From: Nitrosopumilus sp.
GTDB lineage: Archaea; Thermoproteota; Nitrososphaeria; Nitrososphaerales; Nitrosopumilaceae
Length of the DNA stretch: 56,259 nt
NCBI RefSeq assembly: GCF_025698945.1
Contig: NZ_JAILWM010000006.1
Location: 1 to 56,259 of the forward strand
Direction of reading: 5' to 3'
The position numbers and the translations under genes are program-made. The notes under the pieces were generated by a model that was not told the origin of the DNA, did no database searches, and was given only the letters and a program-made list of their open reading frames with translations. Positions 1 through 56,259 of the stretch are shown in pieces; within the stretch, counting starts at the first letter, position 1, and every line of letters starts with the position of its first letter.

Positions 1-1790
1 TTTTCGTTTTTTTGTGAATCTTTGTATCTTTTTAATCCTACATAGAAAGCATGTGGTTTTTTCTTATCTAACAACTCTTTTTTTATTGGATCATCAGAAT
101 AAATTTCTTGCATTTTTTTGTATAAAACTTCAGTATTCATTTCATTTTTCTTTAATTCTTCAATTGCTTTTTCATACATTTCTTGATTGTGAACCTTCTG
201 TGTTTTGGTAGTTTTTTCTGATTTTGTAATTCCTTTTTTGGTAGTTTCTGTTAACCTACCCAAAATCTTTTCATCAAATTCAAACTTTACACCAGTATCA
301 TTTGCGAATTCATCTCTATCTGATTTGTGATGCCATGATGCTGGATTGTATTTTGTCATACGCCATTGATTGTTTCCATTTACAACAATTGCACGATTAT
401 CGGGTAATTCTGATATTTTACATAACCCTTTATCGTTGATTAATTTTCTCTTAACTAATGGTGAAATTGGTGATTTTACTAATTTTCCTTCTTTATTGAA
501 CTTCCAAATCTTCCATTTGATTAACTGTTCTTCAATTGCTTTATCCATTTCTACAGATAACCACTTCAATTCTTCACCAAGATTTCTATCAGAACTTCTT
601 TTTACAATGATAATATCGTGCTGTTTATTGACACCTTTTAGAACATCACCAAGAGATTGTGCATTAACTCTAGGAAACGTTTTGGCATGTCTTGATTCTG
701 GCATAAATCCAAAAAATGAACGTTTAGAAACACTTGCTTCTGGTTCTGGTGACATTGATTGATTAGGTACTGGTTTTCTAATTTCACCAGCGTACAATGC
801 AATTTTATGATATGCTTTTTCTCTTTTTGTCCATTTGTTTCTTGGTTTGTCAAGAACTAATGGTATGAAATGTCTATCAGCAATTGGTTTCATATTATCC
901 ATCACAGTGGCAAACACAGCATATTTATCAGATTTTCCTTCATGGTCAGGTGGATACATCGCTGGATCACAAGCAACTAGAAGATTTCCATATTCTCTAG
1001 CATGGATTAATTCTTTTGTAAATACTTCTAAAAATTTATTAATATTTTCTCTAGAACCACGTGGCATAGTCACTTCAACTACTCTCAACATTGGTTTGAT
1101 ATGCTGAATCATTTCTTTTGGTTTTTTAATTTTTGTAAAGTCGGTTGTTGCTGGCAACCATTGGAAAACTAATTTATCCATGAATGCTTTTGCATATTCA
1201 AACGCATCTTTGAAATAATATCCATTGAATCTATCTACTGCTTCTTTAGAATGTTTAACATAAGGTGGTTTTAGTACAGTTACTGGATATTTCTTATGAC
1301 AATTACAATGTAGAAGATTTCCATCTAATTCATCTAATCCAAGTTCAGTAATTCCTAAAACATCTTGACTTCTTTTTAGTAATCCAGCGGATACCATTAA
1401 CCCAATAATTATTTCAAATTGTTTTGGTGTGATTGATTCCATTTTTCTTTCTAAATAATCAACTGATAATTCAACTGATTCTTCTGTTTCAAAAATTTGA
1501 AGAATAGAATCTATAATATCCCATTTTCCTTTACAATTCTTGTTGATTACCGTATAGAGTTTTTCATGTCCACCACCATCAAAAAGATAAACATTTGTGA
1601 AATGTTCATTTAGTGTGATTTCTAATTCATTATCCATAGCAACATCTTTTCCACTTCGTTTATCACCAACAAAAACAAATGCGGTTGGTGTGTTCAAATC
1701 ACGCCAAGGTTTTTTCTTGAAATTTGGTGGATCATAAGGTGTTGTTAAAAGTGGTTCACGTAAGAATTGTTCATCGATTTCTAATGCCAT
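1..1790 (-). CDS. P-loop ATPase, FtsK/HerA/VirD4-like DNA pump (3' end cut by window edge)
   Basis: The frame opens at ATG 1790 and is still open at base 1. Read through the circular junction it stops at TGA 56128-56126, giving about 598 residues. A Walker A-like loop GDKRSGKD spans residues 42-49, with Asp where Ser/Thr is usual. Candidate Walker B aspartates follow hydrophobic strands at about D275 (LLVACD) and D314 (FIPLVLD). A motif AQSLGDVL near Q378, followed by a hydrophobic strand and Arg, resembles the sensor-Q motif of VirD4/HerA/FtsK ATPases. Residues 90-170 look like a helical insertion with a CNCH cluster. It is the last gene of an operon with 1792-4395. Such pumps package viral DNA or move plasmid DNA. 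Which applies here cannot be told. Superfamily membership is inferred from motifs only. Confidence 0.6.
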   Translation of the reverse strand, partial: MALEIDEQFLREPLLTTPYDPPNFKKKPWRDLNTPTAFVFVGDKRSGKDVAMDNELEITLNEHFTNVYLFDGGGHEKLYTVINKNCKGKWDIIDSILQIFETEESVELSVDYLERKMESITPKQFEIIIGLMVSAGLLKRSQDVLGITELGLDELDGNLLHCNCHKKYPVTVLKPPYVKHSKEAVDRFNGYYFKDAFEYAKAFMDKLVFQWLPATTDFTKIKKPKEMIQHIKPMLRVVEVTMPRGSRENINKFLEVFTKELIHAREYGNLLVACDPAMYPPDHEGKSDKYAVFATVMDNMKPIADRHFIPLVLDKPRNKWTKREKAYHKIALYAGEIRKPVPNQSMSPEPEASVSKRSFFGFMPESRHAKTFPRVNAQSLGDVLKGVNKQHDIIIVKRSSDRNLGEELKWLSVEMDKAIEEQLIKWKIWKFNKEGKLVKSPISPLVKRKLINDKGLCKISELPDNRAIVVNGNNQWRMTKYNPASWHHKSDRDEFANDTGVKFEFDEKILGRLTETTKKGITKSEKTTKTQKVHNQEMYEKAIEELKKNEMNTEVLYKKMQEIYSDDPIKKELLDKKKPHAFYVGLKRYKDSQKNE

Positions 1791-1791
1791 T

Positions 1792-2076
1792 TCATTTACC
1801 TTGTGGTTTCACATTCCATCTTCCAGATTCTTTGATTACTGTAAATCCCATAGTTCTATACAATTCAATATTACATGATGGGCATCCAAATGGAAATGCA
1901 GAACCTAGCCATCCCATTCTATGTTTATCACATGTTCCATCATCACCAACATGATTAACCAATTCTATGAATGAAGCATCTTTAACACCTTTTTTTAAAA
2001 ATTTGAAGAATCCTATTGCTTCATCTTCTACATTAAAACTAATTAAAACTTGGTTTCTCATTCTTCTAATTAACAT
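1792..2076 (-). CDS. Small Cys/His protein upstream of the ATPase
   Basis: A 94-residue protein. It has a CDKH motif and a CPSC motif about 25 residues later, the pattern of a single zinc site. The N-terminal half alternates hydrophobic strands and helix (RNQVLISFNVEDEA). Its ATG at 2076 overlaps the stop of the 54-residue gene upstream (TAATG), and its stop sits just before the ATPase ATG at 1790. GGTGA precedes the start. Translational coupling suggests it works with the ATPase. No family recognised. Confidence 0.75.
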   Translation of the reverse strand: MLIRRMRNQVLISFNVEDEAIGFFKFLKKGVKDASFIELVNHVGDDGTCDKHRMGWLGSAFPFGCPSCNIELYRTMGFTVIKESGRWNVKPQGK

Positions 2077-2240
2077 TATTTTTCACCTATAATTGCTTCT
2101 ACAATATCTTGGCTTCCACATGTCATACATTGACCGTTATCGAAATCACCAACATTAAGTGATGCACCACATCTAGTACATCTTCCAATAATTGAGTAAC
2201 AATCACATCCATATTTACCACACATATCACAAGGTTTCAT
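2076..2240 (-). CDS. 54-residue zinc-ribbon microprotein
   Basis: Starts MKPCDMCGKYGCDC, then CTRCG and CMTCG. Three CxxC knuckles in 54 residues indicate one or two zinc ribbons. It overlaps the upstream 311-residue gene by ATGA and the downstream gene by TAATG, so it is tightly embedded in the ATPase operon. Probably a protein- or nucleic-acid-binding adaptor; specific role unknown. Confidence 0.75.
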   Translation of the reverse strand: MKPCDMCGKYGCDCYSIIGRCTRCGASLNVGDFDNGQCMTCGSQDIVEAIIGEK

Positions 2241-3172
2241 TCCTGTACCGTTGTTTCCCTAACTTTTTCTCTTAACTTACTTGGTGTTGCTTCAAATGTG
2301 AATTGTTGTCGTCTATGATTACACATTCTAACAATATCAATTAAATGGATGTTAAAGTAATGTAGAAATTCATCAAATATTAAGTGCATTGATGATTCAT
2401 AATATACTTTTGATGGAAAACATGTTGTATCTTCTGAAGTTAGAATCTGTTTGATGTCAGTGAATTTTGGTTTTCTGCCATCTGCGAATTCATCATAAAA
2501 CCCACCATCATTACTTGCTAATGAAACCAAATCACCATCTTCATGTGCATATCTTATTGGCACTTCACCTTGAATTTCACGCCAAATTGGTGATGAATGT
2601 TTTGGTCTAACTAACTCCATTTCTTTCAATGATGGTTTTCTCTCTATTTCAATTTCTTCTTCATATCCACAATTTACACAGAATTTAACACCAGTTGGAA
2701 ACAAATCATCTAAATCTTCAGGTTTTAATTGAACATATTTTTCTCCACCACATTTTTCACATCCAGTTATCGTTTCCCAAATATGTTCTAATTTCATTTC
2801 ATCTAAAGTATCTTTATTTATAACAAGATATTTTCCATTAATTGGGTAAATAACTTCTCTATTTGTTACAACTGTTTCATCTTCATTTCTTGTAATCGCT
2901 AGAAATGTTCCATCACGCCAAATTTGTCTTAACCTTCTACTTGCAACTTCATTCAATCCTTTTTCTAATTTCTGTTTTGTGTATATATTATCAAAATATC
3001 CAGCCTTGAATCCTAAATTTATTTGTGGATATAATTTCATATAACCTTCAGCCATCAAAATATTATTATCGAATCCTTGATGTCCAACTACTGTTCCTAT
3101 TCCATGTAATACATATTCATCAAAATTATCTGGAAATGCGTATGTTGTTTTTGGTATTTGTCCAGTTGTCAT
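2237..3172 (-). CDS. Unknown 311-residue protein with a central zinc ribbon
   Basis: CEKCGG and CVNCGY, about 27 residues apart near residues 138-170, form a rubredoxin-like zinc ribbon. The N-terminal 130 residues are rich in beta segments (NREVIYPINGKYLVI) and Gly/Tyr/Asp. The C-terminal 100 residues are helical. The ATG at 3172 follows a GGTGAT Shine-Dalgarno by 6 nt, and the stop of the next upstream gene is immediately adjacent. Its place in the ATPase operon suggests a role in DNA movement or virion/pilus assembly, but that is inference. No family recognised. Confidence 0.75.
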   Translation of the reverse strand: MTTGQIPKTTYAFPDNFDEYVLHGIGTVVGHQGFDNNILMAEGYMKLYPQINLGFKAGYFDNIYTKQKLEKGLNEVASRRLRQIWRDGTFLAITRNEDETVVTNREVIYPINGKYLVINKDTLDEMKLEHIWETITGCEKCGGEKYVQLKPEDLDDLFPTGVKFCVNCGYEEEIEIERKPSLKEMELVRPKHSSPIWREIQGEVPIRYAHEDGDLVSLASNDGGFYDEFADGRKPKFTDIKQILTSEDTTCFPSKVYYESSMHLIFDEFLHYFNIHLIDIVRMCNHRRQQFTFEATPSKLREKVRETTVQE

Positions 3173-3481
3173 TTAATCACCTTGTTTCTCTAATTCACTT
3201 GAAAATAAATATGCAAATTGTATTGTATTGTAATCATATTCTAAAAACCCAATATCATAATTTGATTCTATGTTCCAGAAATCATTTATCAAACTTTGAT
3301 TTTTCCAATACAGTCTTTCTTTATCAATAATTTGTTTTCTTTTCCATTTTGTATCAAATATCTTATGAAACAATCTTTCTAGTAATGAATATGGTTTTCC
3401 TTCAATTGCTGAAATATATTTCACATCAAGTTCAATACATAATCCTTCATCTGAAGATTCAAAGTTAGTTTGTATATTCAT
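3173..3481 (-). CDS. Unknown 102-residue acidic protein
   Basis: No signal peptide or membrane segment. It has mixed alpha/beta character, with aromatic-rich segments such as ERLYWKNQSLINDFWNIES. The ATG at 3481 overlaps the stop of the 304-residue gene upstream, and the stop abuts the start of the 311-residue gene. It is the second gene of the ATPase operon. Confidence 0.7.
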   Translation of the reverse strand: MNIQTNFESSDEGLCIELDVKYISAIEGKPYSLLERLFHKIFDTKWKRKQIIDKERLYWKNQSLINDFWNIESNYDIGFLEYDYNTIQFAYLFSSELEKQGD

Positions 3482-4395
3482 TATGAATTTTCCTTATCAG
3501 CGGATGATTTGGCTTTACCTGAAATTACTGGTGTAATACGTTTTCTTCTACTGAATAATTTTTCTTTTGGAAGCCATGATGAAGAAATCATTTTCATTTC
3601 ATCTACAAGTGAAATCTTTTCTAACAAACCAATCTCAACACTGAATTCATTGAAAATTGTTTCGTAATCCCTTTCTTCAGTTGATGATAGCATTTCAATC
3701 TCATATCCATGATGGGATAATAGATCATAGAGTTTCTTGTATTTGTTCATGTAAGAATTGATTGTTTGTGTTTCAAATTTGATGATTTTTTTCTTCAAAC
3801 TTTTCTTTTCAACAATACTTCGTATGTGTCCAAAATCAATATCGTTATACCATTGGAATCTTTGATTAACATCTTTGTTTAATGCAATCAATTCACCAGT
3901 TAACATAGTTTCTAAATCATGTTCTTCTTTTGATTGTTGTTGTTTTTGTTCTGATTGAACTGGTTCTGGTTGTTCTTCTTCAACTGTAACTTTTGGTCTT
4001 GTATCTATTTTATGACCTAACATTTCAATAACTTCTTTTGGTGTTTTTGTTGCTGTTTCTTTTTTCACTTTTGGATTATCTAACTCACGAATTATTTGTT
4101 CAATCGGTCTTGTATCAATTTTATCTATAGAATCCATATCTTCTTTAGTGCTGATAATTTCAAATGCACCCATTTTCTTTTTTATAACTTCTTGTGTTTC
4201 TGAACTATTGATTATATTTTCTGGTTTTTCATCTGGATAAATTTCTGGATTAAGAACTTTTTCAACAATACTTTGAATTGAAATATCTGGACATAGTTTA
4301 TCCCAATTTGGGATATAGAATTCTGAAACCATCTGATAAAAAATTAGATTATCATTAGGAAGTGCTGGTAAATCGGCAAAAATTACTTCATCCAT
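3481..4395 (-). CDS. Unknown 304-residue protein, first gene of the ATPase operon
   Basis: Residues 70-160 are a charged, low-complexity linker with two copies of KIDTRP (about residues 91 and 128) and a Glu/Gln/Pro-rich stretch. The C-terminal 130 residues look like helical coiled coil ending in a basic tail (RRKRITPV). There is no membrane segment. The start is set by a promoter block at 4419-4441, 46 nt upstream of ATG 4395. The repeat-plus-linker design suggests a scaffold or partner of the downstream ATPase. No family recognised. Confidence 0.75.
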   Translation of the reverse strand: MDEVIFADLPALPNDNLIFYQMVSEFYIPNWDKLCPDISIQSIVEKVLNPEIYPDEKPENIINSSETQEVIKKKMGAFEIISTKEDMDSIDKIDTRPIEQIIRELDNPKVKKETATKTPKEVIEMLGHKIDTRPKVTVEEEQPEPVQSEQKQQQSKEEHDLETMLTGELIALNKDVNQRFQWYNDIDFGHIRSIVEKKSLKKKIIKFETQTINSYMNKYKKLYDLLSHHGYEIEMLSSTEERDYETIFNEFSVEIGLLEKISLVDEMKMISSSWLPKEKLFSRRKRITPVISGKAKSSADKENS

Positions 4396-4418
4396 ATAGA
4401 AATTATTCTATTATTCTA

Positions 4419-4441
4419 CCTTTTAATTATTATGGTAAAAA
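4419..4441 (-). promoter_or_regulatory. Promoter of the 304-residue/ATPase operon
   Basis: On the minus strand TTTTTACCATAATAATTAAA lies 46 nt before ATG 4395. It has the same upstream element and spacing as the other operon promoters of this element, with the AT-rich TATA region near -30. Confidence 0.6.
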
Positions 4442-4456
4442 CTTTTGATTTCTAGG

Positions 4457-7400
4457 CTAGACTGTAACGGTTTTGCCTTTCTTTCTGAATCTTCTAGCAA
4501 CCATTACAGAACCAACCAATCCCATTCCAACCAATGCGAACATTACAAATGTTGGAATATCAAACTGAATTTGTGGTACACCAACTGTAATTTCTATCCT
4601 AGCGTTGTTTGCTACATTTTGTCCACCCTGTGTTGAGATTACCTTTACTGGAATCTTATGTGTACCCGCTTCAACACATGGTTCTATTCCAGTTCCACAA
4701 AATGCACTTGGGATTACAATTTCGTATGGTAATAATTGATGTGATTCTATGTTTGGTGAATCTGGTGGAACAATTGATAACTGTTCAATGTCATTATCTG
4801 ATAATATTTCACCACCTTCTGCAACATAAGGTGGGAATGGTATTGGGTTAACTTGCATCTGTGAATCTGCGATAATAATTGAATTAACGATTATGTTGTT
4901 TGTGTTATCCCATCCTACCAGAAGGTTTCCGTTAACAGTTTGTCCAACACTTGCGAAATGTACGCCACCAACTAGAGTAAATATATCACCACTGAAACTA
5001 TTTGTCAATTCTTGAATTAATGGGAATGACAAATCAAACAAATCTTGTTGTGATTGGCTTATTGGTGTTGATGGTGATGTTGCTTGGAATTCTGAACCTG
5101 AAACAGTGGTTTCACCAGTTTCTGGATCAGTTACTGTAGGTGTTGTTGGTGTTGTAGGTGTTGAACCACCACCACCACTTGCTGAATTGGTTCTGCATGA
5201 ATATTCATTTGAGAAACCTGAAGTATCTGGACTAACTAGAACAGCAACTTTGAAATTATATTCTGTGTTTGGTAACAAACCAGTTACTGTTCTAACTGTA
5301 TTTGCGTTTCCAGTATCTGCAACATAGGTTGTGAATTCAGCACCTTTTGGTGTTGCACCATCTATTCTAAATCCTTCTGCAACTTCAGCACCGTTGTAAT
5401 TCCAAATTAACTGAACCCTATCAGTTCCTGTAGGATTACAAACTAAGTTTGATGGTGATGTTAATGATACCCCTGCTTGTGATGTTGCTGATTCGTTTGA
5501 TACTTCACTAGTACCAAGTGAAGCAACTGAATAAATTCTGTAATTACATTGTGTTGATGCACTTTGTAATGATAGATTTCCAGCATCACCAAGTTTCAGA
5601 TTATCAATACTTCCTTCCAATAATGTTTCACTTGCAACTGAAATTGAACCAAAATTAGAACCAAGAATATTTCCTAAACTTGTAATTGTTGCTGGAATAG
5701 TTGTATCATCATTTAGAATTAAGTTATCAACATCTTCTACAGAACCAGAATACATTTTGATGTTAAAGTTAGTTGGTGAAGTTCTTGATAGTTTAATAAA
5801 GTAATCAGAACCTTGCATATCTGCATTAGAAAGATTGAATCCAGTATCTGTAGTAGTTCTGCTTGCACCATCTCTATATCCAGTATAAACACTTGTTGTT
5901 GCACCACCAGCATCAACCCAAAATATAATTCCTAAGAAATCTTGACTTACATCCCAAAAGTTACCAGAATTCAAATCACTTAATCCAAATACATGGTAAT
6001 TTGCACCTGTACCAGTTGTGGTATCAGTCCAACTAATCTTGTATTCCATAACCCATTCTGTATCTGAAACTGGATCATTGTCAACACCAGCGGTTGATAA
6101 TGGGAATACTATATGCTGGTCAACTGCATCAGCCAACATTCCAAATAACAAAACATCTGAACCACTGTGATATGTGATGAAGTTAGGTGACTGGTCGTCT
6201 TGTGACATCCAAGATGCCTGATAAACATCATCATCGAATGTTTCTTCATAGAATCCAGAAGTTCCAGCAAATGGATTAACATCAGTGTAAGTTAAATCAG
6301 TAGTTCCAGTATCTGCAACAATTGTTTTCCATCCACCACCCGATGGACATTCCCTATCAATTCTATATCCAGTTGGTGAAACATCGAATGCTTCACTTCC
6401 TACAGTCCATGTAAGAACAATATCATCACCAGATAATGCGGTTGATAATGTTGGTGTTGGAATGAATAACGTGTTGAAGTATCCCCAATCATGTTCTGTA
6501 CCTGAAATATATTCTGTTTCTGGAAATTGTAATTGTAATGCTGAAGTGTTTGGTGAATAGAATGTTTTATACCCATCAATTGCTAATGAAGTAAAAGTAG
6601 TCCAAACATCATGTGAACCGAACTCATTATCATATAGCATTACAACAAAAGTGACATAATCACTTTGTGCTGAAGATAAATCTGGTGTCCATGTTTCAGT
6701 TCCACTTGTTGGTACACCATTTTCATAAAGCATACATTGTCCACCAAGTGTATCACCTTCTTGGCATCCTAGATTTCTTTTACCATGTGTGAATTGTGTT
6801 CCGTTGTAAACATCTAATGCACCATCATAGATATAGAATGTATGATAAACTTGTGCTACACTTCTATGTAACAATCCAGTCCATGTCCATTCAACCCCAT
6901 CAACTTCAGCGGTTGGAAGAACCAACATTGAAGAATAACATGTACCGTATCCACTGTTTGGTGTACCCATTTGATAACCATTTGCTGGTGTAGTGTACCA
7001 ATCATGCACACTACATAATGCTTGGAAATTCGGTACACCTGATTGATTTACTAATGAATATTCTGCTTGTTCACGATAATAAACACGATTATCTACACCA
7101 GTATTACCATTAACATAATATGCTTCATCGTATGTTTGTGTTGATGCACTTGTACCACTCATTGTAAATGTAACTTCATTACTTGGCTCTGATAACCATC
7201 CAGCATCTTCACCACCTAAAGTAATTACACGTGCTGTATAACTATGCCCTGCTTCAAAAATATTTCCAGTTTCATAAGTTTCAACATCACCAGCATTTGC
7301 GGTAATCAATGTCCAATAATCTGATTCACTTGCTGTTCCGTTTTTGTATTCCAACATATAGCCAGTAGAATTCAATCCACCATTTGCAATTGCTTGAATT

Positions 7401-8188
7401 CCTATACCAGCGGAATCGATTTCAGTCCATGTAAAATTTACACTTGTATTGTTTGTTACAACTACACCCAAATCAACAATTTTTGCACCATCACGCCAAA
7501 CAGTTTCTGGATCATAAGAATACACATAACCATATTCTGATTCACCACTTCCTTGTCTTGCACTAAATGGTCTTTCAGTTGCACAGTCATTTGATGTTGG
7601 TTCTTGACAGAATCGCCAAGAATTGACACCAGATAATCCAGTTAATTCAAATTGGTCAAGTATTATTTCTGCATGACCAGCACCATCATCTTCTGTTTCC
7701 ATAACAAATGTAACCCATTCTTCAGTGGATGCGGATAAATCAGGTGTTCCACTTGTTGGACAAACATTAGTTCCATAATTAACAAGTAAACCAGCACCAA
7801 GTGTTACTGGTGGTGAATCAGTTGGAAAATGTGTTGAATTTGTTGGATCATACATTCCATCATAGATATACATCTGATAATAAACTGGTGATGAAGAACT
7901 TCTTCCACATGAAACAACTGCTGACCATCCTAATTCTAAATCAGCGGTCTTGAATGATTTGAAAACCCAACAAAAATTTCCACCACTATCTAATCTATTT
8001 TCAAAACCAGAATCATATCCAATTGATTCACAATCACCAGTGGTATTATCAACTTCAGCCCACCACCATCTATCATCATAAGTTCCAGTATTATCACCAT
8101 AACTTACATGGTCGGCAAAAGCATCTTCAAATAGAAATGGTGAAATGGCTAAAATTAGAAGAATTGGTAATATTGCTAAAGCCTTCAA
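4457..8188 (-). CDS. Giant secreted, membrane-anchored adhesin-like protein with FN3 and LamG-like domains
   Basis: A 1243-residue exoprotein. Residues 1-25 form a signal peptide with a likely cut after AFA before DHVSYG, a style common in Thaumarchaeota. An FN3-like domain lies near residues 230-345. A second FN3 begins near 610 and appears interrupted by a LamG/ConA-like domain (about 665-900) before its last strands return. A third FN3 covers about 930-1030. A GGGG/Thr-Pro linker, a further beta domain and a C-terminal membrane helix with basic tail RRFRKK follow. The start is TTG 8188; no ATG is available, and the promoter element begins 44 nt upstream. Likely a surface spike or adhesin that recognises a host or partner cell. 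Domain calls come from sequence pattern. Confidence 0.75.
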   Translation of the reverse strand: MKALAILPILLILAISPFLFEDAFADHVSYGDNTGTYDDRWWWAEVDNTTGDCESIGYDSGFENRLDSGGNFCWVFKSFKTADLELGWSAVVSCGRSSSSPVYYQMYIYDGMYDPTNSTHFPTDSPPVTLGAGLLVNYGTNVCPTSGTPDLSASTEEWVTFVMETEDDGAGHAEIILDQFELTGLSGVNSWRFCQEPTSNDCATERPFSARQGSGESEYGYVYSYDPETVWRDGAKIVDLGVVVTNNTSVNFTWTEIDSAGIGIQAIANGGLNSTGYMLEYKNGTASESDYWTLITANAGDVETYETGNIFEAGHSYTARVITLGGEDAGWLSEPSNEVTFTMSGTSASTQTYDEAYYVNGNTGVDNRVYYREQAEYSLVNQSGVPNFQALCSVHDWYTTPANGYQMGTPNSGYGTCYSSMLVLPTAEVDGVEWTWTGLLHRSVAQVYHTFYIYDGALDVYNGTQFTHGKRNLGCQEGDTLGGQCMLYENGVPTSGTETWTPDLSSAQSDYVTFVVMLYDNEFGSHDVWTTFTSLAIDGYKTFYSPNTSALQLQFPETEYISGTEHDWGYFNTLFIPTPTLSTALSGDDIVLTWTVGSEAFDVSPTGYRIDRECPSGGGWKTIVADTGTTDLTYTDVNPFAGTSGFYEETFDDDVYQASWMSQDDQSPNFITYHSGSDVLLFGMLADAVDQHIVFPLSTAGVDNDPVSDTEWVMEYKISWTDTTTGTGANYHVFGLSDLNSGNFWDVSQDFLGIIFWVDAGGATTSVYTGYRDGASRTTTDTGFNLSNADMQGSDYFIKLSRTSPTNFNIKMYSGSVEDVDNLILNDDTTIPATITSLGNILGSNFGSISVASETLLEGSIDNLKLGDAGNLSLQSASTQCNYRIYSVASLGTSEVSNESATSQAGVSLTSPSNLVCNPTGTDRVQLIWNYNGAEVAEGFRIDGATPKGAEFTTYVADTGNANTVRTVTGLLPNTEYNFKVAVLVSPDTSGFSNEYSCRTNSASGGGGSTPTTPTTPTVTDPETGETTVSGSEFQATSPSTPISQSQQDLFDLSFPLIQELTNSFSGDIFTLVGGVHFASVGQTVNGNLLVGWDNTNNIIVNSIIIADSQMQVNPIPFPPYVAEGGEILSDNDIEQLSIVPPDSPNIESHQLLPYEIVIPSAFCGTGIEPCVEAGTHKIPVKVISTQGGQNVANNARIEITVGVPQIQFDIPTFVMFALVGMGLVGSVMVARRFRKKGKTVTV

Positions 8189-8209
8189 TAACGATTCTGA
8201 TAATTCCAG

Positions 8210-8232
8210 TGTTAAAAAGGTTTTAGTAAAAA
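8210..8232 (-). promoter_or_regulatory. Promoter of the giant adhesin gene
   Basis: TTTTTACT at 8232-8225 (minus strand) followed by an AT-rich TATA region. The element begins 44 nt before the TTG start at 8188, which supports that unusual start and leaderless transcription. Confidence 0.55.
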
Positions 8233-8239
8233 GAATTTG

Positions 8240-9631
8240 CTATTTCTTTCTCAACTTATTGAGGACAACCACAGAACCAATGAAACCCACAAAAATAATG
8301 GCAATTATAATAATGCCACTTGGATCATCATCACTTACTTGCTGGAATGGAATTACTTGTGTGCTTCCAAGTGATGTATCGCCTACACTGGTTTCAGCAC
8401 TTTCAGAACCTGAAGTGGTTGATGATTGAACAGTATCTGGACATCCATCAGAATCATTGACACCATTGAAGGTTTCTTCTTCCATTGGGCATTCATCTAA
8501 ATTATCAGGTATTCCATCACCATCGGAATCTGAAGTTGTTGATAATACTGTATCTGGACATCCATCACCATCATTGACACCATTGAATGTTTCTTTTTCA
8601 CCAACACACAAATCTAACAAATCTTCTATTCCATCACCATCTGTATCTAATGGTGTAGGTGATGAATCTGGACATCCATCAGAATCTGTAATTCCGTTAA
8701 AGTTTTCTGGTTGGATTGGACATGAATCATTTGCATCAATAATTCCATCACCATCAGTATCTGGTAATGAATCTGGACATCCATCATTGTCATTGTATCC
8801 ATTTACAGTTTCTGGAAGTAATGGACATACATCTATTGAATCAACTTTACCATCCCCATCAGTATCTAGATTTGGATCAGTTGTTGGTGATGTTGTTTGT
8901 GTTGGTTGGACAATATCATTTACAAATGAAAATGCGAATTGTGTTACTATTGGTTTTCCGAATTGTTCTGTATCAAATGCACCAGAAAATACACCAACTT
9001 GTGGATGATTGAAATCAAATTTTAGTTTTGGAAGCATTTCAGATTTGAAATGTTTTGAACCATCACCAGAAGATGCAAGTACATTATTCAAAACTTGTTT
9101 TGTGATTATGTATTCAAAGATTTCTTTCTTAATACTATCTTCTAATGCAACTGGTGTAATTGTTTGTGTTGAATATGTTGATATTGGTCTATCATTTCCC
9201 AAAAAGAAAACAGTTGGTGATTCAATTCTTTCTCGAAGTTTTACTGTTCCAGATACAATAGTTGAACCTTCCATAGCATTTCCATCACATTCTAAAAATA
9301 ATTTAATATGAATATCATCTACAGTTCTTCCATTTGCTGTTAATGCTAATTGATTTTGAAATTGTTCATCAATGAAAATTGTTTCTCGTTCACTAAAACT
9401 TGCTACTTGTAAAATACTTCCACCAGAATTAATCCATATCTCATTGAATTCTTCACATCTCATGTTTGTGAAATCTTGTGTAAGTGAAAATGTTCTAACA
9501 GTTCCAAATCCAGTAAAGAAATCATCAACTGAACCATGTGTTCCGTTGAATTCAACTAGGAATAACATTCCTAATGCAATTATAGCAACCCCAAATACGC
9601 CAATACCAAAAATCTTTTCATTTGAAATCAT
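8240..9631 (-). CDS. Membrane-anchored exoprotein with four thrombospondin type-3 calcium repeats
   Basis: 463 residues. A hydrophobic helix spans residues 7-28. A beta-rich domain carrying two cysteines (MRCEEF, LFLECD) follows. About residues 250-410 hold four DTDGDG...CP...FNG..DSDGCPD repeats, the thrombospondin type-3 calcium-binding signature. The C terminus has a membrane helix (about 440-459) and a basic tail. TSP3 rods are stiffened by calcium, so this is probably a stalk holding the N-terminal domain away from the membrane. The start overlaps the stop of the 396-residue gene. The N-terminal domain resembles that of the 812-residue protein at 10867-13305. Confidence 0.75.
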
Positions 9632-10818
9632 TTGTTCTTCAACCTCTTTACTATCATATAGATTACAAATGAACCAATTGCTATTCCCATTACGATAAAT
9701 CCTATTGTTGCATTATCATCACCTTCTTGTTTTTGTTGAATAGTGTTTAACACAGTCAATGCAACTTCTTCAGTAGAACCAGATTCTAATTCTTCTACTG
9801 CAATATTAATTCCATTTGACTGTGATATTGCATTACCACTGGTGTATAATGATGATGTTTCACCATTTGGTAACTCAATTGGTTCTTCTGGAATCACATC
9901 GTTGAATATAGGTTCACCTGATTCACTTGATGAAGTTGTTTGTGTTTGTATTGGTGGTGATTCAACACTTGTATCACTTGTAACTGTATTTGTGTTTGAA
10001 TCAACTGTTTGAACTTGAACTATAGTTGGATCATTTGAATCACAAATACCATTAGAATTTACATCTGGACATCCAGTAGAAGATGGAATTTCACTTGGGT
10101 TTCCAGATTGTCCAGCCCTAATCAAAAGTAATTCAGTTGCATCATAATATCTGAATGCAATTGATGTGTTTAATCCCTTTATCCATCCATCATACATTCT
10201 AAGTACACTTCCATCTGGTAGAAGTTTTTGTGCATCATATCTTCCTTCTACAGTCATTATGAATTCTATTATGTCACCAGATTTCAATTGTGTTCCTTGT
10301 GCAAGTATCTGTTCTACAAAATCTGGTGTGATATGTAATCCAGCACCTTTCAATAACTTTGTGTTTGGATCATAAGTGTTTTCTAAAAGTAATCCTTTTG
10401 GTACATTAACTGGAATCCCATTTACTGTAACAAACTGTTTTATTGTTGTTCTTGGAAAATCAAATTCAACATCAGCACCCATTCTACTATAATCTGTATA
10501 AACAAACAATTCTGCACGTACTAATGGGTTTAATTTTTGGTCGGATAATCCAACAAACGAAAATGGTGTGAATGTATTGGTTACTGAATCTGTTCTGGAT
10601 GATTTTATTTCATCTGCAAAAATTAACTTTGTTTCAATATATGATTCTGCGAAAAGTAAATCCCTATCACCAGTGTTTGTACCTTGAAAAACACCTTCAC
10701 CATTTTCTAGTGATAATGGTGATGAAACGATACCAAAACTATCTAAAGCCATAACAGCACCGATAATTATCACGATTGAAAATATTGAGATTACTGATAA
10801 TTGGAATGGCGATTGCAA
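9628..10818 (-). CDS. Membrane-anchored exoprotein, 396 residues
   Basis: Hydrophobic segment at residues 7-25, a beta-rich ectodomain to about residue 230, then a [14 protein letters not shown] motif resembling a single calcium-binding loop. A Ser/Thr/Glu-rich stalk and a C-terminal helix (about 372-390) with basic tail KRLKNK follow. The start is TTG 10818; the promoter element TTTTTACAG starts 44 nt upstream. It is co-transcribed with the TSP3 protein (4-nt overlap). Probably another surface or envelope component. Family not recognised. Confidence 0.7.
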
Positions 10819-10839
10819 TAATAAATCTTCAAAAAGTTC

Positions 10840-10862
10840 TTAGATAAACTTAACTGTAAAAA
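10840..10862 (-). promoter_or_regulatory. Promoter of the 396/463-residue exoprotein operon
   Basis: TTTTTACAG at 10862-10854 (minus strand), then TTAAGTTTAT. A near-identical block (14 identical bases plus one change) precedes the 345-residue gene at 14365-14379, suggesting that the two surface operons are co-regulated. Confidence 0.6.
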
Positions 10863-10866
10863 TAGT

Positions 10867-13305
10867 TTACCTGTAGTTCATAGGATTATAACTATCATTT
10901 CTATGCTTGGCTACTGCCATTAATCCAGCAATTACAATGATTACAATGATTACACCACCAAGCACCAAACCTAATTCTACTGAATCCAATCCAATATTTT
11001 CTTTAAGTTTTTCATCAATGTTTTCAGTGAATGCAGAAGCACATTGAATTACTGTTCCTTCACAGAATCCACCTAATCCACCAAATCCTTTTGGATCATC
11101 ACCATCGGTATTATTAGTTCCACTATCATTTCCTAATCCACCACCAGCACTTCCAGAAGCACCACCAGAACCAACTTCAGCATCAACACTAGCACAGAAT
11201 GTTACTTCCCTTTCAATTCCACTAGAATCTGTAAAGTCTTTAGAATGACATGTTCCATCTTTCAAATCACTAACTTGTTTCTGGAATACTTTGATTAAAT
11301 CACATTGTGTATTAACGAATACAAAGTTATCTTCAGCGAATTTACATTGGTTCTTTACGGTTGATGAATTGACTTGTGTTTCAATTACTTCTTTTTCTGG
11401 ATTTTCAGCATCAGCGGTTTCATCATCATTTGTCACTACTGCTTTAGTTGTTCCATCTTCTGAAGTCTTGGTTGTTACTTGTTGACCTAAACTTCCTTTA
11501 ACATAGGTTGTTTCCCAAATGAACTGTGAACCTTCAGTTTTACCAGAATATTTCTTTCCGTCAATATCGTTTCTTGCATCAAATGTTCCAGCAATATCTA
11601 CAATAATTTTTACTTTTGCTGTTCCACCATTTGGCAAATTCTTGATACTTTGTAAAGTTTCAATCTTATTTGTAATTGCTTCAGTACCAAGTATTACTGA
11701 ACCCAATGAGAATCCTTCATTTGCACAAGTTGTTGAACCAGTATTAGGATCATTGATGCAAAGTGCCTTGGTTGGTGAAAATAGAATTGTGTTTCTTGTA
11801 TCCAAGAATACTTTATCAGCACCAACTTCAATTGTTGTTGCAAATGTTACATCACTTGATTCAATTGTAAACTGTGATGTTACTGAAGCATCTTTTAGAT
11901 GAAGAATTGGTGTTACTTGGATTGATTTTAGAATAGAATTTATTCCATCAACTGCATTTGCCAATGATAGATTTGTTCCAAGTTCTATGTTAAACCCATC
12001 ATCACTACCTATTATACCACTTTGTGATTTTCCATTTTCGTAAAGTGTAGTCCATGCTAGCACTATTTCACCAAAGAATGATTTTGGTTGTGTTGTGCTA
12101 GTTGGAAGTATTTCTGGATCAGTACCACCAGTTGTTGTAGTTGTTACAGTTGCTTCATTTTCAACAATGAATGTTTTTGTTGATTGTTGTGGTGTCTTAA
12201 AGTCACCTTGGAATCTATTTGGATGTTCCATTATTACAGTGTATTTTCCGTTTGGTGAATTTTTAGCCATTGTATAATAAAATACAAACTTACCATCATC
12301 GCCAACTTTTTCATCAAATATCATAGTACCTGAAACAAGTGGAATGTTTGATGCACCAGTAATTGTAATTGTTGGATAACCTTCAGTGTTTAACCATTTT
12401 CTAACAGTTCCTTCAATTAATAATTGCCTTCCAGATTGTTTGTTAGTATCAAGTGGATTTGTATCACTGATTAATCCATCTTGACCACCTTGTGATTCTG
12501 TTAAAGTTGTTCTAATGCTTTCTAAAATAATTGGTTCATTAGATGTATTGGCATTTGGTTCTGGTGGATTGATTACATTTGCATCAGCACGAACTAACCA
12601 TGCTGATTTTGTTAACAATGAACCAACACCAGTTGTACTACCAACATCAATATTTCCATTTGAATTTGAATATTGTAATTGGTAATCTACATCAATAGTT
12701 GCAACTGCTTTTACCCAAGCATTAATATCATTATGTAATACTAAATCTGATTCATATTGCTGGAAATTTCCGTATGTTTTTGATGCAATAACTTTCCATG
12801 TGTTTGGTTGTACTGTAGTATTAATTGAAACTGATTCTAAATTGGTTATTTCGTTTCCTAAATCTTTATCCAAGTCACCAGTGGTTAATTGCATTAAAGC
12901 AAATCCAACTGTTTTGATTCCAGTTAATCCATTTAGATAACTTGGTTCTGAAATATCACATTTTTGATTGATGTCTATTCTTAGAGCATCTATGATTCTA
13001 CCATCTATTCTGTTTGAAACATCAAATTGTATTTGTGGGTTAAATTTTACTGAAGAATCAAAAGCGACATTTCCAAAAACTGCTTCACCTTGATATTTTA
13101 CATACGTCTCATTGATGTATTGGCATTCCATAGGTAGGAATGATGAAAATGAAAACTGATTCAAAGTGTTAAAATAATTTCCAGTGGCGAATGTTGTTAT
13201 TTCGCTAGAACCAAAAAAGAAATTTGTGAATCCAGTTAGTTCAGAATAACCAAATAATCCACCAGCGATTACTAAGCCAACTAGCACAAGAATTAAACTT
13301 CTCAT
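10867..13305 (-). CDS. Large membrane-anchored exoprotein, 812 residues
   Basis: N-terminal hydrophobic segment (residues 1-22), several beta domains, and a C-terminal helix (about 775-795) with a polar tail. Residues 50-120 (MECQYIN ... DALRIDINQKCD) resemble the N-terminal domain of the TSP3 protein at 8240-9631. About residues 290-385 look Ig-like (WLNTEGYPTITITGASN ... GKYTVIMEHPNRFQGDF). A Gly/Ser/Asn-rich linker precedes the C-terminal anchor. The gene starts 1 nt after the stop of the 345-residue gene and is probably translated with it. Likely part of the same surface or envelope structure. Confidence 0.7.
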   Translation of the reverse strand: MRSLILVLVGLVIAGGLFGYSELTGFTNFFFGSSEITTFATGNYFNTLNQFSFSSFLPMECQYINETYVKYQGEAVFGNVAFDSSVKFNPQIQFDVSNRIDGRIIDALRIDINQKCDISEPSYLNGLTGIKTVGFALMQLTTGDLDKDLGNEITNLESVSINTTVQPNTWKVIASKTYGNFQQYESDLVLHNDINAWVKAVATIDVDYQLQYSNSNGNIDVGSTTGVGSLLTKSAWLVRADANVINPPEPNANTSNEPIILESIRTTLTESQGGQDGLISDTNPLDTNKQSGRQLLIEGTVRKWLNTEGYPTITITGASNIPLVSGTMIFDEKVGDDGKFVFYYTMAKNSPNGKYTVIMEHPNRFQGDFKTPQQSTKTFIVENEATVTTTTTGGTDPEILPTSTTQPKSFFGEIVLAWTTLYENGKSQSGIIGSDDGFNIELGTNLSLANAVDGINSILKSIQVTPILHLKDASVTSQFTIESSDVTFATTIEVGADKVFLDTRNTILFSPTKALCINDPNTGSTTCANEGFSLGSVILGTEAITNKIETLQSIKNLPNGGTAKVKIIVDIAGTFDARNDIDGKKYSGKTEGSQFIWETTYVKGSLGQQVTTKTSEDGTTKAVVTNDDETADAENPEKEVIETQVNSSTVKNQCKFAEDNFVFVNTQCDLIKVFQKQVSDLKDGTCHSKDFTDSSGIEREVTFCASVDAEVGSGGASGSAGGGLGNDSGTNNTDGDDPKGFGGLGGFCEGTVIQCASAFTENIDEKLKENIGLDSVELGLVLGGVIIVIIVIAGLMAVAKHRNDSYNPMNYR

Positions 13306-13306
13306 A

Positions 13307-14344
13307 TCAACCGTTCCTATTCCTTGTTAATAAAGAAATTATGAATCCAAATATTCCAATACCAATTATTCCAGCAACTGCAAACCAAATCATAGCGAAC
13401 TTACCTTGATTCAAACAATCAGTATCACCAATGATTAAACAATCACCAAATTCAGTTGCTGATTCAATTGCTTCTTTTGCAGATTTTGTTTTTGCGTTTT
13501 GGTTTTCAACATCTTTTGCTACAGCATCATTTTGTTTTCCAGATTCATTTGTATCTGCAACACCATCACCATCACTATCAATTGTTTTTGCTTCACCTTC
13601 TGCTTTCTTTACAATTATTTCATGGAATGTTGGAATTGCTTCTTCTGGAATTGTGTAAACAAATTCACATGCTGAACATATTTTTGGATGAAGTATCAAT
13701 GTTCCAAACACTCTAAATTCTTGAATAGATGAATATGTTCCACCAGATAAATCATCTTCCAAATCAGTAACTTTAACAATGTATTTTGCAAGTTTTACTT
13801 CTGTTCCATCTGCAACTTCAACTCTATCAGTTGTTATGGTGTCAATGTATGTTGTAATCTTTTCATTCTTTACATTATCTTCTGAAATTACTTTTAATGT
13901 TAATTCACTTGATTTGATAACCATGACATCATGATTTGATGGATGGCAATTCTCACCATCTTTATCTACAATACAAGCATCTACATCGGCTTGTAATTGT
14001 TCAGTTGTTTTTCCAGCATTTGAAAATGAAAGACATGTTAGTTTTGGTTCTATTTGGAATCCGTCAATAATATTTACAGCATCACCAGCAAAAAATTCTA
14101 ATTCTGGATTACTAGCGAAAAATGGTGATTGGTCGGCATCAAATAATTCACCACCTACAGTTGCAATATTTGAAACCTTGGCAAAACATAATCTATCTGG
14201 AATTGGTAAAGTTTCAGAATCTGAAGTTAGTTCAAATCTATGCAAATCTTGATTTCCAATATTTGGTAAAGTCATAAAACCCGCAATAAGTAGAATAATT
14301 CCAATCCCACTAACTAGGATATATGATGTTTTCAATAATTTCAA
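13307..14344 (-). CDS. Membrane-anchored exoprotein, 345 residues
   Basis: N-terminal hydrophobic helix (about 8-26), a beta-rich ectodomain with paired cysteines (CFAKV, CLSFS, CIVDKDGENC, CSACEF), one calcium-loop-like DSDGDGVADTNES near residue 255, and a C-terminal helix (about 317-339) with tail TRNRNG. TTG at 14344 gives the full frame. A second TTG at 14335 lies exactly 44 nt from the promoter element and may be the true start. First gene of the operon with the 812-residue protein. Confidence 0.7.
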   Translation of the reverse strand: MKLLKTSYILVSGIGIILLIAGFMTLPNIGNQDLHRFELTSDSETLPIPDRLCFAKVSNIATVGGELFDADQSPFFASNPELEFFAGDAVNIIDGFQIEPKLTCLSFSNAGKTTEQLQADVDACIVDKDGENCHPSNHDVMVIKSSELTLKVISEDNVKNEKITTYIDTITTDRVEVADGTEVKLAKYIVKVTDLEDDLSGGTYSSIQEFRVFGTLILHPKICSACEFVYTIPEEAIPTFHEIIVKKAEGEAKTIDSDGDGVADTNESGKQNDAVAKDVENQNAKTKSAKEAIESATEFGDCLIIGDTDCLNQGKFAMIWFAVAGIIGIGIFGFIISLLTRNRNG

Positions 14345-14360
14345 GTCAAAATGTTATTAC

Positions 14361-14379
14361 ATAAACTTAACTGTGAAAA
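14361..14379 (-). promoter_or_regulatory. Promoter of the 345/812-residue exoprotein operon
   Basis: TTTTCACAG at 14379-14371 then TTAAGTTTAT (minus strand), matching the block before the 396-residue gene. It lies 35 nt before TTG 14344 and 44 nt before TTG 14335. Confidence 0.55.
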
Positions 14380-14394
14380 TTTTTGACTTTAGAT

Positions 14395-15156
14395 TTAGAT
14401 AATTCTTATTCCACCTTGTATAGCGTGCATTACTGCCCATGCTGTACCTGAAACTAAAATTCCAGCAATAAAATTCAATTTCTTTGTTTCAAAGTCACCT
14501 GAAGATGCTAGTAGGAATCCACCAATAAAGAATGCACGAAGCATTTCTTCACCAGTTGCTGTTAAGGCATATTGGAAAACAATTTCTGGTGTAACTTCAC
14601 CGAATAATTCTATTTGTGCATTGATTAATGGTACGTTAATTGGTAGATCAGAAGGTAAACCAGTGTTTCCTAACAATCCTTTTGAATCCAAATATATGAT
14701 ACTATTGTATGTTCCATGAACTACAATTGGAATTATAATTGCTCTTGTAATCATGAGTAATCCACCTAAAAGAATTCCAGCAAACATTAGAACAGCGAAA
14801 TCATTTCCAGCATTATGAAGTACAATTGAAACCAAAAATAGAACACCAATTGCTGGTGGAATCATAATCAAATCCTTCATTGTAGGATTTTTCATGAAGA
14901 ATAATGGTTCACCTTCATCATCACTTCGTAATCTGTTTCCAATGAATTCAATTCTAGATAATAGTAACATCAGAAGTAATGGTAATGAAAATGCTGTAAC
15001 AAATGTCATTACCCTTCTAAATTCAATTGAACCTTCAGCGGATAATACGAAAAACATTACTGAAGAACCAGTAATGAAGAAAAATAACCAAGTAACTAAT
15101 CCAAATCCTTTTGAGATTTTATCTTGATGTGATAAATCCTCAAATCCTAGAACCAT
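14395..15156 (-). CDS. CPBP/CAAX-type intramembrane protease homologue with rearranged motifs
   Basis: A 253-residue protein with about seven membrane helices. GEEMLR (E203, E204, R207) resembles the EExxxR motif one residue short, and WAVMH (W240-H244) fits the [FW]xxxH motif. HGTYN (H147-N151) resembles the HxxxN motif, which in known CPBP proteases comes last, so the order may be permuted. CPBP enzymes cut membrane-embedded proteins and mature peptides. Here it sits beside anchored exoproteins and could process or detach them. ATG 15156 is preceded by GGTGAT and overlaps a 9-codon upstream frame. The family call rests on motifs and context. Confidence 0.45.
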   Translation of the reverse strand: MVLGFEDLSHQDKISKGFGLVTWLFFFITGSSVMFFVLSAEGSIEFRRVMTFVTAFSLPLLLMLLLSRIEFIGNRLRSDDEGEPLFFMKNPTMKDLIMIPPAIGVLFLVSIVLHNAGNDFAVLMFAGILLGGLLMITRAIIIPIVVHGTYNSIIYLDSKGLLGNTGLPSDLPINVPLINAQIELFGEVTPEIVFQYALTATGEEMLRAFFIGGFLLASSGDFETKKLNFIAGILVSGTAWAVMHAIQGGIRII

Positions 15157-15176
15157 AGATCATCACCAAACAGCAT
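15147..15176 (-). CDS. Possible 9-residue leader peptide coupled to the CPBP-like gene
   Basis: ATG 15176 to TAG 15147 encodes MLFGDDLWF. Its ATG is exactly 44 nt from the 5' end of the promoter element at 15220, the spacing seen for real leaderless starts here. It contains the GGTGAT Shine-Dalgarno of the downstream gene and overlaps its start by 10 nt. It may serve translational coupling. Seen in sequence; function inferred. Confidence 0.35.
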   Translation of the reverse strand: MLFGDDLWF

Positions 15177-15189
15177 AAGTACCACTTCT

Positions 15190-15220
15190 AATTAATGATT
15201 AAAAAGGTATCTGTGAAAAA
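15190..15220 (-). promoter_or_regulatory. Promoter of the CPBP-like protease
   Basis: TTTTTCACAG at 15220-15211 (minus strand), then ATACC and an AT-rich TATA region. Same class as the promoters at 10862 and 14379. Confidence 0.5.
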
Positions 15221-15234
15221 TATTGATTAAATTA

Positions 15235-15272
15235 GGCATCCAAGGAAGAAAAGCATTAACACCTTGGATGCC
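15235..15272 (-). terminator. 11-bp stem-loop in the 3' region after the 354-residue gene
   Basis: GGCATCCAAGG at 15235-15245 pairs perfectly with CCTTGGATGCC at 15262-15272 around a 16-nt loop, about 125 nt after the stop codon at 15397. On the minus strand it is followed by TAATTTAATC. It probably ends or protects the transcript of the gene upstream. A separate small RNA is possible. Confidence 0.5.
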
Positions 15273-15396
15273 CAATAGACTTTCGCATTTGAACTCTCGG
15301 CACTACTGCATACTGCATAACAGCAATCTAAATTCGTGCTAGTTGGATTTAAGAATTCTTGTAAATAAAAAAGAAAAGAAAGTGTAGATTAATTAT
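15273..15396 (-). other. Long 3' untranslated region with repeats
   Basis: No gene is seen. The region holds a tandem TGCATAC/TGCATAA pair near 15308-15320, a 13-base segment TGCTAGTTGGATT (15337-15349) complementary in the transcript to the 5' UTR of the same gene, and a 10-bp palindrome AAGAATTCTT just beyond. GC content is higher than in neighbouring intergenic DNA, consistent with a structured RNA. Confidence 0.45.
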
Positions 15397-16489
15397 CTAT
15401 GCTTTTGCACAAATAACTAAGTCGGTATTTTCAGTGTATGATTCACCTTGTGCATCCATAAATGTAACACCTAATGTTACATTAATTGCATTGTCAGAAG
15501 CACCAAAGTTTGTTTTGATGTTTACTGGCATTGATTTCTTTAGGATGGATTGGTTGGCATCAATACTGAACAATCTTCCATCTGCAACTTCACCATCACC
15601 AAATTGGTATTCGTAAACAATTTGTGAATTTGAGTTATCCACATTCTTGAATACATCACCATTGGTTAGTTTGATTCTATCAGTTCCATGATCATGTATA
15701 ACATCTACATAAGATTCGTTTGGAACAATTCTACCTTCATCTGTACCGTTGATAGTAATATCGAATTTCTTCAATAAACCACCACGTGCATTTGCTGATA
15801 GTTGTAAGTTCCAATCAATGGCACAGTCTTGTTTGCCTGTACCAAGGTTATCTGTATCTAGATTACTTGGATCATCCAAATCAATGTTAGTTCCATCATC
15901 GACTAGCATAAAGACAGTCCAGTTTAAGGTTGGATCATCTTGTCCTTGTGGTGTAATTCCAACTATGTTCAATGGAATTACTGGATCAAGAGTATTATCC
16001 TTATCTGGATCAGCCCAAACAGCATTACCAATTCTAGATGTTTGTCCTTGTGTCTTTACTAAATCAACGAAGAATGCTTGTGCATCTGGAATCTCTAGCA
16101 TAGCCTGAACTTCTACTAGAGTTTCATCCAATCCGATAGTTGCACTATTGGATGAAGATGTTCCTTTCCATTGGTATTCACCATTCTTTAGTTGATAGAA
16201 AAGCACATTGATGTTTGTACCATCTGTTCTTGTTGTTGTTTGGTCTTTAGTATCGATTAAGGCGGTCTTGATTATGAAATCACCAGTTTGTGTTTGTACT
16301 TGACCAGTTGTTGAAGTTGTAGTTGTAGTTGTAGTTTGACTAGGTGTAATTGTTGCTTGTCCACTGGTGTTAATGAAACCTTGGTCATTTGCATACCACA
16401 GTCCACCACCAACAATGAGAATTAGCACAACTGCAATTCCTAGTGTTTTGTTCTCTACCATAATAGTTCTTAATTCAATCCAACTAGCA
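15337..16489. repeat. 13-bp inverted repeat flanking the 354-residue gene
   Basis: TGCTAGTTGGATT at 15337-15349 and its reverse complement AATCCAACTAGCA at 16477-16489 enclose the gene. In the mRNA they fall in the 3' and 5' untranslated regions and could pair with each other. A short inversion substrate is the alternative. Confidence 0.6.
15397..16461 (-). CDS. N-terminally anchored exoprotein, candidate major structural protein
   Basis: 354 residues. Membrane helix at residues 8-23, a Thr-rich linker (about 33-60), then a roughly 290-residue beta-rich domain (DFIIKTALIDTKDQ ... VTLGVTFMDAQGESY) ending in LVICAKA, with no C-terminal anchor. Only one other cysteine, in KQDCAIDW. It is monocistronic, with its own long 5' and 3' untranslated regions and a strong stem-loop after it, as expected for a heavily made protein. 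ATG 16461 is the only good start. It may be a virion or pilus/sheath subunit; that is inference from gene arrangement, as no known coat family is recognised. Confidence 0.6.
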   Translation of the reverse strand: MVENKTLGIAVVLILIVGGGLWYANDQGFINTSGQATITPSQTTTTTTTSTTGQVQTQTGDFIIKTALIDTKDQTTTRTDGTNINVLFYQLKNGEYQWKGTSSSNSATIGLDETLVEVQAMLEIPDAQAFFVDLVKTQGQTSRIGNAVWADPDKDNTLDPVIPLNIVGITPQGQDDPTLNWTVFMLVDDGTNIDLDDPSNLDTDNLGTGKQDCAIDWNLQLSANARGGLLKKFDITINGTDEGRIVPNESYVDVIHDHGTDRIKLTNGDVFKNVDNSNSQIVYEYQFGDGEVADGRLFSIDANQSILKKSMPVNIKTNFGASDNAINVTLGVTFMDAQGESYTENTDLVICAKA

Positions 16490-16518
16490 TTAGAATAAAA
16501 GCATTTTGTAGATTCGTG

Positions 16519-16542
16519 AAAATAATTCCACGAAAAATAGTA
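16519..16542 (-). promoter_or_regulatory. Hairpin and likely promoter upstream of the 354-residue gene
   Basis: TTCGTG and CACGAA form a 6-bp stem around an AT loop. The minus strand reads on through TTTTCACGAATCTACAAAAT, like the promoter element of other operons but about 61 nt before ATG 16461, which predicts a 5' untranslated leader here. The hairpin may instead end the upstream transcript. Confidence 0.4.
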
Positions 16543-16562
16543 TTAAAAAAAATTAGATTTGT

Positions 16563-17153
16563 TTAGATTTTTGCTATTGAATCTGGAACACCTTCACGAA
16601 TAGAGTTGATTTTTCTACCCATGTATCCCACAATAGCACCTAAACCAATCAATCCAAGGATGAAAACAATCCAAAATTGTGGTGATTCTTGACTAATTGC
16701 ATTAGTCAATGTACCCAAATCAGTGATGTTAACATCTGGATTTACACCTTGTAGGAATGATGCAAATGCAACAATGAAGATGAACGTGATTATTCCAGTG
16801 AATAAGAAAGTTACAATATATGCTTTCTTATCAGTGTCTATATCACCTTCTGGTTCTGCCAATCCAAATATCTTTCCGATACCAACACGCACATATTTTC
16901 CAAATAGGAAAACCAATGCACCAATGATAACGAAGAAGCCTAGACTAACCATAACCAGAATGAATCCCGCTACAGGATCATCACCAGTTTGTGCTATTGC
17001 TTGACCTAATGATTCTAGGGTAATATCCTTGAACCCATCGCCAACCAGCATTCCCACACCAGCAAAAATAATCCCCAAGACAACCAAGAACAATACTGCG
17101 TTCAATATGTCCACGAAGATTCCTTTTACAAACTGTGCTTTCTCCATTAACAT
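16563..17153 (-). CDS. Four-helix membrane protein, 196 residues
   Basis: Hydrophobic segments near residues 15-37, 64-87, 109-131 and 159-178. Acidic loops include EPEGDIDTDKKAY, and the C terminus is amphipathic with KINSIREGVPDSIAKI. It lies directly upstream of the candidate structural protein. Small multi-pass proteins are main components of some enveloped archaeal virions, so a structural role is possible but unproven. ATG 17153 lies 42 nt from a promoter-like TTTTTCTAAC at 17195; ATG 17147 is an alternative. Confidence 0.65.
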   Translation of the reverse strand: MLMEKAQFVKGIFVDILNAVLFLVVLGIIFAGVGMLVGDGFKDITLESLGQAIAQTGDDPVAGFILVMVSLGFFVIIGALVFLFGKYVRVGIGKIFGLAEPEGDIDTDKKAYIVTFLFTGIITFIFIVAFASFLQGVNPDVNITDLGTLTNAISQESPQFWIVFILGLIGLGAIVGYMGRKINSIREGVPDSIAKI

Positions 17154-17199
17154 TCAGCAAAATCAATTACTATTTACATATTTTGGTTAGAAAAATTAA

Positions 17200-17520
17200 C
17201 TAATCTTCTATCGATTCATCTTGTTTAGGTTCAAATTTTGATTTTTTGATTTTAACATGTTTATCCACACTTGAATCTCTAGTAACAATCATAAAAAATC
17301 CAAATATCCCCTGCATTATTCCAGCAAATAATAGGAATCCAGAAATCATGAAATGCACAGTTGCATTTTTATTAACAGTTTCAATAACCATCCACCAAAT
17401 TTCTTTTGATTCAAATGGTATTGATATTACGAATAATGCTAGTTGAAAGGTACAGAATCCAGTGATTAACCAGAAAAACCCTATCCATAAATCCAAACTA
17501 TTTTTTCTTTTGAATTTCAT
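17200..17520 (-). CDS. Two-helix membrane protein, 106 residues
   Basis: Hydrophobic segments at about residues 13-33 and 55-77, with a basic N terminus (MKFKRKN) and a charged cytoplasmic tail (HVKIKKSKFEPKQDESIED). It overlaps the upstream 279-residue gene by ATGA. No family recognised. Confidence 0.7.
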   Translation of the reverse strand: MKFKRKNSLDLWIGFFWLITGFCTFQLALFVISIPFESKEIWWMVIETVNKNATVHFMISGFLLFAGIMQGIFGFFMIVTRDSSVDKHVKIKKSKFEPKQDESIED

Positions 17521-18356
17521 GGTGATACCATTTGGAATGTTTTTTCTACTTCTATAAGATAAGGTCGTTGAGTTAATGGATTATCTACTAATGAATTTGC
17601 TTGTATTGACATTAGATATTCACCTTCAGTAAATCTTCCAGTTTGAATAGTTTGTGTCCATGTTCCATCATTATTAGTTTCTTCTGAAGGTCTAGTTATT
17701 GGTTCTAATGCACAAAAATCACGATGTTCACAACTGATTATGAATGTGTATTGGAATGTTGCTGGTTCAACATACTTACATTCTACCAATTCTGTTTCTG
17801 GATTTAATTTACAACTTCCTTCAATTACTTTTTTTAATAACCCACTAAATGTTGCTGGATTACCAATCAGATAATGGTTATCTGGAAGTTCAACATTAGA
17901 ATATTTTGGTGTGTGTCCAAATGATTCACCACCAGTAATTTTGATATTAATAATATCTTCATCAGTTAGATCACCAGTGGCATTCACTAATTGAATAAAT
18001 TCTTGTTCTGAAATCTCTTTTCCAGTGTTGGAATTTACGAATGATGTTTGTTGAACTACTGTAGGTTTACCTTTGAAGATTTCTGCAATATCACCAGCAT
18101 CATTAATTGATTGTATTTTGCCTAGGTTGTTCAATGCTATTTGTTCAGCACTATTAAGAACTGCTTGTGCATCACAATCACTTATCATCTTTTTAATCTG
18201 TTCTTCACTTAGATTGTTTACATTAACACCAGTGAAAATTTGTTCAATATCACATCCTTGCCTTAATGATTTTGCTTCTTCAGAATTAGAATACACTACA
18301 AATCCTATTGTACCAAAAATCAATGCAAAAATTATGATATATGGGATATAGTTCAT
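17517..18356 (-). CDS. N-terminally anchored exoprotein, 279 residues
   Basis: One hydrophobic helix at residues 3-20. A helical region rich in Ala/Gln/Asn (about 40-100) follows, then a beta domain with four cysteines (CKLNPETELVEC, CEHRDFC) likely disulphide-bonded outside the cell. It overlaps both neighbours by ATGA, in an operon with the two-helix protein and a helical cytosolic protein. Role unknown. Confidence 0.65.
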   Translation of the reverse strand: MNYIPYIIIFALIFGTIGFVVYSNSEEAKSLRQGCDIEQIFTGVNVNNLSEEQIKKMISDCDAQAVLNSAEQIALNNLGKIQSINDAGDIAEIFKGKPTVVQQTSFVNSNTGKEISEQEFIQLVNATGDLTDEDIINIKITGGESFGHTPKYSNVELPDNHYLIGNPATFSGLLKKVIEGSCKLNPETELVECKYVEPATFQYTFIISCEHRDFCALEPITRPSEETNNDGTWTQTIQTGRFTEGEYLMSIQANSLVDNPLTQRPYLIEVEKTFQMVSP

Positions 18357-18652
18357 CTGTGTTTGTCCTTGTGAATTTCAGCAATAATTTCATTCATCTT
18401 GGTTTTACAAAAATCAATCACATCAGATAATCTATCCATTTCCTCTTTAATCTTTAAATTTCTATTTTCATATTGAATTGGGTTTTCAGTATCTTCAGCA
18501 TTCTTCTTCATTACTTTGTCTAATTTTCTAAAAGCATCCAAGGCACGATATTTCTTATTCTTCCATCCAAGAACTAATTGCCATCTAGCATCTTTATCTC
18601 TAAAAACATCAAGTTCACCATCAACTACATTATTATCAATCAATTTTTCCAT
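18353..18652 (-). CDS. Helical cytosolic protein, 99 residues
   Basis: Highly charged and predicted helical throughout (DKVMKKNAEDTENPIQYEN), without cysteine-rich motifs or membrane segments except one Cys in DFCKTKM. First gene of the operon running to 17200. The promoter element TTTTTACAATAA lies at 18691-18702, 50 nt before ATG 18652. No family recognised. Confidence 0.65.
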   Translation of the reverse strand: MEKLIDNNVVDGELDVFRDKDARWQLVLGWKNKKYRALDAFRKLDKVMKKNAEDTENPIQYENRNLKIKEEMDRLSDVIDFCKTKMNEIIAEIHKDKHR

Positions 18653-18675
18653 TTTTCTACTTTTGAAAGTAAATT

Positions 18676-18702
18676 ATTTGCTTATAATGTTTATTGTAAA
18701 AA
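18676..18702 (-). promoter_or_regulatory. Promoter of the 18652 operon
   Basis: TTTTTACAATAAACATTATAA (21 nt in total, 18702 down to 18682) combines the upstream element with a clear TATA box CATTATAA. It overlaps the stop region of the DedA-like gene. Confidence 0.6.
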
Positions 18703-19407
18703 CTATAACAAACCAAGGAATGAAAGGAAAATAATTCCACCCCAAATACCACGAATTAGATTTCCAGCAAACAAAAATGGGAATAATTTCTTTTCATCCA
18801 TCTGTGCATATCCAGCAAGAACTAAAGCAACTTCAGCACCACCACCAGCAAACCAAAGTGATGGTGTAAACAAAAACATCAATACACCGAATCTATGAAA
18901 CCAATGATTGTTTTCTAATTCATCTGCTTTATCCCTTCTAACTAATTTGTGGACATGTCTTTTTGCTAGACTGAACATTAGTGCATCACCAATAAATCCA
19001 CCAGTTGATGTTAAGAGGATCAGAAATATTGCTTGGTTAAATTGTTGTTCTTGTGTAGGTTCTGCAAGAACTAAAGGTGTCATGAATAATTCGTTTGGAA
19101 TTGGAATGAATGATGGTGTCATTGAATAGAAGAATGTGATTACTGTACCCGCTTGTTTAAAGAATGGATGTTCAGTAAATTTTTCAAATTCAACTGTTAT
19201 TTTTTGTTCCATGTCACCCCACAATCTTTCAATTTCTGTGAAATCCATTATTCCAATACCAGTTGCTGGATCAGTAGAAAATGATTGGTACATTCCAAAT
19301 AATAGAATTGATATTCCTATGAATACAATCACATAAAGAATATGATGCGATTGAAACTCTAATTCTATAGATTTGATAGTAACCAATCTATCACCCCATA
19401 ATGCCAT
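18703..19407 (-). CDS. DedA/VTT-like membrane protein
   Basis: 234 residues with several membrane helices. The C-terminal half fits the DedA/VTT pattern: GG-FIGD (140-141), then F170-x-RFG (172-174), P182 in a re-entrant loop, the glycine-rich LAGY and a final helix after GNLIRGIWGG. DedA proteins move lipids or ions across membranes and support envelope integrity. Residues 45-90 are an extra amphipathic insert. ATG 19407 overlaps the upstream gene by 43 nt; a TTG at 19386 preceded by GGTGAT is an alternative start. Family call is moderate. Confidence 0.55.
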   Translation of the reverse strand: MALWGDRLVTIKSIELEFQSHHILYVIVFIGISILLFGMYQSFSTDPATGIGIMDFTEIERLWGDMEQKITVEFEKFTEHPFFKQAGTVITFFYSMTPSFIPIPNELFMTPLVLAEPTQEQQFNQAIFLILLTSTGGFIGDALMFSLAKRHVHKLVRRDKADELENNHWFHRFGVLMFLFTPSLWFAGGGAEVALVLAGYAQMDEKKLFPFLFAGNLIRGIWGGIIFLSFLGLL

Positions 19408-19664
19408 GCAACTATAACAATTATTATCAAAATAACTACACCAGCAATTACATGTTCTTTATGTACTTCATGCCAATACCAATTTCTCATATACTCTCTT
19501 AGAGTAAACATCATTGTAACCAATCCGATAATTCCAACACCAGCGGATATAGCAAGTTTCATTAAATCTAAACCAAGTTCATAAAAATATTCACCAATTA
19601 CTAATCCGAATCCAACTGTGAACATCAAGAATGTTATTAGAAGAATTAATGCCCTTCCATTCAT
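19365..19664 (-). CDS. Three-helix membrane protein, 99 residues
   Basis: Hydrophobic segments near residues 5-25, 32-52 and 72-93, with an intervening basic/aromatic loop REYMRNWYWHEVHKEHV. The stop lies inside the start region of the DedA-like gene, and the ATG overlaps the 257-residue secreted protein gene, so all three are one operon. No family recognised. Confidence 0.7.
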   Translation of the reverse strand: MNGRALILLITFLMFTVGFGLVIGEYFYELGLDLMKLAISAGVGIIGLVTMMFTLREYMRNWYWHEVHKEHVIAGVVILIIIVIVAWHYGVIDWLLSNL

Positions 19665-20434
19665 TCTATATCAGAACCTAATAATTTTAATCTGTTTTGT
19701 GCATCTTCTAAACTATGATTCTGTAGTATCTTACATTGGTTCTGTAGAATTGAGTATGGTGATTTCTCAAATGCTAAATCTAATGAACTGATTCTTCCAT
19801 CACAGTGTTGTATAATTAAATCCAAACTGTTAGCCCTACTATCAATTTGATTTGCTCTAGTTTCTGCGGTTACTGTATCAAACCTTCCAGAATTTATTCC
19901 ATCTCTTAATTCATTGAAATCATTTACTAAAAGTCTAATCTGATTTGCTTCATTAACATCTTGTAATGTTTCTAAAACCCTTCCAGTATTAATTCTAGAA
20001 TTAACATCTTTTGCTTCTTCACATGGTTCTGCAACACAAACAATTTCTGGTTTAGATGTAATTTGTTTTAGTGCATTTCTTATTCCTTCTTGACCTTGTA
20101 CTGGAACTTTTTCTAAGTTAAGTAAAATTTCTTGTGCCTTGATAGTTTTATCTGAAACTCTTTTCACATAATCATTTGGAATTGGTTTTCCTTCAATTGC
20201 TAATGATTCTATTTGTTCCTGTGTTTTTTCTGCTTGTTTAGCAATTGCTTCAGCCTTTTTTGTATCATCAGTTACAAAAACATCGATATACAGATCATCT
20301 AAGAATGTTCCAATTTTCCAACCTAAAGGTGAATCAACATGTTTTGAATTAGTTTGTCCTAGGGCATCCACTGGAAATAAAATGAAAACCAACAATACAA
20401 ATCCAGTGAATAACCCTAGGTAGTTTGCTTTCAT
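19661..20434 (-). CDS. Secreted helical protein, 257 residues
   Basis: Signal peptide in residues 1-26 (likely cut after ALG before QTNSK). The rest is almost all helical and rich in Ala/Gln/Glu, with cysteines CVAEPCEEAK, HCDGR and QCKILQ that could form disulphides. ATG 20434 is about 47 nt from an upstream TTCACG-type promoter element. A coiled periplasm-like or envelope rod is plausible. No family recognised. Confidence 0.65.
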   Translation of the reverse strand: MKANYLGLFTGFVLLVFILFPVDALGQTNSKHVDSPLGWKIGTFLDDLYIDVFVTDDTKKAEAIAKQAEKTQEQIESLAIEGKPIPNDYVKRVSDKTIKAQEILLNLEKVPVQGQEGIRNALKQITSKPEIVCVAEPCEEAKDVNSRINTGRVLETLQDVNEANQIRLLVNDFNELRDGINSGRFDTVTAETRANQIDSRANSLDLIIQHCDGRISSLDLAFEKSPYSILQNQCKILQNHSLEDAQNRLKLLGSDIE

Positions 20435-20487
20435 ATCTACACAAACTCAATAAATCACTACATTAAAAATATTATCGTGAATTTATT

Positions 20488-20607
20488 TTATAGTTCTGCT
20501 AGTGCGAAGCCTAGATTCACCAATTGTTTTCCACAGTGTGGGCATTCACTAACTTCATTTGGAACATCAATTGTTTCATTCCTAGATTTACAATAAATCT
20601 TGAACAT
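20488..20607 (-). CDS. 39-residue zinc-finger microprotein
   Basis: ATG 20607 to TAA 20488. Contains YCKSR near the N terminus and CPHCG about 20 residues later, the outline of one zinc ribbon. It stands between the envelope block and the small-gene block. Its length makes the call less sure than the longer zinc proteins. Confidence 0.5.
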   Translation of the reverse strand: MFKIYCKSRNETIDVPNEVSECPHCGKQLVNLGFALAEL

Positions 20608-20652
20608 TGGATTGCTTCAGAATTAACTATGTAATAAGAATAGTGATTGGTT

Positions 20653-20769
20653 TTATCGATTCTTCTTCTTGTATTGTATCAAATTAATTAACATAGATGA
20701 TATTGGTACGCCTAAAATTGTTCCAAACCCTAGAACTAAAATCCACCATAGATTTGGGTTTTCATTCAT
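20653..20769 (-). CDS. 38-residue single-helix membrane peptide
   Basis: ATG 20769 to TAA 20653. One hydrophobic helix (WWILVLGFGTILGVPIS) and a basic tail QYKKKNR. Begins 1 nt after the stop of the 107-residue gene, which supports translation. Possibly an accessory membrane subunit. Confidence 0.55.
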   Translation of the reverse strand: MNENPNLWWILVLGFGTILGVPISSMLINLIQYKKKNR

Positions 20770-20770
20770 A

Positions 20771-21094
20771 TTATTCTAAATCTTCAAACTGAAGAACTAC
20801 AGTTGGTGGAACATCTGGTTTTTGTGAAATACAAAACTCATAAGCACTATCTTGTATATACTGAATTGGAATATCTGGTGAATCCTGTATATAGGCAACA
20901 CCCGAATCTACCAATGCTTTTGATTTTTCATCTAATCCACTATAGAGATAATCAATGTAATCTTGTTTTGTGACTTCAGATACTTGCATACAATGATATT
21001 CTGGTGACATGAAAACAATCAGTAATGTAACTAGAAATCCACTGATTGCACCACCAACTATAATTGGTTTTTTATTTAATTTCTTGTTTCTCAA
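20771..21094 (-). CDS. Single-pass membrane protein, 107 residues
   Basis: Basic N terminus MRNKKLNKK, membrane helix at about residues 11-29, then an outside domain with two cysteines (YHCMQ, FCISQ) and an acidic C terminus. It overlaps the winged-helix gene by 23 nt. No family recognised. Confidence 0.65.
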   Translation of the reverse strand: MRNKKLNKKPIIVGGAISGFLVTLLIVFMSPEYHCMQVSEVTKQDYIDYLYSGLDEKSKALVDSGVAYIQDSPDIPIQYIQDSAYEFCISQKPDVPPTVVLQFEDLE

Positions 21095-21371
21095 TTTGTT
21101 TCATCTTTTTTTTGATAACCTTACTAAAATCACATATTACTGCTAGTTCAGTATGTTTAGTTGCAATAAAATCAGCATTCTTGAATGTCAACTTCCAACC
21201 AATCTTTGTTCCTGTAATCATTTTATCTTTTACAAGATTTCTGATTTCATTCATTGTATTTTTGTAGTTTGAATGTGAACCATCCTGTATTTCTTGTGAT
21301 GATAATGGTTCATCTATTCTTGACAACATGAATTTTAGAATTTTTACTCTAGTTAGTGATGGTGTTTTCAT
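21072..21371 (-). CDS. Small winged-helix DNA-binding protein
   Basis: 99 residues. LTRVKILKFMLSRIDEPLSS-QEIQDG begins a helix-turn-helix, NTMNEIRNLVKDKMI looks like the recognition helix, and GTKIGWKLTFKNADF the wing. A basic coiled tail (KVIKKKMKQIEKQEIK) ends it. Likely a regulator of the element or of host genes. It lies in the operon 21817-20771 next to two membrane proteins, which suggests it controls envelope genes. Family assignment is by pattern only. Confidence 0.5.
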   Translation of the reverse strand: MKTPSLTRVKILKFMLSRIDEPLSSQEIQDGSHSNYKNTMNEIRNLVKDKMITGTKIGWKLTFKNADFIATKHTELAVICDFSKVIKKKMKQIEKQEIK

Positions 21372-21817
21372 ATTGAACCTTCCGTTTCTACTTCTCTTTG
21401 AAATTGTGCGTGTAATCCTTCAGCGGTAAATGGTATCTTGATATTATAATTTAATTCAGTTGCTTTTTCTTTTAGTAGTTTCATAGCATCCCTAACTTCA
21501 TCTACAGTTGCTTCTTTGTTACAGTCAAATTCCAATCTAACAATTTCAGCGGTTTGTGTTACTAGGTTTACATTAATCCAACAATTATCAGTTAATGTAA
21601 ATACTGTTTCGGTTACTACTGGTTGTGGATTGAAATAATAATCCAATATTAATGAAGTAATTGGAATCAATGTAATTAATGCTAGAATTTTAATTATCTT
21701 ATTGTAATTCTTTTTAGTGGGTTTTGCCTTCTGGATTCCTTCAACCCCACTATCTGTATCACTCGAATCTAAAAGATTGGTGGTTACATCAACACTGTTT
21801 GAATCTTCATTAGGCAT
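21368..21817 (-). CDS. Single-pass membrane protein, 149 residues
   Basis: An acidic, Ser/Asp-rich N terminus, a KPTKKNYNK basic patch, a membrane helix near residues 42-61, then an outside alpha/beta domain with two cysteines (DNCWINV, EFDCNKE). First gene of a three-gene operon; its stop overlaps the winged-helix gene start. Confidence 0.65.
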   Translation of the reverse strand: MPNEDSNSVDVTTNLLDSSDTDSGVEGIQKAKPTKKNYNKIIKILALITLIPITSLILDYYFNPQPVVTETVFTLTDNCWINVNLVTQTAEIVRLEFDCNKEATVDEVRDAMKLLKEKATELNYNIKIPFTAEGLHAQFQREVETEGSI

Positions 21818-21840
21818 GAATCATTCAATTCAATATTATG

Positions 21841-21860
21841 TTATAACTATTGTTGTAAAA
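21841..21860 (-). promoter_or_regulatory. Promoter of the 21817 operon
   Basis: TTTTACAACAATAGTTATAA on the minus strand, 43 nt from its 5' end to ATG 21817. Upstream element plus TATA box, one of the clearest examples. Confidence 0.6.
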
Positions 21861-22067
21861 TTATTCTTTTGATTCTGGTTCTGGATGATTACATTTTGGG
21901 CATGTGCATCGTGTCTTGGTTCTATTCAATCCTTTACACTGTTTATGATTTCCACGATAACAACTATTGGAATAATCACAAGTATGATAGTTTGCATCTG
22001 AACACCTACCCAATTTATCAAATGTTTGCTCTAAAACTATCCCATTTCTTTTATTTGGTCGTGCCAT
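21861..22067 (-). CDS. 68-residue cysteine-rich zinc microprotein
   Basis: Nine cysteines in a short protein: CSDANYHTC, CYRGNHKQC, CTCPKC. Basic N terminus MARPNKRNG. ATG 22067 shares a base with the stop of the upstream gene (TGATG) and is preferred to the TTG one codon earlier. Last gene of the long operon beginning at 26522. Likely two zinc sites. Confidence 0.65.
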   Translation of the reverse strand: MARPNKRNGIVLEQTFDKLGRCSDANYHTCDYSNSCYRGNHKQCKGLNRTKTRCTCPKCNHPEPESKE

Positions 22068-22351
22068 CAATTGTCACCTTCCATTGGTATTACTGCATAT
22101 CCTTGTTTCTCAATTGCGATTGCTTGTAGATCATCTGATAGTTTTGTTTCAATATACTCAATTGTATAATCACATCTTTCTAACATGATTTGGTTTCTAG
22201 AATTTCTATAGTGGTTTGTGCTTTTCATTACTGCTTTAACAGCCTTATCAGCGGTTTCATTTCCATTGTATGGTACAAGAATAACATATCTTTCAACCAC
22301 TTTTTTATCTTCAATGATTTGAATTTGGTAATGATGTGAATGTGTTTTCAT
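22067..22351 (-). CDS. 94-residue protein, no recognised family
   Basis: Alternating beta and helix (HHYQIQIIEDKKVVERYVI). It has no cysteine pairs and no membrane segment. It overlaps both neighbours in the small-gene operon. Compact alpha/beta fold likely; function unknown. Confidence 0.65.
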   Translation of the reverse strand: MKTHSHHYQIQIIEDKKVVERYVILVPYNGNETADKAVKAVMKSTNHYRNSRNQIMLERCDYTIEYIETKLSDDLQAIAIEKQGYAVIPMEGDN

Positions 22352-22539
22352 TTCCTTCTAGTCCTTGGTTTGTATGCTAAAGGTTTCTTGCATTCTTCAC
22401 AATGCGTACATGATTTTGGATACTGTAATCTACATGTTCTACAAATATTTCTAATATCAAATATTGAATTACCGTTTCTTCCATTTGACATTCTGCCTAA
22501 TGGTTCTTGTAATTTCTGTGATTGTTTCATTGAATCCAC
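22348..22539 (-). CDS. 63-residue zinc protein
   Basis: CRTCRLQYPKSCTHCEECKKP gives five cysteines in a CxxC-(x8)-CxxCxxC arrangement, followed by a basic tail TRRK. ATGA overlaps on both sides of the operon. Probably binds nucleic acid or a host protein through a zinc knuckle. Confidence 0.65.
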   Translation of the reverse strand: MDSMKQSQKLQEPLGRMSNGRNGNSIFDIRNICRTCRLQYPKSCTHCEECKKPLAYKPRTRRK

Positions 22540-22730
22540 CCTAATTCCTTGGCACGTTTTTCACATCTTTTGCATCTTCTTTCTACTGAATTATCAATTT
22601 CTAAAATTCCACAAATTCTAATTTTACATAATGCTATTTGTTTGCCATCTTTTTCATAATCCTTTAGGATATGTGCTTTACCATCTTTCAAATATGCTAA
22701 TTTGAACCAGTTTTCTTTTCTTCTATTCAT
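22527..22730 (-). CDS. 67-residue zinc-ribbon-like protein
   Basis: Aromatic and basic N terminus (NRRKENWFKLAYLKDGKAH), then CKIRIC and CKRCEKR, so one zinc site is likely. The 13-nt overlap with the downstream gene and the 8-nt overlap with the upstream gene are consistent with the packed operon. Confidence 0.6.
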   Translation of the reverse strand: MNRRKENWFKLAYLKDGKAHILKDYEKDGKQIALCKIRICGILEIDNSVERRCKRCEKRAKELGWIQ

Positions 22731-22944
22731 TGAACTTCAACCATATCATCATCGCTTCATTTGCTGTATGCACACATTGTTTCTGTATCTCGGATTTCTT
22801 TTTAGATAATCTAATTCTAGTTGCCCTTCCAGCAATAGAATTTTCTAACAATCCCTTTACTTCATTTCTATCAACAAATCTTAATGGTAATTTTTCATCT
22901 CTATGATTATCCAATTCTTCTTGCATCGCCTTTAGGAATTGCAA
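22723..22944 (-). CDS. 73-residue helical protein
   Basis: Two basic helices (RATRIRLSKKKSEIQ), no cysteine pair. The frame remains open for 10 more codons upstream without ATG, so TTG 22944 or ATG 22926 is the start. No family recognised. Confidence 0.5.
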   Translation of the reverse strand: MQFLKAMQEELDNHRDEKLPLRFVDRNEVKGLLENSIAGRATRIRLSKKKSEIQKQCVHTANEAMMIWLKFNE

Positions 22945-22972
22945 CTGTTCTTCTACAGTTCCTAGATGTTCA

Positions 22973-23233
22973 TCAGTCAGTATATGAACACCCCTTCATT
23001 GTAATTTTCATTGTGTGAACTACTTTGTTTCTTTTATCATAGATCATAACTTCAATTGGCATTGGTAGATATGATGAACTCATGTTTAATTTTGAATATC
23101 CTAAAACCTTAGTTGTAAATGCTTTTAGTTGTGTTGAAAATATTCTGTATGTAACTTCATCTTCACCACCAAATGATAATACTGAAAAATCTTTCAATGT
23201 ACCTTCGTTTCTTAAATCAATATCTCTTTTCAT
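22973..23233 (-). CDS. 86-residue beta-rich protein
   Basis: FGGEDEVTYRIFSTQLKAFT and IEVMIYDKRNKVVHTMKI suggest a small beta domain. It overlaps the 47-residue gene upstream by ATGA. Function unknown. Confidence 0.6.
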   Translation of the reverse strand: MKRDIDLRNEGTLKDFSVLSFGGEDEVTYRIFSTQLKAFTTKVLGYSKLNMSSSYLPMPIEVMIYDKRNKVVHTMKITMKGCSYTD

Positions 23234-23373
23234 AATATCTCACTCAATCTTCCTAACGATTTTCTGATTTTTGTTTTCTTCAATAATCTCATTATCCTTT
23301 TGTAATCTTCATAATCTGTACTTGGTAATTTTGCAATTTTTTCTAATTCATTAAAACTTTTCTTACTAATCAT
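23230..23373 (-). CDS. 47-residue basic helical peptide
   Basis: ATG 23373 to TGA 23230, with ATGA overlaps to both neighbours. Helical and strongly basic (DYEDYKRIMRLLKKTKIRKS). Possibly a nucleic-acid-binding or adaptor peptide. Confidence 0.6.
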   Translation of the reverse strand: MISKKSFNELEKIAKLPSTDYEDYKRIMRLLKKTKIRKSLGRLSEIL

Positions 23374-23777
23374 TTTGTACTATCCTCAATTCTGCTTCCA
23401 AATTTTTCATAACATTTTGGACATCTGATTTTGTCTTTAAGAAATCGCTGTGTTTTTTCATCAAACATTTCAAAGAACCTTTTAGTAGTTTCATTACATG
23501 TTGAACACTTTCTTTCTGGTGTCATTGTGTCATGTTTCATTAGAAAATTATTTAGTTCTTCATCAGTGATTGCCCAAGAATCACCAACTGTATAGTAAAA
23601 CAATTTATGAAAATCTGATTCCCATGAATTTTGTTCTTCTGTAAATGCCTTAATTGTTTTTTCTGCAACTGCTTTTGGATAAATTTTATCCAGTATAAAC
23701 ACATGCCCATTCATTTCTAATGAAATCTTGGCATCATGGTTTTCATTTCCAACATCCACTATACCGAACCTAATCAT
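23370..23777 (-). CDS. 135-residue protein with C-terminal zinc ribbon
   Basis: N-terminal alpha/beta domain (GIVDVGNENHDAKISLEMNG), then CSTCNE and CPKCYE about 36 residues apart, separated by an aromatic helix. In the small-gene operon with 4-nt overlaps. Function unknown. Confidence 0.65.
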   Translation of the reverse strand: MIRFGIVDVGNENHDAKISLEMNGHVFILDKIYPKAVAEKTIKAFTEEQNSWESDFHKLFYYTVGDSWAITDEELNNFLMKHDTMTPERKCSTCNETTKRFFEMFDEKTQRFLKDKIRCPKCYEKFGSRIEDSTK

Positions 23778-24019
23778 TTTAATTCCCTCAACTCTATAAT
23801 GTAAAAATGCCTTCTTTCAATTGTTTCATCTAACATTTTTTTGTATAACGGATTATGTTTGATTTCAAATGGAAGTAGTGTTGGATGTGCTAATATTACT
23901 GGATGTAAAAATTCAAACTGAACCAATGAATCATATTTATCACTTAGTTTACTGCTTTGATATAATCTGAAAATATTTTCAAAACAATGTTTTAGATCAG
24001 AACTTGAAAATATCAACAT
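23774..24019 (-). CDS. 81-residue protein, no recognised family
   Basis: Hydrophobic/aromatic helical segments (LKHCFENIFRLYQSSK) and a His/Pro stretch (HPVILAHPTLLPFEIKH). No zinc pair. Part of the small-gene operon. Confidence 0.55.
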   Translation of the reverse strand: MLIFSSSDLKHCFENIFRLYQSSKLSDKYDSLVQFEFLHPVILAHPTLLPFEIKHNPLYKKMLDETIERRHFYIIELRELK

Positions 24020-24360
24020 TCATCCTCACTCTTTAGATAGAATTTTTCTTCTGGAATTGATTTTATTTTATGATAAATCTTCAACGCTTCTTCTTTTTTG
24101 TTGTCATATATTGCAGATTCAAATTGTTGCCCTAACTTTATAACTTCAGGTGATAACTTTCTAGTTGCCCACTTTAGATTCAAACCACTTCTTAAAATAT
24201 TTCTTAGTTCTTTATCACGTTCACCAACTGCACATTTTGACCAATCATTAGCATTATGTTCATCATCATATTCAAACCCGCCTTCTTCTTCCATTTGAAA
24301 TTTTATTCTTGCTTCCCAATTTTCAAATGTCATTTCTGCATTTGGCATTACTAAAACCAT
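24013..24360 (-). CDS. 115-residue acidic helical protein
   Basis: Helical and acidic, with WSKCAVGERDKELRNILRSG in the middle and an AIYDNKKEEALKIYHKIKSI helix reminiscent of a TPR arm. One nucleotide of overlap with the upstream stop. No family recognised. Confidence 0.6.
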   Translation of the reverse strand: MVLVMPNAEMTFENWEARIKFQMEEEGGFEYDDEHNANDWSKCAVGERDKELRNILRSGLNLKWATRKLSPEVIKLGQQFESAIYDNKKEEALKIYHKIKSIPEEKFYLKSEDEC

Positions 24361-24809
24361 TATTTTCTTTTCCTCACATTACAATTTCCAATATGGCATA
24401 GATACGTATGTAATGATTTTTTAGGATGGAATCTCTCACCACATTTCTTACAAATCAGTTTATCATTTTTGTGTACTCTAGGTGTTGCCAAAACATAATT
24501 TGGTTCTGTAAAATTCTTATAGATTAATTTCATTAGATACCCACATCTTTTACAGAATGTGAATGGTACTTCATTTTTGAAATCACCATCTGGTATTGTG
24601 TGACCTTTACCCCATCCACCATAACATGGTCTAGGTTTTTTCTTATCTATTGTTTTTACCAATTCTCTAATTATTGTAACTTTGTAAATCTTGAAATTTG
24701 TTCCTAGCATTTCATCTTTAATTTCTTCAAGCAATTCTTTTTTGGTTTCACATTCTCGTTCATTACCCAAATCATTTTCAACTGCATATAGGATTTCTTT
24801 TTTCTTCAA
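24360..24809 (-). CDS. 149-residue zinc protein with two fingers
   Basis: FCKRCGYL opens one zinc site. CKKCGERFHPKKSLHTYLCH is a C2H2-like finger (CxxC, x9, H, then C/H). The start is TTG 24809, with GGTGAT 6 nt upstream. N-terminal 60 residues are alpha/beta and basic. Likely nucleic-acid binding. Confidence 0.65.
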   Translation of the reverse strand: MKKKEILYAVENDLGNERECETKKELLEEIKDEMLGTNFKIYKVTIIRELVKTIDKKKPRPCYGGWGKGHTIPDGDFKNEVPFTFCKRCGYLMKLIYKNFTEPNYVLATPRVHKNDKLICKKCGERFHPKKSLHTYLCHIGNCNVRKRK

Positions 24810-25207
24810 CTTACTATCACCTTACAATTATGTGGTGGGCATTCTTTGTTTGGATTTTTAATCATGAATTGTAAACTTTCCAATAACTCTTTTTTGGTAA
24901 TTGGTTCATTACATTTTTTGCAAACTACACCACTAATAAAATCTTCATCATTTCTATCACCATATTCTTCTTTCATGTGAACACAATCTTGAATTCCATC
25001 TTCTGCTTGAATATAGTATCCAACACCAGAAAATCTATTGATTATACATTTTGGATTTGCACAAAACCAGAAATCACCACCACATGGTAACACTGATTGG
25101 TTTGATTTCATTCTACAATCTGGATTAGGACAAATGGCTTCAGTATCACCAGATTTTGTAGAAACCCATTTCTCTTTTTTAAATTTTAGTAATCTATCTT
25201 TGAACAT
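24806..25207 (-). CDS. 133-residue protein with three zinc-knuckle pairs
   Basis: CPNPDCRM, CANPKCII and CKKCNE, plus CPPHNC at the end. The spacing suggests two zinc sites with a linker. The ATG at 25207 overlaps the end of the 57-residue zinc protein. Central region of the small-gene operon; probably a binding adaptor. Confidence 0.65.
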   Translation of the reverse strand: MFKDRLLKFKKEKWVSTKSGDTEAICPNPDCRMKSNQSVLPCGGDFWFCANPKCIINRFSGVGYYIQAEDGIQDCVHMKEEYGDRNDEDFISGVVCKKCNEPITKKELLESLQFMIKNPNKECPPHNCKVIVS

Positions 25208-25367
25208 TATTCATTCCCCCAAAATATCCAATCAATGCTTCACTAACACAATTTCTACAGAATTTTTCTTGTTTACCTTTTATCATTTGTGAAATGAATC
25301 CACTGTTTCCAGAACATTCATGGTTTTCAGAATGCCCACATTTAGTACATGTACTTCTACAACTCAT
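25194..25367 (-). CDS. 57-residue zinc microprotein
   Basis: ATG 25367 to TAG 25194. Starts MSCRSTCTKCGH, with a later FCRNCV pair: a single zinc ribbon in 57 residues. Overlaps the upstream gene by ATGA and the downstream gene by 14 nt. Confidence 0.65.
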   Translation of the reverse strand: MSCRSTCTKCGHSENHECSGNSGFISQMIKGKQEKFCRNCVSEALIGYFGGMNNVQR

Positions 25368-25720
25368 TTTGTTTTCACCAATTGTTTTTCTGGTAATCCA
25401 ATTAACAACCCATATTCAAATACAGCATCATTTAGGTTTAATTTTCTACTATGAAATATTAAATCTGTATCATTATCACCATTCAGTTGTTCACCACATC
25501 TTAACTGTGTTTTGATTCTGAAATATGTTCCATCTTCTACAATTGAACAATTATAGTTACCAATTTTTTGTGCTATTATATCTTGATAGTACATTAGCAT
25601 TCTATCTAATCTCAATGGATCACAGTGTAAGAAATTTCTTGAATCATCTGGAATGGAAATAAATATCGAATATCCATCACCATGTTTTTCAATGTAACTA
25701 TTTGATAATGTGACAATCAT
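25364..25720 (-). CDS. 118-residue alpha/beta protein
   Basis: SIFISIPDDSRNFLHCDPLRLDRM and TYFRIKTQLRCGEQL alternate strands and helix. No paired cysteines. Embedded in the operon with 4-nt overlaps. No family recognised. Confidence 0.6.
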   Translation of the reverse strand: MIVTLSNSYIEKHGDGYSIFISIPDDSRNFLHCDPLRLDRMLMYYQDIIAQKIGNYNCSIVEDGTYFRIKTQLRCGEQLNGDNDTDLIFHSRKLNLNDAVFEYGLLIGLPEKQLVKTK

Positions 25721-25944
25721 TTTTGATACACCTGATATTCCAATTTAGTTAATCTATCATTTAGTTTTTCTTGAAAGTTTGCTATTGGTTCTATGATTCT
25801 TAATTTTAAAATTCTAATAGATTCATCAGTATAACAAAATACACATAACAAGGCTGTATCTGGTTCTTCGTTTGATTCTGAATAATTGAATTTTTTCAAA
25901 TCAATTATTTGTTCACCCATTCCACACTTACTACATTTATCCAT
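25717..25944 (-). CDS. 75-residue zinc protein with coiled tail
   Basis: MDKCSKCG and CVFCYTDE form a zinc ribbon in the first 40 residues. The rest is an amphipathic helix (EPIANFQEKLNDRLTKLEY) that may dimerise. Overlaps both neighbours. Confidence 0.65.
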   Translation of the reverse strand: MDKCSKCGMGEQIIDLKKFNYSESNEEPDTALLCVFCYTDESIRILKLRIIEPIANFQEKLNDRLTKLEYQVYQK

Positions 25945-26236
25945 CTAATAATCCCCCCCATCTTTTCATGATTGGTTCTAATTCTTTTTTTATTCTATCA
26001 TCAAAATTATGATTTGTCATTGGTACTCTAATACTAATTCTGATTATAGAGAAACCAAATCTATTAGTTTCATATTGTTTTTGTGATACTGCAAATGTAA
26101 CACCATTTACCAAATAATGATTTAGAACTTTTTGTGCTTTCAGTAAATCTTCGTGCATATCTAAAAGTGCATCTGAACATGGCATTTGATATTTCAAAAT
26201 TACTGGTTGGACAAATGTTACATCATTCATTTTCAA
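25937..26236 (-). CDS. 99-residue protein, no recognised family
   Basis: Alpha/beta mix (HYLVNGVTFAVSQKQYETN) with FGFSIIRISIRVPMT as a strand pair. ATG 26236 or 26230. Operon member, overlapping by 8 and 14 nt. Confidence 0.6.
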   Translation of the reverse strand: MKMNDVTFVQPVILKYQMPCSDALLDMHEDLLKAQKVLNHYLVNGVTFAVSQKQYETNRFGFSIIRISIRVPMTNHNFDDRIKKELEPIMKRWGGLLDG

Positions 26237-26522
26237 ACTTTACCTTCCCTTCTGTTCCATCATAAACCAATTCAAACATTCCTTCTTTTAGAATTTCACT
26301 AACTTCATTACCATGTTCAATCTCTAATCTAAAATCATCTTCTTCAATGTAGATTAATCTGTATGTTCCATCAATCAATGGTGTTACTTCAGTTATGATT
26401 AAAACACATTCACCAGCAAAATATAATTTAGAATTAATTCCATTGAAGGTTTCTTGGCAATCGATACCCAATTTCTTCATCTGTTCAACTAAATTATGTT
26501 CATTTTCACTCATTTTCAACAT
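26223..26522 (-). CDS. 99-residue protein, first gene of the small-gene operon
   Basis: Beta-rich (LYFAGECVLIITEVTPLIDG) and acidic, with no zinc pair. ATG 26522, or ATG 26513 three codons on. It faces the plus-strand trio across a 96-bp shared promoter region, so it begins the leftward operon that runs to 21861. Function unknown. Confidence 0.65.
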   Translation of the reverse strand: MLKMSENEHNLVEQMKKLGIDCQETFNGINSKLYFAGECVLIITEVTPLIDGTYRLIYIEEDDFRLEIEHGNEVSEILKEGMFELVYDGTEGKVKFENE

Positions 26523-26618
26523 CTGAAATCAACATTACTATATAATATTTTATGTAGAAAAGTAGAAAAATCGAATTATTCTACAGAAATTCTTATAAGA
26601 AAAATAGATATTTTACTA
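26523..26618. promoter_or_regulatory. Divergent promoter region between the minus operon and the plus-strand trio
   Basis: Minus: TTCTACATAAAATATTATATAG upstream of ATG 26522 (22 nt, AT-rich TATA within). Plus: TTCTACAGAAATTCTTATAAG with TATA CTTATAAG near 26592-26599, 20-27 nt before ATG 26619. The two TTCTACA copies are in opposite orientation, so one regulator could govern both directions. Confidence 0.55.
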
Positions 26619-27008
26619 ATGATGAATCCTACCAAAATCATCAAAGATGATTTCAATGCTATCAATTGTGAATCAGAAAATTGTGGTTCACCAGCATGGG
26701 CATTCGCTAAATTATGCTGGATATGGGAATCACAAAAATTTGAAATGCGTGTGGTTTGTGGTGGATGTGACCATATACAATCAAAAGAATATTCTGAAGG
26801 TTTGATGGATGGAACAATTCTAGAACCAATTCAAGGATATGATAATTGGTACTATCCAGAAGATAAAAAAGAATATCAAGAAGTTTTACATTTTACACAA
26901 CATGAAAAATTAATTGAAATAGTTGGCTTACCTAGAATTCTTATTCAATATGGTTTTGGTAATCAAGAACTTGGAAGAACTGTAGTGCCACCAACAAGGT
27001 ATCCATGA
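26619..27008 (+). CDS. Plus-strand zinc-site protein, 129 residues
   Basis: INCESENCG and VCGGCDH give one zinc-binding pair set in the first half. Trp/Tyr-rich segments such as DNWYYPEDKKEY follow. ATG 26619 or 26622, 20-23 nt after the TATA box, so leaderless. First of only three genes on this strand. It overlaps the next gene by ATGA. Function unknown; the separate promoter suggests timing different from the rest. Confidence 0.65.
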   Translation: MMNPTKIIKDDFNAINCESENCGSPAWAFAKLCWIWESQKFEMRVVCGGCDHIQSKEYSEGLMDGTILEPIQGYDNWYYPEDKKEYQEVLHFTQHEKLIEIVGLPRILIQYGFGNQELGRTVVPPTRYP

Positions 27009-27259
27009 TGGAAGATTTTGATTGGCAAAAAGTGAAATGCCCACACCCATCATGTTCTGAAATTAGAAAAAATACACCTAAAAATAAAATCCATTTTGAT
27101 TCTAATATGTCAGATAGAAAGAAAGGTAAGATGGTATTTTGGTGTACTAATCATAACCCTTGGATTCATTTTGTGATTCAAATTTTCAAAGTAAAGAATC
27201 AGATAGTTTCAGTAAGACAATATGTATTCAAGGATAGATTACCAAAAGACGATGAATAG
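27005..27259 (+). CDS. Plus-strand 84-residue zinc protein
   Basis: CPHPSCSE and CTNHNP give Cys/His zinc ligands; basic helix KKGKMVFWCTNHNPW. Starts at the ATGA overlap with the preceding gene (ATG 27005) and overlaps the next gene by 8 nt. No family recognised. Confidence 0.65.
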   Translation: MMEDFDWQKVKCPHPSCSEIRKNTPKNKIHFDSNMSDRKKGKMVFWCTNHNPWIHFVIQIFKVKNQIVSVRQYVFKDRLPKDDE

Positions 27260-27443
27260 TTTCTTGCAGATCATCAAACATATCATTTCAATATTTAGAA
27301 AACATGTTAACAAGAACCAAATAAAAAACATCAATGACTACTCACAAAGGATGATTGAATTGAACAAGCAAGTAAGAATTAATTTTGTTGAATTTGTAAA
27401 CATGGTTCAGAAAATGCCATTGTATTTTCTTAGCCAATACTAA
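27252..27443 (+). CDS. Plus-strand 63-residue helical peptide
   Basis: MNSFLQIIKHIISIFRKHVN is an amphipathic basic helix, followed by NKQVRINFVEFVNMVQKMP. ATG 27252 overlaps the stop of the preceding gene. Possibly membrane-peripheral. Function unknown. Confidence 0.55.
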   Translation: MNSFLQIIKHIISIFRKHVNKNQIKNINDYSQRMIELNKQVRINFVEFVNMVQKMPLYFLSQY

Positions 27444-27624
27444 AATCTACAGTACCTTTAGAATTAGGCACAGCATCAAAAACTTTCTACCAAAACACCC
27501 ACCTATTTGGATAAAATGTTGCCCTAAAATGACATGTTCCCTCAATTTTATGCCTAGGAATTATGAGTAACCGATGGATCAGAAAATGTTCATGCGTAAC
27601 ATGTTTTGAAAATGCAATGATTGG
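27444..27624. other. Intergenic region between convergent transcripts
   Basis: 181 bp between the end of the plus trio and the end of the minus HNH-like gene. No gene recognised. It has scattered T-rich tracts and an interrupted CATG palindrome near 27590. Both transcripts probably end here, but no strong terminator hairpin is visible. Confidence 0.4.
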
Positions 27625-27930
27625 CTATTTTTTGTAAAATTCTTCTTTCCAAACATCGCCAATTCGATTATCAAATATTCTATGATGAAATGCACAGTAC
27701 AACAAAAAACATTCTGGATTAGTAAGTAAATCACATAATCTTTCCCAACTACTTCTTCCAGAATTTTTTGCTTTAGATAATTCTGTTTCAATTGCATGTG
27801 CAAATTCTAGATCATGTTTTGCATTACAACCATCCCACATACAAACCCCACCAAACCAATGAATTCTAATCAATCCAATTATAATCACATTTCTTTTTCC
27901 ACCAGAAATTGGTTTCTTCTTCTTTTTCAT
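27625..27930 (-). CDS. HNH-like nuclease domain protein, 101 residues
   Basis: GVCMWDGCNAKHDLEFAH (C30, C35, H45) and YCAFHH (C79, H82, H83) match the Cys/His layout of zinc-stabilised HNH endonucleases: a CxxxxC pair, a His after a beta hairpin, then CxxHH. The insert between them is longer than usual. HNH nucleases nick or cut DNA in phages and plasmids. A basic start MKKKKKPIS. Catalytic competence is uncertain. Last gene of the operon beginning at 32398. Confidence 0.55.
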   Translation of the reverse strand: MKKKKKPISGGKRNVIIIGLIRIHWFGGVCMWDGCNAKHDLEFAHAIETELSKAKNSGRSSWERLCDLLTNPECFLLYCAFHHRIFDNRIGDVWKEEFYKK

Positions 27931-28790
27931 TTTTTATTGGTTGTATTGTTTCTGTACTTTTCTTTCAATTCTTTTTTCTGTGTAGAATTAAATTCTGGTG
28001 AAATGTAAACCAGTTCACCATCATGTGTAAATTTTAATTGTACTCTATTATTTCTAACTGCATAAATCATTTCTTTTTCTTCATCTTTCATGAAAAACTT
28101 TCTATCATTACCAGCATGATAAACACCATAACTTAACATCGATGATACTGTTTCAAATGGAAGTATTGTTGTTAATATTTTTGCAAACTTGGTTTTAGAT
28201 ATGAATCCATAATCAATGAAATGGAAATCAAATCTGTTTTTACCAACCCAAATATCTCTATTGATTCCCCATCCCCCTGAATCCCATAATCGTTTCTTGT
28301 TTTCATATTTTTTTGGTTTTTCTTCAAATGTTGATTCGTATTCTATGTAATCCATTACCACTTTTCCATCATTGTGATATTTCTTCTTATGATACTCAAT
28401 GTTTGAAAATTTACTATTGCATATTCTACACCAATAGATATTCCTATTTGTGAAGAAATCCCTTTCATGAATTGCATCGCCACATCTATCACAAATTACT
28501 GCTTTTGAATACTGGTTCTTTTGATAATTATGTGATTTACAAAGATTTGTTGTGTATCTTCTTCTATTTCCTTTAGTTATTGTTTCTTCTGGTTCTTCTG
28601 GTTCTGCTAAGGTACAATCATAGTAATTATGGTTTCCATGTGTCCATATTTCTTTGATGTATTCTGCTTGGATTCTAGTTCTACAGTTTTTACATGTTGC
28701 ATGTAACCCATATCCAGATTTTGGTGATAATTCATCTTCAGGTTGTGATGCTTTTTTGTTAGTCAATCTTGAAAATTCCTTTTGATTCAA
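27927..28790 (-). CDS. 287-residue protein with three zinc-finger regions
   Basis: CKNCRTR, CDRCGDAIHERDFF, and CRICNSKFSNIEYHKKKYH, the last a C2H2-like finger. The C-terminal 130 residues are alpha/beta (WGINRDIWVGKNRFDFHF) without cysteines. It overlaps the upstream gene by 32 nt and the HNH-like gene by 4 nt. Probably DNA or RNA binding, acting with its HNH neighbour; this is inference. Confidence 0.65.
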   Translation of the reverse strand: MNQKEFSRLTNKKASQPEDELSPKSGYGLHATCKNCRTRIQAEYIKEIWTHGNHNYYDCTLAEPEEPEETITKGNRRRYTTNLCKSHNYQKNQYSKAVICDRCGDAIHERDFFTNRNIYWCRICNSKFSNIEYHKKKYHNDGKVVMDYIEYESTFEEKPKKYENKKRLWDSGGWGINRDIWVGKNRFDFHFIDYGFISKTKFAKILTTILPFETVSSMLSYGVYHAGNDRKFFMKDEEKEMIYAVRNNRVQLKFTHDGELVYISPEFNSTQKKELKEKYRNNTTNKK

Positions 28791-28962
28791 ATGATTCTTT
28801 ATGTAATGTTATTTCGTAATCAGTTACACCATGTCTTTTCAATTGTAATTTAGCATGTTTCACTGAATCTTTTGCTGATTTTTCTGATAGGAATCTAGTT
28901 TGCATGTTTGGGATTTGTATTGGCATTACGCCTTTATAGAAAATTAATTCAAAACTATTCAT
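28759..28962 (-). CDS. 67-residue protein, no recognised family
   Basis: A basic helix SEKSAKDSVKHAKLQLKRHG follows a short strand. DYEITLHKESFESKG may be a hairpin. Overlaps the zinc protein downstream by 32 nt and the 117-residue gene upstream by 8 nt. Confidence 0.55.
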   Translation of the reverse strand: MNSFELIFYKGVMPIQIPNMQTRFLSEKSAKDSVKHAKLQLKRHGVTDYEITLHKESFESKGIFKID

Positions 28963-29308
28963 ATTGATTCATCCTTTTTTGCTGTTCTTCTTGGCATTTC
29001 TGTAAAGCGATTTCATTTGCTTTCTTTTTTCTAATCTCAATATCTGGATATTGGTCAATGAATTTTTTCTGGTTCATGTAAAATGTAACAATATCATCGT
29101 ACATTTTATTTGGATCAAAGATTTTATTTTTCTTTTCTAACTCTATTTCTGCTTTTGTTCTTGGTGGTTTAGTTAGTTCTTTTCTAGCAATTTCTAATCC
29201 CATTACAATTCCTTCATAGTATTTTCTTTTCAGTGAATCGGCTTCTTCATACATTTTTTCTTTGTAATGTCCAATTTCTTCATCAATCCAATCTTTTCTA
29301 ATTCCCAT
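28955..29308 (-). CDS. 117-residue coiled-coil protein
   Basis: Strongly charged and helical throughout, e.g. EEADSLKRKYYEGIVMGLE and KKANEIALQKCQEEQQKR. No membrane segment. It may be a dimerising adaptor. The ATG at 29308 overlaps the 35-residue membrane peptide gene. Confidence 0.65.
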   Translation of the reverse strand: MGIRKDWIDEEIGHYKEKMYEEADSLKRKYYEGIVMGLEIARKELTKPPRTKAEIELEKKNKIFDPNKMYDDIVTFYMNQKKFIDQYPDIEIRKKKANEIALQKCQEEQQKRMNQYE

Positions 29309-29405
29309 ATCTTTTTCTATCCTTTTCTGCTAAGTAAACTGCTAATCCAATATATGCACCAGCAATTGAAAATCCAACTATTGCAATTAATAATGGAAGT
29401 ATCAT
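29298..29405 (-). CDS. 35-residue membrane peptide
   Basis: ATG 29405 to TAG 29298: one hydrophobic helix (LLIAIVGFSIAGAYIGLAVY) with a basic tail KDRKRYGN. Its ATG overlaps the stop of the zinc protein upstream (TAATG), a good sign of translation. Confidence 0.55.
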   Translation of the reverse strand: MILPLLIAIVGFSIAGAYIGLAVYLAEKDRKRYGN

Positions 29406-29569
29406 TATCTGAAAACCCTGTTATCTTCTTGGCAACAATTTCTTGAACAATAAACCGAATATCTGTATGGTCTTTTCTTTACTTTAACATAAACTGCATT
29501 ATTAACATCATTATCTTTTATTGCTACACCACAATTATCACACTGTGCAAAAAGATTATCAGTTGTCAT
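29405..29569 (-). CDS. 54-residue zinc-ribbon protein
   Basis: ATG 29569 to TAA 29405. QCDNCG and YCSRNCC about 30 residues apart form a zinc ribbon of the kind seen in small phage proteins. TAATG overlap with the membrane peptide gene. Confidence 0.6.
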   Translation of the reverse strand: MTTDNLFAQCDNCGVAIKDNDVNNAVYVKVKKRPYRYSVYCSRNCCQEDNRVFR

Positions 29570-29571
29570 TT

Positions 29572-30552
29572 TCAGTGTTTCCTATAAACAATCATTGGTT
29601 CATCAGTCCAACATTTCCTACAATCTTTACATTTGTTGTTTTGAAATGATGCTATACAATTGAAAGTAACATTACTTGTTCCATCAGAAACCATAGAAGT
29701 TAAAACACCAATCTTTTCAGCAAATTTAAAATCTGGAAATTCATTTATGTGAATTGCAGATAATCTAATCTTCAGATTTGGTACAAATTTTCTTAATGGT
29801 ATTTTACCCCTTGATTTCCAATATTCTTCAAGAACCTCTTTTTCTTGTGTTGGAAGCCAATGTACTGTATCCCTAGTTTTCATAGCAACACAAACAATCT
29901 TTGATAAATGTTCTACAGAAACTAAATCACCTGTATCATGCCATCTGAATTCCTTCATCTCATGATACTTTATCAGATAAACCATAGCATCAACCCAATC
30001 TTGATGAAAAATTGCAATACTTCTTTTTTCCATCGCAATTTTAACCCATGATTGACTATACCAACCATTGAATCCATAACAGCAACTGCATGATGTATTT
30101 TCTTCTAAATGTAACTTTGAACCATTATTACATGTAGAAACTGGTAAAGCGTATCCATAGGTTGGAATCTTTGATGGTTTTGATAGACTTCCAATAACCT
30201 TTATTGCTTTATGGTAAGAATCAATATTTCCTTCAACAATCATATTTTTTTGATTTCTTCTATTTTTTCTAATTCTTACATAAGGAAATTCTGAAATTGT
30301 CATGAAATAATGATTACCGTTTGGATTCTTTTTTCCAATCTCTCTTTTACCTAAAAATATCATTTCTTCTAAATAGAACCTAGCGTACTTTGATAATTCT
30401 TCTTCATCAAATCTATCTTCAATTTTTAAGTCAATGAAAATTTTCTTCAGAACTCGTAACATTTTTGTAGAATATTTACCACCTTTTTTTGGAATCTTTG
30501 ATAGAATGATTCCCCTTGTATTCACTTTTGGTTGTTCTATTGTACTACTCAT
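29572..30552 (-). CDS. GP88-like protein with cysteine clusters, 326 residues
   Basis: Residues 100-326 fit the phage GP88-type pattern: a CSCC cluster (C155, C157, C158) after a small-residue loop, FRWHDTGDL (203-210) like the R.H..GD signature, then HWLPTQEK where the family has a strand ending in T-K. A second cysteine group, C308-C311-C314, comes late. The family is frequent in phages and other mobile elements; its reaction is not established. The N-terminal 90 residues look like a winged-helix-type domain. It overlaps the upstream gene by 4 nt. Family call is from memory of the motif order. Confidence 0.5.
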   Translation of the reverse strand: MSSTIEQPKVNTRGIILSKIPKKGGKYSTKMLRVLKKIFIDLKIEDRFDEEELSKYARFYLEEMIFLGKREIGKKNPNGNHYFMTISEFPYVRIRKNRRNQKNMIVEGNIDSYHKAIKVIGSLSKPSKIPTYGYALPVSTCNNGSKLHLEENTSCSCCYGFNGWYSQSWVKIAMEKRSIAIFHQDWVDAMVYLIKYHEMKEFRWHDTGDLVSVEHLSKIVCVAMKTRDTVHWLPTQEKEVLEEYWKSRGKIPLRKFVPNLKIRLSAIHINEFPDFKFAEKIGVLTSMVSDGTSNVTFNCIASFQNNKCKDCRKCWTDEPMIVYRKH

Positions 30553-30806
30553 TCTTCTAACATCCCAATTTTTTCATGTTCTAATCTTGCAACATTTACC
30601 ATCTTTTCTATCTCTAAAATTAATTTAGAACTCTCTAGTTTGAAATTTTCTTCTTCATTTATTGTAGATTCTTCAGTAGTTTTTCTTTGTCTTTTCAAAA
30701 TGAATTTTACAGTTTTTTCAAATATTTCTGTTTTAAGAATATCATCTACCTTGATATGCTTCAATGCTTTTTCTAAGTTATCTAATTCTTTACTCATTTC
30801 AATCAC
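30549..30806 (-). CDS. 85-residue coiled-coil protein
   Basis: Helical and charged from end to end (EKTVKFILKRQRKTTEESTI), with ATGA overlaps to neighbours. Probably an oligomeric adaptor. Function unknown. Confidence 0.6.
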   Translation of the reverse strand: MIEMSKELDNLEKALKHIKVDDILKTEIFEKTVKFILKRQRKTTEESTINEEENFKLESSKLILEIEKMVNVARLEHEKIGMLEE

Positions 30807-30988
30807 ATTGAAGAATTAATTACTTTTAACATTTGTTGTAAATTTTTTGGATTTATGAATTTTCTACCATCTAAAAATACTGCAATTTCAATATTTTTTG
30901 GTATCTTAACCCATGTATCAACAACATTTTTTGGAATGTCAAGCATCTTTATTTCTGGTTCTTTGAATCCACCACTTCCAGAACCCAT
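30803..30988 (-). CDS. 61-residue protein, no recognised family
   Basis: Gly/Ser start then NIEIAVFLDGRKFINPKN, a strand-turn-helix unit. Starts at the TGATG overlap with the 32-residue gene. Confidence 0.55.
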   Translation of the reverse strand: MGSGSGGFKEPEIKMLDIPKNVVDTWVKIPKNIEIAVFLDGRKFINPKNLQQMLKVINSSM

Positions 30989-31086
30989 CAGATCATCAAT
31001 TCCTTTAGTTCTAAAATTAAAAGTGCTGGATAATTACTAAGGAATCTCACATCAATATTTATCAAATCAAGGATTTTGAATATCAT
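30988..31086 (-). CDS. 32-residue peptide
   Basis: ATG 31086 to TGA 30988, with ATGA overlap upstream and TGATG downstream. Hydrophobic helix pieces (FLSNYPALLILELKELM). The perfect fit between neighbours is the main support. Confidence 0.45.
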   Translation of the reverse strand: MIFKILDLINIDVRFLSNYPALLILELKELMI

Positions 31087-31373
31087 GCCCATCTTCTTTT
31101 CTTCCATTCTTTTTGACATAAATCAGTAAAGTATAACATCAGATAGAGATATACACCTGTACCAACAATCCAAATTATTGAATATTTCATAAAATCTTCT
31201 TCAGTACAATCAATTTTACTTTCTGTTAATTTTTCTAACAATGATTCAGAATCATCTAATAGACATGCAAAAATTAATTCTTCAAATTGAAGAACCAGAT
31301 ATACGCCACTGAAAAATGCAACTACAGCAAAAAGTATCATTAATGAAAAAAATACTTTAGATTTGATTTTCAT
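31083..31373 (-). CDS. Two-helix membrane protein, 96 residues
   Basis: Hydrophobic segments near residues 8-28 and 64-84, with a negatively charged outer loop holding two cysteines (FACLLDD, DCTEED) and a basic tail QKEWKKRRWA. No family recognised. Confidence 0.65.
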   Translation of the reverse strand: MKIKSKVFFSLMILFAVVAFFSGVYLVLQFEELIFACLLDDSESLLEKLTESKIDCTEEDFMKYSIIWIVGTGVYLYLMLYFTDLCQKEWKKRRWA

Positions 31374-31597
31374 CTTATTCTAACCACATCAGCATCGCAG
31401 ATTTCTTTCTTTTGGTTTTCTGCAAAATGTTCTTCATAATTATAGAATTCACCATTGATAACTGAATTTGAATCAACATGTGAATCATCTATATGTCGTT
31501 GAATGTCAAGTGTCTTTCCACTATCATTAATCGAAATACATATCCCATTTTCAGTTGTTACTAAAATTCGGTTTGATGAATAAGGTTTAATTTTCAT
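31370..31597 (-). CDS. 75-residue beta-rich protein
   Basis: NRILVTTENGICISINDSGK looks like a strand hairpin. The remainder is acidic with His residues. ATGA overlap with the downstream membrane protein. Function unknown. Confidence 0.6.
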   Translation of the reverse strand: MKIKPYSSNRILVTTENGICISINDSGKTLDIQRHIDDSHVDSNSVINGEFYNYEEHFAENQKKEICDADVVRIR

Positions 31598-31598
31598 T

Positions 31599-32258
31599 TC
31601 ATCTTACCCTTGGAAATCTACTGCCATTTGGTTTTAAGAAATATTTTGCACGAATAGCCTTCCAGTTACCAATATTTTCACATCTATCATCTTCATCAAA
31701 ACCATGTGGGTTTGCTCTAATATGTTTCCTAATTTCATATTCTGTATTTTTAACAAATGGTCTAATTGTAAAATCTCTTGGTTTTTTTGGTTTTGTTGCA
31801 ATACAAATCAAATCAGAATCTTCAGTTAATTTATCAGAAACAACATTCCATTTCAAATATCTATCATATCTATCTTTATAACACCATTCACCATTCTTGA
31901 AAGGTTGAACTGCTTCTGTACCCCTTAATCTTGGTGGTATGTAATAACCTGAAACAAAACACCATTTAGGATCATCATCTTCTATAAAATCCCAAAATGC
32001 AACAAATTTATCAGTTGATTTCTTTTCAAGTTTCATTAACTCTTTTTCTTCAAATTTATTATAACGATGTAAATCATATCCTTGTTTTCTAATACATGCT
32101 CTATTTCCTTCAAGTCTTGAATAATCATAGTATCCAACTTCAATATCAGTTCCAATATCATCTACAATTGCAAAAATAGTTCTATTTGGTTTTTTAAGTA
32201 AAGAAAGTAATTTGTTATTCAATTTTTCATCTGAAGTGTTTTTTACTGATTTTTTCAT
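31599..32258 (-). CDS. 219-residue protein, no recognised family
   Basis: Basic N terminus, then alpha/beta segments (RTIFAIVDDIGTDIEVGYYD) and Trp/Tyr-rich loops (FKNGEWCYKDRYDRYLKW). No paired cysteines, no membrane segment. It starts at the ATGA overlap with the ribbon-helix-helix gene, suggesting a functional pair such as regulator plus effector; that is only inference. Confidence 0.6.
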   Translation of the reverse strand: MKKSVKNTSDEKLNNKLLSLLKKPNRTIFAIVDDIGTDIEVGYYDYSRLEGNRACIRKQGYDLHRYNKFEEKELMKLEKKSTDKFVAFWDFIEDDDPKWCFVSGYYIPPRLRGTEAVQPFKNGEWCYKDRYDRYLKWNVVSDKLTEDSDLICIATKPKKPRDFTIRPFVKNTEYEIRKHIRANPHGFDEDDRCENIGNWKAIRAKYFLKPNGSRFPRVR

Positions 32259-32398
32259 TTCAATACCTTTCTTAACACTTCATTCAATACTTTTGAATAA
32301 CTGTATGATGATTGTTCTTGTTGAATCAATTTCGCTTGTCTATTGCGTAATTTTCTATCCAGATCATCATCAATCATGATTGTTATCCTTTTACTCAT
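32255..32398 (-). CDS. Ribbon-helix-helix (CopG/Arc-type) regulator, 47 residues
   Basis: ATG 32398 to TGA 32255. KRITIMIDDDLDRKL is the strand and first helix; SYSKVLNEVLRKVLK is the second helix. This is the standard size of an RHH dimer that binds DNA through paired strands. First gene of the long operon down to 27625. Likely autoregulates that promoter and possibly others. Confidence 0.65.
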   Translation of the reverse strand: MSKRITIMIDDDLDRKLRNRQAKLIQQEQSSYSYSKVLNEVLRKVLK

Positions 32399-32414
32399 TA
32401 AACAGCAAAATCGT

Positions 32415-32443
32415 AAAAAGTATTAAAGTATTATTGTAAAAAA
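32415..32443 (-). promoter_or_regulatory. Promoter of the RHH operon
   Basis: TTTTTTACAATAATACTTTA (minus strand) starts 45 nt before ATG 32398, combining the upstream element and a TATA-like TTTAATA. Confidence 0.6.
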
Positions 32444-32460
32444 GAAAATTCCCCTAAATC

Positions 32461-32781
32461 CTATGCTGGTTTAGGTTCTTTTGGTTTTTTTTCTGGTTTT
32501 GGCATTGTTAGGGCTAGAGTTATTGCATCTGAAGCCAATGTTAACAAACTGTTTCTAGTTATTTCTTCAAGATTTCCTGTAAGTTTTTTCTTGAAAGATT
32601 TGTCAGTTGGAACATTTTTTCCAGCATCAACACGTTTTACGATGCTATCTGCAATTCTCAAAACTTCCTTGCCACTTTCGGATAAATTCTTCTTAGCGGT
32701 TTTTTCATCGTTTCTACCCTTGTTATAGATAGATTCGGCACTTTTCAGAATTTTATCCTTCACTTCTTGGGAAAGTTCCAT
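32461..32781 (-). CDS. 106-residue basic helical protein
   Basis: Lys/Ala-rich and helical, with a Pro/Lys tail (MPKPEKKPKEPKPA). ATG 32781 is chosen over GTG 32799 because the promoter element lies exactly 43 nt upstream. Monocistronic. Composition suggests DNA binding or an abundant chromatin-like or packaging protein; no family recognised. Confidence 0.65.
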   Translation of the reverse strand: MELSQEVKDKILKSAESIYNKGRNDEKTAKKNLSESGKEVLRIADSIVKRVDAGKNVPTDKSFKKKLTGNLEEITRNSLLTLASDAITLALTMPKPEKKPKEPKPA

Positions 32782-32804
32782 GATTGAACAAAAAGCCACT
32801 AGGA

Positions 32805-32824
32805 TATAACAATTATTGTAAAAA
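32805..32824 (-). promoter_or_regulatory. Promoter of the 106-residue basic protein
   Basis: TTTTTACAATAATTGTTATA on the minus strand, 43 nt before ATG 32781. Upstream element plus TATA box. Confidence 0.6.
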
Positions 32825-32968
32825 CATCAATTTTTGAAGAAAAAATGTACCTTGATATGCTTTTTTACGATTTTGCAGAAGGTAAGTGGCATATTAAGGC
32901 GAAGCACATATCACTTCAATTTTCATTAAAAAAAAATGAAGATAATAAGATTTGTTGTAAAAAACTGA

Positions 32969-33304
32969 TTAGAAACCTAAATTGAATCCTTCAAACTTAA
33001 TGATTCCATATACAACCACAATATCCACAATTATGTGAAGAATTGAAGAAAGTATCATTGGTTTCACACCTTTTTCGATTCCATAGAATAGCCACCAAAA
33101 ACCAAGTGCTGTATATCCAATCCAAGTAAATAATGAAACATCTTGTGCTGATTCATTTTCATAGATTGTAAGCACTTGTGGAACAGTTATGAATAATGAA
33201 ACAATGATTAACGCATATCCTATGTAATCTAATTCTTTTTTATCTTGTTGAGCAAGATGAATTGGTGAAATCCATTTTAGAACCAATTTTAGATTAACCC
33301 CCAT
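32969..33304 (-). CDS. SemiSWEET/PQ-loop membrane protein
   Basis: 111 residues with three helices. VPQVLTIYENESAQDVSLFT around P42-Q43 is the PQ-loop signature, followed by WIGYTALGFWWLFYGIEKG and a third helix. Prokaryotic SemiSWEETs are this size and dimerise to pass sugars across the membrane. It overlaps the upstream membrane protein gene by 16 nt. A transporter on such an element is unusual; it could change host uptake or serve another membrane role. Confidence 0.6.
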   Translation of the reverse strand: MGVNLKLVLKWISPIHLAQQDKKELDYIGYALIIVSLFITVPQVLTIYENESAQDVSLFTWIGYTALGFWWLFYGIEKGVKPMILSSILHIIVDIVVVYGIIKFEGFNLGF

Positions 33305-33954
33305 TCTTCTAATTTTCCTTTCTTATGATGATGGATCAGAATCGCCCATCCACCAATCAATGATATTAACCCAAAAATCATCAAAATAAACAAATCTGAA
33401 TTATTTACATTGGAATTGATTCCATGATTTTGAACATATTGGAATAATCCTACACCGTTTAACCAAGGTAAATCATCTGGAACTGGAAGTTTTCTACTTA
33501 CATAATAAAGCCAATCAAGCCAACCAAAATAATATAATGAAAGTACGCTGTATCCATACATTCCAGTGATTATGAATAGCATTGGATTAATTGATGCACC
33601 AGCCAATATTCCAGAAAACAATCTAAATATCATTACAAAAACTACAAAGAAAATAACAATTATCAATAACATCATCCAATATTGCCCACCCAATCTAAGT
33701 TGTTCATCTTGTTCTGAAAGGAATGTATTTTTTAGAAAATTAGTTAATGGATTATTTACAAGTAATTCTAATCTTCTTTCTTCACAAAAATCAGTAATTA
33801 CTTCAGGTGGACATCCCGCTATAATTGGTCTAACAAAACCATCATGAATTACAATATCTATAACTGTAAATAAAATTAAAAATGAAACTGCGATTCCAAT
33901 TGCAAAAGCAAATTCATATCCAGAAGGTTGTGGATTTGCTAATAAATCTCTCAT
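33289..33954 (-). CDS. Five-helix membrane protein, 221 residues
   Basis: Hydrophobic stretches near residues 14-34, 92-112, 118-142, 150-165 and 188-206. The long outer loop (about 45-85) has two cysteines (GCPPEVITDFC). The basic tail holds HHHKKGKLEEW. Co-transcribed with the PQ-loop protein. No family recognised. Confidence 0.65.
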   Translation of the reverse strand: MRDLLANPQPSGYEFAFAIGIAVSFLILFTVIDIVIHDGFVRPIIAGCPPEVITDFCEERRLELLVNNPLTNFLKNTFLSEQDEQLRLGGQYWMMLLIIVIFFVVFVMIFRLFSGILAGASINPMLFIITGMYGYSVLSLYYFGWLDWLYYVSRKLPVPDDLPWLNGVGLFQYVQNHGINSNVNNSDLFILMIFGLISLIGGWAILIHHHKKGKLEEWGLI

Positions 33955-34700
33955 TGTAATCTTTTTTGGATATGTTTTACAAAATCAATTATATCATCTG
34001 GTAGTGGTTCATAAAGCCATGCTGAACCCCACTGATAACCATTATCAACATAAGCATCATTATCTTTTAGAATCTGAACTTTTCTATCATAAAATTCATC
34101 CAAATGTGCATATTTGGAATCATTGATATGTTCATCAATTATTGATTCTTGTTTCTTTGTTCCAGCATTCAGATCATTCAAATGCCATCTATCCCAAACA
34201 TCCAACAATTTTCTAAATTCTTCATCAGATATTCCATTAACTTTGATATTTCCTTTTTCAAATTGCTCTCTAAGTGTATCTTGTATTTGTCCACCAGTTG
34301 TAATATCAGAATGATTTGAATTCCATATTCCACCAGAAATTCCTAACTCTAATGGATTCTTGTATTCTTTACCATCGATTCCTTTTTGTGGATGGTCTTT
34401 TTCTCTTAACTCAACATTTAGTGTAACTGCTTGACTTCTTCCATTGTAATCAAAATCTTTTACACTTGCAACTACTGGTTCATTTCCAATTTTCTTAACT
34501 TCTTTTTTTGGAAAAACATCTTCAACTGGAAACTCTCTAGAAGATGTTTCTAATTTCTTTGAACCACGTTGCATGAATCCAGTACCAACTTCAACATCCG
34601 TTGATGTGTTTATTGAATCAGAACTAATCTTACTTGGTTTTTCAGTTGGAATGAAATCATGTCCACCTTTATTATTTTCTTTACTGAATCCTTTCACCAT
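33951..34700 (-). CDS. RWHLND-type plasmid/phage protein with N-terminal tag, 249 residues
   Basis: Residues 12-35 carry a GGHDFIP tag and KISSDSINTSTDV, shared with the next gene. The body contains WDRWHLNDLNAGTKKQ and a later YQWGSAWLYEPLPDDII. I recall similar W-x-RWHLND...G-x-x-x-Q...YG-x-x-WL...LP sequences in plasmid and phage proteins of unknown role, but cannot verify this. GGTGA precedes ATG 34700. Soluble; could be an injected or virion-associated protein given the shared tag. Confidence 0.55.
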   Translation of the reverse strand: MVKGFSKENNKGGHDFIPTEKPSKISSDSINTSTDVEVGTGFMQRGSKKLETSSREFPVEDVFPKKEVKKIGNEPVVASVKDFDYNGRSQAVTLNVELREKDHPQKGIDGKEYKNPLELGISGGIWNSNHSDITTGGQIQDTLREQFEKGNIKVNGISDEEFRKLLDVWDRWHLNDLNAGTKKQESIIDEHINDSKYAHLDEFYDRKVQILKDNDAYVDNGYQWGSAWLYEPLPDDIIDFVKHIQKRLQ

Positions 34701-34701
34701 T

Positions 34702-35292
34702 TTAGTTCACCCTATACATTAATTTTCCTTGTGGCAATTCAACTTCTTCATGGTCGTAAGATGCAAGTGAATGAGCAATACCATCATGTTTGATTGATTC
34801 GTTGAATAGTTCTTTTTTGTTTAATGGAACTTGTTTTGCAAGTTGGAAGTTTGGGCTATCCCTATTGTAAATATCATCGTATGTAATACCTAATCTTCTT
34901 TCCAATGTTCCTTCATCAACAAATGATTCAATGAAAGATTTATTCCATCCAAGTATTCCCATTTCATCCCAAACATTATCTAGATATTCAATTGCTTCTT
35001 TATGTGCTTGTGTTCTATTGTTTAGGATCAGCCATTCTTCACCATTTTTGAATTCATATACATTACCATAAACATGTTTAATAATTTCAGAACCAACTTT
35101 TGCTTCTGCATTCTGTTTTGTTTCTAAAGTTAATGAACCAATACTTTTTTCAACTTTTGTTTTCTCTAATTCTTTTTCACCACGTGTTGATGTTGTATCA
35201 ACATCAGTTGAAGTATTAATTGAATCTGAACTGATTTTTTTGGATTCATTATCGTGTGGATGGAAAACACCTTTTTCTTTATGTCCATCCAT
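34702..35292 (-). CDS. N-terminally tagged protein, 196 residues
   Basis: Begins MDGHKEKGVFHPHDNE, then KKISSDSINTSTDV, the same tag and linker as the 249-residue neighbour. The C-terminal part includes an AHSLASYDHEEVELPQGK segment and ends YRVN, a pattern I recall from small plasmid/phage proteins. No membrane segment. Part of the 35747-33951 operon. Confidence 0.6.
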   Translation of the reverse strand: MDGHKEKGVFHPHDNESKKISSDSINTSTDVDTTSTRGEKELEKTKVEKSIGSLTLETKQNAEAKVGSEIIKHVYGNVYEFKNGEEWLILNNRTQAHKEAIEYLDNVWDEMGILGWNKSFIESFVDEGTLERRLGITYDDIYNRDSPNFQLAKQVPLNKKELFNESIKHDGIAHSLASYDHEEVELPQGKLMYRVN

Positions 35293-35294
35293 TT

Positions 35295-35747
35295 CTAAAA
35301 CACTTCCTGTAATGCTTCTTTAATAGTTTGACCTTTAAGAATTTCAAACCTTGCAAATAAAATATGTGAAACCATAGCAAGCCCTAAAAATATTGATGCA
35401 ATTTTATTCAAATCACCACGTTCAATATCAAAATCAATATTGTTTGTAAATAACATTCCAGCAAAAATAGCGTTACCAATTGCAATTGCAATTACCAGAA
35501 TTCCAGCAAAAATTAAGGCATTCTTTTCTCTATCCAATACACCAAATCCTTCAAAGAAAAATACCAATGCGTTAAATCCAAAAATTATTCCTAGCCAAAA
35601 GTTTTCTGGATTTGACCAAACAGATTTGAAATCAAAAAATGAATAAACTGAAATTGCTAGAAAAGCACCTAATGATAAGAAGAATGGTAATAATTTAGTT
35701 CCTAACCCCCTGTAAAATGTGGCGTTAACTTGTCTTGAAAATACCAT
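35295..35747 (-). CDS. Four-helix membrane protein, 150 residues
   Basis: Hydrophobic segments near 20-38, 48-68, 76-100 and 112-132; basic and aromatic N terminus. ATG 35747 is first in the operon down to 32969; TATA-like TATTCTTATAG lies upstream in the end of the next gene. No family recognised. Confidence 0.65.
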   Translation of the reverse strand: MVFSRQVNATFYRGLGTKLLPFFLSLGAFLAISVYSFFDFKSVWSNPENFWLGIIFGFNALVFFFEGFGVLDREKNALIFAGILVIAIAIGNAIFAGMLFTNNIDFDIERGDLNKIASIFLGLAMVSHILFARFEILKGQTIKEALQEVF

Positions 35748-35793
35748 TTCTAATCAATCTCATAAAAAACAACTATAAGAATATTTATGTCAA

Positions 35794-36288
35794 CTAAAAT
35801 TGTGGGTTTATTCCACCAATCATGAACAATATTATTACTACACCAAATATTCCAGCAAACATAACCATGTGTGGTATTGACCTTCTGAATATCATGTAAA
35901 CAGCAAAAGCACCAACACCCCAAGAAATCAGTAAAACAAACAATGGATCAATCTCATATTTTTCAGGTACTAGAACATAGATGAATGATTCAACTAAATG
36001 ATGAAATGTGAATAGAAAATTCTTTCCAGCCTTTCCAGTTGCAATAGAATCATCTAGTAAATCCTGTAACTCGGCTTCAGTTGTATTCAATGGTGTTTCA
36101 TTTCCAGTTACATTCGCATTACTGATTAATCCTTCAAACCATCTTCCAAGTTCATCGAATCCATCATCAATTGCACCAGAAGCATCAGGTACACCTTCAA
36201 CTTCTTCAGCAAAAGCAAATGGAACTAACATCAGAAATGCCAATAATCCTAATGGGATTAATGATAGATGTCCTGTAATATCCTTCAT
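35794..36288 (-). CDS. Membrane protein with signal peptide, 164 residues
   Basis: Signal peptide in residues 1-27 (cut likely after AFA), acidic outer part with N-glycosylation-type NVTGNETPLNTT, then helices near 113-133 and 140-158. Promoter element at 36332, 44 nt from ATG 36288. Probably an envelope component. Confidence 0.65.
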   Translation of the reverse strand: MKDITGHLSLIPLGLLAFLMLVPFAFAEEVEGVPDASGAIDDGFDELGRWFEGLISNANVTGNETPLNTTEAELQDLLDDSIATGKAGKNFLFTFHHLVESFIYVLVPEKYEIDPLFVLLISWGVGAFAVYMIFRRSIPHMVMFAGIFGVVIILFMIGGINPQF

Positions 36289-36309
36289 AATTTTTGAATC
36301 AGTTCTTAT

Positions 36310-36332
36310 TATTTAGTTTTTTATGTAAAAAA
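36310..36332 (-). promoter_or_regulatory. Promoter of the 164-residue membrane protein
   Basis: TTTTTTACATAAAAAACTAA on the minus strand, 44 nt before ATG 36288, with AT-rich TATA region ACTAAATAA. Confidence 0.55.
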
Positions 36333-36342
36333 GAAAAGTGTT

Positions 36343-36414
36343 CTAGCCTGTTTCGTCTAAACTATTGGCTAGTTTTTCAACCAGTGATGGATCAGAAAAA
36401 CCAATCCACCACTG
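36343..36414 (-). terminator. Two tandem hairpins after the 36473 gene
   Basis: CAGTGATGGAT (36382-36392) pairs with ATCCACCACTG (36404-36414) at 10 of 11 positions plus one G-U. CTAGCC (36343-36348) pairs with GGCTAG (36367-36372). On the minus strand a T-rich run CTTTTCTTTTTT follows. Looks like a terminator at the end of the operon that starts at 40663. Confidence 0.5.
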
Positions 36415-36472
36415 ATTATTATTCAATGTGAACTCCCCATTTACACATCAGTTTTGTAACCAACTTGAACTA

Positions 36473-36967
36473 TTAATCTGTTTTTGTAAACAAATTAAAA
36501 ATACTGAAATCATCTTGGAATTGTCCATTGTATGATTCTTCATATCCACTAATTTTCAGATTAAGAATCAAAAACCTTTTTGCAAGTAATCTTTTCTTAA
36601 TCAATGGATTTTTTGTAATCTTTGAACGAACCACTTTTGTATATCCCAAGAATATTTCATTTAGTCCTTCGGCTGGAACTCTCATTGTTAGTTCATTCAA
36701 GATTTCATCTCTTTTTTCACTAAGTTCTTCAGTGAATAAAGCCAAACTTGAATTCTCTAATTTTTGAGATAGACGTTTCATAAAATCATAGTATGGTCGA
36801 TGGCAATACACACTACAGAAATCTTTATCCTTTCTTTCGAGTTTGTGTAGTGTTACTTGCAATACTTTTCCACACCATTGGCATGTCCAACATCTAGAAA
36901 TTGATTTTCGTTTTGGTTTCCCGCCACGATTTTTTCTAGTGTTTAGATATGCTGATTGTTGCGACAT
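36473..36967 (-). CDS. Treble-clef-like zinc protein, 164 residues
   Basis: SRCWTCQWCGKVL and later DFCSVYCHRPYYDFMKR form a two-pair zinc site of treble-clef style. The N terminus is basic (NTRKNRGGKPKRKS). The rest is helical. The ATG at 36967 overlaps the upstream stop (TAATG). Likely nucleic-acid binding. Last gene of the 40663 operon. Confidence 0.6.
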   Translation of the reverse strand: MSQQSAYLNTRKNRGGKPKRKSISRCWTCQWCGKVLQVTLHKLERKDKDFCSVYCHRPYYDFMKRLSQKLENSSLALFTEELSEKRDEILNELTMRVPAEGLNEIFLGYTKVVRSKITKNPLIKKRLLAKRFLILNLKISGYEESYNGQFQDDFSIFNLFTKTD

Positions 36968-37134
36968 TAATCTTGGTATGTTGCTTTGATTCGTCTTAAT
37001 TCATCTAACTTTCTTCTCAATGCTGGAAGTTGTTTTTCCATCATTTCAATTTCACCAGTTAGATCATAGATGTCTTTTTCTAACAACCAATGTTGTGGAT
37101 GTATTATTCGTTTGAATATTTTTACTAATTTCAT
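36967..37134 (-). CDS. 55-residue coiled-coil peptide
   Basis: ATG 37134 with GGTGATT 3 nt upstream, to TAA 36967. LTGEIEMMEKQLPALRRKLD is a clear heptad-like helix. TAATG overlap with the zinc protein suggests the two work together. Confidence 0.6.
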   Translation of the reverse strand: MKLVKIFKRIIHPQHWLLEKDIYDLTGEIEMMEKQLPALRRKLDELRRIKATYQD

Positions 37135-37416
37135 TTAATCACCACCTGTAAAATCATTCTTTGTGAACAGTCCAACAACTTCTTCTTTCACTTTTACTAT
37201 AGATGCAGATTTCATCCAACTTATTGATTCCTTGATTGTTGCTACAGCATCTTTGTAAGTGAACCATGTATCCATTGTGATGGTTACTATTCCTTCTTTT
37301 CCTAACATGTCATATCTTACCTTGTACTGTTTTTTTTCCATTTCTGTTTTTTGGGTTATCTGCTCGTTCAGCCCAAGGTTGTCTTTTGTAGAGTTTTCGT
37401 TTTGCATTTCTTTCAT
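37135..37416 (-). CDS. 93-residue protein, no recognised family
   Basis: N-terminal 30 residues are polar. KVRYDMLGKEGIVTITMDTW then looks like a beta hairpin, followed by a helix and a strand. Ends right at the start of the 55-residue gene. Function unknown. Confidence 0.55.
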   Translation of the reverse strand: MKEMQNENSTKDNLGLNEQITQKTEMEKKQYKVRYDMLGKEGIVTITMDTWFTYKDAVATIKESISWMKSASIVKVKEEVVGLFTKNDFTGGD

Positions 37417-37439
37417 CCTTATTGAGAATATAGTGTAAC

Positions 37440-37631
37440 CTATTTCTTTTTTTCTGGATTAGTTTTTGAATCTCTATTTCTTCTTGCTTCATTGAAAACC
37501 TTTTCCTTGTGAACATTTAATGCACATCCAGTACAAACATCACCAGTCAACAAAGAATTTGGTGATGATTTCTCGAATGATTTCAATTCAGTTCCACATT
37601 GAGAACAGAAGTTATTTTCTTCATTTGACAT
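37440..37631 (-). CDS. 63-residue zinc-ribbon protein
   Basis: CSQCGTE and CTGCALN form a zinc ribbon, followed by a basic tail ARRNRDSKTNPEKKK. Overlaps the upstream gene by 11 nt. Probably nucleic-acid or protein binding. Confidence 0.6.
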   Translation of the reverse strand: MSNEENNFCSQCGTELKSFEKSSPNSLLTGDVCTGCALNVHKEKVFNEARRNRDSKTNPEKKK

Positions 37632-37896
37632 ACTCGATTTTCCTTTGTGCTAAGATTACTGCTTTTGCCCATTGTATTTCGCCAATCTGCATTAACTCTA
37701 GAATGGTATGTTCTGTATCCAAAGTTAGTCCAACTGTAAATGCTTTTGCGTTTCTTGAATGTTCATTTATTCCATTTGCCCTTCTGATTGCAAACAAATT
37801 ATTTTCTGGTGTTGCTGGTTCAAAATAATCTAGTCCAGCATCATCATAAACACCACTATACCAATAGTAAGTTGGTTCTTGTTCACTCATTTTCAA
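37621..37896 (-). CDS. 91-residue alpha/beta protein
   Basis: Tyr-rich N terminus (EPTYYWYSGVYDDAGLDYF), then AFTVGLTLDTEHTILELMQ. No cysteine. Overlaps the TPR-like gene by 14 nt. No family recognised. Confidence 0.55.
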   Translation of the reverse strand: MKMSEQEPTYYWYSGVYDDAGLDYFEPATPENNLFAIRRANGINEHSRNAKAFTVGLTLDTEHTILELMQIGEIQWAKAVILAQRKIEYVK

Positions 37897-38236
37897 TCTT
37901 CCTAATATTTCTGAAATCCCATTTCATAAAACATTTCCAATTCTCGAAATGAAATGATTTCCTTAGTGGTGAATAATCGTTGTATGATTTACCAAATGCT
38001 TTCTTATACATTACTAAGAATTCATCAAATATTTTCATGGCTTCTGGTTTTGGAATATCTTCAGTCCACCATTCATTGTCATGTGTTAATGCGAGTTGTT
38101 GTCTAAAAATCATAAACTTCATCTTGTGCATTAGCATATTTGATTTTTCATTTAGTTCAATTGCATCATCCATTGATTTTAATGCTTTATCGAACTTTCC
38201 AGCATCTGCTAATTCTTGTGCTTTTGTTACAGTCAT
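37883..38236 (-). CDS. 117-residue TPR-like protein
   Basis: AQELADAGKFDKALKSMDDA fits one tetratricopeptide repeat (A-G-x-x-x-x-A-L pattern), and IFDEFLVMYKKAFGKSYN may be a second, degenerate one. Likely a protein-binding helical scaffold. Starts at the ATGA overlap with the 47-residue zinc peptide. Confidence 0.5.
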   Translation of the reverse strand: MTVTKAQELADAGKFDKALKSMDDAIELNEKSNMLMHKMKFMIFRQQLALTHDNEWWTEDIPKPEAMKIFDEFLVMYKKAFGKSYNDYSPLRKSFHFENWKCFMKWDFRNIRKIENE

Positions 38237-38376
38237 TCTTTCAAATCAACATTCATGTGGTCTTTAAGAAGTTCTTCAGCACTTGGATATGATTTATTGC
38301 ATGTGATACATGTGATGTAATCAATTCTTTCATCCTTTCCTTTCTTCTTGAAAATAATGTGTGTTTCTCGTTCCAT
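38233..38376 (-). CDS. 47-residue zinc-finger peptide
   Basis: ATG 38376 to TGA 38233. CITCNKSYPSAEELLKDHM is a C-x2-C-x12-H finger core with Asn/Asp in place of the last His. Located 2 nt after the 383-residue gene. Confidence 0.55.
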   Translation of the reverse strand: MERETHIIFKKKGKDERIDYITCITCNKSYPSAEELLKDHMNVDLKE

Positions 38377-38378
38377 GT

Positions 38379-39530
38379 CTATCTGAAATCCACAAAATCT
38401 TCTACGAGTTTTCCATCATAGAATATTCTTCCATATCCTTTGTTAGATGGTAGTTTCAATTCTATTTCATTTGGAAATGATGAAGGTTTCTCAACTGAAA
38501 AATCTTCGTGCATGTTACTATACATCCATCTTTGAAGTATTGTGTTTACATAACACTCAATTACATTATCTGGATAATGACCAGTTGAACTATGCCCAAG
38601 ACTTAATGCTTCCATGAATTGCTTGTGTGCATATCTAATGTTTTCATCAAGTTTCTGGTATCTTTTCAACACCTTATCTTTTTCCAAATTTAGATTCTGT
38701 GTAAACTTCATGGCTTGTTCACCACGACTTCTAGCATCTAAGAAATGAATCATCATGGCTTTTTCTACACTGAATGTTTTCTTTTTGTAATTGTTTTTTG
38801 GATCAGGTACTGTAAACAAAACATGTGTTTCTGCACGAACCTTTTTTGGTGTAAATTCTTGAACTAATGGTTCTTTGATTACACTGTATTGTTTCATGAA
38901 TCTTTCTTCAACTTCTTCTACTTCCAATCCAAATGATTCATCGCTTTGTAGATAACATTCCAAAACTTTTAGGAATGATGCAATTGCAACACTGTATCTA
39001 TAATCGTATGAACCTTCTTTTGGCATGTATTCAGGTGATGGATAACGATGTGCATTTGTTGTCCAGAATGATTTCTTGATAACTGAAACATAATGTTCTT
39101 GTTCCATTGTATCATCACTATTCTTATGGTACATGTGATGAAGTTCTTGGTATTGCTCGATGTAGTTTGCTACTAAATCTTTGTTAACAATAAATCCACC
39201 AACTTCATAGTAGTTTTCATTCAACCAAAGTTTTCTTTTCAAGATTTCCAATTTCCATTTTGCATCTTCTTCAAAAACTTGTTTTACACATTCTTTTCCA
39301 ATACATTGTTCACATTTAGGATCATCACAGATTCCCCATCCTGTAAGTATTGAATTACCATCAAGAATTGATTGCACTTGTTCATCTGAAATTCCAGTAA
39401 GTGATTCTTTCAATAATTTGAATCCACCTTCCTTATCATCTTCCATCCAATATCTGGTTCTTGACATTTCCATTAGCCAAGCACCTTCAATTTCAAAATG
39501 GAATGATTTGATGTATGTTTGATTATTCAT
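38379..39530 (-). CDS. 383-residue protein, no recognised family
   Basis: CDDPKCEQCIGKEC near residue 70 may hold zinc. Much of the rest is helical, and KKTFSVEKAMMIHFLDARSRGEQ and ENIRYAHKQFMEALSLGH are the most conserved-looking segments. No membrane segment. The largest protein of the 40663 operon, so it may be the functional core of that gene set. Its ATG overlaps the 54-residue gene by TAATG. No homologue recognised. Confidence 0.6.
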   Translation of the reverse strand: MNNQTYIKSFHFEIEGAWLMEMSRTRYWMEDDKEGGFKLLKESLTGISDEQVQSILDGNSILTGWGICDDPKCEQCIGKECVKQVFEEDAKWKLEILKRKLWLNENYYEVGGFIVNKDLVANYIEQYQELHHMYHKNSDDTMEQEHYVSVIKKSFWTTNAHRYPSPEYMPKEGSYDYRYSVAIASFLKVLECYLQSDESFGLEVEEVEERFMKQYSVIKEPLVQEFTPKKVRAETHVLFTVPDPKNNYKKKTFSVEKAMMIHFLDARSRGEQAMKFTQNLNLEKDKVLKRYQKLDENIRYAHKQFMEALSLGHSSTGHYPDNVIECYVNTILQRWMYSNMHEDFSVEKPSSFPNEIELKLPSNKGYGRIFYDGKLVEDFVDFR

Positions 39531-39694
39531 TATAATGCACTACTCATTACATCCAAACTTATCTTTAAAAGTTCTTTTCCTATGTCTTGTAATGACTGGT
39601 TGATTGGTGTCAAATCCATTCTTTCTAATGGAACTGATAATGCTGGTGATACAAAAAATACACCAAAGAATGTTCCCATTAAAATCTTAATCAT
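39530..39694 (-). CDS. 54-residue secreted or membrane peptide
   Basis: ATG 39694 to TAA 39530. KILMGTFFGVFFVSPALSVP is a short signal peptide or membrane helix, then a polar helix. TAATG overlap with the 383-residue gene. Confidence 0.5.
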   Translation of the reverse strand: MIKILMGTFFGVFFVSPALSVPLERMDLTPINQSLQDIGKELLKISLDVMSSAL

Positions 39695-39794
39695 CTTCGT
39701 TCACCAAAAATCCTAAACCTAGAATTTCTGTATATGGTTCTTCATTCATTTCTACTGAAGAATTCTGCGTGTGTTGTGTTTTCATATCTTTCAT
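39687..39794 (-). CDS. 35-residue peptide
   Basis: ATG 39794 to TAA 39687. Polar, acidic end (LGFLVNEDD). The ATG shares the TAATG overlap with the 143-residue gene, which is why this start is preferred. Function unknown. Confidence 0.4.
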   Translation of the reverse strand: MKDMKTQHTQNSSVEMNEEPYTEILGLGFLVNEDD

Positions 39795-40225
39795 TAATTC
39801 GTTTTTGGAATTGCTTCTTTTGTTTTTGGTTCAACTTCTTCAATATCCCAACAATCAAGATTCTGATTTGTTTCTGGATTCATTTTTGTTAGCCATTCTC
39901 TTTGTGCATCTTCCTTAGTTACACCTTCAACAATAACACTTTCTTCATATCCATCATACAATTCAAATGATATTTTGAATTTCTTCAAACCATTTAGTTG
40001 TTTGATTGATTCTCTAGTGTTATAGATGAATCCATGAAGTAATTTTTCCCTATCCTCAATGATGTTTCTTTGTATGAATAATTCGTTGAAATGATTTGTA
40101 AGAAATTCAATCTTTTCAAGATTATTTTTACATGTTCCACAAATGGATTTATCTATACCATCGTGTAATGTGTCGAACTTATCGCCACATCTTGCACATG
40201 TAAATGGTGTTTTATTTTCTGACAT
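39794..40225 (-). CDS. 143-residue protein with N-terminal zinc ribbon
   Basis: CARCGDKF and CGTCKNNL, about 20 residues apart, form a zinc ribbon. A coiled helix (LFIQRNIIEDREKLLHGF) and a strand region with Glu-rich end follow. Operon member; probable adaptor. Confidence 0.65.
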   Translation of the reverse strand: MSENKTPFTCARCGDKFDTLHDGIDKSICGTCKNNLEKIEFLTNHFNELFIQRNIIEDREKLLHGFIYNTRESIKQLNGLKKFKISFELYDGYEESVIVEGVTKEDAQREWLTKMNPETNQNLDCWDIEEVEPKTKEAIPKTN

Positions 40226-40289
40226 TTCTAATAATTTTGAAACTTGTGTATCCTAGTACAAATAGAATTGCTATAACTTCTGTTTGCAT
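40212..40289 (-). CDS. Possible 25-residue membrane peptide
   Basis: ATG 40289 to TAA 40212: EVIAILFVLGYTSFKIIRNV is one short hydrophobic helix with a basic end. It overlaps genes on both sides, which fits the operon style, but the length makes it tentative. Confidence 0.35.
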   Translation of the reverse strand: MQTEVIAILFVLGYTSFKIIRNVRK

Positions 40290-40369
40290 TCGGGCATCCC
40301 ACCAAATTCAACTAAACCGTTTGAATATCTTGGTGTGGTTCTGTTCCAGTTCTTTTGTAAGTTTTTCAT
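40271..40369 (-). CDS. Possible 32-residue peptide
   Basis: ATG 40369 to TAG 40271: basic and aromatic (NWNRTTPRYSNG) with one cysteine. Sits in the only gap between the 92-residue gene and the next peptide. Tentative. Confidence 0.35.
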   Translation of the reverse strand: MKNLQKNWNRTTPRYSNGLVEFGGMPECKQKL

Positions 40370-40384
40370 AAATCTCAACAACCC

Positions 40385-40663
40385 CTAGTTCATTATCACC
40401 TTCAGTTGTTGAGAGTTGTTTTTAGAATCTCGGTTGTTATCAAGTTTTACTGATTGTCTAGAATCAGCATATCCAGCATACTTCAATAATTTGAATGCTG
40501 AATCACCAATTTTTTTTAGATGAACCTTTGAATCAGATTCAATCAAATGTTTGGCTTCATTTTGTTTTGCTTCAAAAAATGCTTGTTTTTTCACTTCCTT
40601 CAATAACACATTCCATTTGGAAGTATCATTTCCAGAAAATACCAATTTTTGTTTTGATTTCAT
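40385..40663 (-). CDS. 92-residue basic helical protein, first gene of the 40663 operon
   Basis: Lys-rich and helical (KKQAFFEAKQNEAKHLIES), ending in a polar Asn/Ser/Asp tail. ATG 40663 lies under a promoter block that is nearly identical to that of the 502-residue gene at 46143. A DNA-binding or inhibitor role is possible. No family recognised. Confidence 0.65.
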   Translation of the reverse strand: MKSKQKLVFSGNDTSKWNVLLKEVKKQAFFEAKQNEAKHLIESDSKVHLKKIGDSAFKLLKYAGYADSRQSVKLDNNRDSKNNSQQLKVIMN

Positions 40664-40761
40664 GGTATTTTCTATTTTTCTACTTTTCTATTTAAGCATT
40701 TGTTTGTCCAAAAATAACAACAAATCACAATATTTTCTAGCCTAGAGTGGAAATGAAGGGG
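40664..40761 (-). promoter_or_regulatory. Promoter and operator of the 40663 operon (copy A)
   Basis: Minus strand, reading towards ATG 40663: a CACTCTAGG box, then TTGTTGTTATTTTTGGACAA, then TTAAATAGAAAAGTAGAAAA before the start. The last part and the first box are shared with 46144-46230. The middle 24-bp element is present there in the opposite orientation. TATA is TTTAAATA-like. Confidence 0.65.
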
Positions 40762-40815
40762 TACAAGTTACCATGAAATCAACTGGCAATAGCAAGTATC
40801 ATTCCTTGTACCCCT
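40757..40815. repeat. 11-bp inverted repeat in the 40664-40857 spacer
   Basis: AGGGGTACAAG (40757-40767) and CTTGTACCCCT (40805-40815) are perfect reverse complements, 37 nt apart. A promoter-like AATTTACAATAATCC lies beyond it on the minus strand (40840-40860), so a short leftward transcript could fold here. Confidence 0.55.
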
Positions 40816-40857
40816 AGGTAATTTGAGTAGATTTGATGATAAAAGGATTATTGTAAA

Positions 40858-41241
40858 TTAAATTTTTAGATGGATTGTTGCACCAAATAAAATAACAGTT
40901 TTTGATTCCATATTAATCGGTACAAGAATTTGATTACCTTTTAGATCAGAAGTATGAAAAACACCTTTTCTTGCATTTTCAATCATCCATGATTTCCTAA
41001 TAGCACCAAATGGTTTTAGATTACATCCTTTAACTGGACAACCACCAGAAAGTTTCTTTTGATGCAATACACAAATCATATAATCATCAGAACCACTTTT
41101 ACTTCTTCCAGTGTTACCAGTGTATTGTTTATGTTCCATAGCATCACTATTCAAACCAACCTCATGTTGTTTCATGTGTTGTGGATAAACATCAACTGGA
41201 TAGTAGTCTTGACAATTTCTACAATATTTCATAAATCCCAT
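40858..41241 (-). CDS. 127-residue zinc protein
   Basis: YCRNCQDYYPVDVYPQHMKQH is a C2H2-like finger (CxxC, x11, H, x3, H), and CPVKGCN gives a second pair. NARKGVFHTSDLKG near residue 92 echoes the GxFxPH tag elsewhere. ATG 41241 shares a base with the upstream stop. Last gene of the operon whose first gene is at 46143. Confidence 0.6.
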   Translation of the reverse strand: MGFMKYCRNCQDYYPVDVYPQHMKQHEVGLNSDAMEHKQYTGNTGRSKSGSDDYMICVLHQKKLSGGCPVKGCNLKPFGAIRKSWMIENARKGVFHTSDLKGNQILVPINMESKTVILFGATIHLKI

Positions 41242-41429
41242 TATCTAAATTCCCTCGATATGTGCATTCCAGAAAATTCATCGTTATGTATTGCATTCAG
41301 AATGAATTCATCAAGTTCTTCTTTTGACATTGTTTTAGTAGATTGTTTTCCACCCCAATTTCTTCTATCTGAAGTTATTGGATAGATTTTATGCCAAACA
41401 TCCACAGTGAACTTATCAGTGTATCCCAT
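41241..41429 (-). CDS. 62-residue protein, no recognised family
   Basis: Trp/Lys-rich start (FTVDVWHKIYPITSDRRNW), then an acidic helix with Asn/His. ATG 41429 overlaps the upstream stop (TAATG). Function unknown. Confidence 0.55.
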   Translation of the reverse strand: MGYTDKFTVDVWHKIYPITSDRRNWGGKQSTKTMSKEELDEFILNAIHNDEFSGMHISREFR

Positions 41430-41590
41430 TACATCACACTATCCAATGTTGTTTTAGTTTTATCATGGCATCCACATTCACATTTCTTTGAACCGAATTT
41501 ATGAACATATAATATTCCATTACATTTCTTATGATTGTCTTTCTTACAATTCCATGTTACAACAAGTCTTTTACCACGATTGATTACCAT
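41429..41590 (-). CDS. 53-residue zinc peptide with TTLDSVM tail
   Basis: ATG 41590 to TAA 41429. CKKDNHKKC and KKCECGCH give a Cys/His zinc site. The last seven residues TTLDSVM and 25 bases of DNA are identical to the end of the gene directly upstream. Confidence 0.6.
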   Translation of the reverse strand: MVINRGKRLVVTWNCKKDNHKKCNGILYVHKFGSKKCECGCHDKTKTTLDSVM

Positions 41591-41615
41591 TACATCACAC
41601 TATCCAATGTTGTTA
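41429..41615. repeat. Repeated 3' ends of two adjacent genes
   Basis: TTACATCACACTATCCAATG and its following bases occur at 41429-41453 and 41590-41614. Each copy encodes TTLDSVM plus the stop. Only the end is duplicated; the genes are otherwise different. Confidence 0.7.
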
Positions 41616-42042
41616 TAGTTGATTTTACATCTTCTTTTTGAATATTAAATAATTTTAGTTCACGTTCCATACAATCATCATGTAACTGAAATGACCTTCT
41701 TAACCCCATGAACATTCCATCTTTCCAATAATAGTAAGTTATGTTACAAGCAACTTCATTACTCTCAAATTCACCATTACATCTTCTACATCTTTTCCAT
41801 CTAATCTGTTTCATTTCTTCTTTGAATTCTTCGTATTTTATTTTGTTCTGTTTGTATTGTGTTGATAATTTTTCTTCAGTCATTGATAGATACCTAAATC
41901 TTCTATCACCATCTGGTTTACAAGCAAATTTCACTATAGGTTCTTTCTTTTTTGGATGATTGAAAATTATCTTTGTTAGATTGAATACTTTTCCACATGG
42001 GAAATTGAATTCTGGATCAACAAATTCACATCTACTAGGCAT
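41590..42042 (-). CDS. 150-residue zinc protein with TTLDSVM tail
   Basis: CEFVDPEFNFPCG at the N terminus and CRRCNGEFES in the middle, with a basic helix between (YKQNKIKYEEFKEEMKQIRW). The C-terminal TTLDSVM is repeated in the next gene. Likely nucleic-acid binding. Overlaps both neighbours. Confidence 0.6.
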   Translation of the reverse strand: MPSRCEFVDPEFNFPCGKVFNLTKIIFNHPKKKEPIVKFACKPDGDRRFRYLSMTEEKLSTQYKQNKIKYEEFKEEMKQIRWKRCRRCNGEFESNEVACNITYYYWKDGMFMGLRRSFQLHDDCMERELKLFNIQKEDVKSTITTLDSVM

Positions 42043-42547
42043 TTACGCTACACCTTAATTTTTCTAAATATGGATCAGGTTTTGTAATATCCACTTTTTC
42101 AATTGAAGTGATGAATTCAGGTGAAATGAAAGTTCCTACTTGTTTATTTATTTCTTCAATGTATGATGGTTGTGAATCAATACAGAATGTTACAATATGT
42201 GGAACACCAAACCATTTGTTTAGATAGTTAATATTTTTCTTGTATTCAACACCAGCGATTTGTAACGTTTCATAGATAATTTCTGGTGTTGCTCTAGCAT
42301 AAGATTCAGCATTTTCTTTTACTTCAGTTGCATAGATTTGTAATCTATTTAATCTTGATGCTTCTAAAATAAAATTCCTAATACAATAATTATTTCCAAG
42401 TTTAGAAATTTTGTGGTTTCTTTCTAATGCTCTAAAAATATCAGTTATTGCATCTTCTGGTGAATTCCAATAATATTTCATCCCGTTTTCTAAAACATAA
42501 TCAACTTCATGTTCTTCAAGTCTTACCCCACGATACATTACTTTCAT
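42035..42547 (-). CDS. 170-residue protein, no recognised family
   Basis: Alpha/beta mix, with DAITDIFRALERNHKISK and PEIIYETLQIAGVEYKKN as helices and IVTFCIDSQPSYIEEIN as strand plus helix. ATG 42547 is chosen because it makes the ATGA overlap usual here; ATG 42568 would add seven residues. Function unknown. Confidence 0.55.
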   Translation of the reverse strand: MKVMYRGVRLEEHEVDYVLENGMKYYWNSPEDAITDIFRALERNHKISKLGNNYCIRNFILEASRLNRLQIYATEVKENAESYARATPEIIYETLQIAGVEYKKNINYLNKWFGVPHIVTFCIDSQPSYIEEINKQVGTFISPEFITSIEKVDITKPDPYLEKLRCSVNA

Positions 42548-42981
42548 TTGAATTCCTCTAGATGGCATCGGTAAGTTTTTGTAATTATATTTCCTTTTTC
42601 TTCAAATTCAAATCCACATCTATCTACATACCAGTATCCAATGTTTCCATCCAATTCAGTAATCTTGAATAGATTATGGTCTAATCTTTCAATTAGTGGT
42701 TCAGTTTGTTCAATTGGTTTTAATGGATCAATCGCACAGATAATAATTCCAATTGCAAGTAATAATAGTCCTATGTAAACAATGATTTGTGGATCATTTA
42801 ATTTTCTGATTAGCCTTTCTTTTTCAATCATTGATATTAGAATTACCATCACCATTCCAAAAATTACAAAGAACATCACAATATCAAATATTCCTAACCC
42901 ATGTCTAGTAGTTGTATTGATGAACCATAGTATGGTAGTTATGCTTATGACAAACCAAAATAGTGTAATTCTATCAAACAT
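42544..42981 (-). CDS. Membrane protein with three to four helices, 145 residues
   Basis: Hydrophobic segments near 4-22, 31-50 and 68-85, with a C-terminal acidic and Cys-containing part (YVDRCGFEFEEKGNII). Overlaps neighbours by 4 and 8 nt. No family recognised. Confidence 0.6.
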   Translation of the reverse strand: MFDRITLFWFVISITTILWFINTTTRHGLGIFDIVMFFVIFGMVMVILISMIEKERLIRKLNDPQIIVYIGLLLLAIGIIICAIDPLKPIEQTEPLIERLDHNLFKITELDGNIGYWYVDRCGFEFEEKGNIITKTYRCHLEEFK

Positions 42982-43102
42982 GTCTATTATTCCTTAATCC
43001 AAATGTTGTTCTGAATCCATACAATGTTATTGAATCAAATTTACTACAAACAATTATCAATGTTCCAACTGCCAATAATGCTAAAGTTATTTCTACATTC
43101 AT
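42974..43102 (-). CDS. 42-residue membrane peptide
   Basis: ATG 43102 to TGA 42974: ITLALLAVGTLIIVCS is one hydrophobic helix. ATGA overlap with the 405-residue gene and 8-nt overlap with the next membrane gene. Confidence 0.55.
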   Translation of the reverse strand: MNVEITLALLAVGTLIIVCSKFDSITLYGFRTTFGLRNNRHV

Positions 43103-44316
43103 ACACCATCATCCATTTGTTTATAATAAATTACATGTTGATTTTCCAATGCCCATTCTTCTAACGCTGTTTGTAATGCTTCTTTTTCTGGTGTCATTAC
43201 AAATGAACCTGAAGTACCTGAAGCACCACCATAATCAACTAAACAATCTACATAGTATGTTCCATCAAAATTATTTACAAATAGAAATGAACCATCACAT
43301 TCATTGTATTGTTTTGATACTTCATCCATTTGTTTTTTAGATAAACCAGTTGGATCATAACCACTGTTGAATTCTGATAGTGTTGAACCCATATTTGAAT
43401 ACAATTTCTTTTCTAATGCTTCAACTCGTTCATTCAATATCTGGTATCTGCAAGAACCATCAGGTGTAACATCTATGTTATATTCCAAACAAAGTTCTTT
43501 TTCAGTTGGATCAGGTTCATCACCATCTAATGTTATTTGCTGTAATCCATTTGCAAATGTTCTAAACTCAATCATTCTATATCCATCACTGTGAAGTTCC
43601 ATGTAAAATGAATCACATTCTGGATTCCAATTACAAAGTTTGAAACTGGTATATGTTTTAGTGATTGGTGGATTAAGTATCAATAGTCTTTCATCTACCA
43701 AATCAGAATAGACATTTAGTATTGATGTTCTTGTATCTGGATTACATTGTTCCCATGTGTAGAATTCAAATTTCCAATCATGCCAAATGAATCTGTTTTT
43801 GAATTCTTTTTCATAACTAATTGTGAAATTGCATCTATCATATTGTGTTGTTGTGATTTCATTTTGGTTACTTTCTTGTACTGCTATAATCATTGAATTC
43901 ATATCATCAACAATGTTTGGATAAATTCCTTCAATGATATAGGCATCAGTTTGTAATGATTCATGAAATCCAATATTGTTTGGATAGCACCATTCATCTG
44001 AACATCTCATTACACCATCTTCTTCATCGGCTGGTGAACCAATCTTAACACATACATCAAATCCAAATGAACTTTGTTTGTAACCTTCTTTACATTCTGA
44101 CAAAAATCCATGTGGTAAGTACATATCTATCTTATCATCTGCTAAACATGAACCATCACTAAGAACATATTTGCATCCATCTTCTGGTGAATCGTTTATT
44201 GTTCCTATTGATTCTGAATTCCACTGTGTTATGAAAAGTAATGTTATTACAACAAATGCAATTGACAATAACCCAATCACTGTATGTTTTTTAGATGGAT
44301 ATTTCTTCATGGACAT
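43099..44316 (-). CDS. N-terminally anchored exoprotein, 405 residues
   Basis: Basic start (MKKYPSKKH), membrane helix near residues 13-30, then a cysteine-rich outside domain with more than ten cysteines (for example DGSCLADDK, CSDEWCYP, CNWNPECDS). Ser/Gly-rich GGASGTSGSF near the end. ATG 44316 has GGTGAC upstream. The only large exoprotein in this operon; disulphide-rich design suits a surface role. Confidence 0.65.
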   Translation of the reverse strand: MSMKKYPSKKHTVIGLLSIAFVVITLLFITQWNSESIGTINDSPEDGCKYVLSDGSCLADDKIDMYLPHGFLSECKEGYKQSSFGFDVCVKIGSPADEEDGVMRCSDEWCYPNNIGFHESLQTDAYIIEGIYPNIVDDMNSMIIAVQESNQNEITTTQYDRCNFTISYEKEFKNRFIWHDWKFEFYTWEQCNPDTRTSILNVYSDLVDERLLILNPPITKTYTSFKLCNWNPECDSFYMELHSDGYRMIEFRTFANGLQQITLDGDEPDPTEKELCLEYNIDVTPDGSCRYQILNERVEALEKKLYSNMGSTLSEFNSGYDPTGLSKKQMDEVSKQYNECDGSFLFVNNFDGTYYVDCLVDYGGASGTSGSFVMTPEKEALQTALEEWALENQHVIYYKQMDDGV

Positions 44317-44317
44317 A

Positions 44318-44638
44318 TCAATTAGTCACCATTCCAATTTCAGAAAAATAAAATTCTTTATTCTCACATTCACCAATTAATTTTTCAAATCTTTCTGGAT
44401 TCTTGTTTCTTGATACTGCAATAAACAAATTAACAACCATTCCAGTGGCTGGATTGTAAAGACATGATTTACAAATTGCGTATGTTAAAAGTGATTCTGG
44501 ATTATTAGCACCTAGTTTCACAAATCCCTTTCTAGTGTTGTAACAATGATTGCATTTGATTTCTTTATCATGATTTACAATAACCATATAATCATCTTGT
44601 GCATGAACCCCATTAGTTATCCAGAATGTTTTTTTCAT
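44318..44638 (-). CDS. 106-residue zinc protein
   Basis: CNHCYNTRKGF and ICKSCLYNP form a zinc ribbon. HAQDDYMVIV before it resembles a segment of the 127-residue protein at 40858. Overlaps the 502-residue gene by ATGA. Function unknown. Confidence 0.6.
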   Translation of the reverse strand: MKKTFWITNGVHAQDDYMVIVNHDKEIKCNHCYNTRKGFVKLGANNPESLLTYAICKSCLYNPATGMVVNLFIAVSRNKNPERFEKLIGECENKEFYFSEIGMVTN

Positions 44639-46143
44639 CTTCTTTCACGTTTCCTTTTGATACCAGATAAACAAGCATTCCAAACTAACCCATATCTGGA
44701 ATTGAATATTACACTTGCATCTGGATCACTACTCATGTTTGTTTTGATTACATGCCAAATTTCGTTGAGATAGATTGCTTCATCGAAATTCCAGATTCTA
44801 CCTTCTTCACTTCCATTATCTCTAAAATGAAATGTTGTGTTTGGTGATTTTCTTAATTCTCTTAATTGTTTGATTTCATTTAGAATGAATGGTGTTAAGT
44901 AAATTGCGGAATGGTCACTTGCTCGATAATAATTTAATGTTGTTGCATCGCCAACATAATCTTCATTCTTGAACCATCTTGGAACTGCATCAGTTGGTGA
45001 TTGCCAATTGCTAACCTTATCATATCTATGATTTGAGTAATGATGTTCTTCAACTTTGATTTCCAAATGGTTCTTATTGTAAAGTGCCTTTAGTTGTGAA
45101 GTTACTTTTGATTTTAATGAATCTGGAACTTGGTATTTGTATAATTCACCAGCAACTAATTTTGTTACTTCGTATGCTGGAAGAAAATCATATCTATGCT
45201 CATTGAATCTTCTATTGTTCAAAACCTTCATGATTATTTCTGGAATCTTGGCATCAATTCTTTGAATTGTGATTCTATAATCAACAACATCTTTTCCGAA
45301 TTTTAATCTAATATCTTCAACCCTATCATCATGTGTTCCTTGTGTATCATAATAGAAATCATGTTTTCTTAATTCATATTCTATTTGCCCACCAATCTTT
45401 CTACATTCAAAACATTGGTCACTTTTTGAATATTCAGATAATTTACATAATTTTCCAATCTTTTCTACTTTCAAAACCTTGTAGATACCTGAAGCATTTA
45501 CTTTTTCAATATATTCTTCTAAACCATGTTCACAAGTTCTAAATTCAATTATTTTTCCAGTTTTCTTAACAATTTTCTCTTTTGTTTCAAATGTTGTTTC
45601 TAAAGCAAAACTAAGTTCAGTCATTTGTGAATTTGGTGGTGAACATCTGAATCCACTATCAAGATTGATTTTCATTATTTTTCTTGCTGATTTTTCTGGA
45701 ATGTTTCTTGTTGGTAGAACAAATAGATTTGTTACACCTTCAATTGATTTTGCACCATCTTCTAATAATTTTTCAGTATCAATCTTACTTTGATTCATTC
45801 TTTTGGTTAATGAATTACATCCTTTAGGACATCCAAGAAACTTATTTTCTCTAATTCCAGCACTATCAGAAACTGTAGATTTCTTCAATACTAATTCTGA
45901 ACTACATTCACTACATGTTTTTCCATCTTCTGATAGTGTCATTTTTCCAATTGGGATGATTTTTTCTTCTTGGTTTAGTTTTGAATATGCAATTTGTAAA
46001 GCATTTCTAACTTCAGTTGGCATGTGTTCAAAAGATAATCCTTTCAATTCTTCAACTGACATATCACCATAAAGTTCTTTGATTGATGGTAATGCCAATT
46101 CATATACTTCATCAGTAAATTGTGGTGTTTCAGTTGAATTCAT
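44635..46143 (-). CDS. 502-residue protein with zinc site, first gene of the 46143 operon
   Basis: CSECSSE with GCPKGCN about 35 residues later suggests a zinc ribbon (residues 74-110). CFECRKIGG follows near 260. The C-terminal half is alpha/beta with FHFRDNGSEEGRIWNFDEAI and ends KRKRERR. No membrane segment. ATG 46143 lies under the duplicated promoter block shared with 40663. Possibly a nucleic-acid enzyme; no catalytic motif recognised. Confidence 0.6.
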   Translation of the reverse strand: MNSTETPQFTDEVYELALPSIKELYGDMSVEELKGLSFEHMPTEVRNALQIAYSKLNQEEKIIPIGKMTLSEDGKTCSECSSELVLKKSTVSDSAGIRENKFLGCPKGCNSLTKRMNQSKIDTEKLLEDGAKSIEGVTNLFVLPTRNIPEKSARKIMKINLDSGFRCSPPNSQMTELSFALETTFETKEKIVKKTGKIIEFRTCEHGLEEYIEKVNASGIYKVLKVEKIGKLCKLSEYSKSDQCFECRKIGGQIEYELRKHDFYYDTQGTHDDRVEDIRLKFGKDVVDYRITIQRIDAKIPEIIMKVLNNRRFNEHRYDFLPAYEVTKLVAGELYKYQVPDSLKSKVTSQLKALYNKNHLEIKVEEHHYSNHRYDKVSNWQSPTDAVPRWFKNEDYVGDATTLNYYRASDHSAIYLTPFILNEIKQLRELRKSPNTTFHFRDNGSEEGRIWNFDEAIYLNEIWHVIKTNMSSDPDASVIFNSRYGLVWNACLSGIKRKRERR

Positions 46144-46230
46144 GGTAATTCTATTTTTCTACTTTTCTATTTAAAGATATTGTTGTTATTTTTGGACAAA
46201 CAAAATCGTTCCTAGAGTGGAAATAAAGGG
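46144..46230 (-). promoter_or_regulatory. Promoter and operator of the 46143 operon (copy B)
   Basis: Minus strand: CACTCTAGG box, TTTTGTTTGTCCAAAAATAA then CAACAA, then TTTAAATAGAAAAGTAGAAA to ATG 46143. Compared with copy A at 40664-40761 the outer parts match directly, but the middle element is inverted. Confidence 0.65.
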
Positions 46231-46232
46231 GT

Positions 46233-46988
46233 TTAATCACAAGTTGCGAAACCAGCACGACAAACATCTTCTGAAAAGTGATGGTTAACATTTCTATTAT
46301 TTACTGAATAATCTTCATTCCAGAAATCCATTGTGTAATGGTCATTTGTGATACCTTCCAGTTTTACAGAAAATTGCCATGTGATTGGAAATTCAGAACC
46401 AATAGGTAATGTTGTTGAACCTTGGAATGGTTCATTCAATCCAATTCCATCAAAATCAAATGCCCTATCACCATCTGTTTTAGAATCCAAAAAGAATTTG
46501 AATCTGATTACTTCACCAGCGGTTTCTTCATTTCCTAATGCAAATGAAAGTGGTGTTAAATCATTTGATGTTTGTTGTGTCCATGAAAATGATGCCAATG
46601 GATCAGTGAATTCACAGAACCATGTATAGTCAACTGGATCAAGTCTAGGTTGTCCAGTCAATATTTCCCAATTGGAAATTCCTTGGTCATTATCAATGTA
46701 AACAAATCTTTCATCTGTGAAAAATGAATCATCAGCACTAAAGAATTCAAAATCTCTATCGTGCATTATTCCACGAAACGTTAATCTCAAATCACAAACA
46801 TCATCACTGTTTGATGCTATGTTTGCATCTTCTTCATCACGTACATCAACCAAATCTTTTTGTTTGTTCAATCTTTCTTCAGCAATATTTTGTAATCCAA
46901 GTAATTCTTCACTGAAGAATGAAATAAAAATTACAGAACCAAATAACAAGAATACAATTACAATTGCACCAACTAATATTGAAGCCAT
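46233..46988 (-). CDS. N-terminally anchored exoprotein, 251 residues
   Basis: Hydrophobic helix near 4-24, a short coiled segment (IAEERLNKQKDLVDVRDEED), then a beta-rich domain with CDLRLTF, WFCEF and a CRAGFATCD end. It overlaps the coiled tagged protein by one base. Likely a surface or envelope component. No family recognised. Confidence 0.6.
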   Translation of the reverse strand: MASILVGAIVIVFLLFGSVIFISFFSEELLGLQNIAEERLNKQKDLVDVRDEEDANIASNSDDVCDLRLTFRGIMHDRDFEFFSADDSFFTDERFVYIDNDQGISNWEILTGQPRLDPVDYTWFCEFTDPLASFSWTQQTSNDLTPLSFALGNEETAGEVIRFKFFLDSKTDGDRAFDFDGIGLNEPFQGSTTLPIGSEFPITWQFSVKLEGITNDHYTMDFWNEDYSVNNRNVNHHFSEDVCRAGFATCD

Positions 46989-47812
46989 TATGAAACAATC
47001 CCCGCACTTAGTAGAACTTGTTTTTCACCTTGACCATGAACTTTAGATAATGCTCTTTTCTTCTTCATGTCAATTTCTGATTTTGTTTCTTTTACCTTCT
47101 TTAACATAATTGTTTTTTGTGGTGTTGGTATGTTTGATGATTCAATCTTTCTTTTTTGTTCATCGGCTTCTTGTTGTTTTTTGTTCAATGCTTCAAATTG
47201 CATTCTTAATTTCTCATTATTTTTTTCGGCTTCCTTGTTTTCTTTGTCTAATATTTTCTGTGTTTCATTTGCACGTTCTTTCTGTTCATCAAATTTATCT
47301 AACTCTTTTTCACCTTGTCTATTTTCATTTGCTGAACCACTTGGGAATAATACATCTGTTCCATCTTTTCTTCTTTCTTCTTTTGATTCTTGTTCTTGTT
47401 TATCAATTGCCTTTTGTGATTCCTGCAAATTATCAATAAACGTATCAAGTTTCTTTTTATCAGAATCAGATAACATATCACCTTGTTTACTTTTGAATTC
47501 CTTTAATTTTGCAATTTTAAATCTTGGTGATAGATTCAATGAAAACACCTTATTCAGATTATCACCAGCAATTCTTTGTTCAGTTACTTTTCTCATTTCC
47601 TGTGATGGTTCTGATTTTGGTAGGTTCTTTATTTTTTTCCTTTCTTGGAATTTTTCTTTATGTTTGTTAATTGAACTTCTAATATCCAGATTTACTTTAG
47701 ATGAAGGTCTAACATCCACCCCTGAATCTCGTTCAGTTATTTGTGAACTGAAGATACCTGAACCTTGACTATGAGGATGAAAAACACCGTTTTCAGTATG
47801 TCCAATAGTCAT
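46988..47812 (-). CDS. Long coiled-coil protein with N-terminal GHxxxGxFxPH tag
   Basis: ATG 47812 gives MTIGHTENGVFHPHSQ; a TTG two codons earlier also exists. After residue 50 the protein is almost wholly charged helix (EKNNEKLRMQFEALNKKQQE), ending in basic SKVHGQGEKQ. The tag matches proteins at 34702 and 53071 and in part 33951. The rod-like form suggests a scaffold or tape-like role; unproven. Confidence 0.6.
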   Translation of the reverse strand: MTIGHTENGVFHPHSQGSGIFSSQITERDSGVDVRPSSKVNLDIRSSINKHKEKFQERKKIKNLPKSEPSQEMRKVTEQRIAGDNLNKVFSLNLSPRFKIAKLKEFKSKQGDMLSDSDKKKLDTFIDNLQESQKAIDKQEQESKEERRKDGTDVLFPSGSANENRQGEKELDKFDEQKERANETQKILDKENKEAEKNNEKLRMQFEALNKKQQEADEQKRKIESSNIPTPQKTIMLKKVKETKSEIDMKKKRALSKVHGQGEKQVLLSAGIVS

Positions 47813-47862
47813 ATACAATTCTCATCAAATTGCACTAAATAAAGTTGTTCTAGTCAATTTTT

Positions 47863-48642
47863 TTAGATTTTTGGTTGTTCTGGTAGTGATGGTTTTTGTT
47901 GCTGGAATTCATCATCCTTTCTCAAAGTTTGTTGCATTCCTACCATCATAATATCACGTGATAGGTTCTTCTCATTTGCTAGATTTAGCCACAGTCCATA
48001 ATGAAATACTGAAGATAGTGGTACAGAAATATAATAATTGAAAAAATCCAAATACAAATCTCTATACATTTTTTGTCCACCAGCATCAAGAATCAGCCTT
48101 GACCATGTAGAATGACCTTTAGTTTGAAATTCATTAATCTGAATCCACTTATCTTCAATTGATTCTAGGAACTTTGTTTTCTTTATTGATAGCCTGTATG
48201 GTGAATTAGGATCATGATTTTTTTTCTTAAATGGATTTGTAATGCCAAGAAATCCACCTTTTGGTTCTTGTGGTGGGCTTCCTTTTGGTACATTGATTAA
48301 ACTATCAAGTTGCTCGTATGGATACAATTCTTTTCTAATATCATGAACCACTTGTGGGATTACTGCTATTGCCTTGTTTATCTTCTGTGCATACTCATTG
48401 AATAATGGTTGTGCTTCATCCCAAAATGGATAGATTATTTCTATCTGTGTATCTTCGTATAATTCATGTTCAACTTTTTTTGTTTTGTTATTGTTTAGAA
48501 GGTTTTGAAGATTTGAAATTCCTTTTGTTAGATCATCTTCTTCTTCATCATAAAATCTGTGATAATATGTTGTAATTTCTAAAAGTTCTTCAGTATTAAT
48601 ATCACTTACTGGTTTTAGTTTTGGTTGTTGTTGTGAACTCAT
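47863..48642 (-). CDS. 259-residue soluble helical protein
   Basis: Gln/Pro-rich ends (SSQQQPKLKP, LPEQPKI). Helices rich in Tyr/Asp (TTYYHRFYDEEEDDL), a Gly/Lys loop near 130-145, and LYLDFFNYYISVPLSSVFHY as an aromatic segment that may meet the membrane. Overlaps the 71-residue gene by ATGA. No family recognised. Confidence 0.6.
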   Translation of the reverse strand: MSSQQQPKLKPVSDINTEELLEITTYYHRFYDEEEDDLTKGISNLQNLLNNNKTKKVEHELYEDTQIEIIYPFWDEAQPLFNEYAQKINKAIAVIPQVVHDIRKELYPYEQLDSLINVPKGSPPQEPKGGFLGITNPFKKKNHDPNSPYRLSIKKTKFLESIEDKWIQINEFQTKGHSTWSRLILDAGGQKMYRDLYLDFFNYYISVPLSSVFHYGLWLNLANEKNLSRDIMMVGMQQTLRKDDEFQQQKPSLPEQPKI

Positions 48643-48854
48643 TTCTTATCCCCTTTTGGTAAGTTGATATAGAATCTGAATGTACCTTCTTTTTTATGAT
48701 GTGTGCTAATGTCGAATGATTCAAATTTCAAATATTCCTTTAACAACTCAATTTCAACATCGTTAATATTATCAAGTTCATAGAATCCACGATTTTTTGA
48801 TACTGAATAAAACTTTCCTATTTTTCCAAGTAATTCAACTATTGTTATACTCAA
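48639..48854 (-). CDS. 71-residue alpha/beta protein
   Basis: IVELLGKIGKFYSVSKNRGF and FRFYINLPKGDKK suggest a small domain ending in a strand. ATGA overlaps with both neighbours in the 51721-46988 gene run. Function unknown. Confidence 0.6.
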   Translation of the reverse strand: MSITIVELLGKIGKFYSVSKNRGFYELDNINDVEIELLKEYLKFESFDISTHHKKEGTFRFYINLPKGDKK

Positions 48855-50011
48855 TTAATATCAATATCCTGTGCTTCTAATTCTTCCTTCTTTCTTTTCT
48901 CATTTGCGTGTGTCAATACCCCAATAACTATTGTGGCAACAATTACACCAAACCAAGGTGAATATTCCACAAGTTCAGGTACTGATAACCATGCAGAATA
49001 TGAAATACCACCAATGAAAACAGAAACCATACTTAGCATAATATTAGAACTCATTTTAATTGGATCACGTTTTACTTCATTACCTGTTAACCTCTTTTGC
49101 TCTAATGCACCAAACAATTTGTTAATAGCCATATTGAATTTAGAAAGTTTTTTTGACTTTACTGATAATTCACTGTTGAATTTCTTTAATGTAACTTCTT
49201 TGTTCTTGTTGTCTTGTTCTAACTGTGATACTTTAGGTGTCCACTCTATAATGTTTCCAAGTTTCTGTGATAGTTCTGGTTCTAGTGCATCAATTGACAT
49301 TGGAATTGTAACGTGTTTATCTTTGAAAATATCTGAAAATTGTGCATATCTCTTTTTTGGATTTGTTGGTAATACTGCTAATGAATGAACTTGTTTCATT
49401 TTTCCATTATATGTCTTGTAACTTCCAATTGTTGATATTGAATGAACAAAAACTTTAGCCATTATTTCAGGTTCTAACATATTTGACCAACTCTTTAACC
49501 CACGTTGAGAATTTGAAAAGTAATCTGGATTCTCTAATGAAACTCTAGTGTGAATCTGTATGTTTCTATTTTTTGAACGCCATCTTACACCGTTGCCATA
49601 TTTGATAATTTTTGCATTGTAAACATGAAAATTATCTTCAGTTTGTAATCTCTCAACTAATCTTGTAGTACCTTCTTTAACATATCCAGAATCTTCTAAT
49701 TGTTTTAACTCATGTTTTACAAATGATTCATTCTCACTAACATTAACATCATATTCAGTTCCATCTAAATTTGCAATTCTAATTCTTTTTATTTTTCTTC
49801 CTTCTGGAAACTTGGTTCGGCTAGTCCAACCTTTCATCAATATAACAAATCCAGCAATCATAGCACCAGCAATAACCAAACTAATAATCGTGATTACACT
49901 TTCACCAAGTGAACTAACAATATCACCAGATACTGAAGTTCTAGTTCCTTCTAAGAATTCCTTGGATGTTTGTAATGCAATTGTTTGTAGAAATAATAGA
50001 ACAGAATTCAT
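48851..50011 (-). CDS. Three-helix membrane protein with large soluble domain, 386 residues
   Basis: A helix near residues 37-60 (ITIISLVIAGAMIAGFVILM), a 240-residue basic soluble part (RTKFPEGRKIKRIRIANLDG onward, with a helix-rich end near 270), then two helices near 327-345 and 352-368 and a charged tail. Such a layout fits an inner-membrane assembly component. Overlaps the 478-residue gene. No family recognised. Confidence 0.6.
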   Translation of the reverse strand: MNSVLLFLQTIALQTSKEFLEGTRTSVSGDIVSSLGESVITIISLVIAGAMIAGFVILMKGWTSRTKFPEGRKIKRIRIANLDGTEYDVNVSENESFVKHELKQLEDSGYVKEGTTRLVERLQTEDNFHVYNAKIIKYGNGVRWRSKNRNIQIHTRVSLENPDYFSNSQRGLKSWSNMLEPEIMAKVFVHSISTIGSYKTYNGKMKQVHSLAVLPTNPKKRYAQFSDIFKDKHVTIPMSIDALEPELSQKLGNIIEWTPKVSQLEQDNKNKEVTLKKFNSELSVKSKKLSKFNMAINKLFGALEQKRLTGNEVKRDPIKMSSNIMLSMVSVFIGGISYSAWLSVPELVEYSPWFGVIVATIVIGVLTHANEKRKKEELEAQDIDIN

Positions 50012-51444
50012 TTCTTTATTCCCATCCTTTTCTTTATTACTTCAGTAACTGCATTGATTTCATTCAGTAATTTTTCAGTTGGTGATTTTTGATATTGTTC
50101 CCTTAGTTTTTCGTCTTTAATTGCAAGTTTTTCACTAGGATATTTCTTGGCATCTGAATATCTCTCAAAGTAAAATTCAAATGTTGTTGCATCCTTCTTT
50201 TTGTCTTTTTTATCACTGTTTTTCTTAAAGTCAAATATCTTAGCCAATCCAGATTTCTCTTTTGGTTTTTCATCCAATATCTCTTTGATTTCTTCTTTTG
50301 GTTTCAATGCTGGTGTTTTTAATTCAACATCAATATTTGGTTCATGTTCCAAAATCTTTTGAAGAACATTTCTCAAATCAATTATTAGATTACCTATTGT
50401 TGTGCTTCCAAATGAAATTGCTTGCATGTAAGAACTACGCATAATATCATTCTGTGAATAATCATGTCTAGAAAGAATCTTCAAGTTTGCAATAATTTCA
50501 TTCACATGGTTTACAGCATCATTGAATCTTCCTTCGGCTTCTTCAGATTTTTTACTTACATCACGAACAAACCAAATCAAAACTGCTATCAGCATTATGA
50601 TTACAACTACAGCACCGATTATTGTTACGATTAGGATTAATGTTAGATCATTGTTATCTAAAAATAACTGTGCTACAACTTCAAAAGCATTATTAATTCT
50701 AATATCATTTTCTTCTAAAAATTCTTCAAGTGTTGGAACATGAACTTTCTGTTCCGTTTCAACTGTAAAATAATGACAATAAGTAAAATCATTGAATGGA
50801 ATTGCTTGTTGTTCTATTCTTTTGTTATCACTGAATACTTCATAGGTGATGAATCTGTTATCGTTTGGTTTTGATTCAAATTCCCAAAACGCTGATATTG
50901 TAAATACATCAGTTGAGTTTTTTGTGTCAACTGTAAAGAAATCAACATCTCTAATAGCCTTCATTTCTGATTTTTCTGGTGAATTTGCAGATACTAACAA
51001 ATCAACATCTAATGTTTGTGGATATTTTACAGTCATTGTAAATGGTAGTGTTACATCATTCAAATGAGTTTGACCACATACAGATTGGTTTTCATTTGTG
51101 ATTGTTTGTGGGTTTGCAAGTTGTAAATCTTCCAAGTTTGCGTTTCTTACTACATTAGTAGTTGCTGGTTTTTTTTCTAAAGTTTCTTTTGCTTTTTCTT
51201 CTTCTTGTTTCAACTGTTTTTCTGTAACTCTAGTTGTTTTATCATCACTTGTGACTTTTCCATTTGATACTTCAGTTGAATTAGAATTTGTTGCAATTGC
51301 TGAACTATGATTACATGGTACAACATTCAAATCTTCATTATAACAAATCACTTCGTTTCCATGCGGATCAGTTAATGCAAATGAATTAGGAATCAATGAT
51401 GAAAACAATAATACAGAAAAAAGTATTCCAAATAATTTATTCAT
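50008..51444 (-). CDS. Secreted-ectodomain, single-pass protein with cytoplasmic domain, 478 residues
   Basis: Signal peptide in 1-23 (cut likely after SFA), Ser/Thr/Asn-rich and Lys/Glu-rich linker, a beta-rich outside domain (about 125-240), a membrane helix near 268-292 and a cytoplasmic helical domain ending in SPTEKLLNEINAVTEVIKKR. The transmembrane layout could couple outside contact to the cytoplasmic side. It overlaps the 94-residue gene by 8 nt. No family recognised. Confidence 0.6.
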   Translation of the reverse strand: MNKLFGILFSVLLFSSLIPNSFALTDPHGNEVICYNEDLNVVPCNHSSAIATNSNSTEVSNGKVTSDDKTTRVTEKQLKQEEEKAKETLEKKPATTNVVRNANLEDLQLANPQTITNENQSVCGQTHLNDVTLPFTMTVKYPQTLDVDLLVSANSPEKSEMKAIRDVDFFTVDTKNSTDVFTISAFWEFESKPNDNRFITYEVFSDNKRIEQQAIPFNDFTYCHYFTVETEQKVHVPTLEEFLEENDIRINNAFEVVAQLFLDNNDLTLILIVTIIGAVVVIIMLIAVLIWFVRDVSKKSEEAEGRFNDAVNHVNEIIANLKILSRHDYSQNDIMRSSYMQAISFGSTTIGNLIIDLRNVLQKILEHEPNIDVELKTPALKPKEEIKEILDEKPKEKSGLAKIFDFKKNSDKKDKKKDATTFEFYFERYSDAKKYPSEKLAIKDEKLREQYQKSPTEKLLNEINAVTEVIKKRMGIKK

Positions 51445-51721
51445 TTTCTAAAATATCCTTTCTAATTTTTTTGGCATTCAATGGTAAAATATTATTCCTT
51501 TGTAACTTTTGGATGTCCTTTAACATCTTTTTCTGATATTCTTTCAAAGTGTTTGGATGTCTTTTTGCTTCATCAAAATCTTTTCTCATTTTGATTGTTG
51601 CCAATAAAAGAAAGATGCCATCATTAAATGTTGGAAAGATAAATTCACCATCATCATCAACTGCAAACATTGTTTTTTGCATAATTTTAGGAATTTCATC
51701 AGGTACTTTGATGTTTGCCAT
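51437..51721 (-). CDS. 94-residue helical protein, first gene of the 51721 operon
   Basis: Short strand (DDDGEFIFPTFNDGIFLLLA), then basic helices (YQKKMLKDIQKLQRN). No membrane segment or cysteine. Promoter element 45 nt before ATG 51721. Function unknown. Confidence 0.6.
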   Translation of the reverse strand: MANIKVPDEIPKIMQKTMFAVDDDGEFIFPTFNDGIFLLLATIKMRKDFDEAKRHPNTLKEYQKKMLKDIQKLQRNNILPLNAKKIRKDILENE

Positions 51722-51743
51722 ACGTCTATTTTTCTATTTATCT

Positions 51744-51766
51744 ACCTTATAATGATTGTTGTAAAA
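51744..51766 (-). promoter_or_regulatory. Promoter of the 51721 operon
   Basis: TTTTACAACAATCATTATAA on the minus strand, 45 nt before ATG 51721; TATA box CATTATAA. Confidence 0.6.
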
Positions 51767-51769
51767 TGA

Positions 51770-52243
51770 TTATTCTTCTGAATCTGGTGAAGAAATTGTT
51801 AAGTTTCCAATTGTTGGTAAATCAGGTTCTTCAATTGGTAATGAAGGTCTAAACTGTAACATCTGTTCAAAGATTGGAACATTTGTTTGTGTTAAAATTG
51901 TTTCAATATATCTAATCTCTTTATCATTGAAAACTGGTTCTATTCCAAATTCTTGATACTGATAAATTTTCTTTGAAACATCTATCTTCATCAAGCATTC
52001 ACTTCTTTGATTCATACTATCAGTTATTCCAACATCTAAAGCATTTCTAATTTCAAAATCTTGGATACAGTTGTATTGTTGATTTCCAAGTTGGTTTTGG
52101 AAGAACATTTCTTTCATATTTTGGAAATTTGTATTAACATTCTCAAATTTTTGATTTGCATCCATTACTAATCCAATTGAAATTAATGAAACCAAAACTG
52201 AAATTGTTACTGTTCCTACAACAAAATATGTTAACTTACTCAT
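51770..52243 (-). CDS. N-terminally anchored exoprotein, 157 residues
   Basis: Hydrophobic helix near 6-26, then a helical outside domain with two cysteines (YNCIQDF, SECLMKI) and an acidic, Pro/Ser tail. Overlaps the upstream gene by ATGA. Last gene of the 52924 operon. Confidence 0.6.
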   Translation of the reverse strand: MSKLTYFVVGTVTISVLVSLISIGLVMDANQKFENVNTNFQNMKEMFFQNQLGNQQYNCIQDFEIRNALDVGITDSMNQRSECLMKIDVSKKIYQYQEFGIEPVFNDKEIRYIETILTQTNVPIFEQMLQFRPSLPIEEPDLPTIGNLTISSPDSEE

Positions 52244-52446
52244 TTTAACTTAGCCTTCTCTTTTTTTGCCAATTTATATCCCTTTACTAACATTAAAACT
52301 GAAATTCCAAATCCAATTGGAAATAAAATTAGAAGAAACAAATCTTTTGGTGGTTTTACAAATACTAATACAACAAATAATGATGTATAGAATAATCCAA
52401 ATCCAAACATTACTCTAGCCCAAAACAATTCTGAAGGTTTTTTCAT
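52240..52446 (-). CDS. 68-residue two-helix membrane protein
   Basis: Helices near 11-29 and 36-54, basic tail KLAKKEKAKLK. ATGA overlaps upstream and downstream. No family recognised. Confidence 0.6.
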   Translation of the reverse strand: MKKPSELFWARVMFGFGLFYTSLFVVLVFVKPPKDLFLLILFPIGFGISVLMLVKGYKLAKKEKAKLK

Positions 52447-52709
52447 TGTTTATTCCACCAAGATTTTTTATTTAATTTGATTCCTTTACAGCAAAAACCA
52501 CAAGTACATTTACATTCATTTTGATGTTTGATTCTTCTTTCTTTGTTTTCTTCACGTGAAGCGAAAATTGCAATTGGTACTAATGATATGTAACATAAAA
52601 TAAAGATAGTGAAATTAACTGGTGTTTCTATAAAATCTATGAAGAATATTCCAACTGAACCAAACATTACTATAAAAAATAAAATGAAATAAAGGTCACT
52701 TGTTTTCAT
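52443..52709 (-). CDS. 88-residue two-helix membrane protein with cysteine motif
   Basis: Helices near 6-25 and 32-50, then CKCTCGFCCKG on the cytoplasmic side, five cysteines that may bind zinc. ATGA overlaps on both sides. Confidence 0.6.
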   Translation of the reverse strand: MKTSDLYFILFFIVMFGSVGIFFIDFIETPVNFTIFILCYISLVPIAIFASREENKERRIKHQNECKCTCGFCCKGIKLNKKSWWNKQ

Positions 52710-52924
52710 TGTGGTTTACCCCATTTTCTTTCTATTTTTTTATCAAATACCAATACAACAAAAATTGGGATCATCAGAACTAACATCACATAAACTAATC
52801 CCATAATCACAACATCCATTACAAATATGAAATAGAATATAATTCCAGCAACTACAAGAAATGACGTTAAGAATATCGCTGTTAACTTATCTGCAAATGG
52901 TGTTTTCATTTCTTGTTTCTTCAA
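52706..52924 (-). CDS. 72-residue two-helix membrane protein, first gene of its operon
   Basis: Helices near 14-32 and 36-56. TTG 52924 is used because the promoter element begins 45 nt upstream; ATG 52909 five codons on is the alternative. The three small two-helix proteins in a row (52240-52924) may be paralogues or subunits of one membrane complex. Confidence 0.6.
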   Translation of the reverse strand: MKKQEMKTPFADKLTAIFLTSFLVVAGIIFYFIFVMDVVIMGLVYVMLVLMIPIFVVLVFDKKIERKWGKPQ

Positions 52925-52942
52925 CGATTAACTGTGAAAAAA

Positions 52943-52969
52943 CTATACGTTATAATGTTTTATGTAAAA
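52943..52969 (-). promoter_or_regulatory. Promoter of the 52924 operon
   Basis: TTTTACATAAAACATTATAA on the minus strand, 45 nt before TTG 52924. It lies within the end of the 38-residue gene. Confidence 0.6.
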
Positions 52970-53066
52970 TTTTTGAAGAAAATAATTTTGCGAACCCACA
53001 AAACAAACACGTTTTTTGTTTCGGGTACTTCTTGATAAATTCCTTTTTACAATCATTACAGATCAT
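52950..53066 (-). CDS. 38-residue zinc-ribbon microprotein
   Basis: ATG 53066 to TAA 52950: CNDCKKEF and CLFCGF form one ribbon with a basic linker KKYPKQK. Follows the tagged 87-residue gene by a few bases. Its end overlaps the next promoter. Confidence 0.5.
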   Translation of the reverse strand: MICNDCKKEFIKKYPKQKTCLFCGFAKLFSSKILHKTL

Positions 53067-53070
53067 GAGT

Positions 53071-53334
53071 TTACCCTATGATATGTGTAATTGTGTTTCC
53101 AGATAATGGTGAAGTTCCTTGTAAAGCGGTTCTTCCATTCTTCATTGTAATTTTATGAATTCCTTTTGTTACAGTAACTTTCTTTCGTTTCATTACATCA
53201 TATCCCTTGAAAGATTTTGGTAATCCTTTCATTTCATCACCACCAGTTGTTGATTGGTTGATTGATTTTGAAGAAGTTGATTTCTTAGAATCATTATGTG
53301 GTATGAATTTTTTTCCTTCTCTATGTCCGTTCAA
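53071..53334 (-). CDS. 87-residue protein with GHxxGxxFxPH tag
   Basis: Begins MNGHREGKKFIPHNDSKKS, then KSINQSTT, matching the tag and linker of proteins at 33951 and 34702. The remaining 50 residues are basic and beta-like (KKVTVTKGIHKITMKNGR). Overlaps the 122-residue gene by ATGA. Confidence 0.6.
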   Translation of the reverse strand: MNGHREGKKFIPHNDSKKSTSSKSINQSTTGGDEMKGLPKSFKGYDVMKRKKVTVTKGIHKITMKNGRTALQGTSPLSGNTITHIIG

Positions 53335-53699
53335 TCTTCAGAACCCCCTTCAGCAACTAATGAGAATGGTTCTTTCATTAACAAATTCAATTGTTCTTGT
53401 TTTTTTGCTAATGTTGTTTTTGTACTTGAAATAGATTTCTTTAATGAAGCGATTCTTCCTAACTTTGATTGTTTTCTAATTTGTTTTTGATTTCTAAATT
53501 TAACATCTACAATTTCTTTGATTTCTTGTAATGGTATCACACCTTTGAAATAATCTTTTGCGAATCCATACATCTTTGTAATTTCAATATTATTTACTTC
53601 AGAATAATTTTGTAGAAATGGATTAAGTTCTGTTTCTGGATTTTTGATAACTTCAATTTCTATTGAACTGAATCTTGATGTGTCGATTATTGCATCCAT
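53331..53699 (-). CDS. 122-residue protein with coiled-coil end
   Basis: Alpha/beta first half (SSIEIEVIKNPETELNPFLQ) and a basic coiled second half (ASLKKSISSTKTTLAKKQEQ). Promoter element 46 nt before ATG 53699. No family recognised. Confidence 0.6.
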   Translation of the reverse strand: MDAIIDTSRFSSIEIEVIKNPETELNPFLQNYSEVNNIEITKMYGFAKDYFKGVIPLQEIKEIVDVKFRNQKQIRKQSKLGRIASLKKSISSTKTTLAKKQEQLNLLMKEPFSLVAEGGSED

Positions 53700-53719
53700 C
53701 TGATTTTCTAAAATTCTAA

Positions 53720-53745
53720 TGATATATGAATATTCTTGCTAAAAA
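53720..53745 (-). promoter_or_regulatory. Promoter of the 53699 operon
   Basis: TTTTTAGCAAGAATATTCAT on the minus strand starts 46 nt before ATG 53699. A diverged copy of the common upstream element. Confidence 0.45.
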
Positions 53746-53984
53746 TAATTAAACTAATGCGTGGATGATACGATAACCATCACACGCACCAGTGAAACAC
53801 CATATCGCTATAGGCACTTTGTAAATTATCAAACTTTGATAAAAGGATTCATGTGTGGCGATGGTAAATGGGGAATGAAAATGAGTAAAGGTATTAGCCA
53901 CACACTAATCAAGAATTACCATTCTATCCTAATCAAATTACTAATCAACAATATTTGATACCAAAAGTAGAAATTTCTAGTTAT
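53746..53984. ncRNA. Structured intergenic region, candidate noncoding RNA or origin
   Basis: Three inverted repeats follow one another: TGCGTG..CACGCA with GATG/CATC (53758-53788), a 17-bp palindrome TTATCAAACTTTGATAA (53826-53842), and TGTGTGGC/GCCACACA (53852-53859 and 53897-53904). A 65-codon plus-strand frame from GTG 53761 spans it but lacks a start signal. The density of paired segments suggests an RNA or a protein-binding origin. Confidence 0.45.
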
Positions 53985-54974
53985 CTATCCAAACATTCCA
54001 AAACTATCTTTGAATTCTTTTGGTTCAATGTTTTGCTCTAATTTGCCCTCATTTTTACCAGATACAATAGTTGCCAAAGTATCAAGCGTTGTTTGGTTCT
54101 GTTTCAATAATGTATTCATAGACTGTAAAATTAATTCTGTTTGTATCTCATGTTTTCTATTAGATTCTTCAATTGTTGCCTTAAGTTCTGCAACAATTTT
54201 TGGCATATTTGCGAATTCCTGTGCTTCAGTTATTTCATCAAATTCAATTCTTGGTTCACCTTTCTTTGAAGCATCAATTGATATTTTTCCATTCATTAAT
54301 TTGATTTGTGAACCATTTGTAATATCCAGAAGATAATCAGCAATACCGTTAGCCATTGTGAATTGCCTACCTTGAATTGGTTCTGGAATGGATAAATCAA
54401 GATCATACTTTTTATTCAATACACCGATAACTGTTAGAATGTTTTCACTTACTTTCTTGAATGCAGATTGTAAATCACCAGAATAAGATGGTGGATGTGT
54501 AATCATTAGTTTAGTCAATCTTGCTTCATTTACTGCAATTGAAAAGCCTTGGATTTCACCAACCCATTGATTCCAATTTCCCATCGAATGAACTTTGAAT
54601 CCATTTTCAAATAGGAATTTCTGAAGTCTTTTAGTATTTTTTACAATGCAAATCCATCTTGCATTTTCAATACCTTTCAATTCTTTTTTCTCGATGCCTT
54701 CGTACTGTGCGAGAACTTTTTGCCCTAATTCTGTTAAGCGGTATATCTTCCATTTGTTAGATGATTTGGTTGTATCATAGATCATCTTATTCTTCAAAAG
54801 TATGCCTAGATGGTAACTAACAGTTTGTCTTGATTCATTGGTAAAGTCGGCAATCTCTTTTGGGATGTGTCCGTATCTCACAAGGTTGAGAATCCTCAAC
54901 GTCTTGGGCAAAATCTTTACAGATTTCTTTTTACCTATTTTGCCCTGATTAGTCACGATTTCTTCGTACCCCAT
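53985..54974 (-). CDS. Winged-helix regulator or replication protein with coiled-coil tail, 329 residues
   Basis: Residues 31-90 form a winged helix: IPKEIADFTNESRQTVSYHL as helix-turn-helix and WKIYRLTELGQKVL as the wing and last helix. A central alpha/beta domain (about 100-220) and a coiled helix (about 255-310, KATIEESNRKHEIQTELILQ) follow. The last residues are IEPKEFKDSFGMFG, a possible partner-binding tail. It sits between two repeat-rich spacers, so it may bind them as a regulator or initiator. No closer family recognised. Confidence 0.6.
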   Translation of the reverse strand: MGYEEIVTNQGKIGKKKSVKILPKTLRILNLVRYGHIPKEIADFTNESRQTVSYHLGILLKNKMIYDTTKSSNKWKIYRLTELGQKVLAQYEGIEKKELKGIENARWICIVKNTKRLQKFLFENGFKVHSMGNWNQWVGEIQGFSIAVNEARLTKLMITHPPSYSGDLQSAFKKVSENILTVIGVLNKKYDLDLSIPEPIQGRQFTMANGIADYLLDITNGSQIKLMNGKISIDASKKGEPRIEFDEITEAQEFANMPKIVAELKATIEESNRKHEIQTELILQSMNTLLKQNQTTLDTLATIVSGKNEGKLEQNIEPKEFKDSFGMFG

Positions 54975-55084
54975 AACTCATGTGTTTCATGAAAGATTAG
55001 AGCAAATGTTGAGTATAATAATATTTGTTGAAAGAAATTCACTAAGTACAAAACCTAGTGGAAATGATGGTGTGTGGGCTATCT

Positions 55085-55137
55085 GTTAATTGTTAATTCA
55101 ATTAACTGAAAATGGTGTTAACAGTTAACAGTTACCA
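55085..55137. promoter_or_regulatory. GTTAAC-type operator repeats upstream of the winged-helix gene
   Basis: GTTAATTG (55085-55092) is inverted as CAATTAAC (55099-55106). Then GTTAACA, GTTAACA and GTTACCA follow in 7-bp steps from 55117 to 55137. They lie about 110-160 nt before ATG 54974 and run into the end of the methylase gene. Suggests an array for a dimeric regulator, most simply the winged-helix protein itself. Confidence 0.55.
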
Positions 55138-55731
55138 ATCCCAAGGATGTGGACAAAATACATCATGTGGAAACATCTTTGATTTATAGAAAATGAATGC
55201 AGAATCATCAGTGGAATTGTTATCCATCTTCCATCCAAGTTCATCTGAAAATACTAATCTTCCTTCATAAAATATCACATCGGCTTCACCAGATTTGCGA
55301 TATGGTTCAACATGTCGATGCCACCAACCCCTACCAGTTTTTGAATATGTTAGAACTAATAGATTAATATCATATCGTTTCCACATATCCACAGCGTAAG
55401 CAAGGTACAATTCATTCTCGGAATATTCAGGATTTAGGAATCCATTCCATATCCAGTTTATTGAAAAAGTATTCTTTTCTTTAGTTATGTAGTCCTTGCA
55501 CATGTGATGTAAATCATCACCAGCATAATCTACTTTTGGATAGAAATTCAATTCTTTACATATCTTCCAGTAAATATCAGGTGGTGTACCCCTAACATCT
55601 GATTCACCAGAACTATCAATTATTGATAATCTTCTTACTGCTTCAGAACCATGAATACCATTTCTTGGTATTCTTATCTTATTTTTTAATTTCTCAATGC
55701 TATTTTTTTTCTTTATTTTTGTCAATGCCAT
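55132..55731 (-). CDS. Dam-like phage-type DNA adenine methyltransferase with NPEY motif
   Basis: The order of features fits phage Dam-type N6-adenine methylases: TPPDIYWKI (about residue 48), YPKVDYAGDD...C, WNGFLNPEYSEN where the family has NPPY, a strand LLVLTYSKTGRGWWHRHV, and VIFYEGRLVF near the end. NPEY replaces the second proline of the catalytic loop, so activity is uncertain. ATG 55731 gives 199 residues; GTG 55749 would add six. Such enzymes protect the element's DNA or mark it. It lies next to the likely origin. Confidence 0.6.
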   Translation of the reverse strand: MALTKIKKKNSIEKLKNKIRIPRNGIHGSEAVRRLSIIDSSGESDVRGTPPDIYWKICKELNFYPKVDYAGDDLHHMCKDYITKEKNTFSINWIWNGFLNPEYSENELYLAYAVDMWKRYDINLLVLTYSKTGRGWWHRHVEPYRKSGEADVIFYEGRLVFSDELGWKMDNNSTDDSAFIFYKSKMFPHDVFCPHPWDW

Positions 55732-55749
55732 TATCAAATATCCATACAC

Positions 55750-55935
55750 AATAATTGATTTCTAATTAGATACACCTTTACAAATATCAAAATAAATTAT
55801 CATTGGATAATCGATGAAACCAATTATTATAAAGATTATTGTAGAATCATGTGCGGGATACATGTGTTATCAATTACATTAAACTAATTTATTCTATAGA
55901 AGTAAAAAAGGAAAAAATAAAAAAACTATTTTCAC
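55750..55935 (-). other. Spacer with methylase promoter and possible 13-codon upstream frame
   Basis: TTCTACAATAATCTTTATAA (minus strand, 55851-55832) is a promoter-like block. ATG 55803, about 49 nt downstream, opens a frame MIIYFDICKGVSN that stops before the methylase. A-rich runs fill 55900-55930. No gene otherwise. Confidence 0.35.
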
Positions 55936-56092
55936 ATTCACAAAATCACAATGGGGGTATAGATATAGGGTATTCTGTGAAATTGTGATTTTGTGAATTG
56001 TCCTAAGTAACCTACCTATTTTTCACAAAAAGTATCACAATATTACCATTTTACCCCCATTTTATGACTAATTTGTGATAGTTTTGTGATAA
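55936..56092. other. Repeat-rich noncoding region, candidate replication origin
   Basis: A 17-bp perfect inverted repeat lies at 55936-55952 and 55982-55998 (core TTCACAAAATCACAAT). Further half copies follow: TTTCACAAAA then TATCACAA (56021-56040), and TTTGTGATA twice (56072-56080, 56083-56091). AATGGGGGTA (55950-55959) is inverted as TACCCCCATT (56052-56061). At least six TTGTGA-type units in about 160 bp resemble iterons of a plasmid or virus origin, or a partition site. There is no gene in 55750-56125. Confidence 0.6.
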
Positions 56093-56125
56093 TTACTCAT
56101 GCCTAATTTCAAAAAGTTCAAAAAA

Positions 56126-56259
56126 TCAAGTTTTTTCGTTTTTTTGTGAATCTTTGTATCTTTTTAATCCTACATAGAAAGCATGTGGTTTTTTCTTATC
56201 TAACAACTCTTTTTTTATTGGATCATCAGAATAAATTTCTTGCATTTTTTTGTATAAAA
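56126..56259 (-). CDS. Second copy of the C-terminal end of the P-loop ATPase, carrying its stop codon
   Basis: This is the end of the ATPase that begins at 1790. It appears here because the window repeats its first 127 bases at its right end. The TGA stop is at 56128-56126 and the protein ends in a charged tail QKNEKT. It is not an independent gene. Confidence 0.85.
   Translation of the reverse strand, partial: LYKKMQEIYSDDPIKKELLDKKKPHAFYVGLKRYKDSQKNEKT
56133..56259. repeat. Terminal direct repeat of bases 1-127 (circular junction)
   Basis: Bases 56133-56259 are identical to bases 1-127. The ATPase frame is continuous across the join. The length is typical of an assembler k-mer overlap, so the repeat is best read as evidence of a circular molecule of about 56,132 bp. 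A true terminally redundant linear genome is the alternative. Confidence 0.9.

Follow-up and report, generated by a model that had tools for sequence, protein, structure and literature searches.

A modular N-terminal peptide shared by unrelated proteins of an archaeal-type mobile-element family, a candidate docking or packaging signal

Why should four otherwise unrelated proteins encoded by one element begin alike, and what might their common start be for? The question is raised by the window, the whole stretch of DNA analysed here, which comprises the entire contig NZ_JAILWM010000006.1 (56,259 bp) of a Nitrososphaeria-type genome. End comparison revealed that its first 127 bases are identical to its last 127, defining two copies of a direct terminal repeat (1..127 and 56133..56259) that correspond to a circle overlap, and the contig therefore represents a complete circular element of 56,132 bp. 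Nearly all of its genes are located on the minus strand, including those of the four proteins, of the ATPase and of the membrane-protein operons and module described below.

The four proteins are designated P1 (33951..34700, 249 aa), P2 (34702..35292, 196 aa), P3 (46988..47812, 274 aa) and P4 (53071..53334, 87 aa). The resemblance of their N-termini, pointed out in an earlier note on this DNA, was recovered for all four and lies far above chance. In P2 the tag alignment places the first tag box and the linker at 35200..35292, with the tag MDGHKEKGVFHPH preceding the linker KISSDSINTSTDV. P1 bears a KGF-class tag (MVKGFSKENNKGGHDFIPT) in front of the same linker, P3 carries MTIGHTENGVFHPH, and P4, which is read from a TTG start overlapping the stop of the preceding gene, carries MNGHREGKKFIPH. 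The literal pattern GHxxxGxFxPH under which they had been grouped holds for P2 (35254-35286) and P3 (47771-47803), but not for P1 or P4. The P4 version is GHREGKKFIPH, with K replacing G, and P1 reads MVKGF...FIPT, which belongs to a KGF...FxP[T/I] class of the same tag that is also present in the sister elements introduced below. The linker proposed for three of them is identical in P1 and P2, and looser in P4 (SSKSINQST) and P3 (SSQITERDSGVDV).

The literal pattern has exactly two matches in the 1.75-Mb genome, P2 and P3, both of them N-terminal, and the reversed pattern used as a control has none. Among 89 window ORFs, the top three ungapped N-terminal pair scores (69, 68 and 63) all fall among P1-P4; the next score is 45, and the best scores in 15 shuffled sets range from 37 to 52. 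A profile of 43 tags from outside the window likewise ranks P2, P3 and P4 first among the window ORFs (15.9, 11.7 and 9.5 bits, against a maximum of 8.9 bits in 40 shuffled sets). This profile did not find P1 when all window ORFs were scanned; what ties P1 to the tag family is that it starts with MVKGF and has the same linker as P2.

The bodies of these proteins do differ, as the earlier note had described: P1 is an RWHLND-type protein, P3 an apparent coiled coil and P4 a small basic protein. From approximately residue 80, the P1 body corresponds to the phage RWHLND family, which stands alone and untagged in phages. P4 consists of the tag and a DUF5679 domain that has lost its four zinc cysteines; DUF5679 proteins, typically untagged and of about 55 aa, are present in 58 of 60 genomes of the genus. 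For both bodies, the untagged relatives begin where tag and linker stop. The P2 body has a tagged relative in a sister element (C3_27519), its best match against phages reached only E about 8, and a single-sequence AlphaFold model of P2 (mean pLDDT 43) was uninterpretable. A check for one known folded domain common to all four proteins and containing the motif found no such domain, scans of known families returned no model that spans the tag in every member, and the tag matches no known domain.

A pattern scan of genome collections identified tagged proteins in an Arctic ridge metagenome bin named Patescibacteria (AMOR_Bin_143, JANBVJ010000002.1), where the initial match consisted of two proteins on a single contig that start MKGHMEKGKFHPHT. 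Three contigs of this bin, C2 (135 kb), C3 (65 kb) and C5 (28 kb), encode 22, 14 and 7 tagged proteins, respectively, one of the 14 in C3 bearing only a partial tag. The corresponding genes mostly form long, consecutive co-directional runs, many with overlaps of 4-8 nt. In 400 Nitrososphaeria genomes the strict tag pattern was absent outside the window genome, and two tag profiles detected nothing above noise in these genomes except the window element. The borderline profile matches inspected were rejected as non-N-terminal or antisense noise, and one candidate that did lie at the N-terminus, that of a small membrane protein (L084/L085, E 0.07-0.08), was regarded as a chance resemblance. Pattern scans of IMG/VR yielded no convincing tagged gene, and tblastn searches with tag peptides gave no match in either phage or plasmid records.

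The three tagged contigs have a GC content of 33-35% and a codon usage correlating at 0.97-0.98 with that of the window. In contrast, the stretch read of another contig of the same bin, C1, is a piece of bacterial chromosome, with genes for RNA polymerase, RecA and SSB recognised by eye. It has 42% GC and correlates at 0.72 with the window and 0.77-0.78 with the element contigs. Although a high AT content by itself inflates codon correlations, this contrast suggests that C2, C3 and C5 were co-binned with a bacterium to which they are foreign. The window encodes a P-loop ATPase of 598 aa (1..1790), the C-terminus of which crosses the circle junction and which matches the ATPases of the sister elements with E 2e-17 and 7e-14. 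A CPBP-type protease, a DedA-like protein and the product of 19661-20434 are also common to the window and the sister contigs. Judged by these shared proteins, the window element belongs with the sister elements. All the sister elements derive from one metagenome-assembled genome, and the total number of elements is small.

The 47 tags (four in the window and 43 on the three sister contigs, or 4 to 22 per element or contig) align as a single family over about 40 residues, beyond which conservation is at background. Their consensus is [KR]-G-[F/H]-x-(D)-x-x-[G/N]-K-F-[H/R]-P-[I/T/H], followed by a Ser/Arg-rich linker and then by G-V-x-[L/I/M]. Tag charge varies, from strongly basic in C2 and C5 to near neutral in the window. 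The bodies that follow it fall into 38 clusters. At the DNA level, the linker shared by P1 and P2 shows synonymous changes in seven of 13 codons and no non-synonymous change, the 11-residue tags of P2 and P3 differ by three synonymous and two non-synonymous codons, and the peptide KGFKDSNNKFHPI, identical in nine proteins, is encoded by nine different DNA sequences. The diversity of the bodies, the existence of untagged body relatives and the divergence of the codons together indicate that the tag is a modular peptide under selection. It is thus a homologous N-terminal module, conserved as a peptide on many unrelated proteins.

These data also bear on the notion that the tag is a functionless by-product of recombination among gene 5' ends, which would spread a common start. 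Such cassette shuffling would predict long arrays of genes with a constant start and a variable body, and GHMEK-class tags are indeed nearly identical in DNA from gene to gene. The retention of one peptide across nine DNA sequences, the purely synonymous changes in the P1/P2 linker and the conservation of tag residues between elements that otherwise have little similarity nevertheless make this account very improbable.

The tagged proteins are small (approximately 73-355 aa), with a single body each, and family scans assigned no known function to most of these bodies. Two tagged bodies of C2 have untagged counterparts in C3, with 46% and 59% identity. We also considered whether cysteine loss might be a feature of the tag, given that P1-P4 contain none in 808 residues. 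This idea was rejected: other soluble proteins of at least 80 residues in the same operons are also free of cysteine, an untagged phage RWHLND subfamily (L105) lacks the zinc ligands, and the tagged proteins of the sister elements do contain cysteines (49 in 9,435 residues). The cysteine-free untagged neighbours and the cysteines of the sister proteins place this trait with the operons rather than with the tag.

The genomic context of the tagged genes associates them with membrane proteins. In the window, every tagged gene lies in an operon with many membrane proteins. P1 is directly followed by a multi-TM protein (33289..33954) related to C2_4836 (E 1e-14), which adjoins the tagged gene C2_3945, and two membrane proteins lie upstream of P2 in its operon (35295..35747 and 35794..36288), the second weakly related to C2_6091. 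P3 forms part of a module whose order is kept in the window, C2 and C3: proteins with lengths near 94, 480, 400 and 260 aa are followed by a tagged coiled coil and then by a TM protein that contains VCDLR. In the window these correspond to a 94-aa protein (51437..51721), assigned by position only; a 478-aa protein with a signal peptide-like start and a TM segment (50008..51444; C2_68117 and C3_19600), assigned by position and weak similarity; a 386-aa TM protein (48851..50011; C2_66895 and C3_21131); a 259-aa protein (47863..48642; C3_22678 and C2_66094); P3, which occupies the same slot as the tagged coiled coils C2_65203 and C3_23510; and an N-terminal TM protein with VCDLR (46233..46988). 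Sequence alone (about 1e-5) links the 386-aa and 259-aa proteins to their counterparts, whereas the others are linked through position and weaker scores.

All three elements with this module (window, C2 and C3) are also tagged, and the window element was the only positive for the 386-aa module protein among 280 genomes of the class. Five chromosomal islands encoding a homologous ATPase, searched over stretches of 4 to 100 kb each, contain neither tag nor module protein. The co-occurrence of tag and module, and the absence of both from the islands, indicate that tag and module go together, and that the ATPase by itself is no predictor of the tag. The suggestion of the earlier note that the ATPase recognises the tag accordingly found no support. 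A direct reading of the tag by the junction-spanning ATPase, as with coupling-protein or secretion ATPases, would fit its presence in the window, C2 and C3 and its weak HerA-like match in the PDB (E 0.054). The family assignment of this ATPase is uncertain, and its homologs in five other genomes are accompanied by neither tagged proteins nor the module over the stretches searched. Since the tag tracks the membrane module instead, we consider this explanation improbable.

A sorting or packaging signal, the role originally proposed for the tag, is the reading that best accommodates a modular N-terminal peptide on 47 proteins, loading into a particle or channel being the inferred part of it. With modest confidence, we therefore favour a docking or packaging signal by which cargo would be loaded into a particle or transfer apparatus associated with the membrane. 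Counting against this reading are the difference in tag charge between the window and C2 and C5, the origin of all sister elements in one bin, and the family scans described below, which recognised no capsid or secretion components. In the mechanism that we envisage, the modular N-terminus of about 40 residues would serve as such a signal in an archaeal-type mobile-element family, being carried by separate, mostly accessory proteins that one receptor would gather into a common structure. Recruitment by a shared receptor is what we infer from these patterns. The scaffold or receptor might be the tagged coiled coil P3 or its membrane neighbours, and the likeliest structure would be a membrane-associated particle or transfer apparatus formed from the conserved module (46233-51721 and 32969-36288). 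More speculatively, the cargo would be packaged into this particle or apparatus and would travel with the DNA to the next host, like the phage T4 internal proteins loaded by a capsid targeting sequence.

The modularity of the tag, its conservation by selection and its link to membrane operons would be equally well explained by an intracellular binding motif that brings accessory proteins to a complex of the element, such as a membrane-tethered replication or assembly site, and that involves no packaging or transfer. What sets the two apart is one cargo family. The body of C2_50177 and C3_15972 recurs as a domain in four phage proteins, which are 847, 2772, 3209 and 4012 aa long, the 2772-aa one being annotated as a large polyvalent protein, and three of the four sit amid virion genes (connector, lysozyme and tail genes). 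Although this link to a phage virion-region protein concerns one of the 38 body clusters only, the virion-gene setting of these giant proteins favours transport over docking within the cell, which we regard as the less likely but still appreciable alternative. Extending the packaging reading, we tentatively propose a split polyvalent-effector system, in which an archaeal extrachromosomal element might use its membrane-anchored module to load up to two dozen separate accessory proteins, all bearing the tag, into a novel virus-like particle or transfer machine, so that they reach the next archaeal cell together with the DNA.

Several known systems offer points of comparison. The capsid targeting sequence of T-even phages is a conserved N-terminus on highly diverse internal proteins and on its own directs foreign proteins into the head (PMC3012670, PMC9024508). 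The archaeal elements resemble this system in showing a shared N-terminal sequence on otherwise diverse proteins, and differ from it in the lack of any apparent sequence relation, in the number of tagged proteins (4 to 22 per element or contig) and in being archaeal-type elements. In phage P1, the first 30 residues of DarB send a reporter into the capsid, and the cargo is active at an early stage in the new host (PMC9024508); the Dar proteins have no common N-terminal consensus, whereas the tagged proteins of the archaeal elements all share one. Scans with Pfam, PHROGs and NCBIfam over a large part of the ORFs of the window and sister contigs, which distant relatives could escape, recognised no capsid, portal, prohead protease or known secretion system, nor, in contrast to T4, a scaffold core. 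Given the lack of a recognised capsid or prohead protease, membership in the T-even or DarB systems is not claimed.

Polyvalent proteins of phages and conjugative elements combine diverse domains that are predicted to accompany the DNA into the host (PMC5512222). The C2_50177/C3_15972 body family belongs to their domain repertoire, but polyvalent proteins fuse many disparate domains, whereas the archaeal tagged bodies each stand alone with their own tag. RIX and WHIX domains are described as marking polymorphic cargo for type VI secretion (PMC10435454, PMC12135965). The archaeal tag would likewise mark diverse cargo for one proposed machine, although this bacterial apparatus was not recognised on the archaeal elements. 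The relevant passages of a survey of integrative-conjugative and cryptic elements in Thaumarchaeota, the same host group, report that most of their genes are of unknown function and that the integrative-conjugative elements encode a VirB4/VirD4 ATPase pair, VirB6, TadC and pilins (PMC6563490); these passages mention no N-terminal tag. Among the ORFs scanned, the window gave no match to a VirB4/VirD4 pair, VirB6, TadC, a pilin or a capsid gene, and it encodes one ATPase of uncertain family.

To our knowledge, no N-terminal cargo tag of this kind has been described in archaea, and none emerged from our searches. The tag provides a sequence handle for finding the cargo proteins of an undescribed element family, and the membrane module constitutes a candidate receptor that is open to testing. 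The elements would offer a counterpart to the internal and polyvalent proteins of phages, in which many single tagged proteins take the place of one fused polypeptide. Should the tag prove sufficient for loading, it might in addition be usable for delivery in archaea, a group with few such tools.

An exact direct repeat at the two ends of the window (positions 1-127 and 56133-56259) shows that this contig closes into a 56,132-bp circle. The circle junction is spanned by the gene encoding the 598-aa P-loop ATPase. Relatives of this ATPase with 20-29% identity were identified in five other genomes of the family (G042, G061, G164, G239 and G303; loci L010-L014), two of which are single-contig genomes. 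The element also encodes an Rce1-like CPBP membrane protease (14395-15156), a DedA-like membrane protein (18703-19407), a GP88-family protein (29572-30552) and a Dam-type DNA methyltransferase (55132-55749).

The DUF5679 domain of the tagged protein P4 (53071-53334) has lost the four zinc-binding cysteines, all of which are retained in chromosomal DUF5679 copies. Cysteine is likewise absent from every soluble protein of at least 80 residues in the membrane-rich operons that hold the tagged genes (32969-36288 and 46233-53699); most soluble proteins encoded elsewhere on the element are not cysteine-free.

Among the sister contigs in metagenome bin G414 (AMOR_Bin_143), C2 encodes a membrane-anchored giant protein of 5,089 aa (92684-107953) and C6 a second one of at least 4,281 aa, from position 7157 (loci L166 and L174). 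Over a short stretch, there is a likeness to the 1,243-aa protein of the window (4457-8188). This MAG, named Patescibacteria, apparently holds several AT-rich contigs of elements alongside a bacterial chromosome, and its mixed content is probably the result of a binning error.

The window also contains a perfect 25-nt inverted repeat (40699-40723 and 46180-46204). In addition, a sequence resembling TTCTATTTTTCTACTTTTCTATTTAA recurs at 18647, 40670, 46149 and, in inverted orientation, 26549, and may constitute a shared promoter or operator.
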